From NCBI RefSeq assembly GCF_023343835.1, contig NC_064449.1, forward strand, positions 2,827,778 through 2,891,777: a stretch of DNA of 64,000 nt, given 5' to 3'. Made by a program: the position numbers and the translations under genes. The notes under the pieces are model-generated. The model ran no database searches. It saw only the letters and a program-made list of their open reading frames with translations, and was not told where the DNA came from. This stretch comes from Lagopus muta. Its lineage: Eukaryota; Chordata; Aves; Galliformes; Phasianidae. This document shows positions 1 through 64,000 of the stretch, in pieces. The stretch's first letter is position 1. Each line of letters starts with the position of its first letter.

Positions 1-2914
1 CTGCAATGCTCCTAGTAAAACTGCCCATCCCAGCTGGATATCTGAAAATCCTATGAAGAAACTGCTTTGATGAGGGGACACTACTGAGGAAACCCTTGGA
101 TTCCAAGGAAGGCCTAAGATCCCAGAAAGGGAGGACGCAGGACTTGCAGCACAACTAGCAGACATTAACAGAATTTTTTTTTTCCCCCCAGCAATTTAGG
201 ATACAACTACAAACTCAATTACATAAAGAGTGACACGGTCAGTTAGGGATGGCTGTCATTATTTTCTTCTTTCCAAGGCATTTTTCCTCCAATCTACGGG
301 TTTCACTCTGCTGACAAATAGGAGCAACCTTCGTTCCAAGCAGAAGCTCAGAAAGGCAGAGAGCAAAGCGCTGCCCAGAAGGTTCTGCCTGGTGGAAGGA
401 GTGAGGATGTGTCCTCTTCTCATGGAGGATCCATCCCAAATCCCCAGGTACTGCTTGGTGCACAGTGGCATCTTGGCTACCCAGAGCTGCCATATAGTTA
501 GTGAGTCTCACCTGAACACGCTGGGGCTGTGGTGCAATGAAATCCAAAAGCCTCTGACACCTCGAGCTCTGAGCCACGCTAACAGCTCAGGCAATGCAGC
601 CATCGTGGGCATGTGCACACAGTCTGGTACATCTGGAGGTTGTTAATTAACACATTTGTGGAACACCATAATTTTACTGAGCATTCTGATTTGACCCATG
701 TCAAAACAATCCAGCACATGACCCCATGCCCACATAAGGCAGACAGCTGGCTAATCGTGTTCATCTGTATTTTCTTTTTTAGCCTTTAAAGGCTGGTTAA
801 ATGCAAAACAAAAGCTTAATTTAAGCTTGAACCCCCCCGGTTCTCTGGATTTTGTTTGAGATAAGGCTCTGGGAGTGTAACTGAACTCAGCACCCCTGCT
901 TCTCACCTGGTAGAACAGAACACAATGTGTGTGCATCCACTCACCGGGTTACAGAAGTAGTTAGAGCAAGTACAGATTGAAGGGGTTTTTCCCCAAATAA
1001 GGAATTTTACCTTGAAAACAGAATGGGATGTACGTGTGTGTAAGCCCCAGCAAATGCCCTGTTGCAATTATAGTATTTACACAGGTATTACTATATACAT
1101 AATGCACAGACAAAGCAGTTTTTCATTTAAAGTTGCATTCCTCAAGGTAAGGTAATCTAAAGAAGACAAATATTCAATTAAAACTGTATTTTCAGCGTGG
1201 TAACGTCCTGCCACACATATTCCAAATGCACTTCATGCACGTGTACAGCAGAAGGCAACATCTGCCAACTGTGTTGACATCTGCACCTGTGCAAGGTGCC
1301 CGTTGTTAACTGCTTCATAAGGGCCATCAGCAAAGCTCTGATGTCTGTGCTTCTGAAGTTTCCCTAAAACATAAGCTGGAGGTGACCCACAGGTGAGTTC
1401 TTTCATACCCCTTCCCTGAAAGGTATGTAAGCAATCCTGTTTTTCCATACCATGCAACAAAACACCCAGCTGGTGTTGAAATTGTGTTTGTTCACAGTGC
1501 AAGTCCTATGTACAGTGTGCAACCATGGGACTGAGGATGCTCCCTCCCTTTCAGTACAAAATGAAATAACCATATTAAAGCCAACAGCACTCTGCTCCTT
1601 TAACACAAGCAATTTAGATCTGATGGAAGTGGTTCACACTTTGTTTTCATCAGCTGCAATGACACCAATCCATCAGTAATATTACAACCTATTATTGTGC
1701 AAATCAATCTCTCAAATCTCTCTGTTTTAACACATACATAAATACAACCACTTGGCAACGTGAAATCAAAATACACATTCCTGAAATGTACAGAAAATGA
1801 AGAAAAGCTTTAACTAGAATCCCCCAGAACAGAAAATTAGTTAGGCCACTCTTCACTCATGAAGGCTCCCTGGAGTGGCATTTCATACCTATCTTCATAC
1901 CTAAAGGTGCCATTGCAAATGTAACCCCCTGAAACAAACCCAACTTATCTTCCAGTATACCTAAATGTATAAGGCAACCTTTTGTTGGAGACAAAATGAC
2001 TTGAGAGCTTCCTTTTACAAACGCTTCCATGTTCAATCACACAAATATTGCATTTCAGGAGGAAGGAACTTGCCTACAAAACACTTAGTTAAAAGTAGGC
2101 TTTGTCGTAACGCTACAAAGGAGAAATTCATGCTCTCAGTGCTGCTGTAATGCTTCAGCTCTGTTGGCAAAAAGCACATAAATGCATTGAAAACTCTTTG
2201 AAAAAGACATCACACAAAACCTACATCTGACTGCCCACTAGTAAACAACACTACTGTGGCCAAAATAATTTCAGTTTGGCCAATATCAGATTAGATGCTG
2301 AGTTAGATAGGGCAGGACAACTTCAGTCTGCTATCTAGCACTAAGAAAACAAAAAGGCAACGGATCACAACATGCAGCAAAAGAGCAGAAAAGCATAGAG
2401 TGGAATTTGACTCATAACATACCTCGTGGGAAGGGTCCAATGTTCTGCACACTTCCACTTCTCATGAGGGAAATCCAAGTGCAAGCAGATTTTAATCATA
2501 CACTGTGACTGGTAAACGGTTAGCTCAGCTGCTGTGACCACTTGTCACCATCCCATATAACACAGTACAGTCATACACAAGGAGACGAGGACTGATGTCA
2601 CAAAGCAGAGATGAAGGGGTGCACATGCAGGGCTGGGTGAGGAGGCATGCAGTAAGTCTGCAGGAGCCCTGCCTAGCCACTGACAGCACTACCCTTCGTT
2701 AGCAGTATCTTTATTTGCAGCTCCTCTACGTACAGCTCAGCCGTTACAGAACAAACACAGAACTTGACTCTGGCAAGCCCAGCACCAGCTCCTGCTCTCA
2801 GCAGATGGCTCAGCACAAGACCACAGCACACTGCTCATGGGGCCCTATGCAGGAGAGCCAATGTGAGCGATAGCAGGGACGGCAGGAAGCTATGGAGAGC
2901 ACTAGAGGACATAC
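1..2914 (-). other. TAOK3: TAOK3 intron (partial, 3' side of the window)
   Basis: No further TAOK3 exon could be recognised here by matching the next expected protein segment. A T9C6-type tract lies at about 174-188. Short open frames on both strands have no family resemblance. No tRNA, snoRNA or CR1 fragment was identified. Confidence 0.7.
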
Positions 2915-3121
2915 CTTCTTCTGAACAACGGAGGAAGTGGAATTAATTGTGCTCTCGTCACTATGCATCATGACCAGTTCAGGGCTGCTCTCATCCAGGA
3001 CCTCCTGCATGCTGCTCACACTGCTGCTCTGACTGCCCGTGCTCACAGACATGCTTGGGATGGAATGGTTGCTGCCCAGACTGTCCATCTTCCTACTCAG
3101 GTTTGATCCATGCTCACTGTC
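2915..3121 (-). CDS. TAOK3: TAOK3 coding exon 11, residues 330-398: serine-rich regulatory linker (last visible exon)
   Basis: The 207-nt exon, phase 0 at both ends, encodes DSEHGSNLSRKMDSLGSNH, then SIPSMSVSTGSQSSSVSSM and a tail ending STSSVVQKK. The block is rich in Ser, Glu and Asp and is likely phosphorylated and disordered. MDSLGSNHSIPSMSVSTGSQSSS is diagnostic for TAOK3. The acceptor is TTGTAG before GACAGT and the donor is AAGAAG then GTATGT. The following exons (the roughly 500-residue coiled-coil half) lie left of position 1. Confidence 0.94.
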
Positions 3122-5801
3122 CTACAAAACAAGGGGCATCGGTTACAAACACTGCAGATGATCACCTGCCCAACAGGTGACTGCAGCGCCCAAGGTTGGT
3201 TTTAAAGGCAACTCTGCTGAGTTAAAGACTTTTTGCACAGTATTTTGGCAGCTCCCCTTCTCAGAACTGCATGGGTTATGAAATAATGCACAAAGGGCAG
3301 TCAGCTTTTGCTTCTTCCCTTGCAATCCTCACACATCAGGGGCCAGGCCAGCTTTTTCCACGTCTCAGCAGGTCTGAGCACGGCTCTGCTTTGAATGGAA
3401 CACACCCAGGAATAGTGGATTAATGGTGAAAGGAGTCCTGCAGCTGAGGAAGGAACAAACTTTTAAGTTTGTATTGAAACAACATTCTGAGTTTGGGTAT
3501 GCTACATCACATCTGGTGAGTCAGAAGAGATGCAGGATGACGAATCCACCTGTTATGATGAGGTAACTAGCTCATGGTGCTTCATAGGTTGGTGGTTTTA
3601 ACCTCTGTGTCCCTAACAGTCAGCAATTCTATTCCTTCCAGCTAATAAAGCCTCCTATCCTGTGTTTTCAGCCAAGATAAATTCTTATGTAATCTTCATT
3701 CACCTTTAAACGCCTGACTCGGAAGAATCTGCATTATTATAGTGATTAAAGCTATTGTAATCTGCTTAAGCATACTTAAATAATTATTCCTCACACAGGA
3801 CATGTTTTTCCTTCTACACTGGAACATCAGAAGGTAGCATCTTCTTCTCTTGGTTTTGTATGAGCTCAGTAATCCCAGAACATGAGCTTAATCTGGACTG
3901 ACTCAGACAATTATAGAGTCTGTTGTAATAAACTAACGAGACTGAAGATGCTTGCAAGGAGCTCACAGTGAGGACTGGGAGCTCTGAAGAGCCTCCAGCT
4001 CCTGCTCTCAGACAGCTCTGATTCACCCACACGAGTGGCTGCACTGCACCCTGCTGCCTCTCGCCTCCAAAGTGAGCTTGGGGAGAATCACGCTTCAAAT
4101 CAATTGACAGCGAACTCATTTTGGAATGGAATTTCATTGGAAACTGCAAGAAAGAAGTTTGGCAGATTTGTATTTGATTGTGTGGTTATTTTTAAGCAAT
4201 TAGCAGTTCATTCAGAGCCTGTATAAAAGCAGCAGCCAAAATACACGGGAAAACGAAAACATTTCCAGGATGTTCACACCAAGTTGCCACAGAAATAACA
4301 TCTAACATGGGAATGTGTCTCACTAATAAACACATATAGTACTAATACTAATAAATAATACTAAACATAATAAACACAGAAGGGCAGAGATGAGTTTGCA
4401 TATGCAACCTCAGCACTGACTTCCTGACTTGAATACTTTCCAGGTAATCTCAACTTCCTTGCAAAGGTCTGAGGAAAGCATTAGTATTATTGGGAGTGTT
4501 ACAAAGGGGATTTGCAATATGCTTTGCACTGAGAAACTCTAGGGCAGAAAGAGGAAGCAACTTGTGGCATTCTCAGCTTCTGTTAACTAGTTTAGAAACT
4601 GAAGCAAGTGCTGTGTTTTACTTCAGTCGTTGCTCTTGCTGTGCGTGCAACATGACCTCCTTTGGTGGTATGCAAGCTCAGTGGTAAAAACAGTGCAGAG
4701 CATGCTGTGCACATGCAGATGTGAGCTTCATCAGAAGTGTTAGGTCCTGGAGACACACTTTCCTATCCTTAGGAACGGGAACAGGAAGAACAGAGGAAGA
4801 TGCATCTCAATCAGTGCTAGCACACCTCAGCTGTGGAGCTTGGATCTGCTGCTGCCCCTTCCCCAGAGTGAAGGACAATATGAGCATCAGTCTCTTCTTC
4901 CTCTATACTCTCCTACTTGACACCCAGGCTTGCCCACTGCTTAAACCAAAGCATCAGACTAGTTTTAAAAGAGTATTTGACATATGCAAGCCTCAAAGCC
5001 AAGTCCCCAAATATGTGTTAGACTTTGGCATCTCACTGCACGTGATCTTGCTACAATGCAAGAAAAAGGAATATATAACAATTTCCTTATGACTTTTGTG
5101 CTTGAGAACCAGGCACGGATTTATTTAGCCAAGTGCCTACACCAAATGACATTAATTTCCACCTAATCTCATCAATTGAAAAATGACTGGTTTCCCTCTC
5201 TAAGCCACAGTTACTGTCAATTATCACACACTGATGAAGTGGGTGGTTTATTACAAGATTTCAACTGCAGCTGAATTTTATCTCTAATCTTTCTTTAATA
5301 TTAAAGAATTAAAAAAAAATAAGTCTCACTAATTTGGCGATTTGCTTTTCAGCTCATGATAAATTTACTGTAAAGTAATGAGCCCACGGTAATTGAAAAT
5401 AAAAATTAACATTAATCAGGCAGTCTTGATTTTGCTGTGAGAATGAAAAGCTCAGGCCATCACCAGGCTCTCCGTTGCACAGCCTGTGGGTTATTTTTTT
5501 ATCACAGAGGATCTCCCTCCAAATGAGTTTCTTTCCCAAAGTTTTCAGAAGAAAGGCAACAGTCTAAAAAAGCCAAAGTTGTTTTGCCAGTGAGTGCACA
5601 TCTAAGGCAGAGCAATGGCTGGCAATGCTCATCGTCCTATCCTAGCCCTGCTGATTCAGTTGGTATTCAGCTGGTATTCCAACTAGGTGGATCACATCCA
5701 TGCTGTGGATGCTCTCGTTCTGCCCCTTGAAGACAGGAACACATCTCACTTGCCCCGAAATCTATGAGAACAGTGCAAACAGGGTAATGAAACCAAAGTA
5801 C
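3122..5801 (-). other. TAOK3: TAOK3 intron between coding exons 10 and 11
   Basis: This is ordinary A+T-rich intron sequence. A degenerate ACTAATA-like run lies at about 4320-4376. A notably AT-rich, low-GC stretch spans about 5160-5420, ending in poly-A at 5310-5318. No exon or transposon was identified. Confidence 0.7.
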
Positions 5802-5969
5802 CTCCTCCTCCTCTTGAGACTCAGTCAGAGGGCCGTTCCGCGTCTCTTGGAAAAGGATTTTCTTCATTTTCCTGTACTGAAGGTTATCCAGTTCTCGTAC
5901 TGCATCTTTTGTCCTTTGGATGAGGTCTATGAGGACTCTTGGTGGTCGATCTCGGCGAACGAAATCGTG
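5802..5969 (-). CDS. TAOK3: TAOK3 coding exon 10, residues 274-329: end of kinase domain and linker
   Basis: The 168-nt exon, phase 0 at both ends, encodes [18 protein letters not shown], then [19 protein letters not shown] and [19 protein letters not shown]. The [11 protein letters not shown] stretch separates TAOK3 from TAOK1 (LLFQEAHNGP). The acceptor is TTCAG before CACGAT. The donor, GAG followed by GTACTT, is a weak match to the consensus. It is chosen because EEEE|DSEHG joins exactly to the next exon in the family register. Read-through would stay open for about 45 codons. Confidence 0.93.
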
Positions 5970-8900
5970 CTGAATTCAAGAAAACAAAACATCTGATATC
6001 AGACGTGACACCGGGCTGTTCGATCTACAGAGACTGCTTTGGGTCACCTGAAACAGCAGCTCACGTTCAGGAATTAGTGATACCTGTCACAAAAGGCTCT
6101 GGACACACTCAGCACGGATTGCACTACAGCACACAACCCAGGGGATTGCTCTACCCGCCACGAGGCTCAAAGTGTAGGCTGCAAAATGCTTTGTTACCAA
6201 GTCGGAGGAATTGCTTTCAGAACATGATCAAGTACAGAGAAATGAGGCAAAAATCACTTTGCTACTGGAAACTCATGTGCACATATGCATCAATGGCAGG
6301 AAATGCAGGTTGGTGGATGGGGAGGCCTGAGACCCTTCGGACTCACTTTTGGAACCAGGGTCAGATTTCCTGGGCTCTCAGCTAATAGAGCTGCTTCTTT
6401 CCTTCTTGATCCCCTTCACTTCAATGTGAACACAGTGCCACTTCAAACCTTGCAAAGGCACAGGTCTTCAGAATGAACAAAACGAATACAGGACAAAGAG
6501 GAAGCAATCCTGATTACACAAGATTACCTGCCAAGAGTTACCCTGAAGCTGATCTATTCCAATTCAAATCAAACCAGGAAGATGAGTGCAAGGTTTATTT
6601 ATTGTCAAAGCTTTTTTTGCCAACTCCTGCAAAGGACGCACAAGAAGCACAGGTTTTAAGTGCAGACTTAATAAATTGTTTAATGGATTTTAAGTACATG
6701 ATTAAAGGCTCATCTCTGACTTATCAGCCATGTTCTCCTGCACTGTACAGCTGGCAGTGGGGCATGAAAGCCTTTCTGATCCAACCTCTGAATAAGGCAG
6801 ACAGCCAACAATCTACACGGGATCACCACCACTGGTTGTGCTGCTTAATGCACGCCACAGGAGACAGCTCTGAAGTACTCACATCACTTGTAGAAATATG
6901 AACAAGGGGGGAATAGGAGAGAAGTTTTCTGCCCTGCACAGCACGTGCCACAGTGGATTTTTGTTAGTGAGCTCAGCAGCTGGCTTCCACCCGCCAAGCA
7001 GCACCCAGCAGTGTCACACCTGGCTGCCCAGCCCCAGCTCCTAAGCCACAGCTGGCCAACCAGGAGGTGCATCCCTGCCTCAGCCGCTGCCATCCCTCAG
7101 ACTCCAGGACCAGTACACCCAACTGGAGCTCAGCTACAGGCATGCAAAACCCGGCCCTCCTTAAGGCAAAAGTCTTGAACACAAAGAAGTCGAAAGGGTG
7201 TGAAGGTCTTCTTTTAATGATTTGTACATAAGCAAAGAAAGAAACATGCCACAGGCTTATGTCTTGTTTTTAATTGAATTCAAACTGGAGGCATCTGAGT
7301 TTTGTTAATGGAGAATGCCAGTCCCTTCAGTACCAACTCCTTATAACTAAAAATTCCATGCACTATTTCAAACAGAAGAAAACGATTCATTTCTGCCTCT
7401 CTGTGCAGATCCACACCACTCATTTCTCTGTAAAAAGTGACAATCTGCAGCTTATTTATGACCAGAAAAAAGTAACCATTTGTATCTCACTGCATTAGAA
7501 AGCAGTAATGCACACGGGACAACAGTCCCAAACTCAAGTTCTTCCTATCTATCCGCTGTGTACTTGTTCTTTAACGCTGCAAATACTGAATGGGAAGCTA
7601 TGTTCTTCACAGCTACACAAACATTAAGAATGGGTCCCCGTAGAAACTCTATGGCAGATGCAGAGGAACAAAACCAACCAGCCAGTAGACCTGCATAAGG
7701 AGGACACGACCCTAAATGCTCAGCCGCATGAAAGAGCTGTCTAAATTAGATGTACAAGATGCAGTTGCTGCTCTGCAAGGTGCTGTACAGCCTGGGAAGA
7801 AATGATGGCTGAAAGAATGTCATTTGGTCACTTCCTTCAAACTGCAAGGAGAAAACCCAACAGACTGCAGAAGAGGAAGAGGTTAATGCAAAGGTGAGCA
7901 GCAAGTTGGCTGGAGGAGTAACCACCAGAACCACGGTGGGAACGCCGTGCATGCTGAGCAAAGTAACACGAGTGTTAACAACAGGTTAGATCACTGCTTC
8001 TAATTTTGAAAGGGAAAATATTGGCCAGATGGGTTTTATTCTCCCTTTTCTCGCCCAGGGCGGTAAAACAGAATGCATTCTTGAGCACCTCTTACCGTTC
8101 AGATCCCTTTAGGAAAACGTGGCTGCAAAGATTTTGCTCTATTCCTGTTTACTGTATGCCAGCAGAAAACCCTCCCCCAAAAAGCAGCAGATGAATGTAT
8201 AATCTGACAGGCTTTAGGGAGGAGATGCTTCCAGCGGGAGGGAACATCTGGGGGACTGCTCTGAAAGTGTAAAATCCAAGAAAAATGATGGAATATACAT
8301 AATTTAAGAATGCCACCTCAGCTCCAATTGTTTGCACAGACTCCAATGTACGGCACTCGTGAAATCATATCCTTCAATGAACTTGTGCTATTCCTAGAGA
8401 GCAGAAAGACTGCCAATCCACATGAATGAATCACTCTGAAACCCACAACATAAACCTATTAGCTGGTCAAGGGATTGTCGGGGTGCTGCAAGCAGAACCA
8501 GAGAACAAAACGCTGGGTAAGTGGCACGGCACAAACAGATGACAGGGAAACACACTGGGTGCTGAAGAGAACGAAAACAAGCTCGTCTGTCAGCCTGTAC
8601 CTGGAAAGTGAAGGCGTGAGGGTTAAATATTCTATATGGTCCAGGCTTAAAGCAAAGACTGAAGCGAGTGCAAAGCCAGCTATTCAGCAACGACTGCATG
8701 ATTTCCATTTCTCACTTTGAGAACCAAAAGATTCAGAAATATCCATGAGAATGCATTTTACTGAGCCGAAAAAGCAACAAGAGAAGCCATAAAACAAAGG
8801 CTGAATGGTAGCCTTAGAACAAAAATCAGCATGAAAAGGCTGTCAGGTAGACACAGAGCAGCAATCTAACCTACTGTGGAAATTAAGCAAAACACCCTAA

Positions 8901-10663
8901 GGAGCTAACAATTCCTCTGCTCAAATATTTAAGGAAAAACTGAGTCCTGTTTACCTGGTGTGGAACAGCAGCATGCCATGCAGTTCTCACCAGCAGCTAC
9001 GCACGGCAACCAGAGGAATAGCAGGGCCACTCATCAATGTTAAAGAAAGGAAACACTTAAAAGAAAAAGCAGCAGCTTGATGGAGAAGGGGCTGGACAGG
9101 ACTGCACACATCCCTACCACTGAAAGGAAGGTTGCTCTTAAATATTCCAAAGGCTCTGCCTATGGAATAATAAATGGTTTGGGGAGAAATGAAAGCTGAT
9201 GGCTCCAGAAACAGTGATGGGTGCGTGGTTCCCTGCCAGGACCCTGGCAAGTTGAGGACACGTCAATCCCAGCACAGGTCCTGCTCCATATGCTCACAGC
9301 AATGACAAGCCTGCACAAGGCACTTCCCAAAACAAAACTTCCAACTGCTTGGGTTCAGTATGGAAGGGATGTAAGTGACTTTTGGTTGTTTACAAGAGGA
9401 GGGAAGTCAACTTAGGCCTAACCTGTGAGTGCTGTTTTCACCCTAACTTTTAACACTGCACAGAGAAGTTGAAAAGTGTAACGGTTGGAAATCCACAATA
9501 GAAAAAGATGCAGAATGTGTTTGTTAAGTAATAATATGAGAGATGGACAGGTGGCACCGACCAGTCAATGTGCTGAGATTGCTGAACAAGGCAGCAGCCA
9601 ACGCAGCCCAAGGCACCCTGGTGCAGCACAGCACAGCCTGGCCAACCTCTCCTATGCAACCACACCTGGGGCAGCATGCCATCAGACACATTAGTGCCAG
9701 AAATGCCTGCCCAGTCTGGACAAAACCAACCCCCAGATAAGATCAGAAAAGCCCAAAGGAATGATTTACATGATCAGAACAAAAAGAAAGAGCTGAGCTG
9801 CCACTGGGCAGGATAGCTGCAAATAGATCAGAAAGGTATGGACAGATAAAGAACTAATCATGCTGAAATTGCCATTACATGAGGAGAAAAGGTTGAGATA
9901 ATCTTCCTGCATCACACTGGCCAAGGACCAGACGTGCCATTCAGGGCACCCCATGCATCAGTCGTGCTTTGGTCACCCCATCTCTTTTAACACTCACATT
10001 TGTTTAAATAAGCAGCCACTGTCTGCAAACTTTATTGAGGTCCTAATCCTCTGATCTCATGGAATATAATTCTCAAAGTATTTCCAAGATTTGCCCACGC
10101 AGCTCACAGAGGATGGTGAAGTCTGGGCTTTGAGTGGCAATTAAAATGAATGGCTTTTCAGGTTTTCTTGTTGATTCCACAGAGTGCCTTAAACCTCACT
10201 GAGACTGCACCCAGAAAAATAACGCTTCTCTTAGTAAGAGTTTGATGGGAGATTTTAGGAAGGTGAATGCATAGAAAAGGCAAAGAATTCCCAACCTTTA
10301 GGGACAGGCAGAAACTCAGCCTCGTGCCACCACCAAGCACAGGGCTTCTGCAAATCTTTCACTTCACAGCAAGTGAACACAGCAGGTCCAACCAATGTGT
10401 AAATGCAGTCTTATTCCAGCAGGTATACAGAGAATCCCAGATTCAACCCATGGCAAGCAGGCCAGTAAGCACATGTATCCTTTAGCATTTCAAAGGTAAT
10501 TTAAATGAAACCCAAAACACTTCCAATACAGACAAGAGCAAAAGCGACAGTGTTTTGGAAAGGGTAAATATCACCATCACTATGCACCATCATTAGAATT
10601 GGCTTGGGGTTAAACAAACCATTTTTTTCCCCCCAGATTTCTGAAAGAGAGTTGAAAATTTAC
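5970..10663 (-). other. TAOK3: TAOK3 intron between coding exons 9 and 10
   Basis: This 4.7 kb intron has no recognisable exon, RNA gene or transposon. Short open frames up to 148 codons (5939-6385) lack any family signature. The one beginning at 5939 partly overlaps exon 10 on the opposite strand. Confidence 0.7.
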
Positions 10664-10745
10664 CCGTAGTAGATCTGCTGATGATGGCCTTTCCTGAGGT
10701 ATTTTCTGTAAGCAGTAATCAACAAATCCCCTAAAGGAGTCTGAC
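10664..10745 (-). CDS. TAOK3: TAOK3 coding exon 9, residues 246-273: end of C-lobe
   Basis: The 82-nt exon completes W246 and encodes [20 protein letters not shown], then SSADLLR. The RP pair belongs to the conserved C-lobe arginine region. The acceptor is TTACAG before GTCAGA. The donor is CGG then GTAAAT, a moderate site. It ends in phase 0. Confidence 0.94.
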
Positions 10746-17971
<7,226 letters not shown>

Positions 17972-18764
17972 CCATGACCTTTAAGGACCCTTCCAACCCA
18001 ACCCATTTAGAATTCTCTGGATCCATCACCTTAAAGGACCCTTCCAACCCAACCCATTTAGAATTCTCTGGTTCCATCACCTTTAAGGTCCCTTCAAACA
18101 ATACCTATTTAGAATTCTCTGGTTCCATGACCTTGAAGGACCCTTCCACTCCAACCCATTTAGAATTCTCTGGTTCTACGACCTTTAAGAACCCTTCCAA
18201 CCCAACCCATTTAGAATACTCTGGTTCTACGACCTTTAAGAACCCTTCCAACCCAACCCATTTAGAATTCTCTGGTTCCATGACCTTTAAGGACCCTTCA
18301 AACCCAACCCATTCAGAATTCTCTGGTTCCATGACCTTTAAGGACCCTTCCAACCCAATCCATTTAGAATTCTCTGGTTCCATGACATTTAATGTCCCTT
18401 CCAACACAGCCCATTTAGAATTCTCTGGTTCCATCACCTTCAAGGACCCTTCCAAAAAAATCCATTCTGGAATTCTCTGGTTCTACGAACTTTAAGGACC
18501 CTTCCATCCCAACCCATTCCAGAATTCTCTGGTTCCATGACCTTGAAGGACCCTTCCAATCCAACCCATTTAGAATTCTCTGGTTCTACGACCTTTAAGG
18601 ACCCTTCCAACACAACCCATTTAGAATTCTCTGGTTCTACGATCTTTAAGGACCCTTCCAACCCAACCCATTTAGAATTCTCTGGTTCCATGACCTTGAA
18701 GGACCCTTCCAACCCAACCCGTTTAGAATTCTCTGGTTCCATCACCTTTAAGCACCCTTCCAAC
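17972..18764 (+). repeat. 51-bp minisatellite block 0 (left edge), about 16 units
   Basis: The edge block is the most irregular, with unique variants such as KNPSNPTHLEYS and NVPSNTAHLEF in the translated frame. That is expected for array ends, which are homogenised less. One 52-bp register variant occurs near 18475 and 18525. Confidence 0.9.
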
Positions 18765-19081
18765 TGTGAGAATCCTTCTTAGTCTTTTTTGGCTCAAAGC
18801 TTGCTTCCTGAGGTATTTCTTGTGATAAGACTCTGAGTGACTTATCAAGGAGGCAAGTGATGAGTGCTAACTGTGTGACAATCGCTTTGGGAACATTTGA
18901 AAGCCCCTTCCCCCCCCAGAGCTGCTTGCTCTGGAGAAGAGCGGAAGACAGTGCTCAGCAGTGTTCACTGGCGGAACATCTGGCCTGTGGCCAAACCGCT
19001 CCAGCTTGGTATGGCAGGCTGGAGGATGATACCATTGTATCTTGCGAAGGCAAGATGCAAGTTGGTGCCTCCCTGCTTCCT

Positions 19082-19111
19082 CTTATCTGCCGGCAAGGCC
19101 AGAAAGATAAG
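19082..19111 (+). promoter_or_regulatory. Inverted pair of GATA motifs in the LTR, example from copy 1
   Basis: CTTATCT (19082-19088) and AGATAAG (19105-19111) form an inverted pair of WGATAR motifs. A third, TGATAAG, lies near the LTR start at 18823. The pair is present in the LTR copies I read. Binding is not demonstrated. Confidence 0.5.
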
Positions 19112-19168
19112 AACAAAGCAGGTTCCTGCTGAGATCCCAGAGCCAGAAGCTGCCACCGCAAGGAGAAC

Positions 19169-19218
19169 TGACTCAACCGCCTTGGCTTTGAGCTGTCACT
19201 CAAAGGAGAGCTGACTCA
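19169..19218 (+). promoter_or_regulatory. U3 43-bp direct repeats with TGACTCA (AP-1/NF-E2-like) cores, example from LTR copy 1
   Basis: TGACTCA occurs at 19169 and 19212, spaced exactly 43 bp. The same arrangement recurs in every LTR. Short-class copies have two cores, and long-class copies have a third repeat whose middle core is TGACTCG. By reading all copies I count about 28 exact TGACTCA cores in the array. TGACTCA is the AP-1 consensus, and the flanking GC (GAGTCAGC on the other strand) extends it towards an NF-E2/Maf half-site. Function is inferred. Confidence 0.55.
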
Positions 19219-19383
19219 ACCACTTTGAAGCATTGAAAAAGGGCCATCATCACCATGGTCGTTGACGTCGTCCTTCGTCGTCAATAGAACAACAATGCCA
19301 GACGACCCACCACTACTGAAGATCAAAGACTGAACTACGAACCTCGCTGGATCCATGCTGGTGACTATGTCCCTCTTGCTTCC

Positions 19384-19508
19384 TATAAAGACGCCTTGCC
19401 ACTTCTTTCCTATCTTTTCTATCGCCCTCCTTCCTTTCCCCAGAACCCTAATTCATAAAAGTGTCCGCCCTCCTCTTCCCCATTTCCCTGATTAAGATTT
19501 GTAATAAA
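19384..19508 (+). promoter_or_regulatory. LTR core promoter and polyadenylation signal, example from copy 1
   Basis: TATAAAG at 19384 and AATAAA at 19503 are 119 bp apart in every copy, with about 99 bp from the end of AATAAA to the LTR end. This is the U3-R-U5 layout of a retroviral LTR read on the plus strand, antisense to TAOK3. It is intact in 14 of 15 copies (copy 2 has TATGAAG). Confidence 0.65.
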
Positions 19509-19607
19509 CTGGTCAGACCAACATTTGAATCGTTGCTTCTTAATCTCACGCTGGGTATATAGATAAAAAAAGAACATCCTCTCCTTCCTATAAACTGAAG
19601 CGAGACA

Positions 19608-20275
19608 CTAATCCAATCCGTTTAGAATTCTCTAGTTCTACGACCTTTAAGGACCCTTCCAACCCAACCCATTTAGAATTCTCTGGTTCCATGACCTTCA
19701 AGGACCCTTCCAACACAACACATTTAGAATTCTCTGGTTCTACGACCTTTAAGGACCCTTCCAACCAAATCCATTTAGAATTCTCTGGTTCCATGACCTT
19801 CAAGGACCCTTCCAACCCAACCCATTTAGAATTCTCTGGTTCTACGACCTTCAAGGACCCTTCCAACCCAACCCATTTAGAATTCTCTGGTTTTACGACC
19901 TTTAAGGACCCTTCCAACCCAACCCATTTAGAATTCTCTGGTTCTACGACCTTGAAGGACCCTTCCAACCCAACCCATTTAGAATTCTCTGGTTCTACGA
20001 CCTTTAAGGACCCTTCCAACACAACCCATTTAGAATTCTCTGGTTCTACCATTTTTAAGGACCCTTCCAACCCAACCTATTTAGAATTCTCTGGTTCCAT
20101 GACCTTTCAGGACCCTTCCAACCCAACCTATTTAGAATTCTCTGGTTCCATGACCTTTCAGGACCCTTCCAACCCAACCCATTTAGAATTCTCTGGTTCC
20201 ATGACCTTGAAGGACCCTTCCAACCCAACCCGTTTAGAATTCTCTGGTTCCATCACCTTTAAGCACCCTTCCAAC
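19608..20275 (+). repeat. 51-bp minisatellite block 1, about 13 units
   Basis: The block is open in the plus frame from 19691 through to the stop codon supplied 18 bp inside the next LTR. It ends with the standard five-unit series. Confidence 0.9.
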
Positions 20276-21160
20276 TGTGAGAATGCTTCTTAGTCTTTTT
20301 TGGCTCAAAGCTTGCTTCCTGAGGTATTTCTTATGATAAGACTCTGAGTGACTTGTCAAGGAGGCAAGTGATGAGTGCTAACTGTGTGACAATCGCTTTG
20401 GGAACATTTGAAAGCCCCTTCCCCCCCAGAGCTGCTTGCTCTGGAGAAGAGCGGAAGACAGTGCTCAGCAGTGTTCACTGGCGGAACATCTGGCCTGTGG
20501 CCAAACCGCTCCAGCTTGGTATGGCAGGCTGGAGGATGATACCATTGTATCTTGCGAAGGCAAGATGCAAGTTGGTGCCTCCCTGCTTCCTCTTATCTGC
20601 TGGCAAGGCCAGAAAGATAAGAACAAAGCAGGTTCCTGCTGGGATCCCAGAGCCAGAAGCTGCCACCGCAAGGAGAACTGACTCAACCGCCTTGGCTTTG
20701 AGCTGTCACTCAAAGGAGAGCTGACTCGACCACTTTGGATTTGAGCTGTCACTCCAAAGATAGCTGACTCAACCACTTTGAAGCATTGAAAAAGGGCCAT
20801 CATCACCATGGTTGTTGTCGTGGTCCTTCGTCGTCAATAGAACAACAATGCCAGACGACCCACCACTAATGAAGATCAAAGACTGAACTACGAACCTCGC
20901 TGGATCCATGCTGGTGACTATGTCCCTCTTGCTTCCTATGAAGACGCCTTGCCACTTCTTTCCTATCTTATCTATCGCCCTCCTTCCTTTCCCCAGTACC
21001 CTAGTTCATAAAAGTGTCCGCCCTCCTCTTCCCCATTTCCCTGATTAAGATTTGTAATAAACTGGTCGGACCAACATTTGAATCGTTGCTTCTTAATCTC
21101 ACGCTGGGTATATAGATAAAAAAAGAACATCCTCTCCCTCCTATAAACTGAAGCGAGACA
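20276..21160 (+). mobile_element. Solo LTR copy 2 (885 bp, long class, TATA mutated)
   Basis: The long class has an extra 43-bp U3 repeat: repeat starts are at about 20701 and 20744. The TATA box position reads TATGAAG at 20937, unlike every other copy. AATAAA at 21056 is intact. The right flank is CCAAC (21161-21165). Confidence 0.88.
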
Positions 21161-22136
21161 CCAACCAAATCCATTTAGAATTCTCTAGTTCTACGACCTT
21201 GAAGGACCCTTCCAACCCAACCCATTTAGAATTCTCAGGTTCCATGACCTTGAAGGACCCTTCCTACCCAACCCATTCTAGAATTCTCTGGTTCCATGAA
21301 CTTTAAAGTCCCTTCCAACCCAACCCATTTAGAATTCCCTGGTTCCATGACCTTTAAAGTCCCTTCCAACCCAACCCATTTAGAATTCTCTGGTTCCACG
21401 ACCTTGCAGGACTCTTCCATTCCAACCCATTCTAGAATTCTCTGGTTCCATGACCTTCAAGGACCCTTCCAACCCAACCCATTTGGAATTCTCTGGTTCT
21501 ACGACCTTGAAGGACCTTTCCAATCCAACCCATTTAGAATTCTCTGGTTCCATGACCTTTAAGGACACTTCCAACCAAATCCATTTAGAATTCTCTGGTT
21601 CCATGACCTTCAAGGACCCTTCCAACCCAACCCATTTAGAATTCTCTGGTTCTACGACCTTCAAGGACCCTTCCAACCCAACCCATTTAGAATTCTCTGC
21701 TTCTACGACCTTTAAGGACCCTTCCAACCCAACCCATTTAGAATTCTCTGGTTCCACGACCTTGAAGGACCTTTCCAATCCAACCCATTTAGAATTCTCG
21801 GGTTCTACGACCTTGAAGGACCCTTCCAACCCAACCCATTTAGAATTCTCTGGTTCTACGACCTTTAAGGACCCTTCCAACACAACCCATTCAGAATTCT
21901 CTGGTTCTACCATCTTTAAGGACCCTTCCAACCCAACCTATTTAGAATTCTCTGGTTCCATGACCTTTCAGGACCCTTCCAACCCAACCTATTTAGAATT
22001 CTCTGGTTCCATGACCTTTCTGGACCCTTCCAACCCAACCCATTTAGAATTCTCTGGTTCCATGACCTTGAAGGACCCTTCCAACCCAACCCGTTTAGAA
22101 TTCTCTGGTTCCATCACCTTTAAGCACCCTTCCAAC
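21161..22136 (+). repeat. 51-bp minisatellite block 2, about 19 units
   Basis: The block includes 52-bp variants carrying TTCTAGAATTC instead of TTTAGAATTC near 21287 and 21430, which shift the plus reading frame. The downstream part is a long stop-free run. Confidence 0.9.
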
Positions 22137-23021
22137 TGTGAGAATGCTTCTTAGTCTTTTTTGGCTCAAAGCTTGCTTCCTGAGGTATTTCTTATGATAA
22201 GACTCTGAGTGACTTGTCAAGGAGGCAAGTGATGAGTGCTAACTGTGTGACAATCGCTTTGGGAACATTTGAAAGCCCCTTCCCCCCCAGAGCTGCTTGC
22301 TCTGGAGAAGAGCGGAAGACAGTGCTCAGCAGTGTTCACTGGCGGAACATCTGGCCTGTGGCCAAACCGCTCCAGCTTGGTATGGCAGGCTGGAGGATGA
22401 TACCATTGTATCTTGCGAAGGCAAGATGCATGTTGGAGCCTCCCTGCTTCCTCTTATCTGCTGGCAAGGCCAGAAAGATAAGAACAAAGGAGGTTCCTGC
22501 TGGGATCCCAGAGCCAGAAGCTGCCACCGCAAGGAGAACTGACTCAACCGCCTTGGCTTTGAGCTGTCACTCAAAGGAGAGCTGACTCGACCACTTTGGA
22601 TTTGAGCTGTCACTCCAAAGATAGCTGACTCAACCACTTTGAAGCATTGAAAAAGGGCCATCATCACCATGGTCATTGTCGTCGTCCTTCGTCGTCAATA
22701 GAACAACAATGCCAGACGACCCACCACTAATGAAGATCAAAGACTGAACTACGAACCTCGCTGGATCCATGCTGGTGACTATGTCCCTCTTGCTTCCTAT
22801 AAAGACGCCTTGCCACTTCTTTCCTATCTTTTCTATCGCCCTCCTTCCTTTCCCCAGTACCCAAATTCATAAAAGTGTCCGCCCTCCTCTTCCCCATTTC
22901 CCTGATTAAGATTTGTAATAAACTGGTTGGACCAACATTTGAATCGTTGCTTCTTAATCTCACGCTGGGTATATAGATAAAAAAAGAACATCCTCTCCAT
23001 CCTATAAACTGAAGCGAGACA
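22137..23021 (+). mobile_element. Solo LTR copy 3 (885 bp, long class)
   Basis: TATAAAG is at 22798 and AATAAA at 22917. The right flank is CCAAC. It shares the CTCCAAAGATAGCTGACTCA version of the third 43-bp repeat with copies 2, 4 and 15. Confidence 0.88.
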
Positions 23022-24049
23022 CCAACCCAATCCATTTAGAATTCTCTAGTTCTACGACCTTTAAGGACCCTTCCAACCCAACCCATTTAGAATTCTCTGG
23101 TTCCATGACCTTGAAGGACCCTTCCAACCCAACCCAATTAGAATTCTCTGGTTCCATGACCTTTAATGTCCCTTCCAATCCAACCCATTTAGAATTCTCT
23201 GGTTCCATGACCTTGAAGGACCCTTCCAACCCAACCCATTTAGAATTCTCTGGTTCTACGACCTTTAAGGACCCTTCCAACCCAACCCATTCTAGAATTC
23301 TCTGGTTCCATGAACTTTAATGCCCCGTCCAACCGAATCCATTCTAGAATTCTCTGGTTCCATGACCTTTAAAGTCCCTTCCAACCCAACCCATTTAGAA
23401 TTCTCTGGTTCCACGACCTTGCAGGACTCTTCCATTCCAACCCATTCTAGAAGTCTCTGGATCCATGACCTTCAAGGACCCTTCCAACCCAACCCATTTA
23501 GAATTCTCTGGTTCTACGACCTTGAAGCACGTTTCCAATCCAACCCATTTAGAATTCTCTGGTTCCATGACCTTTAAGGACACTTCCAACCAAATCCATT
23601 TAGAATTCTCTGGTTCCATGACCTTCAAGGACCCTTCCAACCCAACCCATTTAGAATTCTCTGGTTCCATGACCTTTAATGTCCCTTCCAACCCAACCCA
23701 TTTAGAATTCTCTGGTTCCATGACCTTTAAGCACCCTTCCAACCCAACCCATTTAGAATTCTCTGGTTCTACGACCTTCAAGGAGCCTTCCAACACAACC
23801 CATTTAGAATTCTCTGGTTCTACGATCTTTAAGGACCCTTCCAACCTAACCCATTTAGAATTCTCTGGTTCCATGACCTTTCAGGACCCTTCCAACCCAA
23901 CCCATTAAAAATTCTCTGGTTCCATGACCTTTCAGGACCCTTCCAACCCAACCCATTTAGAATTCTCTGGTTCCATGACCTTGAAGGACCCTTCCAACCC
24001 AACCCGTTTAGAATTCTCTGGTTCCATCACCTTTAGGCACCCTTCCAAC
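23022..24049 (+). repeat. 51-bp minisatellite block 3, about 20 units
   Basis: A single-base change makes a stop (CATTAAAAATTC near 23905) that interrupts the otherwise open plus frame. 52-bp variants occur near 23290, 23340 and 23445. Confidence 0.9.
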
Positions 24050-24934
24050 TGTGAGAATCCTTCTTAGTCTTTTTTGGCTCAAAGCTTGCTTCCTGAGGTA
24101 TTTCTTGTGATAAGACTCTGAGTGACTTGTCAAGGAGGCAAGTGATGAGGGCTAACTGTGTGACAATCGCTTTGGGAACATTTGAAAGCCCCTTCCCCCC
24201 CAGAGCTGCTTGCTCTGGAGAAGAGCGGAAGACAGTGCTCAGCAGTGTTCACTGGCGGAACATCTGGCCTGTGGCCAAACCGCTCCAGCTTGGTATGGCA
24301 GGCTGGAGGATGATACCATTGTATCTTGCGAAGGCAAGATGCAAGTTGGTGCCTCCCTGCTTCCTCTTATCTGCTGGCAAGGCCAGAAAGATAAGAACAA
24401 AGCAGGTTCCTGCTGGGATCCCAGAGCCAGAAGCTGCCACCGCAAGGAGAACTGACTCAACCGCCTTGGCTTTGAGCTGTCACTCAAAGGAGAGCTGACT
24501 CGACCACTTTGGATTTGAGCTGTCACTCCAAAGATAGCTGACTCAACCACTTTGAAGCATTGAAAAAGGGCCATCATCACCATGGTTGTTGTCGTCGTCC
24601 TTCGTCGTCAATAGAACAACAATGCCAGACGACCCACCACTACTGAAGATCAAAGACTGAACTACGAACCTCGCTGGATCCATGCTGGTGACTATGTCCC
24701 TCTTGCTTCCTATAAAGACGCCTTGCCACTTCTTTCCTATCTTATCTATCGCCCTCCTTCCTTTCCCCAGTACCCAAATTCATAAAAGTGTCCGCCCTCC
24801 TCTTCCCCATTTCCCTGATTAAGATTTGTAATAAACTGGTCGGACCAACATTTGAATCGTTGCTTCTTAATCTCACGCTGGGTATATAGATAAAAAAAGA
24901 ACATCCTCTCCCTCCTATAAACTGAAGCGAGACA
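24050..24934 (+). mobile_element. Solo LTR copy 4 (885 bp, long class)
   Basis: TATAAAG is at 24711 and AATAAA at 24830. The flanks are CCAAC on both sides. It is otherwise very close to copies 2 and 3. Confidence 0.88.
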
Positions 24935-26375
24935 CCAACCCAATCCATTTAGAATTCTCTAGTTCTACGACCTTTAAGGACCCTTCCAACCCAACCCATT
25001 TAGAATTCTCTGGTTCCATGACCTTGAAGGACCCTTCCAACCCAACCCATTTAGAATTCTCAGGTTCCATGACCTTGAAGGACCCTTCCAACCCAACCCA
25101 TTCTAGAATTCTCTGGTTCCATGAACTTTAATGTCCCTTCCAACCGAATCCATTCTAGAATTCTCTGGTTCCATGACCTTTAAGGACCCTACCATTCCAA
25201 CCCATTCTAGAATTCTCTGGTTCCATGACCTTTAATGTCCCTTCCAACCCAACCCATTTAGAATTCTCTGGTTCTACGACCTTTAAGGACCCTTCCAACC
25301 CAACCCAACCCATTTAGAATTCTCTGGTTCTACGACCTTGAAGGACCTTTCCATTCCAACCCATTTAGAATTCTCTGGTTCCATGACCTTGAAGGACACT
25401 TCCAACCCAATCCATTTAGAATTCTCTGGTTCCATGACCTTCAAGGACCCTTCCAACCCAACCCATTTAGAATTCTCTGGTTCCACGACCTTGAAGGACC
25501 TTTCCAATCCAACCCATTTAGAATTCTCTGGTTCTACGACCTTGAAGGACCCTTCCAACACAACCCATTTAGAATTCTCTGGTTCTACGACCTTTAAGGA
25601 CCCTTCCAACACAACCCATTTAGAATTCTCTGGTTCTACCATCTTTAAGGACCTTTCCATTCCAACCCATTTAGAATTCTCTGGTTCCATGACCTTTCAG
25701 GACCCTTCCAACCCAACCTATTTAGAATTCTCTGGTTCCATGACCTTCAAAGACCCTTCCAACCCAACCCATTTAGAATTCTCTGGTTCCACGACCTTGA
25801 AGGACCCTTCCAACCCAACCCATTTAGAATTCTCTGGTTCCATGACCTTTAAGGACACTTCCAATAAAATCCATTTAGAATTCTCTGGTTCCACGACCTT
25901 GAAGGACCTTTCCAATCCAACCCACTTAGAATTCTCTGGTTCTACGACCTTTAAGGACCCTTCCAACCCAACCTATTTAGAATTCTCTGGTTCCATGACC
26001 TTTCAGGACCCTTCCAACCCAACCCATTTAGAATTCTCTGGTTCTACGACCTTGAAGGACCCTTTCAACCCAACCCATTTAGAATTCTCTGGTTCTACGA
26101 CCTTTAAGGACCCTTCCAACACAACCCATTTAGAATTCTCTGGTTCTACCAACTTTAAGGACCCTTCCAACCCAACCTATTTAGAATTCTCTGGTTCCAT
26201 GACCTTTCAGGACCCTTCCAACCCAACCTATTTAGAATTCTCTGGTTCCATGACCTTTCAGGACCCTTCCAACCCAACCCATTTAGAATTCTCTGGTTCC
26301 ATGACCTTGAAGGAAACTTCCAACCCAACCCGTTTAGAATTCTCTGGTTCCATCACCTTTAAGCACCCTTCCAAC
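24935..26375 (+). repeat. 51-bp minisatellite block 4, about 28 units
   Basis: The block carries a 351-codon stop-free plus frame (25338-26393). One unit has a 5-bp AACCC insertion (near 25295). Much of the block matches block 5 at an offset of 2335 bp. Confidence 0.92.
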
Positions 26376-27218
26376 TGTGAGAATGCTTCTTAGTCTTTTT
26401 TGGCTCAAAGCTTGCTTCCTGAGGTATTTCTTATGATAAGACTCTGAGTGACTTGTCAAGGAGGCAAGTGATGAGTGCTAACTGTGTGACAATCGCTTTG
26501 GGAACATTTGAAACCCCTTCACCCCCCCAGAGCTGCTTGCTCTGGAGAAGAGCGGAAGACAGTGCTCAGCAGTGTTCACTGGCGGAACATCTGGCCTGTG
26601 GCCAAACCGCTCCAGCTTGGTATGGCAGGCTGGAGGATGATACCATTGTATCTTGCGAAGGCAAGATGCAAGTTGGAGCCTCCCTGCTTCCTCTTATCTG
26701 CTGGCAAGGCCAGAAAGATAAGAACAAAGCAGGTTCCTGCTGAGATCCCAGAGCCAGAAGCTGCCACCGCAAGGAGAACTGACTCAACCGCCTTGGCTTT
26801 GAGCTGTCACTCAAAGGAGAGCTGACTCAACCACTTTGAAGCATTGAAAAAGGGCCATCATCACCATGGTCGTTGTCGTCGTCCTTCGTCGTCAATAGAA
26901 CAACAATGCCAGACGACCCACCACTACTGAAGATCAAAGACTGAACTACGAACCTCGCTGGATCCATGCTGGTGACTATGTCCCTCTTGCTTCCTATAAA
27001 GACGCCTTGCCACTTCTTTCCTATCTTATCTATCGCCCTCCTTCCTTTCCCCAGAACCCTAATTCATAAAAGTGTCCGCCCTCCTCTTCCCCATTTCCCT
27101 GATTAAGATTTGTAATAAACTGGTCGGACCAACATTTGAATCGTTGCTTCTTAATCTCACGCTGGGTATATAGATAAAAAAAGAACATCCTCTCCCTCCT
27201 ATAAACTGAAGCGAGACA
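26376..27218 (+). mobile_element. Solo LTR copy 5 (843 bp, short class)
   Basis: TATAAAG is at 26995 and AATAAA at 27114. The flanks are CCAAC on both sides. It has the short U3 with two TGACTCA cores. Confidence 0.88.
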
Positions 27219-28761
27219 CCAACCCAATCCATTTAGAATTCTCTAGTTCTACGACCTTGAAGGACCCTTCCAACCCAACCCATTTAGAATTCTCTGGTTC
27301 CATGACCTTGAAGGACCCTTCCAACCCAACCCATTTAGAATTCTCTGGTTCCATGACCTTGAAGGACCCTTCCAACCCAACCCATTTAGAATTCTCAGGT
27401 TCCATGACCTTGAAGGACCCTTCCAACCCAACCCATTCTAGAATTCTCTGGTTCCATGAACTTTAATGTCCCTTCCAACCGAATCCATTCTAGAATTCTC
27501 TGGTTCCATGACCTTTAAGGACCCTACCATTCCAACCCATTCTAGAATTCTCTGGTTCCATGACCTTTAATGTCCCTTCCAACCCAACCCATTTAGAATT
27601 CTCTGGTTCTACGACCTTTAAGGACCCTTCCAACCCAACCCAACCCATTTAGAATTCTCTGGTTCTACGACCTTGAAGGACCTTTCCATTCCAACCCATT
27701 TAGAATTCTCTGGTTCCATGACCTTGAAGGACACTTCCAACCCAATCCATTTAGAATTCTCTGGTTCCATGACCTTCAAGGACCCTTCCAACCCAACCCA
27801 TTTAGAATTCTCTGGTTCCACGACCTTGAAGGACCTTTCCAATCCAACCCATTTAGAATTCTCTGGTTCTACGACCTTGAAGGACCCTTCCAACACAACC
27901 CATTTAGAATTCTCTGGTTCTACGACCTTTAAGGACCCTTCCAACACAACCCATTTAGAATTCTCTGGTTCTACCATCTTTAAGGACCTTTCCATTCCAA
28001 CCCATTTAGAATTCTCTGGTTCCATGACCTTTCAGGACCCTTCCAACCCAACCTATTTAGAATTCTCTGGTTCCATGACCTTCAAAGACCCTTCCAACCC
28101 AACCCATTTAGAATTCTCTGGTTCCACGACCTTGAAGGACCCTTCCAACCCAACCCATTTAGAATTCTCTGGTTCCATGACCTTTAAGGACACTTCCAAT
28201 AAAATCCATTTAGAATTCTCTGGTTCCACGACCTTGAAGGACCTTTCCAATCCAACCCACTTAGAATTCTCTGGTTCTACGACCTTCAAGGACCCTTCCA
28301 ACCCAACCCATTTAGAATTCTCTGGTTCTACGACCTTTAAGGACCCTTCCAACCCAACCTATTTAGAATTCTCTGGTTCCATGACCTTTCAGGACCCTTC
28401 CAACCCAACCCATTTAGAATTCTCTGGTTCTACGACCTTGAAGGACCCTTTCAACCCAACCCATTTAGAATTCTCTGGTTCTACGACCTTTAAGGACCCT
28501 TCCAACACAACCCATTTAGAATTCTCTGGTTCTACCAACTTTAAGGACCCTTCCAACCCAACCTATTTAGAATTCTCTGGTTCCATGACCTTTCAGGACC
28601 CTTCCAACCCAACCTATTTAGAATTCTCTGGTTCCATGACCTTTCAGGACCCTTCCAACCCAACCCATTTAGAATTCTCTGGTTCCATGACCTTGAAGGA
28701 AACTTCCAACCCAACCCGTTTAAAATTCTCTGGTTCCATCACCTTTAAGCACCCTTCCAAC
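27219..28761 (+). repeat. 51-bp minisatellite block 5, about 30 units
   Basis: The block is like block 4 with two extra units. It contains the longest open frame of the array (368 codons, 27673-28779). Its 3' half recurs as the 3' half of block 7. Confidence 0.92.
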
Positions 28762-29604
28762 TGTGAGAATGCTTCTTAGTCTTTTTTGGCTCAAAGCTTG
28801 CTTCCTGAGGTATTTCTTATGATAAGACTCTGTGAGACTTGTCAAGGAGGCAAGTGATGAGTGCTAACTGTGTGACAATCGCTTTGGGATCATTTGAAAG
28901 CCCCTTCCCCCCCCAGAGCTGCTTGCTCTGGAGAAGAGCGGAAGACAGTGCTCAGCAGTGTTCACTGGCGGAACATCTGGCCTGTGGCCAAACCGCTCCA
29001 GCTTGGTATGGCAGGCTGGAGGATGATACCATTGTATCTTGCGAAGGCAAGATGCAAGTTGGAGCCTCCCTGCTTCCTCTTATCTGCTGGCAAGGCCAGA
29101 AAGATAAGAACAAAGCAGGTTCCTGCTGAGATCCCAGAGCCAGAAGCTGCCACCGCAAGGAGAACTGACTCAACCGCCTTGGCTTTGAGCTGTCACTCAA
29201 AGGAGAGCTGACTCAACCACTTTGAAGCATTGAAAAAGGGCCATCATCACCATGGTCGTTGTCGTCGTCCTTCGTCGTCAATAGAACAACAATGCCAGAC
29301 GACCCACCACTACTGAAGATCAAAGACTGAACTACGAACCTCGCTGGATCCATGCTGGTGACTATGTCCCTCTTGCTTCCTATAAAGACGCCTTGCCACT
29401 TCTTTCCTATCTTTTCTATCGCCCTCCTTCCTTTCCCCAGAACCCTAATTCATAAAAGTGTCCGCCCTCCTCTTCCCCATTTCCCTGATTAAGATTTGTA
29501 ATAAACTGGTCGGACCAACATTTGAATCGTTGCTTCTTAATCTCACGCTGGGTATATAGATAAAAAAAGAACATCCTCACCCTCCTATAAACTGAAGCGA
29601 GACA
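28762..29604 (+). mobile_element. Solo LTR copy 6 (843 bp, short class)
   Basis: TATAAAG is at 29381 and AATAAA at 29500. It is practically the same sequence as copy 8, 4604 bp downstream, including the shared variants CTGTGAGACTTG and CATCCTCACC. Confidence 0.88.
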
Positions 29605-31454
29605 CCAACCCAATCCATTTAGAATTCTCTAGTTCTACGACCTTGAAGGACCCTTCCAACCCAACCCATTTAGAATTCTCTGGTTCCATGACCTTGAAGG
29701 ACCCTTCCAACCCAACCCATTTAGAATTCTCAGGTTCCATCACCTTGAAGGACCCTTCCAACCCAACCCATTCTAGAATTCTCTGGTTCCATAAACTTTA
29801 ATGTCCCTTCCAACCGAATCCATTCTAGAATTCTCTGGTTCCATGACCTTTAAGGATCCTACCATTCCAACCCATTCTAGAATTCTCTGGTTCCATGACC
29901 TTTAATGTCCCTTCCAACCCAACCCATTTAGAATTCTCTGGTTCTACGACCTTTAAGGACCCTTCCAACCCAACCCAACCCATTTAGAATTCTCTGGTTC
30001 TACTACCTTGAAGGACCTTTCCATTCCAACCCATTTAGAATTCTCTGGTTCCATGACCTTGAAGGACACTTCAAACCCAATCCATTTAGAATTCTCTGGT
30101 TCCATGACCTTCAAGGACCCTTCCAACCCAACCCATTTAGAATTCTCTGGTTCTACGACCTTCAAGGACCCTTCCAACCCAACCCATTTAGAATTCTCTG
30201 GTTCTACGACCTTTAAGGACCCTTCCAAACAAACCCATTTAGAATTCTCTGGTTCCACGACCTTGAAGGACCTTTCCAATCCAACCCATTTAGAATTCTC
30301 TGGTTCTACGACCTTGAAGGACCCTTCCAACACAACCCATTTAGAATTCTCTGGTTCTACGACCTTTAAGGACCCTTCCAACACAACCCATTTAGAATTC
30401 TCTGGTTCTACCATCTTTAAGGACCCTTCCAACCCAACCTATTTAGAATTCTCTGGTTCCATGACCTTTCAGGACCCTTCCAACCCAACCCATTTAGAAT
30501 TCTCTGGTTCCACGACCTTGAAGGACCCTTCCATTCCAACCCATTCTAGAATTCTCTGGTTCCATGACCTTTAATGTCCCTTCCAACCCAACCCACTTAG
30601 TATTCTCTGGTTCTACGACCTTTAAGGACCCTTCCAACCCAACCCATTTAGAATTCTCTGGTTCCACGACCTTCAAGGACCTTTCCAATCCAACCCATTT
30701 AGAATTCTCTGGTTCCATGACCTTTAAGGACACTTCCAACCAAATCCATTTAGAATTCTCTGGTTCCATGACCTTCAAGGACCCTTCCAACCCAACCCAT
30801 TTAGAATTCTCTGGTTCTACGACCTTCAAGGACCCTTCCAACCCAACCCATTTAGAATTCTCTGGTTCTACGACCTTTAAGGACCCTTCCAACCCAACCT
30901 ATTTAGAATTCTCTGGTTCCATGACCTTTCAGGACCCTTCCAACCCAACCCATTTAGAATTCTCGGGTTCTACGACCTTTAAGGACCCTTCCAACCTAAC
31001 CCATTTAGAATTCTCTGGTTCTACGACCTTTAAGGACCCTTCCAACCCAACCTATTTAGAATTCTCTGGTTCCATGACCTTTCAGGACCCTTCCAACCCA
31101 ACCCATTTAGAATTCTCTGGTTCTACGACCTTGAAGGACCCTTCCAACCCAACCCATTTAGAATTCTCTGGTTCTACGACCTTTAAGGACCCTTCCAACA
31201 CAACCCATTTAGAATTCTCTGGTTCTACCATCTTTAAGGACCCTTCCAACCCAACCTATTTAGAATTCTCTGGTTCCATGACCTTTCAGGACCCTTCCAA
31301 CCCAACCTATTTAGAATTCTCTGGTTCCATGACCTTTCAGGACCCTTCCAACCCAACCCATTTAGAATTCTCTGGTTCCATGACCTTGAAGGACCCTTCC
31401 AACCCAACCCGTTTAGAATTCTCTGGTTCCATCACCTTTAAGCACCCTTCCAAC
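29605..31454 (+). repeat. 51-bp minisatellite block 6, about 36 units
   Basis: The block is 1850 bp, the same length as block 8, with matching translated frames (188 and 302 codons) at an offset of 4604 bp. This indicates a recent duplication. Confidence 0.92.
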
Positions 31455-32340
31455 TGTGAGAATGCTTCTTAGTCTTTTTTGGCTCAAAGCTTGCTTCCTG
31501 AGGTATTTCTTATGATAAGACTCTGTGAGACTTGTCAAGGAGGCAAGTGATGAGTGCTAACTGTGTGACAATCGCTTTGGGATCATTTGAAAGCCCCTTC
31601 CCCCCCCAGAGCTGCTTGCTCTGGAGAAGAGCGGAAGACAGTGCTCAGCAGTGTTCACTGGCGGAACATCTGGCCTGTGGCCAAACCGCTCCAGCTTGGT
31701 ATGGCAGGCTGGAGGATGATACCATTGTATCTTGCGAAGGCAAGATGCAAGTTGGAGCCTCCCTGCTTCCTCTTATCTGCTGGCAAGGCCAGAAAGATAA
31801 GAACAAAGCAGGTTCCTGCTGGGATCCCAGAGCCAGAAGCTGCCACCGCAAGGAGAACTGACTCAACCGCCTTGGCTTTGAGCTGTCACTCAAAGGAGAG
31901 CTGACTCGACCACTTTGGATTTGAGCTGTCACTCCAAGGATAGCTGACTTAACCACTTTGAAGCATTGAAAAAGGGCCATCATCACCATGGTCTTTGTCG
32001 TCGTCCTTCGTCGTCAATAGAACAACAATGCCAGACGACCCACCACTAATGAAGATCAAAGACTGAACTACGAACCTCGCTGGATCCATGCTGGTGACTA
32101 TGTCCCTCTTGCTTCCTATAAAGACGCCTTGCCACTTCTTTCCTATCTTTTCTATCGCCCTCCTTCCTTTCCCCAGAACCCTAATTCATAAAAGTGTCCG
32201 CCCTCCTCTTCCCCATTTCCCTGATTAAGATTTGTAATAAACTGGTCGGACCAACATTTGAATCGTTGCTTCTTAATCTCACGCTGGGTATATAGATAAA
32301 AAAAGAACATCCTCTCCTTCCTATAAACTGAAGTGAGACA
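31455..32340 (+). mobile_element. Solo LTR copy 7 (886 bp, long class)
   Basis: TATAAAG is at 32117 and AATAAA at 32236. The third 43-bp repeat reads TGACTTA, so one AP-1-like core is lost. Copy 9 shares this change. The flanks are CCAAC. Confidence 0.88.
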
Positions 32341-33365
32341 CCAACCCAATCCATTTAGAATTCTCTAGTTCTACGACCTTTAAGGACCCTTCCAACCCAA
32401 CCCATTTAGAATTCTCTGGTTCCATGACCTTGAACGACCCTTCCAACACAACCCATTTAAAATTCTCTGGTTCTACGACCTTGAAGGACCTTTCCAATCC
32501 AATCCATTTAGAATTCTCTGGTTCCATGACCTTCAAGGACCCTTCCAACCAAACGCATTTAGAATTCTCTGGTTCTACGACCTTTAAGGACCCTTCCAAC
32601 CCAACCCATTTAGAATTCTCTGGTTCCATGACCTTCAAGGACCCTTCCAACCCAACCCATTTAGAATTCTCTGGTTCCATGACCTTTAATGTCCGTTCCA
32701 ACCCAACCCATTTAGAATTCTCTGGTTCCACGACCTTGAAGGACCCTTCCAACCCAACCCATTTAGAATTCTCTGGTTCCATGACCTTTAAGGACACTTC
32801 CAATAAAATCCATTTAGAATTCTCTGGTTCCACGACCTTGAAGGACCTTTCCAATCCAACCCACTTAGAATTCTCTGGTTCTACGACCTTCAAGGACCCT
32901 TCCAACCCAACCCATTTAGAATTCTCTGGTTCTACGACCTTTAAGGACCCTTCCAACCCAACCTATTTAGAATTCTCTGGTTCCATGACCTTTCAGGACC
33001 CTTCCAACCCAACCCATTTAGAATTCTCTGGTTCTACGACCTTGAAGGACCCTTTCAACCCAACCCATTTAGAATTCTCTGGTTCTACGACCTTTAAGGA
33101 CCCTTCCAACACAACCCATTTAGAATTCTCTGGTTCTACCAACTTTAAGGACCCTTCCAACCCAACCTATTTAGAATTCTCTGGTTCCATGACCTTTCAG
33201 GACCCTTCCAACCCAACCTATTTAGAATTCTCTGGTTCCATGACCTTTCAGGACCCTTCCAACCCAACCCATTTAGAATTCTCTGGTTCCATGACCTTGA
33301 AGGAAACTTCCAACCCAACCCGTTTAAAATTCTCTGGTTCCATCACCTTTAAGCACCCTTCCAAC
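32341..33365 (+). repeat. 51-bp minisatellite block 7, about 20 units (hybrid block)
   Basis: The first third matches the start of block 9 (units with LNDPSNTTHLKF, SNQTHL, NVRSNPTHL). From about 32700-32745 on, it matches the 3' half of block 5 (SNKIHL, DPFNPTHL, TNFKDP, KETSNPTRLKF). It is therefore the crossover junction of the 4604-bp duplication. Confidence 0.88.
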
Positions 33366-34208
33366 TGTGAGAATGCTTCTTAGTCTTTTTTGGCTCAAAG
33401 CTTGCTTCCTGAGGTATTTCTTATGATAAGACTCTGTGAGACTTGTCAAGGAGGCAAGTGATGAGTGCTAACTGTGTGACAATCGCTTTGGGATCATTTG
33501 AAAGCCCCTTCCCCCCCCAGAGCTGCTTGCTCTGGAGAAGAGCGGAAGACAGTGCTCAGCAGTGTTCACTGGCGGAACATCTGGCCTGTGGCCAAACCGC
33601 TCCAGCTTGGTATGGCAGGCTGGAGGATGATACCATTGTATCTTGCGAAGGCAAGATGCAAGTTGGAGCCTCCCTGCTTCCTCTTATCTGCTGGCAAGGC
33701 CAGAAAGATAAGAACAAAGCAGGTTCCTGCTGAGATCCCAGAGCCAGAAGCTGCCACCGCAAGGAGAACTGACTCAACCGCCTTGGCTTTGAGCTGTCAC
33801 TCAAAGGAGAGCTGACTCAACCACTTTGAAGCATTGAAAAAGGGCCATCATCACCATGGTCGTTGTCGTCGTCCTTCGTCGTCAATAGAACAACAATGCC
33901 AGACGACCCACCACTACTGAAGATCAAAGACTGAACTACGAACCTCGCTGGATCCATGCTGGTGACTATGTCCCTCTTGCTTCCTATAAAGACGCCTTGC
34001 CACTTCTTTCCTATCTTTTCTATCGCCCTCCTTCCTTTCCCCAGAACCCTAATTCATAAAAGTGTCCGCCCTCCTCTTCCCCATTTCCCTGATTAAGATT
34101 TGTAATAAACTGGTCGGACCAACATTTGAATCGTTGCTTCTTAATCTCACGCTGGGTATATAGATAAAAAAAGAACATCCTCACCCTCCTATAAACTGAA
34201 GCGAGACA
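33366..34208 (+). mobile_element. Solo LTR copy 8 (843 bp, short class)
   Basis: TATAAAG is at 33985 and AATAAA at 34104. It is the duplicate of copy 6 at +4604 bp. The flanks are CCAAC. Confidence 0.88.
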
Positions 34209-36058
34209 CCAACCCAATCCATTTAGAATTCTCTAGTTCTACGACCTTGAAGGACCCTTCCAACCCAACCCATTTAGAATTCTCTGGTTCCATGACCTTG
34301 AAGGACCCTTCCAACCCAACCCATTTAGAATTCTCAGGTTCCATCACCTTGAAGGACCCTTCCAACCCAACCCATTCTAGAATTCTCTGGTTCCATAAAC
34401 TTTAATGTCCCTTCCAACCGAATCCATTCTAGAATTCTCTGGTTCCATGACCTTTAAGGATCCTACCATTCCAACCCATTCTAGAATTCTCTGGTTCCAT
34501 GACCTTTAATGTCCCTTCCAACCCAACCCATTTAGAATTCTCTGGTTCTACGACCTTTAAGGACCCTTCCAACCCAACCCAACCCATTTAGAATTCTCTG
34601 GTTCTACTACCTTGAAGGACCTTTCCATTCCAACCCATTTAGAATTCTCTGGTTCCATGACCTTGAAGGACACTTCAAACCCAATCCATTTAGAATTCTC
34701 TGGTTCCATGACCTTCAAGGACCCTTCCAACCCAACCCATTTAGAATTCTCTGGTTCTACGACCTTCAAGGACCCTTCCAACCCAACCCATTTAGAATTC
34801 TCTGGTTCTACGACCTTTAAGGACCCTTCCAAACAAACCCATTTAGAATTCTCTGGTTCCACGACCTTGAAGGACCTTTCCAATCCAACCCATTTAGAAT
34901 TCTCTGGTTCTACGACCTTGAAGGACCCTTCCAACACAACCCATTTAGAATTCTCTGGTTCTACGACCTTTAAGGACCCTTCCAACACAACCCATTTAGA
35001 ATTCTCTGGTTCTACCATCTTTAAGGACCCTTCCAACCCAACCTATTTAGAATTCTCTGGTTCCATGACCTTTCAGGACCCTTCCAACCCAACCCATTTA
35101 GAATTCTCTGGTTCCACGACCTTGAAGGACCCTTCCATTCCAACCCATTCTAGAATTCTCTGGTTCCATGACCTTTAATGTCCCTTCCAACCCAACCCAC
35201 TTAGTATTCTCTGGTTCTACGACCTTTAAGGACCCTTCCAACCCAACCCATTTAGAATTCTCTGGTTCCACGACCTTCAAGGACCTTTCCAATCCAACCC
35301 ATTTAGAATTCTCTGGTTCCATGACCTTTAAGGACACTTCCAACCAAATCCATTTAGAATTCTCTGGTTCCATGACCTTCAAGGACCCTTCCAACCCAAC
35401 CCATTTAGAATTCTCTGGTTCTACGACCTTCAAGGACCCTTCCAACCCAACCCATTTAGAATTCTCTGGTTCTACGACCTTTAAGGACCCTTCCAACCCA
35501 ACCTATTTAGAATTCTCTGGTTCCATGACCTTTCAGGACCCTTCCAACCCAACCCATTTAGAATTCTCGGGTTCTACGACCTTTAAGGACCCTTCCAACC
35601 TAACCCATTTAGAATTCTCTGGTTCTACGACCTTTAAGGACCCTTCCAACCCAACCTATTTAGAATTCTCTGGTTCCATGACCTTTCAGGACCCTTCCAA
35701 CCCAACCCATTTAGAATTCTCTGGTTCTACGACCTTGAAGGACCCTTCCAACCCAACCCATTTAGAATTCTCTGGTTCTACGACCTTTAAGGACCCTTCC
35801 AACACAACCCATTTAGAATTCTCTGGTTCTACCATCTTTAAGGACCCTTCCAACCCAACCTATTTAGAATTCTCTGGTTCCATGACCTTTCAGGACCCTT
35901 CCAACCCAACCTATTTAGAATTCTCTGGTTCCATGACCTTTCAGGACCCTTCCAACCCAACCCATTTAGAATTCTCTGGTTCCATGACCTTGAAGGACCC
36001 TTCCAACCCAACCCGTTTAGAATTCTCTGGTTCCATCACCTTTAAGCACCCTTCCAAC
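34209..36058 (+). repeat. 51-bp minisatellite block 8, about 36 units
   Basis: This is the duplicate of block 6 (+4604 bp), with the same open frames (34612-35178 and 35168-36076). Confidence 0.92.
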
Positions 36059-36944
36059 TGTGAGAATGCTTCTTAGTCTTTTTTGGCTCAAAGCTTGCTT
36101 CCTGAGGTATTTCTTATGATAAGACTCTGTGAGACTTGTCAAGGAGGCAAGTGATGAGTGCTAACTGTGTGACAATCGCTTTGGGATCATTTGAAAGCCC
36201 CTTCCCCCCCCAGAGCTGCTTGCTCTGGAGAAGAGCGGAAGACAGTGCTCAGCAGTGTTCACTGGCGGAACATCTGGCCTGTGGCCAAACCGCTCCAGCT
36301 TGGTATGGCAGGCTGGAGGATGATACCATTGTATCTTGCGAAGGCAAGATGCAAGTTGGAGCCTCCCTGCTTCCTCTTATCTGCTGGCAAGGCCAGAAAG
36401 ATAAGAACAAAGCAGGTTCCTGCTGGGATCCCAGAGCCAGAAGCTGCCACCGCAAGGAGAACTGACTCAACCGCCTTGGCTTTGAGCTGTCACTCAAAGG
36501 AGAGCTGACTCGACCACTTTGGATTTGAGCTGTCACTCCAAGGATAGCTGACTTAACCACTTTGAAGCATTGAAAAAGGGCCATCATCACCATGGTCTTT
36601 GTCGTCGTCCTTCGTCGTCAATAGAACAACAATGCCAGACGACCCACCACTAATGAAGATCAAAGACTGAACTACGAACCTCGCTGGATCCATGCTGGTG
36701 ACTATGTCCCTCTTGCTTCCTATAAAGACGCCTTGCCACTTCTTTCCTATCTTTTCTATCGCCCTCCTTCCTTTCCCCAGAACCCTAATTCATAAAAGTG
36801 TCCGCCCTCCTCTTCCCCATTTCCCTGATTAAGATTTGTAATAAACTGGTCGGACCAACATTTGAATCGTTGCTTCTTAATCTCACGCTGGGTATATAGA
36901 TAAAAAAAGAACATCCTCTCCTTCCTATAAACTGAAGTGAGACA
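36059..36944 (+). mobile_element. Solo LTR copy 9 (886 bp, long class)
   Basis: TATAAAG is at 36721 and AATAAA at 36840. It is the duplicate of copy 7 at +4604 bp and shares its TGACTTA change. Confidence 0.88.
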
Positions 36945-37714
36945 CCAACCCAATCCATTTAGAATTCTCTAGTTCTACGACCTTTAAGGACCCTTCCAAC
37001 CCAACCCATTTAGAATTCTCTGGTTCCATGACCTTGAACGACCCTTCCAACACAACCCATTTAAAATTCTCTGGTTCTACGACCTTGAAGGACCTTTCCA
37101 ATCCAATCCATTTAGAATTCTCTGGTTCCATGACCTTCAAGGACCCTTCCAACCAAACGCATTTAGAATTCTCTGGTTCTACGACCTTTAAGGACCCTTC
37201 CAACCCAACCTATTTAGAATTCTCTGGTTCCATGACCTTCAAGGACCCTTCCAACCCAACCCATTTAGAATTCTCTGGTTCCATGACCTTTAATGTCCGT
37301 TCCAACCCAACCCATTTAGAATTCTCTGGTTCCACGACCTTGAAGGACCTTTCCAATCCAACCCATTTAGAATTCTCTGGTTCTACGACCTTGAAGGACC
37401 CTTCCAACACAACACATTTAGAATTCTCTGGTTCTACGACCTTTAAGGACCCTTCCAACACAACCCATTTAGAATTCTCTGGTTCTACCATCTTTAAGGA
37501 CCCTTCCAACCCAACCTATTTAGAATTCTCTGGTTCCATGACCTTTCAGGACCCTTCCAACCCAACCTATTTAGAATTCTCTGGTTCCATGACCTTTCAG
37601 GACCCTTCCAACCCAACCCATTTAGAATTCTCTGGTTCCATGACCTTGAAGGACCCTTCCAACCCAACCTGTTTAGAATTCTCTGGTTCCATCACCTTTA
37701 AGCACCCTTCCAAC
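36945..37714 (+). repeat. 51-bp minisatellite block 9, about 15 units
   Basis: The start matches block 7, apart from at least one substitution (CCTATTT near 37211 against CCCATTT near 32607). The end, with NPTCLEF in place of NPTRLEF, matches blocks 11 and 14. Confidence 0.9.
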
Positions 37715-38557
37715 TGTGAGAATCCTTCTTAGTCTTTTTTGGCTCAAAGCTTGCTTCCTGAGGTATTTCTTGTGATAAGACTCTGAGTGACTTGTCAAGG
37801 AGGCAAGTGATGAGTGCTAACTGTGTGACAATCGCTTTGGGATCATTTGAAAGCCCCTTCCCCCCCCAGAGCTGCTTGCTCTGGAGAAGAGCGGAAGACA
37901 GTGCTCAGCAGTGTTCACTGGCGGAACATCTGGCCTGTGGCCAAACCGCTCCAGCTTTGTATGGCAGGCTGGAGGATGATACCATTGTATCTTGCGAAGG
38001 CAAGATGCAAGTTGGAGCCTCCCTGCTTCCTCTTATCTGCTGGCAAGGCCAGAAAGATAAGAACGAAGGAGGTTCCTGCTGAGATCCCAGAGCCAGAAGC
38101 TGCCACCGCAAGGAGAACTGACTCAACCGCCTTGGCTTTGAGCTGTCACTCAAAGGAGAGCTGACTCAACCACTTTGAAGCATTGAAAAAGGGCCATCAT
38201 CACCATGGTCGTTGTCGTCGTCCTTCGTCGTCAATAGAACAACAATGCCAGACGACCCACCACTACTGAAGATCAAAGACTGAACTACGAACCTCGCTGG
38301 ATCCATGCTGGTGACTATGTCCCTCTTGCTTCCTATAAAGACGCCTTGCCACTTCTTTCCTATCTTTTCTATCGCCCTCCTTCCTTTCCCCAGTACCCTA
38401 ATTCATAAAAGTGTCCGCCCTCCTCTTCCCCATTTCCCTGCTTAAGATTTGTAATAAACTGGTCGGACCAACATTTGAATCGTTGCTTCTTAATCTCACG
38501 CTGGGTATATAGATAAAAAAAGAACATCCTCTCCTTCCTATAAACTGAAGTGAGACA
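37715..38557 (+). mobile_element. Solo LTR copy 10 (843 bp, short class)
   Basis: TATAAAG is at 38334 and AATAAA at 38453. It shares private variants (GCTTTGTATGG, CCTGCTTAAG) with copy 12, 4549 bp downstream. Confidence 0.88.
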
Positions 38558-40301
38558 CCAACCCAATCCATTTAGAATTCTCTAGTTCTACGACCTTTAA
38601 GGACCCTTCCAACCCAACCCATTTAGAATTCTCAGGTTCCATGACCTTGAAGGACCCTTCCAACCCAACCCATTCTAGAATTCTCTGGTTCCATGAACTT
38701 TAATGTCCCTTCCAACCGAATCCATTCTAGAATTCTCTGGTTCCATGACCTTTAAGGACCCTACCATTCCAACCCATTCTAGAATTCTCTGGTTCCATGA
38801 CCTTTAATGTCCCTTCCAACCCAACCCATTTAGAATTCTCTGGTTCTACGACCTTTAAGGACCCTTCCAACCCAACCCATTTAGAATTCTCTGGTTCTAC
38901 GACCTTGAAGGACCTTTCCATTCCAACCCATTTAGAATTCTCTGGTTCCATGACCTTTAAGGACACTTCCAACCAAATCCATTTAGAATTCTCTGGTTCC
39001 ATGACCTTCAAGGACCCTTCCAACCCAACCCATTTAGAATTCTCTGGTTCTACGACCTTCAAGGACCCTTCCAACCCAACCCATTTAGAATTCTCTGGTT
39101 CTACGACCTTTAAGGACCCTTCCAAACAAACCCATTTAGAATTCTCTGGTTCCACGACCTTGAAGGACCTTTCCAATCCAACCCATTTAGAATTCTCTGG
39201 TTCTACGACCTTGAAGGACCCTTCCAACCCAACCCATTTAGAATTCTCTGGTTCTACGACCTTTAAGGACCCTTCCAACACAACCCATTTAGAATTCTCT
39301 GGTTCTACCATCTTTAAGGACCCTTCCAACCCAACCTATTTAGAATTCTCTGGTTCCATGACCTTTCAGGACCCTTCCAACCCAACCTATTTAGAATTCT
39401 CTGGTTCCATGACCTTTCAGGACCCTTCCAACCCAACCCATTTAGAATTCATTGGTTCCATGACCTTTAATGTCCCTTCCAACCCAACCCATTTAGAATT
39501 CTCTGGTTCTACGACCTTTAAGGACCCTTCCAACCCAACCCATTTAGAATTCTCTGGTTCTACGACCTTGAAGGACCTTTCCAATCCAACCCATTCTAGA
39601 ATTCTCTGGTTCCATGACCTTTAATGTCCCTTCCAACCCAACCCACTTAGAATTCTCTGGTTCTACGACCTTTAAGGACCCTTCCAACCCAACCCATTTA
39701 GAATTCTCTGGTTCTACGACCTTGAAGGACCTTTCCAATCCAACCCATTTAGAATTCTCTGGTTCCATGACCTTTAAGGACACTTCCAACCAATTCCATT
39801 TAGAATTCTCTGGTTCCATGACCTTCAAGGACCCTTCCAACCCAACCCATTTAGAATTCTCTGGTTCTACGACCTTGAAGGACCCTTCCAACCCAACCCA
39901 TTCTAGAATTCTCTGGTTCCATGAACTTTAAGGACCCTTCCAACCCAACCTATTTAGAATTCTCTGGTTCCATGACCTTTCAGGACCCTTCCAACCCAAC
40001 CCATTTAGAATTCTCGGGTTCTACGACCTTTAAGGACCCTTCCAACCCAACCCATTTAGAATTCTCTGGTTCTACGACCTTTAAGGACCCTTCCAACCCA
40101 ACCTATTTAGAATTCTCTGGTTCCATGACCTTTCAGGACCCTTCCAACCCAACCTATTTAGAATTCTCTGGTTCCATGACCTTTCAGGACCCTTCCAACC
40201 CAACCCATTTAGAATTCTCTGGTTCCATGACCTTGAAGGACCCTTCCAACCCAACCCGTTTAGAATTCTCTGGTTCCATCACCTTTAAGTACCCTTCCAA
40301 C
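38558..40301 (+). repeat. 51-bp minisatellite block 10, about 34 units
   Basis: The block contains a 275-codon open frame (38797-39624). Block 12 is this block with about 1226 bp (24 units) missing from its interior. Confidence 0.92.
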
Positions 40302-41187
40302 TGTGAGAATCCTTCTTAGTCTTTTTTGGCTCAAAGCTTGCTTCCTGAGGTATTTCTTGTGATAAGACTCTGAGTGACTTGTCAAGGAGGCAAGTGATGA
40401 GTGCTAACTGTGTGACAATCGCTTTGGGAACATTTGAAACCCCTTCACCCCCCCAGAGCTGCTTGCTCTGGAGAAGAGCGGAAGACAGTGCTCAGCAGTG
40501 TTCACTGGCGGAACATCTGGCCTGTGGCCAAACCGCTCCAGCTTGGTATGGCAGGCTGGAGGATGATACCATTGTATCTTGCGAAGGCAAGATGCAAGTT
40601 GGTGCCTCCCTGCTTCCTCTTATCTGCTGGCAAGGCCAGAAAGATAAGAACGAAGGAGGTTCCTGCTGAGATCCCAGAGCCAGAAGCTGCCACCGCAAGG
40701 AGAACTGACTCAACCGCCTTGGCTTTGAGCTGTCACTCAAAGGAGAGCTGACTCGACCACTTTGGATTTGAGCTGTCACTCCAAGGATAGCTGACTCAAC
40801 CACTTTGAAGCATTGAAAAAGGGCCATCATCACCATGGTCTTTGTCGTCGTCCTTCGTCGTCAATAGAACAACAATGCCAGACGACCCACCACTACTGAA
40901 GATCAAAGACTGAACTACGAACCTCGCTGGATCCATGCTGGTGACTATGTCCCTCTTGCTTCCTATAAAGACGCCTTGCCACTTCTTTCCTATCTTTTCT
41001 ATCGCCCTCCTTCCTTTCCCCAGAACCCTAATTCATAAAAGTGTCCGCCCTCCTCTTCCCCATTTCCCTGATTAAGATTTGTAATAAACTGGTTGGACCA
41101 ACATTTGAATCGTTGCTTCTTAATCTCACGCTGGGTATATAGATAAAAAAAGAACATCCTCTCCTTCCTATAAACTGAAGTGAGACA
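40302..41187 (+). mobile_element. Solo LTR copy 11 (886 bp, long class)
   Basis: TATAAAG is at 40964 and AATAAA at 41083. The right flank is CCAAG instead of CCAAC, as it also is in copies 12 and 13. Confidence 0.88.
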
Positions 41188-42263
41188 CCAAGCCAATCCA
41201 TTTAGAATTCTCTAGTTCTACGACCTTTAAGGACCCTTCCAACCCAACCCATTTAGAATTCTCTGGTTCCATGACCTTGAACGACCCTTCCAACACAACC
41301 CATTTAGAATTCTCTGGTTCTACGACCTTTAAGGACCCTTCCAACCCAACCCATTTAGAATTCTCTGGTTCTACGTCCTTGAAGGACCTTTCCAATCCAA
41401 TCCATTTAGAATTCTCTGGTTCCATGACCTTTAAGGACACTTCCAACCAAATCCATTTAGAATTCTCTGGTTCCATGACCTTCAAGGACCCTTCCAACCC
41501 AACCCATTTAGAATTCTCTGGTTCTACGACCTTGAAGGACCCTTCCAACCCAACCCATTTAGAATTCTCTGGTTCCATGACCTTTAATGTCCCTTCCAAC
41601 CCAACCCATTTAGAATTCTCTGGTTCCATGACCTTCAAGGACCCTTCCAACCCAACCCATTTAGAATTCTCTGGTTCCATGACCTTCAAGGACCCTTCCA
41701 ACCAAACGCATTTAGAATTCTCTGGTTCTACGACCTTTAAGGACCCTTCCAACCCAACCCATTTAGAATTCTCTGGTTCCATGACCTTCAAGGACCCTTC
41801 CAACCCAACCCATTTAGAATTCTCTGGTTCCATGACCTTTAATGTCCGTTCCAACCCAACCCATTTAGAATTCTCTGGTTCCACGACCTTGAAGGACCTT
41901 TCCAATCCAACCCATTTAGAATTCTCTGGTTCTACGACCTTGAAGGACCCTTCCAACACAACACATTTAGAATTCTCTGGTTCTACGACCTTTAAGGACC
42001 CTTCCAACACAACCCATTTAGAATTCTCTGGTTCTACCATCTTTAAGGACCCTTCCAACCCAACCTATTTAGAATTCTCTGGTTCCATGACCTTTCAGGA
42101 CCCTTCCAACCCAACCTATTTAGAATTCTCTGGTTCCATGACCTTTCAGGACCCTTCCAACCCAACCCATTTAGAATTCTCTGGTTCCATGACCTTGAAG
42201 GACCCTTCCAACCCAACCTGTTTAGAATTCTCTGGTTCCATCACCTTTAAGCACCCTTCCAAC
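41188..42263 (+). repeat. 51-bp minisatellite block 11, about 21 units
   Basis: The block is stop-free on the plus strand from 41271 to the stop in LTR copy 12 (336 codons) and nearly so on the minus strand (296 codons). The last units match block 9. Confidence 0.92.
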
Positions 42264-43106
42264 TGTGAGAATCCTTCTTAGTCTTTTTTGGCTCAAAGCT
42301 TGCTTCCTGAGGTATTTCTTGTGATAAGACTCTGAGTGACTTGTCAAGGAGGCAAGTGATGAGTGCTAACTGTGTGACAATCGCTTTGGGATCATTTGAA
42401 AGCCCCTTCCCCCCCCAGAGCTGCTTGCTCTGGAGAAGAGCGGAAGACAGTGCTCAGCAGTGTTCACTGGCGGAACATCTGGCCTGTGGCCAAACCGCTC
42501 CAGCTTTGTATGGCAGGCTGGAGGATGATACCATTGTATCTTGCGAAGGCAAGATGCAAGTTGGAGCCTCCCTGCTTCCTCTTATCTGCTGGCAAGGCCA
42601 GAAAGATAAGAACGAAGGAGGTTCCTGCTGAGATCCCAGAGCCAGAAGCTGCCACCGCAAGGAGAACTGACTCAACCGCCTTGGCTTTGAGCTGTCACTC
42701 AAAGGAGAGCTGACTCAACCACTTTGAAGCATTGAAAAAGGGCCATCATCACCATGGTCGTTGTCGTCGTCCTTCGTCGTCAATAGAACAACAATGCCAG
42801 ACGACCCACCACTACTGAAGATCAAAGACTGAACTACGAACCTCGCTGGATCCATGCTGGTGACTATGTCCCTCTTGCTTCCTATAAAGACGCCTTGCCA
42901 CTTCTTTCCTATCTTTTCTATCGCCCTCCTTCCTTTCCCCAGTACCCTAATTCATAAAAGTGTCCGCCCTCCTCTTCCCCATTTCCCTGCTTAAGATTTG
43001 TAATAAACTGGTCGGACCAACATTTGAATCGTTGCTTCTTAATCTCACGCTGGGTATATAGATAAAAAAAGAACATCCTCTCCTTCCTATAAACTGAAGT
43101 GAGACA
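42264..43106 (+). mobile_element. Solo LTR copy 12 (843 bp, short class)
   Basis: TATAAAG is at 42883 and AATAAA at 43002. It is the duplicate of copy 10 (+4549 bp). The right flank is CCAAG. Confidence 0.88.
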
Positions 43107-43624
43107 CCAAGCCAATCCATTTAGAATTCTCTAGTTCTACGACCTTTAAGGACCCTTCCAACCCAACCCATTTAGAATTCTCAGGTTCCATGACCTTGAA
43201 GGACCCTTCCAACCCAACCCATTCTAGAATTCTCTGGTTCCATGAACTTTAATGTCCCTTCCAACCGAATCCATTCTAGAATTCTCTGGTTCCATGACCT
43301 TTAAGGACCCTACCATTCCAACCCATTCTAGAATTCTCTGGTTCCATGACCTTTAATGTCCCTTCCAACCCAACCCATTTAGAATTCTCTGGTTCTACGA
43401 CCTTTAAGGACCCTTCCAACCCAACCCATTTAGAATTCTCTGGTTCTACGACCTTGAAGGACCTTTCCATTCCAACCCATTTAGAATACTCTGGTTCCAT
43501 GACCTTTAAGGACACTTCCAACCAAATCCATTTAGAATTCTCTGGTTCCATGACCTTCAAGGACCCTTCCAACCCAACCCGTTTAGAATTCTCTGGTTCC
43601 ATCACCTTTAAGTACCCTTCCAAC
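43107..43624 (+). repeat. 51-bp minisatellite block 12, about 10 units (shortest)
   Basis: This is an internally deleted version of block 10: both ends are kept, and the middle 24 units are missing. It shows that blocks contract as well as expand. Confidence 0.9.
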
Positions 43625-44510
43625 TGTGAGAATCCTTCTTAGTCTTTTTTGGCTCAAAGCTTGCTTCCTGAGGTATTTCTTGTGATAAGACTCTGAGTGA
43701 CTTGTCAAGGAGGCAAGTGATGAGTGCTAACTGTGTGACAATCGCTTTGGGAACATTTGAAACCCCTTCACCCCCCCAGAGCTGCTTGCTCTGGAGAAGA
43801 GCGGAAGACAGTGCTCAGCAGTGTTCACTGGCGGAACATCTGGCCTGTGGCCAAACCGCTCCAGCTTGGTATGGCAGGCTGGAGGATGATACCATTGTAT
43901 CTTGCGAAGGCAAGATGCAAGTTGGTGCCTCCCTGCTTCCTCTTATCTGCTGGCAAGGCCAGAAAGATAAGAACGAAGGAGGTTCCTGCTGAGATCCCAG
44001 AGCCAGAAGCTGCCACCGCAAGGAGAACTGACTCAACCGCCTTGGCTTTGAGCTGTCACTCAAAGGAGAGCTGACTCGACCACTTTGGATTTGAGCTGTC
44101 ACTCAAAGGAGAGCTGACTCAACCACTTTGAAGCATTGAAAAAGGGCCATCATCACCATGGTCTTTGTCGTCGTCCTTCGTCGTCAATAGAACAACAATG
44201 CCAGACGACCCACCACTACTGAAGATCAAAGACTGAACTACGAACCTCGCTGGATCCATGCTGGTGACTATGTCCCTCTTGCTTCCTATAAAGACGCCTT
44301 GCCACTTCTTTCCTATCTTTTCTATCGCCCTCCTTCCTTTCCCCAGAACCCTAATTCATAAAAGTGTCCGCCCTCCTCTTCCCCATTTCCCTGATTAAGA
44401 TTTGTAATAAACTGGTTGGACCAACATTTGAATCGTTGCTTCTTAATCTCACGCTGGGTATATAGATAAAAAAAGAACATCCTCTCCTTCCTATAAACTG
44501 AAGTGAGACA
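43625..44510 (+). mobile_element. Solo LTR copy 13 (886 bp, long class)
   Basis: TATAAAG is at 44287 and AATAAA at 44406. Its third 43-bp repeat reads CACTCAAAGGAGAGCTGA, like the second repeat, where other long copies have CTCCAAAGATAG or CTCCAAGGATAG. This suggests gene conversion between neighbouring 43-bp repeats. Confidence 0.88.
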
Positions 44511-45893
44511 CCAAGCCAATCCATTTTGAATTCTCTAGTTCTACGACCTTTAAGGACCCTTCCAACACAACCCATTTAGAATTCTCTGGTTCTACGACCT
44601 TTAAGGACCCTTCCAACCCAACCCATTTAGAATTCTCTGGTTCTACGTCCTTGAAGGACCTTTCCAATCCAATCCATTTAGAATTCTCTGGTTCCATGAC
44701 CTTTAAGGACACTTCCAACCAAATCCATTTAGAATTCTCTGGTTCCATGACCTTCAAGGACCCTTCCAACCCAACCCATTTAGAATTCTCTGGTTCTACG
44801 ACCTTTAAGGACCCTTCCAACCCAACCCATTTAGAATTCTCTGGTTCCATGACCTTTAATGTCCCTTCCAACCCAACCCATTTAGAATTCTCTGGTTCCA
44901 TGACCTTCAAGGACCCTTCCAACCCAACCCATTTAGAATTCTCTGGTTCCATGACCTTTAATGTCCCTTCCAACCCAACCCATTTAGAATTCTCTGGTTC
45001 CACGACCTTGAACGACCTTTCCAATCCAACCCATTTAGAATTCTCTGGTTCTACGAATTTTAAGGACCCTTCCAACACAACACATTTAGAATTCTCTGGT
45101 TCCATGAACTTTAAAGTCCCTTCCAACCCAACCCATTCTAGAATTCTCTGGTTCCATGACCTTTAAAGTCCCTTCCAACCCAACCCATTTAGAATTCTCT
45201 GGTTCTACGACCTTGAAGGACCCTTCCAACCCAACCCATTTAGAATTCTCTGGTTCTACGACCTTGAAGGACCTTTCCAATCCAATCCATTTAGAATACT
45301 CTGGTTCCATGACCTTTAAGGACACTTCCAACCAAATCCATTTAGAATTCTCTGGTTCTACGACCTTGAAGGACCCTTCCAACCCAACCCATTTAGAATT
45401 CTCTGGTTCTACGACCTTTAAGGACCCTTCCAACCCAACCCATTTAGAATTCTCTGGTTCCATGACCTTTAATGTCCCTTCCAACCCAACCCATTTAGAA
45501 TTCTCTGGTTCCATGACCTTCAAGAACCCTTCCAAGCCAACCCATTTAGAATTCTCTGGTTCCACGACCTTGAAGGACCTTTCCAATCCAACCCATTTAG
45601 AATTCTCTGGTTCTACGACCTTTAAGGACCCTTCCAACCCAACCCATTTAGAATTCTCTGGTTCTACGACCTTTAAGGACCCTTCCAACCCAACCCATTT
45701 AGAATTCTCTGGTTCTACCATCTTTAAGGACCCTTCCAACCTAACCCATTTAGAATTCTCTGGTTCCATGACCTTTCAGGACCCTTCCAACCCAACCCAT
45801 TTAGAATTCTCTGGTTCCATGACCTTGAAGGACCCTTCCAACCCAACCCGTTTAGAATTCATTGGTTCCATCACCTTTAAATACCCTTCCAAC
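44511..45893 (+). repeat. 51-bp minisatellite block 13, about 27 units
   Basis: The block contains two plus open frames (44651-45166, 45156-45911) separated by a 52-bp register variant, and matching open minus frames. Confidence 0.9.
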
Positions 45894-46735
45894 TGTGAGA
45901 ATGCTTCTTAGTCTTTTTTGGCTCAAAGCTTGCTTCCTGAGGTATTTCTTGTGATAAGACTCTGAGTGACTTGTCAAGGAGGCAAGTGATGAGTGCTAAC
46001 TGTGTGACAATCGCTTTGGGAACATTTGAAAGCCCCTTCCCCCCCAGAGCTGCTTGCTCTGGAGAAGAGCGGAAGACAGTGCTCAGCAGTGTTCACTGGC
46101 GGAACATCTGGCCTGTGGCCAAACCGCTCCAGCTTGGTATGGCAGGCTGGAGGATGATACCATTGGATCTTGCGAAGGCAAGATGCAAGTTGGTGCCTCC
46201 CTGCTTCCTCTTATCTGCTGGCAAGGCCAGAAAGATAAGAACAAAGCAGGTTCCTGCTGAGATCCCAGAGCCAGAAGCTGCCACCGCAAGGAGAACTGAC
46301 TCAACCGCCTTGGCTTTGAGCTGTCACTCAAAGGAGAGCTGACTCAACCACTTTGAAGCATTGATAAAGGGCCATCATCACCATGGTCGTTGTCGTCGTC
46401 CTTCGTCGTCAATAGAACAACAATGCCAGACGACCCACCACTAATGAAGATCAAAGACTGAACTACGAACCTCGCTGGATCCATGCTGGTGACTATGTCC
46501 CTCTTGCTTCCTATAAAGACGCCTTGCCACTTCTTTCCTATCTTATCTATCGCCCTCCTTCCTTTCCCCAGTACCCTCATTCATAATAGTGTCCGCCCTC
46601 CTCTTCCCCATTTCCCTGATTAAGATTTGTAATAAACTGGTCGGACCAACATTTGAATCGTTGCTTCTTAATCTCACGCTGGGTATATAGATAAAAAAAG
46701 AACATCCTCTCCCTCCTATAAACTGAAGCGAGACA
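45894..46735 (+). mobile_element. Solo LTR copy 14 (842 bp, short class)
   Basis: TATAAAG is at 46512 and AATAAA at 46631. It is one base shorter in the C-run near 46040. The private change CATTGATAAAGG replaces CATTGAAAAAGG. The right flank is CCAAC. Confidence 0.88.
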
Positions 46736-48687
46736 CCAACCCAATCCATTTAGAATTCTCTGGTTCTACGACCTTTAAGGACCCTTCCAACCCAATCCAT
46801 TTAGAATTCTCTGGATCCACGACCTTGAGGGACCCTTCCAATCCAACCCATTCTAGAATTCTCTGGTTCCATGACCTTTAATGTCCCTTCCAACCCAACC
46901 TATTTAGAATTCTCTGGTTCCATGACCTTTCAGGACCCTTCCAACACAACCCATTTAGAATTCTCTGGTTCTACGACCTTGAAGGACACTTCCAACCCAA
47001 TCCATTTAGAATTCTCTAGTTCTACGGCCTTTAAGGACCCTTCCAACCCAACCCATTTAGAATTCTCTGGTTTCAAGACCTTGAAGGACACTTCCAACCC
47101 AACCCATTCTAGAATTCTCTGGTTCCAGGACCTTGAAGGACCCTTCCATTCCAACCCATTCTAGAATTCTCTGGTTCCATGACCTTTAAGGACCCTTCCA
47201 ACCCAACCCATTTAGAATTCTCTGGTTTCAAGACCTTTAAGCACCCTTCCAACCCAACCCATTTAGAATTCTCTGGTTCTACGACCTTGAAGGACCTTTC
47301 CAATCCAACCCATTTAGAATTCTCTGGTTCCATGACCTTTAAGGACACTTCCAACCAAATCCATTTAGAATTCACTGGTTCCATGACCTTGAAGGACCCT
47401 TCCAACCGAATCCATTCTAGAATTCTCTGGTTCCACGACCTTGAGGGACCCTTCCAATCCAACCCATTCTAGAATTCTCTGGTTGCATGACCATTAATGT
47501 CCCTTCCAACCCAACCCATTTAGAATTCTCTGGTTCTACGACCTTGAAGGACCCTTCCAACACAACCCATTTAGAATTCTCTAGTTCCATGACCTTTAAG
47601 GACCCTTCCAACCCAACCCATTTAGAATTCTCTGGTTTCAAGACCTTGAAGGACACTTCCAACCCAACCCATTCTAGAATTCTCTGGTTCCACGACCTTG
47701 AAGGACCCTTCCATTCCAACCCATTCTAGAATTCTCTGGTTCCATGACCTTGAAGGACCCTTCCAACCCAACCCATTTAGAATTCTCTGGTTTCAAGACC
47801 TTTAAGCACCCTTCCAACCCAACCCATTTAGAATTCTCTGGTTCTACGACCTTGAAGGACCTTTCCAATCCAACCCATTTAGAATTCTCTGGTTCCATGA
47901 CCTTGAAGGACCCTTCCAACCGAATCCATTCTAGAATTCCCTGGTTCCATGACCTTTAATGTCCCTTCCAACCCAACCCATTTAGAATTCTCTGGTTCCA
48001 CGACCTTGAAGGACCCTTCCATTCCAACCCATTCTAGAATTCTCTGGTTCCATGACCTTCAAGGACCCTTCCAACCCAACCCATTTAGAATTCTCTGGTT
48101 CTACGACCTTTAAGGACCCTTCCAACCCAACCCATTTAGAATTCTCTGGTTCTACGACCTTGAAGGACCTTTCCAATCCAACCCATTTGGAATTCTCTGG
48201 TTCCATGACCTTTAAGGACACTTCCAACCAAATCCATTTAGAATTCTCTTGTTCCATGACCTTCAAGGACCCTTCCAACCCAACCCATTTAGAATTCTCT
48301 GGTTCTACGACCTTTAAGGACCCTTCCAACCCAACCCATTTAGAATTCTCTGGTTCTACGACCTTTAAGGACCCTTCCAACCCAACCCATTTAGAATTCT
48401 CTGGTTCCACGACCTTGAAGGACCTTTCCAATCCAACCCATTTAGAATTCTCTGGTTCTACGACCTTTAAGGACCCTTCCAACACAACCCATTTAGAATT
48501 CTCTGGTTCTACCATCTTTAAGGACCCTTCCAACCCAACCTATTTAGAATTCTCTGGTTCCATGACCTTTCAGGACCCTTCCAACCCAACCCATTTAGAA
48601 TTCTCTGGTTCCATGACCTTGAAGGACCCTTCCAACCCAACCTGTTTAGAATTCTCTGGTTCCATCACCTTTAAGCACCCTTCCAAC
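46736..48687 (+). repeat. 51-bp minisatellite block 14, about 38 units (longest)
   Basis: This block has a local higher-order pattern seen nowhere else: units with GGTTTCAAGACC (aa GFKTFKH, GFKTLKD), alternating with 52-bp TTCTAGAATTC units in two cycles (46850-47470 and 47470-47960). Its plus frame is therefore broken several times. Confidence 0.9.
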
Positions 48688-49573
48688 TGTGAGAATCCTT
48701 CTTAGTCTTTTTTGGCTCAAAGCTTGCTTCCTGAGGTATTTCTTGTGATAAGACTCTGAGTGACTTGTCAAGGAGGCAAGTGATGAGTGCTAACTGTGTG
48801 ACAATCGCTTTGGGATCATTTGAAAGCCCCTTCCCCCCCCAGAGCTGCTTGCTCTGGAGAAGAGCGGAAGACAGTGCTCAGCAGTGTTCACTGGCGGAAC
48901 ATCTGGCCTGTGGCCAAACCGCTCCAGCTTTGTATGGCAGGCTGGAGGATGATACCATTGTATCTTGCGAAGGCAAGATGCAAGTTGGAGCCTCCCTGCT
49001 TCCTCTTATCTGCTGGCAAGGCCAGAAAGATAAGAACGAAGGAGGTTCCTGCTGAGATCCCAGAGCCAGAAGCTGCCACCGCAAGGAGAACTGACTCAAC
49101 CGCCTTGGCTTTGAGCTGTCACTCAAAGGAGAGCTGACTCGACCACTTTGGATTTGAGCTGTCACTCCAAAGATAGCTGACTCAACCACTTTGAAGCATT
49201 GAAAAAGGGCCATCATCACCATGGTCGTTGTCGTCGTCCTTCGTCGTCAATAGAACAACAATGCCAGACGACCCACCACTACTGAAGATCAAAGACTGAA
49301 CTACGAACCTCGCTGGATCCATGCTGGTGACTATGTCCCTCTTGCTTCCTATAAAGATGCCTTGCCACTTCTTTCCTATCTTATCTATCGCCCTCCTTCC
49401 ATTCCCCAGTACCCTAATTCATAATAGTGTCCGCCCTCCTCTTCCCCATTTCCCTGATTAAGATTTGTAATAAACTGGTCGGACCAACATTTGAATCGTT
49501 GCTTCTTAATCTCACGCTGGGTATATAGATAAAAAAAGAACATCCTCTCCCTCCTATAAACTGAAGCGAGACA
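48688..49573 (+). mobile_element. Solo LTR copy 15 (886 bp, long class, right edge)
   Basis: TATAAAG is at 49350 (followed by ATGCC instead of ACGCC) and AATAAA at 49469. Private changes include CCATTCCCC and CATAATAGTG, the latter shared with copy 14. The right flank is CCAAC. Confidence 0.88.
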
Positions 49574-50330
49574 CCAACCCAAACCATTTAGAATTCTCTA
49601 GTTCTACGACCTTTAGGGACCCTTCCAACCCAACCCATTTAGAATTCTCTGGTTTCATGACCTTGAAGGACACTTCCAACCCAAACCATTTAGAATTCTC
49701 TGGTTCCATCACCTTGAAGGACCCTTCCAACCCAACCCATTTAGAATTCTCTGGTTCCATGACCATTAAGGACCCTTCCAACCCAACCCATTTAGAATTC
49801 TCTGGTTCCATGACCTTGAAGGACCCTTCCAACCAAAACCATTTAGAATTCTCTGGTTCTACAACCTTAAAAGACCCTTCCAAACCAACCCATTTAGAAT
49901 TCTCTGGTTCCATCACCTTTAAGGACCCTTCTAATCCAACCCACTTAGACTTCTCTGGTTCTACGACCTTTAAGGACCCTTCCAACCCAACCCATTCTAG
50001 AATTCTCTGGTTCCATGACCTTTAATGACTCTTCCAACCCAACCCATTTAGAATTCTCTGGTTCCACGACCTTTAATGTCCCTTCCAACCCAACCTATTT
50101 AGAATTCTCTGGTTCCATGACCTTTCAGGACCCTTCCAACCCAACCCATTTAGAATTCTCCGTTTCCATGACCTTGAAGGACCCTTCCAACCCAACCCTT
50201 TTCGAATTCTCTGGTTCCATGACTTTTCAGGACCCTTCCAACCCAATCCATTTAGAATTTTCTGGTTCTACAACATTATGGACTCTTCCAACACAACCTA
50301 TTCTAGAATTCTAGAATTCTGAAATTCTAG
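49574..50330 (+). repeat. 51-bp minisatellite block 15 (right edge), about 15 units, ending in a CR1-like tail
   Basis: These are divergent edge units. The block ends at 50301-50330 in tandem TTCTAGAA motifs, which resemble the short 8-bp ATTCTATG-type repeats that terminate CR1 elements. This supports the CR1 origin of the unit and places the element's 3' end here. Confidence 0.85.
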
Positions 50331-51961
<1,631 letters not shown>

Positions 51962-52007
51962 CTTCTAGCAAATCAGAAGCTGATCCTAAACAGTACTCCA
52001 TAACCAA
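51962..52007 (-). CDS. TAOK3: TAOK3 coding exon 4, residues 99-113: hinge region
   Basis: A small 46-nt exon encodes LVMEYCLGSASDLLE plus the first base of the next codon. VMEYC is the hinge that binds the adenine of ATP. The acceptor is TTGCAG after a poly-T tract. The donor is GAAG then GTGAGT. The valine codon (residue 114) is split 1+2 with the next exon, and the joined reading [11 protein letters not shown] is the expected family sequence. Confidence 0.95.
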
Positions 52008-52475
52008 CTGCAAGAAAAAAAAAAAGCACACGTTTAAATAATAGGCTGGACACTCCTCCACAAAATGCTGCTATTTGGATGGCTGCAGAATTGCAGAAGC
52101 AAGTGAAAAGTGAAGTTTTAGGAAATTGCAGTAAGCATTGAACAAAACAAAATGCTCCAAGCAAAATCCAGCAATGACAGACATCCTACATTGTTGCAAA
52201 GAAGGTTTAGACATTGGGAGGTTCATAAGGAGACACCATACAGGATGTTCCATACTAATTTTTTAACCTGCCGAGATCTGCTACAGAGAAACAGGGATCT
52301 TTTCTAGCATCCTGAATACCCATTACTTTCAAAATATCTGGAAGCTTCTTGAGATGAAAGAGACAACGGGCAGCAATGGATGAATACTGCTGCATGCAAA
52401 GACACTGCATGTATTGGGTGCTTGGTTGCCACGCATTCTTCTGCACACCAAGCCCCTAAATGCCACGCCACTCAC
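52008..52475 (-). other. TAOK3: TAOK3 intron between coding exons 3 and 4
   Basis: This intron is 468 bp. A poly-A/poly-T tract at 52013-52024 forms the polypyrimidine tract for exon 4 on the minus strand. Nothing else was seen. Confidence 0.75.
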
Positions 52476-52577
52476 CCATGCTGTATGCTCCTTCAGGTAA
52501 CAGCCCTTATATTCTATGGTGTTTGGGTGCTTCAGTTGTTGCAGAAACTTGACTTCTTTGATGATATCCTGCCATTT
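52476..52577 (-). CDS. TAOK3: TAOK3 coding exon 3, residues 65-98: helix C
   Basis: The exon is 102 nt, phase 0 at both ends. It begins [19 protein letters not shown] and ends KEHTAW. The glutamate of KEVKFL (residue 72) is the helix-C glutamate that pairs with the catalytic lysine. The sequence [14 protein letters not shown] is characteristic of the TAO subfamily. The acceptor is ATTAG before AAATGG. The donor is TGG followed by GTGAGT. Confidence 0.95.
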
Positions 52578-53336
52578 CTAATAAAAACAAAACAAAAAGA
52601 TATGGGTACATTTCCCCACTTAATCCCCTACATGCTCTCATGTACTACGCACAGCAGAACAGGCTGAAAAGCAGCCAGGAGGCAATTTTATGGTGCAAGA
52701 TGACCAGAGTTGTAGTTGCAAAAGCATAACTGTATTGAAGCTTTGCATCCCTGCTGCAGTTTGACAGCCCTAGGACAGGTTAAGCTGGAGAACAAAAAAA
52801 GTTTTTTTTCCCCTCATTTATTTGCAGTACATTTTACTCAAAGCATTGCAACTGTTCAGCACCATGAGCTGCTCACATGCCCCAAAGCAAGCAGCTACAG
52901 CCCGTGCTGCAGGCAGGAGCAGTTGGCTGTTTGCTAATAACAGCAAATAAGAGTAGCAATTAACAAGCAATAATTGAAGGAAGGCTGATATTCCAAATAC
53001 TATGCCTATGAAATTTTATATTATAAATCCAGAGCAGTGTTTCAGCTCAGCTCTACACTTCACTTGATACCTCAATGAGTTCAGGTTATGGCTCCTGCAG
53101 CCCAGGTGTGATTAATGCACTTATTACAGAAATAACCACCCTACAAGCATTCTAATTCCTGTTTGCTTTCTTAAACTGAACTATTTGTCAAGATTTGCAT
53201 ACATTCATTTTCCCTCTACAAACTTCTGTGCTTCCTATGGAAGTGAACAACAGCTACAGCATCACAAGGCTGCTCTGCTGAATTCACTGACCAGCTTTAC
53301 AGCACAGCTGTATCAGAACTGGCTGCACCACCTCAC
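52578..53336 (-). other. TAOK3: TAOK3 intron between coding exons 2 and 3
   Basis: This intron is 759 bp with no recognisable feature beyond an A-rich/T-rich junction near 52793-52810. Confidence 0.75.
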
Positions 53337-53408
53337 CTCATTGGTTTGCTTGCCGCTGTAGGACATCTTCTTGACTGCCACCACCTCATTAGTGTGGGAA
53401 TTTGTAGC
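53337..53408 (-). CDS. TAOK3: TAOK3 coding exon 2, residues 41-64: ATP-anchoring lysine
   Basis: The exon is 72 nt, phase 0 at both ends, and encodes ATNSHTNEVVAVKK followed by MSYSGKQTNE. The VAVK lysine at residue 53 is the family's ATP-phosphate-contacting lysine. The acceptor reads CTGCAG before GCTACA, and the donor reads GAG then GTGAGG. It joins the previous exon as YF|ATN, as expected for TAO kinases. Its immediate downstream partner is the exon at 52476-52577. Confidence 0.95.
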
Positions 53409-56400
53409 CTGCAGGAGGAAAAAGAAATTAAGTGGGGAAAAAAATATATCATTTTTTTTCCTCCTCGTGGAGTGAGCTGTGCCTTTATTAAACACAGACC
53501 TTCTTCCCCTGTATCACATCCTGGCAAGCTCCTCCATTTCAGAGACACCTGCATCACGACAAGATTTATGAGACAGCTGTTTTATCGCTCTTTTCTGGCG
53601 TTATTTATCTTTCTGTAATCACTGTCCCTCCCTCAGCCCTTACTACACTTGCTACCTCTTTAGTAACACACAAAACAAGGTCCAGTATCACACATACTGT
53701 GAGCGTGCACAACACAGTCTGATTGAAACTGCTGTAAAAACAGCTTTAGGTTAAAAGATTTCCTAAAGAAACAAATGAAAAGGCACAACAAAACGTCACC
53801 CAAAGCCAACCATGCAAACAGTGATGTTGTCAAACAGGTATTTCAGCTTCCAGTTTGCTTCAAACTGGAATTTAGCTCAATTAAAAGAAAGCAACCCTCC
53901 TTTCACTGCAAACTGTTTCCACTTCTCTGGATTTGGTGTGCAGGATAAAATGGGGAAAAACCCCAACAACTTGGTAAATGCATACTGCTGAAAGAAGAGC
54001 CACCGCGTCATTTGGGACACATCCCTGAGGCAGTAAAGGCTGAATTAAGTGACATCCATTATTTTGGATGTTTTGCCATACCTGCAATACCAGAAATCTA
54101 ATTTTCAAGCACTGCAGCAGGCTTATGCCCCAAGCTCCTTAAAAGCAGTAGCTAACCACCCATATGTGTAAGGGCTGCAGAATGACAGATCACTCCTTCA
54201 CTGAACATTCCTCCTTTCCCCTCAAACTCGTTGCCAAAAAAGCAAAAGCAAAACTCCCGTGCTTTACTTAATTTGCTCCTCTGCTTAGCAGCTTCTCCAG
54301 TTCACTCCTCTTGGACTAATTATTTCCAGTGTTAAGGCAAAGGCCGTGCAACGATTTTAACTGCATCACCTTTGGACAAAGCCTACATGACTTAGACCCT
54401 CTGGTCTAGAGCAAAAAAAAAGAGCATCTCGTTTTGGTTCCAAAAACCAGGCAGAAAAGATCAATGAGTCCAAAGTCACTTTTGTCCAGTTTCATCCAAT
54501 ATTTGGCTTTTTCCAAACCTCTGCTCTTCAAACAATTGATTTATGCACTTCTACACCATCCAAGCAAGGTGGCTTTGGATGTTCCAACAGCTGAAGACAA
54601 CCCAGGCTGGGGAGCAGAGCTCCTCTTACTGCCATGGTTGTTATAAAGCAAATTATTTTGGTGTTCTTGGGTTGTTACCACAAAATAAAGATTTCAGGAA
54701 TGGATTTACAGCAACAAAATGTGTAATTCACGTCACTTATGAAATTGGGTCACCTAATGCAGGCAATCCTCACACAGTTGTGCTCTTTGCTGTTGGTGGT
54801 TGAGCAGATGTCAAATTACAGAGCCATGCTATTCATATCAATGCAAACCTCATCCAAACAACCATTGTGAAATCAATTTTAAAAGCAGGCCAGAAAAAAC
54901 TCAGGGCATTTACATTTGCAAGAAAAACTGCCAGATCCAAACATGATGGATTTTAATCCAAAAATACACATCTTCAAACAAGTATGTTGGAGAGCTGATA
55001 CACAACTCTGCTCAAACAGGCTGTAGGATTTGCTTTCAGCCCAAAGCAAACAAAAAAAGCAGAGCTGCTATATGTGCTAGCATTGTGCTCATTTGATCCT
55101 GCATGGAAATCCATGCTATCCCAAGCTCTCTTCCAGGGCAAGTGATCCCACTGGTAGCGACATCTCATACAAGTTTTCACAGCCTCAGCAGGACTCCAGT
55201 TCTTCTTTCTATCTTCACTGGATAACTTACACCTCCAAGCTAAGCTGATCCTTGCCAACAGTAAGTCAGGCAGGAGATGAGTGTCAGCAGTGCCTCTGAA
55301 CTGCAGGTCATCTTTGTCATTGCCACCTCGTATCAGGGCGGCACTGGGAAGGCTCAGGAGAACACTCAGCAGAATTGGATGCCTGGCATCTGGCTGTTCT
55401 AATTAAATTAATTAAGGAAGAAATGTCAAAGGAAGGTATGGGACACTGACAGATTCTGTGTTACAGATTAGATATATGTTTAGTATTTTAATACCACAGC
55501 CACCAGGTCCCAGTGTACAATAAATATCATTCAGGCAGAAGAATCACACTTGTCTGCAGCTGTATGACACAGGCACGCAGACCAGAGGCTGAGAACTCAG
55601 TTTTAGAAAGAGCTCTGCTTGCCTGGCACTGCCTTCAGTTCTGCACATTAAGGACCAAACCTTTTAAGTCTTAAAGGAATCCTTTAGGAGTACTGAAATC
55701 CCAGTACTCTCACCGCTCACTCACTTTTGAGGACAAAAAATTGGTGTCAGTTAAAAGCTTAAAATAAAGCTAAACGTGGTAACCCCTCATTTCAGTGCTC
55801 ACGAGGATGAGTGCTGTGCTCTCAAGGAATGCATTAATCAAAGCCATTTCACGATGCATACAGGGACTTCAAAGACAACTGGCTCTGGGTGAACCACGAG
55901 AGCACAGCGATGACTGAAGGGAGCTGACACACTTACACTGCTCTGCTCCAGCACACACTGCTCATCAGAGTCAGAAAAAGCTGGAAGCAAGCAACTTCTG
56001 GCTAAGAAGTTTCAAGAACCACTCGCTGTCCTCACTCAGCACAAGTGTTTCACTCACACAGATGAGCTCATGCTGGTGTTCTAAGCAAACTTCCAAATAT
56101 TCCCATCTGCCACTAACTCCAGATCTCTTCAGGTGAGCATATGATCCCTCCTGTCAGCCACCATTTCTTGCTCAAGGGTATAACTGCCCCATTTAGCTGT
56201 TCCCCCAGTTGTGGATGGAGGTGCTGCTGTAAGAAGCCTTTCTTTCTAGCAACAAAAGCAATGCCAAGTTAGCTCACCAGGCTTTGGCAATAACACACTG
56301 GAGAACCAAAATCACTTGCCAGTGTTACCAAAGTTACAGCCCCTAAGTCCTTTACCAGCTTTATTTGACTACTTGCCATTTTCTGAATGGCAAAATTTGA

Positions 56401-58138
56401 GCCTGAGACACAACACATTTGAACATCACTGCTTTCTTTCTTTTTTTTATTAGGCCTGGCAGGAATATTCCTCTTCTCCCAGTTTCTTGGTAGGAAAAAA
56501 GGCTCCTTATTACCTTGCTCAAATACAAACTCACAGAACTCAAGTAGGCTTGAAAAGTCAGTGTCAAATGCTTCATAGCCCAACTTGTCCACGGTATTTA
56601 GCTCTGCCAGAGAAGCAGCACTGGACTGCATAAAGGCCCTACAGTATTCAGAAATATTACATAATGATCAGCCAGGGAGGAACCAAGCTCAACTCTCCAA
56701 ACAGAGCTGATAAAATATATAGGAGGTGGAGGAAGAGAAGTTCTGGGGAACCACAGAGGTCTCCAACCTAACCATGGCAATATTTCTCTTGTAAGCCAGC
56801 TTGGTAGATTAGATCTCTGCTACTCCTCACTCTCTTTCCCTGGAAGCACGAGGAGCTGAAGGACAAAGAAAGCAACTTCACTGCTTCACCACTGCCATAA
56901 AGCACATCGTGTGTCCTTCTCCTCACCTGGGAAATGCAGCAGTAGGATCTCCTTACCCCCGTCTGAAAAGCACTTCCTCCTCTTGCAGAGCGGATCGATA
57001 CCTTGTGCGTTTCACAACCTCACCCTCTGAGCATGCAGTGCACTTAACATTACACTTCCACCTATCTGTCACCTCACCCTACAACTACAAGTGCCTGTCC
57101 TTCTGCTGAAGATCCCCATAGCAGAAAGCCCCTGAGGTTCCACCAGCACCGCCACTGCTGCACAGAACTACAACCAGTCAACAGTGCGACAGCTTCCAAT
57201 CCTGCAGGCACTTATCTAATTAATTGCATTAATGTCTGATATTCTCAACTTTCAGCTGTGGTGCACTTGATCTTCTGGAGTGTCAGGACATGCTACTCAG
57301 CAACCATAATTTGTGTTTGACCTATTTTTTGATGCTGAATTCTATTTAATTTTCACTGATAAGGGCTGGATTATAATTACTTCCAAGTCCAGTATCTTGG
57401 ATTTGGCTTGCTTTCTCTCCAATTGTAAAAGCACTATTCTTCTCACCTTCCAGATCAAATTCTCTTGACTATCAGTCAAAAGAGCACCTGTTTCCCTCTT
57501 GAATTCCCACTTCTCATAAGACTTTCCCTTTGCTTTTGCCATTGAAAGCATTTGCTATTGAAGATAGCATGGAATGCAATAAACATAAAGAAAATGAGGA
57601 TGACAAAGCAAGATAGCATTCCAAAGATATCTTCAATCCTAAATTATCAGAATAGCAGAGAAATCACTCAGGAAGCCTGAAAGTAATTTGATGCTACTTC
57701 CACAGAATCTTTACTCAAACAGCAACAGAATGGATTCATTAACAGAAGTAGCTTTTAACTCCAAAAGCATTTGGAATCATTCATTCACTAGATACATTTA
57801 TTTGCAATGATTTACAAGCATACGAGCACCAAGCAGTGTGCCTTGAAATTCCAGTTTGTCCAATTTATTTCCAACTGCCTTGATTCAGCTTTCAGCATCT
57901 GACAGCACCAGATCGCATATACCCAACCCGTATGGTTGGATGTGTTATGCCTATAGTTAGCTGCCACTGTAAGTACAGCTGCAATAGCAAAGAGCTCAGG
58001 AGTGCTCTGGAGACACTTGCTCTCAAGCTGTGTAATGAACAAGCTCATACACACAAAGCACTAAGAGCTGCAAGGGTGTTCCTTGAAAACCTTAGCATGG
58101 TTTTACCTTCCAAGAAAAGAGTAAAGAATCATACTTAC
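53409..58138 (-). other. TAOK3: TAOK3 intron between coding exons 1 and 2
   Basis: This 4.7 kb intron has no exon, RNA gene or transposon that I recognise. Open frames up to 120 codons (56269-56631) have no family signature. Confidence 0.7.
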
Positions 58139-58258
58139 AAAGTACACCGCTCCAAAGCTTCCATGTCCGATTTCATGTAAACCCACAAATATCTCCTCAG
58201 GATCATCTTTGTAGAACAGCTCAGCTATTTCTGGGTCCTTTGGCACCCCTTTGCGCAT
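58139..58258 (-). CDS. TAOK3: TAOK3 coding exon 1, residues 1-40: N-terminus and glycine-rich loop
   Basis: TAOK3 is a Ste20-type (GCK-VIII) serine/threonine kinase that acts upstream of JNK/p38 MAP kinase signalling. This exon encodes 40 residues starting MRKGV, with the TAO-family lead-in [14 protein letters not shown] and the nucleotide-binding loop GHGSFG at residues 31-36, followed by AVYF. The ATG is the natural start because the protein matches the family N-terminus from residue 1. The exon ends in phase 0 after TAC TTT and is followed by a strong donor, GTAAGT. The TAOK3 call over TAOK1/TAOK2 rests mainly on later exons ([27 protein letters not shown]). Confidence 0.95.
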
Positions 58259-58349
58259 GTTGAACAGGATTAGGAACTAGTTGGCGCCTTCAGTTCCCAA
58301 TCAGTTTCTTCCTTCATCGACAAAGTCGTTTGTAGGCAGCATTCAGCAC
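58259..58349 (-). other. TAOK3: TAOK3 5' UTR part of the first coding exon
   Basis: On the minus strand a T-rich tract ending in CAG (positions 58360-58350) looks like a splice acceptor. It is followed by about 91 nt of leader running to the ATG at 58258-58256. This implies at least one further non-coding exon upstream, beyond the right edge. No CpG-rich promoter-like sequence is visible between here and position 64000. The acceptor call is from sequence pattern only, without transcript evidence. Confidence 0.6.
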
Positions 58350-60151
58350 CTGGTAAAAAAAGTTCATCTTCGCATCTCTTTCCTTTACACGTGTTTCTAT
58401 GACAGCAAAACAAGAGGAAGCACTTTCAGGAGCAACAGACTTCACTATCGTTTCCTTCAGCAAATTCTTTTTAATTATGAGGCCAATTTAGATGGAGAGA
58501 TTAAAATGCAGTCAAGAGTACAGCAGCTCTATCTCATACAGGAAGCAAGTGCTACAATTACACTAAAGTCCACTTGAAGACAAAAGTCCTGTTGCCACGC
58601 ACAACATCCTGTGACACAAGTCGCTCATTCTTCATGCTGCTCTCCTAATCTGTCACTTTTCAGACTATCACTATTGTTCCTCCTGCTTTTCTCTGCTGGT
58701 TGTTTGCTTTGTTTCTCTACTCCCACTTGCCAGCTGGTGCTAAAAGAACAGTTAGCTTCTATTCCACAGAAACACTTCACAATCATGTGAGTGTGGGGTT
58801 TTGTTTTGTGTTAAATATATATTATTTTAAGTTTTCAGTGCTCTAAGACAGCCAGTACTATTGGTTTTTGTAACTCTGTGAGTTCCAGAACTTCCATCAC
58901 AGATCTGCTTTTGAAAGCTCCCAGACTCCATCCTGCAAGGCAAGTATTCGCTCCTTCAGCACCTTCTTTAGCACAAGCATGTAATTAGAATCATGGAACT
59001 GGGCTGCACTTAAATGAAGATTTTCAATATTAAACCTGCAAAAAGCAAAACACTACAAAAAGCCACACTTATCATAAAAACACCCTGAAAAATGTGCACT
59101 GGTTCCTCACCACTGGTGTGCAGAGGAATGATGGATGCCTCTGCTCAGCTTTGGCCTTCTGAAGCCCAGCAGATTAACTGCAGCAGTTCCTAACAGCAGT
59201 CTGGAGCAAATCTCAAAACCCTACTTCTCAATATGTAGTTCAGTACCTGGCTTATTGATACCACATCTCGGTGCATCAACAAAAATGCATATGAAAATAA
59301 ACACTGACGTGCTCTGCCTTCTTCACATCATAAATCAGTATAATATTTAAGAAAGACTAGCTGAAATACAGCAATCAGATTAAATTGAAGTATATGTTAA
59401 AGGCTCTGAAAGATTTCAAACTGCAAACACCACCCAGACAGAGCGAGGATGAAAGCAGAGCATAATTTTGGTGTAAGGCTGAGCCATCCCCCTTGGCTCA
59501 GGATGACAAGTAATGGAGCAACAAGCACAGCCAATGTGGCTCATGAGAGGTGCTCAGAACACTCTGCTGAAGCATACCTGGGTAACTGTGGCACAAAGCA
59601 TGCTCTGTGGCTCAGATTCCTTTCAGCAGCATTGTTGTGTGCTCCTGTCTCCCCAGATCCTGTGCACTGCCAATATTCTGCAAAGAAAAGCAAACATCAG
59701 CATTTGGAATGAAGTGTTTACATCCAGTGCCTCGTTCTAATACATGAAAACACGACATCTAGGAAAGTCCATCCACTATGAAGGGATCATTTGAAAGTGC
59801 AGCAAAGGGAGACACTACCACCCATAAATACAACCATCCCTCTTCAGGTGATTCAGGTGAAGAGGCTCTATTCTTGTGCTCTGTAATATTTGGCATGTTT
59901 GTACATCAAAGGGCAGGATGCAGGAAATTAAATTCTTTGATTTTTGTAAAGGTTCCCAAGCTTGTTTGGAAGTCTGTTCTCAGAGACTCACATTTTTCAG
60001 GTGGCCTTCAAGAAGGACAGAACTCATAAGGCTGAGGCTGGCACAGAATGCAGTGTGCCACACCTGACAACACACAACGCCTTGAAGTCCCAGACATTGA
60101 TATAGCAGACACCACTGGATTCCACCAGCAAGAGAATGAGAAAGGCCAAAC

Positions 60152-60174
60152 AATAAAATAAAATAAAATAAAAA
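60152..60174. repeat. (AAAAT)n simple repeat
   Basis: About four and a half tandem units of AAAAT/ATAAA occur within the 5' intron. There is no flanking element that would make it a retroposon tail. Confidence 0.8.
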
Positions 60175-60879
60175 GAGGGCAACCCAGCCAGAGCCAGCAC
60201 TTCCTATCAGGCGCAGACCACTCATGGCAGAGGACACAACCAATTGCAACAACACCCAACCAACCATCCTCTGGGTCAGGTCAAACACTTGCCCTCAGAT
60301 CCCTACAGCCTCATCACGATATGTGAAGTAATACTTACCTGAATTAGTGATAAGAAACTAATGCATCTTCTTGCTTATTAAGAAACAACATCTGCACAGG
60401 AGACCTCCTGCTTGTCACTACATTCCCAAACCCACCACTTCTGCCTACTGCTCTCAATGACTGCTGACTACTGCACTGCTATTGAGCAGTAACTGTAAAG
60501 TAACTCGAGGAGCTTCACAAAAAGGATCTGCAATGTTTCAGCTCGTCAGTGATATCTTCCTTTGAATTCCTGTTATCCACCAGGGATAAACTTATGACAG
60601 AAGGCAGATGAATGAAATGATTATTCATCCCCAGCTGACTGGCCTCACCCAGAGGTGCTATATTTACCACATACCTGCACACATGGGCAAAGAATGCAGT
60701 ATTTCAGGTCTGGCACTCTCCAGCCAAGTGAAAAATCCATTTGGCTTTAGAATAACAGAAAACAAACCCAGGAACAAAAGCATTTATCCATCTCTAGTCA
60801 AAGGAATAGCACCATAAACAAAGCCAGTGCAGCTCTAATACTCAAAAGTAAATGGGGATTTAAAATGTCTTGACTAAAG

Positions 60880-60972
60880 CATAGAATCACTGAGGCTGGG
60901 AAAGACCTCTAAGATCACCAAGCTCAACCCCAACCCATCCTCATTATGCCAACACCTAAAGCTAAGCTCTAG
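60880..60972 (-). mobile_element. CR1 retroposon 3'-end fragment
   Basis: Position 60880 begins CATAGAATCACTGAGGCTGG, followed by AAAGACCTCTAAGATCACC and AAGCTCAACCCC. This is the reverse complement of a CR1 3' end, so the element points along the minus strand. It is strongly 5'-truncated, as is usual for CR1. The far boundary is approximate. Confidence 0.75.
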
Positions 60973-61768
60973 GTCAGAATGCCATTCTAACTGGGACATG
61001 TGCACGGACAGGCTGTGTGATGTGCAAACCTTCTTAGCAGGACTATCAATTTCCAGTAATGGCCATCAGCAAAGCCTGGGATGCAAAGTGCTGCCAAGAG
61101 CAAACTGAGCGCTGGGGATTGGCACAGCACCACAGCATGGCACAAAGTATGGTCAGGAAAGATCCAAATCACAGGCTGGGTGGTAAGCTGGCAAAGCTGC
61201 AAATCCTTCATATTAAAACTCCCTTCTAGACATGGAAAGATTAAAGGAAAGACAGTTTAAATAGTGCCTGGCTTAATTCTTCAGGGCATTAAGGCAGCTG
61301 AATGCCATCAACAGAAATTACTCAAGTTCAAGGTTTCGTCCATATAAGCTTGTTGTTTCGGTTGCTGAGCTACTTATTTAATGCATCAAGAAACAATTTC
61401 TATTGTAAGCCTGATTCCTACTTCTCATCCTTCCAAAGGCACATGGGAATCTGCCTTTGAGACTGCATGTTCCAAAGCCTTCAAATGAAAATAGCATTAG
61501 TCATATGGGCGATGACTTATGGATGTGACAGGTGACTCAAGACTTTCTGAGAGTGTGTGAGCAGCACTGGGGTCAGACAAGGCCGCCTGGCAATGCCTCC
61601 AACTGCCTACCTTCAAATTGCAGCTCTCAGTCACCAGCTGGTGGAATGCTCAGCCTTTGGGGACACACTGCTCATGCTCTGTTTCTGGAATGCTGTTCTG
61701 GGCTGGAGAAGCAGGAGGAACTGGAGAGTAAATGCAGCATTAGGGATGACACTAAGATATGTGAAGAT

Positions 61769-61946
61769 CACAGAACCATAGAATGGCCTGGGTTGAAAAG
61801 GAGCACAGTGATCATCGAGTTTCAAACTCCCTGCTGTGTGCAGGTCACCAACCAGCAGCCCAGGCTGCCCAGAGCCACATCCAGCCTGGCCTTGAATGCC
61901 TGCAAGGATGGGGCATCCACAGCCTCCTTGCGCAACCTGTTCCTCT
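61769..61946 (-). mobile_element. CR1 retroposon 3'-end fragment
   Basis: The fragment contains the CR1 3'-UTR hallmarks read in antisense: CATAGAATGGCCTGGGTTG, a GATCATCGAGTTTCAAACTCC segment, GCCTTGAATGCCTGCAAGGA and GGGGCATCCACAGCCTCC. It points along the minus strand and ends at the CR1 terminus near 61769. A 150-codon minus-strand frame across it (61631-62083) is not a gene. Confidence 0.85.
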
Positions 61947-62464
61947 AAGAAAAGACTGCCTAATGAAATGACTGCTATGCTGATAGCAACTGGGTTAAAT
62001 TCTTGATTGGGGAACAGGAGAAAAATCAGGAAGTTACATCCTATGTCACACAATGTGCCACTTGGACAATGCTTCTGTGACATTCATGCACTCAGCTACA
62101 GAACACTGATTTGCTTGAACCTCAGCCAACCACACCAATACTCCTAAAGGTCTGCTGACGTGCAAGTTGGGCAGAGATTCATTCATTAGTGCCCCAAATC
62201 TGAGCAGTTTCCTGAGCCCAGTCAAATCAGCGGAGAACAAAGGGAAACAACATCAAGATACTGGAGTTTTTCAGGATTTAAAGAGCATCCAAGAATAACA
62301 ATTTATTATTATCATCTAACTAACATAGAATAACCTGCAAACAATGGGTTTTTGGCACCTTTTCATGCACACCAATACTGTGATCATTCCAGATCTGTTA
62401 TAGATGTGATATGCTTACACGCAAGCTTGAGTGAAGCAGTGCTCTGAGCATCTCCAGCAGTTAG

Positions 62465-62757
62465 CTGGGCACAGGGAGGCCCTCAGATGGCCCCATGTCT
62501 CTCTGGACATCCCTGGTGGCCCTCAGATGTCCATGCAAACACTTGGGTGCCCCCAGAGCTCCTCAGACCTGCCTATGGCTCATTATGTTCTTGTGTCTCT
62601 TTGGACACCCCTGTGTTCCCATGTCTAATGGAATGCCCCTGGAGCCTCTCAGATGTTCCAATGTCCTAGGACATCCAGTGCTCCTTAGGACAGCCTTGTG
62701 TCTCCTTGAATATCCCCAGAGCCTCTCTGACATCCCTCCCCAGTGTGGCACTGCAGG
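62465..62757. repeat. Degenerate C+T-rich tandem repeat
   Basis: Phrases such as CCTCAGATG, GTCTCTNTGGACAYCCCTG and CCCAGAGC(C/T)(C/T)CT recur every 40-50 bp or so with much divergence. It looks like an old minisatellite. The last segment is the first copy of the 72-bp direct repeat. Confidence 0.55.
62683..62754 (+). repeat. 72-bp direct repeat, copy 1
   Basis: Begins CCTTAGGACAGCCTTGTGTC and ends GTGTGGCACTGC. It is repeated at 63159-63230 with two substitutions. Confidence 0.9.
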
Positions 62758-63158
62758 ACATGGTTCACTGGTCATGATTCTATGACTGTCCCATGACCAC
62801 TTCAGCAGTTCAGCCTGGACCAGTTTGCCTCCCCGTCCCCCAAATCCACCCTCAGGAGCACAGCCCAGCCAAAGCAGAGCCCCCCTCAAAGCACTACTGC
62901 AACACACTTCTTTTTTTCAATGGTTTTGAAAAGCAAAGTGTCCTCAAACACAGGCAGCCCTTCCACGTCAAACGCATGCGTTACTGCTTTTGGTTTTCAT
63001 GCAGATTTGCACAAAGATTCCCTCCCTCTACCAGTTATGACCTCCAAGTGCTCAATGAATAACAGGTTACTGTTGTGTGCCCATATTCTGTAACCACCAC
63101 AATGCACTGCTAGGACATTTCTTTATCAAAATTACTGAAGCCCCTTGACCAACCTGGC

Positions 63159-63230
63159 CCTTAGGACAGCCTTGTGTCTCCTTGAATATCCCCAGAGCCT
63201 CTCTGACGTCCCTCCCCAGTGTGGAACTGC
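63159..63230 (+). repeat. 72-bp direct repeat, copy 2
   Basis: This copy lies 476 bp downstream of copy 1. The only differences seen are CATCCC to CGTCCC and GGCACTGC to GGAACTGC. The sequence between the copies is not repeated. Confidence 0.9.
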
Positions 63231-63530
63231 CCAGCACAGTTCCAACACCCCAACACCTCCCCCTTTCTTCAATGCAGTCTCTCCAAAAATCTGGAGGATG
63301 GAACTAAGAAAGGAATTCTCAGACAAGCTCAAAGGCTGCTGGTAAAACCTGTCCCAAAGCAGAGACCTGCCTCAGAGCAAGCACACATTCAAGTTCCATT
63401 GCAGCACTCACACACAGACACCAAAAACATGTATTTTTTGAAGTATGAGCCCCTTTTTCCCTTTAATTGCTATTTCTGGCTAGCACGGCCACGCTCAAAC
63501 ACCTCACCCAATGCTTCTGCAATGTATTAA

Positions 63531-63548
63531 ACTTACTTACTTACTTAC
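63531..63548. repeat. (ACTT)n microsatellite
   Basis: Four and a half perfect tandem ACTT units, a candidate short-tandem-repeat marker in the TAOK3 5' intron. Confidence 0.8.
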
Positions 63549-64000
63549 GCACAGACAACGACGGATGGAGAGCCCTCAGTGCTGTGGAAACAGGTGCCTG
63601 GTTTTGCCTGCAGCAGTGGGAATCTGCCATCAGACAACAACAACCAGCACAACTACAGTCACACTCACAGACTGAAGGGAAGAGGGGATGGAACTAACAG
63701 AGGTTCCAGGCTTTAAGTTGGTGGCAAAATTCCAACTGAAGCCCTCCACTCAAAGCCTTCCACTCATGTAGCTTCCCCTAAAGGAAGGAGGAACAGCATC
63801 AAGGCTTCTTTATGGTGCAGGAAAGTGGAACAACTTTTAACCTACCCAGATCCTGACGCATAGCTCTGATAAGGAGCCCCAGCTGTCGTCATGCTATAAA
63901 AGGAAAAAGTTTTCTGATTCCATTTAGAGAAGGTGATTCAGTCACACTGCACGCGCTGGCAGAGCTGTACCACCTTCACGTTACTGAAGTCCTCAGTTAT

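Follow-up and report, generated by a model that had tools for sequence, protein, structure and literature searches.

The window analysed here, a stretch of 64,000 nucleotides of Lagopus muta DNA, contains on its minus strand a TAOK3 intron of 35,295 bp with GT..AG borders (GT at 50993/50992 and AG at 15700/15699; Table 1). A compound array of solo LTRs and minisatellite blocks makes up 0.917 of this intron (91.7%; 17972-50330, 32.4 kb), in agreement with the initial annotation, which had put the share at more than 90% of 35.3 kb. The best match of the exon downstream of the intron among solved structures was 6bdn, 'Serine/threonine-protein kinase TAO3' (E = 5.8e-12), followed by TAO2 (1.2e-9), and the 32-amino-acid exon upstream gave no match among solved structures at E 0.01.

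Table 1. The TAOK3 intron, its flanking exons and the components of the compound array (positions in the window)
Feature	Position	Strand	Remarks
TAOK3 exon downstream of intron	15585..15698	-	best match TAO3 (6bdn); low end is a GTGAGT donor, judged by eye
TAOK3 intron	15699..50993	-	35,295 bp, GT..AG; splits Arg codon of HRDIK (AG/G)
TAOK3 exon upstream of intron	50994..51090	-	by itself without solved-structure match
Whole compound array	17972..50330	.	to 50312, then degenerate tail to about 50330
Block 0	17972..18764	+	14 uninterrupted units and partial edge unit; 12/14 unit types unique
Solo LTR 1	18765..19607	+	843 bp
Block 1	19608..20275	+	12 units
Solo LTR 2	20276..21160	+	885 bp; extra 43-bp copy; without upstream TATAAA
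Block 2	21161..22136	+	18 units
Solo LTR 3	22137..23021	+	885 bp; extra 43-bp copy
Block 3	23022..24049	+	19 units
Solo LTR 4	24050..24934	+	885 bp; extra 43-bp copy
Block 4	24935..26375	+	27 units
Solo LTR 5	26376..27218	+	843 bp
Block 5	27219..28761	+	29 units
Solo LTR 6	28762..29604	+	843 bp; identical to LTR 8
Block 6	29605..31454	+	35 units; unit string as in block 8
Solo LTR 7	31455..32340	+	886 bp; extra 43-bp copy; identical to LTR 9
Block 7	32341..33365	+	19 units; head like block 9, tail like block 5; read as in-register crossover junction
Solo LTR 8	33366..34208	+	843 bp
Block 8	34209..36058	+	35 units
Solo LTR 9	36059..36944	+	886 bp; extra 43-bp copy
Block 9	36945..37714	+	14 units; tail string like block 11
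Solo LTR 10	37715..38557	+	843 bp; identical to LTR 12
Block 10	38558..40301	+	33 units
Solo LTR 11	40302..41187	+	886 bp; extra 43-bp copy; 99.8% to LTR 13
Block 11	41188..42263	+	20 units
Solo LTR 12	42264..43106	+	843 bp
Block 12	43107..43624	+	9 units; resembles block 10 minus its middle
Solo LTR 13	43625..44510	+	886 bp; extra 43-bp copy
Block 13	44511..45893	+	26 units
Solo LTR 14	45894..46735	+	842 bp
Block 14	46736..48687	+	37 units; internal period about 308 bp
Solo LTR 15	48688..49573	+	886 bp; extra 43-bp copy
Block 15	49574..50330	+	14 units, 13 of them of unique type; end degenerate
4,515-bp exact tandem repeat, left copy	28092..32606	+	offset 4604
4,515-bp exact tandem repeat, right copy	32696..37210	+	

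Fifteen solo LTRs of 842-886 bp, all on the plus strand, are set between blocks of a 51-bp minisatellite, and the copies run head to tail in one orientation over more than 10 kb, as in a megasatellite. Each of these LTRs aligns along the full 843 bp of LTR 1, has TG...CA ends, AATAAA and a target duplication, and is devoid of internal sequence, as is characteristic of solo LTRs. Because Tandem Repeats Finder scores in the array reach 5025, a chance origin is not at issue. Unit decomposition yielded 361 uninterrupted units (316 of 51 bp, 40 of 52 bp, four of 56 bp and one of 50 bp) belonging to 130 distinct types, 15 further units each cut by an LTR into 46 + 10 bp, and a partial unit at either edge (31 and 42 bp). 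The resulting 376 units plus edges, together with the 15 LTRs, bear out the annotated count of 15 solo LTRs and about 380 minisatellite units. The annotation had also described a repeated unit made of one minisatellite block and one solo LTR; the compound unit stands, with its 15 LTRs, but not as a unit of fixed length, since blocks contain from 9 to 37 uninterrupted units and the compound repeat therefore has no fixed-length monomer.

The array LTRs derive from one retroviral insertion. The phase of the insertion is identical in all 15 cases (46 bp on the left and 10 bp on the right, their sum minus 5 being 51), and the 5-bp duplication CCAAC is found as the left 5-mer in 15/15 and as the matching right 5-mer in 11/15, the right 5-mer being altered at LTRs 1, 11, 12 and 13. 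This identity of unit position and duplication at all 15 LTRs indicates that the element was inserted once and then co-amplified with its surroundings. The flanking units also share variants: CATCACC is present in all 15 left remnants as against 23 of the 316 ordinary 51-bp units with that base, and CTCTAGTT occurs in the first unit to the right of 14 of the 15 LTRs and elsewhere in only two units of 361. Joint amplification of LTR and minisatellite, proposed in the initial annotation, is thus upheld by the common junction phase and the shared unit variants. Pairwise identity among the array LTRs is 97.5-100% (mean 98.5), and eight of the 15 carry an extra 43-bp copy, marked by a second GCTGTCACTC, that is present in none of the 20 dispersed LTRs examined elsewhere in the genome.

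These dispersed relatives came from a search of the bird's own genome with the array LTR (1849 first-look candidates, 40 of them scored), which placed it in a dispersed family whose insertions are flanked by target duplications of 5 bp. The duplications are perfect in 17 of the 20 dispersed LTRs, the exceptions being L037 and L038, whose outer flanks have GCACT in common, and L035, whose left flank is that of L038. A target duplication of 5 bp is a trait that we take to be that of ERVL-class retroviruses, and the array LTR fits it along with those 17 relatives, so that ERVL is a candidate class by the duplication only. Identity of the array LTR to the 20 dispersed copies ranges between 89.9 and 94.4% (mean 91.7%), compared with 95.0% among the dispersed copies themselves; because the array LTRs lie farther from these copies than the copies lie from one another, the founder was either old or a member of a separate subfamily. 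At 18 of 788 columns (columns with up to four gapped copies among the 20 being allowed) the base fixed in the array is absent from all dispersed LTRs. Fifteen independent insertions into a minisatellite acting as a hotspot, conceivable for so dispersed a family, are rejected on account of the identical junctions and have a negligible probability, the one unit phase, the shared flanking variants, the single strand and the 18 array-only bases all speaking against them. In the genome, scoring of 40 out of 1849 LTR candidates and of 38 out of 255 others brought no second compound LTR/minisatellite array to light.

The LTRs carry potential regulatory signals, with TATAAA about 220 bp ahead of the LTR end in every copy except LTR 2 (14 of 15) and AATAAA in all 15. 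Strand composition is also skewed: in 2-kb steps, GC skew lies between -0.20 and -0.46 wholly within the array and between -0.18 and +0.02 wholly outside it, and four-run GG motifs number 339 on the TAOK3 sense strand versus 30 on the other, the corresponding counts for 15.7 kb of flank being 15 and 8. These signals and biases would fit a regulation of TAOK3 by the promoters of the 15 LTRs, or by the G-richness of the sense strand, through antisense transcription, R-loops or slow elongation. Judged from the sequence, such a functional array seems very unlikely, block length varying freely and the predicted fold of a two-unit RNA remaining unchanged when G-quadruplexes were allowed. A G-quadruplex reading is therefore not supported by that fold.

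Examination of the unit types showed a homogenised centre with diverged edges. Unique types account for 12 of 14 units in block 0 (86%) and 13 of 14 in block 15 (93%), as opposed to none in blocks 4-8, 11 and 12, one of 14 in block 9 and four of 33 in block 10. Private LTR substitutions are found towards both array ends. As evidence for homogenisation of the centre the LTRs are of limited value, the identical pairs 6/8, 7/9 and 10/12 partly building in the lack of private substitutions. A stretch of 4,515 bp is tandemly repeated without any difference (offset 4604), and block 7 joins the head of block 9 to the tail of block 5 in register. All four combinations occur in 104 of 276 pairs of informative LTR sites, which indicates that the LTR copies of the array exchange sequence. 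The edge-to-centre gradient together with the exact 4,515-bp repeat is the pattern expected from in-register unequal crossing over. LTRs 6-13 alternate in length between 843 and 886 bp. We weighed a strict higher-order repeat of two LTRs and rejected it, the heads of blocks 7 and 9 being only 92-94% like those of blocks 11 and 13 when unrelated heads reach about 89-93%. Because this identity is barely above that of unrelated heads, we claim only two separate two-LTR duplications, from 6-7 to 8-9 and from 10-11 to 12-13.

The exactness of the 4,515-bp repeat is also what false duplication or haplotype merging during assembly would produce, and it is mainly on this duplication that the suspicion of an artefact falls. 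Such an artefact, affecting the array wholly or in part, is nonetheless improbable given the 130 distinct types among 361 units, the repeats diverged to differing degrees, the private LTR substitutions towards both ends and the intact flanking exons.

With regard to the origin of the minisatellite, the 51-bp unit matches a sequence that we take to be the 3' tail of the CR1 LINE in 33 of 37 bases (score 49). This likeness is beyond chance, none of 2000 dinucleotide shuffles and none of 1228 flank windows reaching that score (at most 35 in either set). At least 19 related minisatellite arrays resembling this tail, the TAOK3 array among them, are present in the same genome, where the tail pattern has six exact matches and the reversed pattern none. 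The same tail is also matched by the unit consensi of nine sister arrays, with 31 of 37 bases in the weakest case and 40 of 43 in the longest, and CR1-like sequence upstream of the tail adjoins two of the 10 sister arrays fetched (L022 and L030). The array LTR was found in none of these 10. As for an octamer terminus, the TAOK3 array ends on its right with ATTCTAGAATTCTAGAATTCTG, and L022 and L027 bear copies of ATTCTATG at their right ends. A search of the TAOK3 flanks gave no CR1 match, so that an origin from a CR1 tail rests on the unit and the sister arrays. A minisatellite unrelated to CR1 that came to resemble it by convergence would agree with this lack of adjoining CR1 sequence and with a match limited to 37 of 51 bp; we consider it unlikely in view of the shuffles and flank windows, the sister consensi and the CR1-like sequence beside two sister arrays.

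According to the accessible text of the papers cited, a hairpin and an octamer microsatellite are present at the 3' ends of CR1 (PMC4316615), and a paper on chicken repeats treats both minisatellites and CR1, its accessible part drawing no link between them (PMC4992247). It is possible, if somewhat doubtful, that the 3' tails of CR1 LINEs serve birds as a general nursery of minisatellites, with separate births and periods of 43-52 bp. The TAOK3 array would then be the next stage, in which the landing of an LTR gives rise to a compound megasatellite able to fill an intron, which here would come to contain 15 antisense promoter/terminator units.

Taking all the results together, we consider it likely that the array is a compound megasatellite of a selfish kind, probably without function, whose history led in three steps from a CR1 tail through an LTR insertion to joint amplification. 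In the first step, a CR1 LINE lying in the TAOK3 intron would have given rise, by expansion of its 3' tail, to the 51-bp minisatellite, as the resemblance of the unit to the tail suggests. A retrovirus of the dispersed family would then have entered one unit, duplicating CCAAC, in the single insertion recorded at the junctions, and the provirus was presumably reduced to a solo LTR, as full-length LTRs with only minisatellite between them point to. Finally, misaligned recombination in the 51-bp register may have duplicated stretches containing one or two LTRs and their flanking units until 15 were present. The centre would have gone on turning over, and the edges, seldom reached by exchange, would have diverged. 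The array may be tolerable because it is spliced out with the intron and because the promoter-like and AATAAA signals of the LTRs are antisense to TAOK3; the 31 ATTAAA of the sense strand count against this reading of a tolerated array.

The array had been annotated as unusual, and unusual it is, but its kind was already known, as compound tandem arrays have been described in human (PMC2588610). As far as the accessible text of that source goes, a unit of about 6 kb at 4p11 combines LINE, LTR and DNA-transposon pieces with blocks of about 1.6 kb of a 147-bp satellite, and a higher-order unit on chromosomes 13, 18 and 21 includes one inserted full-length LTR6A. Those megasatellites and LTR arrays resemble the TAOK3 array in being tandem units built of transposon pieces; they differ in having units of about 3.5-6 kb and in that the LTR arrays generally lie in segmental duplications, the largest three being pericentromeric, whereas the TAOK3 array is intronic and combines a complete LTR with a variable block of the 51-bp CR1-tail-like unit. 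Subtelomeric repeats of rye likewise expand with adjacent transposable elements and are enriched in solo LTRs, but they form many arrays in plant heterochromatin, and a regular array of one LTR per block is not among the features described in the accessible text (PMC4857426). Among birds, the Kronos ERVs of chicken chromosome 32 are also tandem ERV sequence, but consist of three full-length elements in a centromere core, with no minisatellite partner in the accessible description (PMC9974502); the 14-kb satellite crowSat1 of crows is a large-unit tandem repeat that we liken to the array by its accessible description only (PMC6115840). On the evidence of these partly accessible sources, the TAOK3 array is striking, yet its growth mechanism is familiar and human compound megasatellites are close precedents. 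Neither this array nor CR1-tail minisatellites are described among the literature matches listed (titles and abstract openings, with subscription papers mostly outside), and TAOK3 does not occur in the 10 papers that one of the searches listed. Text matches to the sequences in two papers proved to be a chicken primer. Exact-pattern scans of viral and prokaryote contig collections returned 0 stretches, which says little because collections of this kind are poorly suited to the question.

What the locus offers is an unusually legible record of the birth of a megasatellite in 32 kb, where a single array preserves the likely seed, one LTR insertion along with the 5-bp scar that it left, in-register crossover junctions and a gradient from edge to centre. 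A LINE-tail-like minisatellite and an ERV LTR have jointly enlarged the TAOK3 intron, which holds about 2.9 kb of other sequence, to 35.3 kb. The array is also a candidate hypervariable locus for the effects of large intronic arrays on genes.

Alignment of one LTR copy to the window located 15 copies, each of full length and lying on the + strand, and decomposition of the sequence between them (blocks 0 to 15, from left to right) yielded 361 uninterrupted units of a 51-bp minisatellite (316 of 51 bp, 40 of 52 bp, four of 56 bp and one of 50 bp), besides 15 units split by an LTR and two partial units at the array edges. These counts confirm the compound array that the initial annotation had placed in a TAOK3 intron, and its claim that the array occupies more than 90% of the intron also holds, the 32,359 bp amounting to 91.7% of 35,295 bp. 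TAOK3 lies on the - strand, the intron borders are GT and AG, and splicing restores the HRDIK codons. The exon after the intron had TAO3 kinase as its top match among solved structures (6bdn, E 5.8e-12; runner-up TAO2, 1.2e-9), and the 32-aa exon before it had no match among them.

Coordinates of the array and related features (window positions unless a contig or locus is named)
Feature	Location	Strand	Description
Compound array	17972-50330		
LTR copy used as query	18765-19607	+	
Longest exact repeat	28092-32606 and 32696-37210		4,515 bp
Block 14	46736-48687		internal higher period ~308 bp, 6.4 copies
Stop-free frame	27622-28779	+	385 aa, 17-aa repeats
Stop-free frame	41168-42064	- (TAOK3 sense)	298 aa, 17-aa repeats
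LTR pair	C2:26050677-26056297	same for both	4.8-4.9 kb start to start
LTR pair	C59:12399153-12404804	same for both	4.8-4.9 kb start to start
LTR pair	C57:63025-68835	same for both	4.8-4.9 kb start to start
Sister array L029	552-8427		43-bp array, ~182 copies, higher periods 87 and 130 bp

Judged from their sequences, the array LTRs go back to one insertion. All 15 split a unit at the same point, leaving 46 bp on the left and 10 bp on the right, a sum equal to the unit plus 5, and the 5-mer to the left is CCAAC in every case, that to the right being CCAAC in 11, CCAAG in three and CTAAT in one. The left unit remnant reads CATCACC in 15 of 15, whereas the base that marks it is carried by 23 of the 316 ordinary 51-bp units, and CTCTAGTT stands in the first unit to the right of 14 of the 15 LTRs and in only two other units out of 361. 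The constant phase and these rare marks in neighbouring units bear out the earlier proposal that LTR and minisatellite were amplified together.

Searching the bird's own genome (1.03 Gb in 165 contigs, with the window at 2.83-2.89 Mb on a contig of 12.68 Mb) showed the array LTR to be a member of a dispersed family. The sample compared is neither random nor complete (40 of 1849 candidates scored, seven of them array LTRs; 20 dispersed copies drawn from the best 21 of 33 listed non-array places, one without its first 20 bases being excluded), and in it identity was 98.3% within the array, 95.0% among dispersed copies and 91.7% (89.9-94.4) between the two. Bases fixed in the array and absent from all 20 dispersed LTRs occupied 18 of 788 columns, gaps being allowed in at most four of the 20. 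Examination of 60-bp flanks found a perfect 5-bp target duplication at 17 of these 20. The dispersed copies L037 and L038, on the same strand and 4.8 kb apart, have GCACT in common in their outer flanks, and the left flank of L035 equals that of L038; because of these shared flanks the three look like provirus LTRs. The LTR pairs on C2, C59 and C57 are probably proviruses of the same family.

Pairwise LTR identity across the array ranged from 97.5 to 100%, and the longest exact repeat is followed by others of 1,350 and 976 bp. Labelled unit strings showed that block 6 equals block 8 and that block 7 has a head like that of block 9 and a tail like that of block 5 joined in register, a junction such as an unequal crossover between two blocks is expected to leave. 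Block 12 resembles block 10 minus its middle. The 361 units fall into 130 types, of which 55 recur and cover 286 units. At the two edges, types seen only once account for 12 of the 14 units of block 0 and 13 of the 14 of block 15. Their share is 42-46% in blocks 1-3 and in block 14, 27% in block 13, 12% in block 10 and 7% in block 9, and blocks 4-8, 11 and 12 lack them. Private LTR substitutions are confined to copies 1-4 and 13-15, although identical pairs, in which no private substitution is possible, make up six of the eight central copies. Eight of the 15 array copies contain an additional 43-bp copy inside the LTR that is missing from the 20 dispersed ones and therefore arose after insertion. 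Of the 276 pairs formed by informative LTR sites, 104 show all four combinations, so copies have exchanged sequence.

As far as the cited accounts describe them, comparable systems include human megasatellites, some with units of transposon pieces and satellite blocks, and human LTR arrays with one inserted LTR6A per higher-order unit (PMC2588610), rye tandem repeats that expand jointly with adjacent elements (PMC4857426) and tandem ERVs at one chicken centromere core (PMC9974502). The TAOK3 array works like the human megasatellites, rye repeats and chicken ERVs and has their main features, but differs from them in lacking a constant unit length. Its kind is already known, and its history is particularly readable.

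A 401-bp minisatellite query found related arrays in at least 18 places outside the window's array, at 70-90% identity (38 of 255 candidates scored). Among the matches listed, nine lie on C41, a contig of 0.69 Mb, two on C1 and single ones on C25, C27, C59, C31, C7, C50 and C127; several are close to contig ends (C27, 5.83 of 5.88 Mb; C7, 70.65 of 71.21 Mb; C1, at 0.47 and 0.82 Mb in 194.9 Mb). The LTR was absent from all 10 sister arrays fetched (L021-L030, on C41, C25, C27, C59, C1, C7 and C31), whose basic periods of 43-52 bp comprise 51 bp in five, 52, 50, 49 and 43 bp in one each and an irregular one (279/52). Arrays L024 and L025, on contigs C41 and C27, have nearly the same left flank, which suggests spread via segmental duplication.

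The 51-bp unit resembles the CR1 LINE 3' tail. Matched to this tail it agreed at 33 of 37 positions with a score of 49, against 29 reached by 1000 simple shuffles and maxima of 35 both in 2000 dinucleotide shuffles and in 1228 flank windows. As a 38-base pattern the tail had six exact places in the genome, and the reversed pattern none. A 65-bp stretch beside L022 (75% identity) and a 118-bp stretch beside L030, 66 bp from the array start (73%), match a CR1-tail locus across the upstream border of the tail; the flanks of the other eight fetched arrays gave tail-like matches at most, or none, and neither flank of the TAOK3 array gave a match. The right edges of L022 and L027 carry ATTCTATG octamers; CR1 3' ends are described as having a conserved hairpin and an octamer microsatellite (PMC4316615).

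The array LTRs are antisense to TAOK3, and on the + strand AATAAA occurs in 15 of 15 and an upstream TATAAA in 14 of 15. The TAOK3 sense strand of the array has no AATAAA and 31 ATTAAA, and is G-rich, with 339 four-run GG motifs versus 30 on the other strand, 15.7 kb of flank having 15 and 8; the predicted RNA fold of two units was the same with quadruplexes allowed. We regard the array as something the gene tolerates, not something it uses. Since the 51-bp period is divisible by 3, the blocks contain long stop-free frames; these are expected from the period and are no evidence of a gene.
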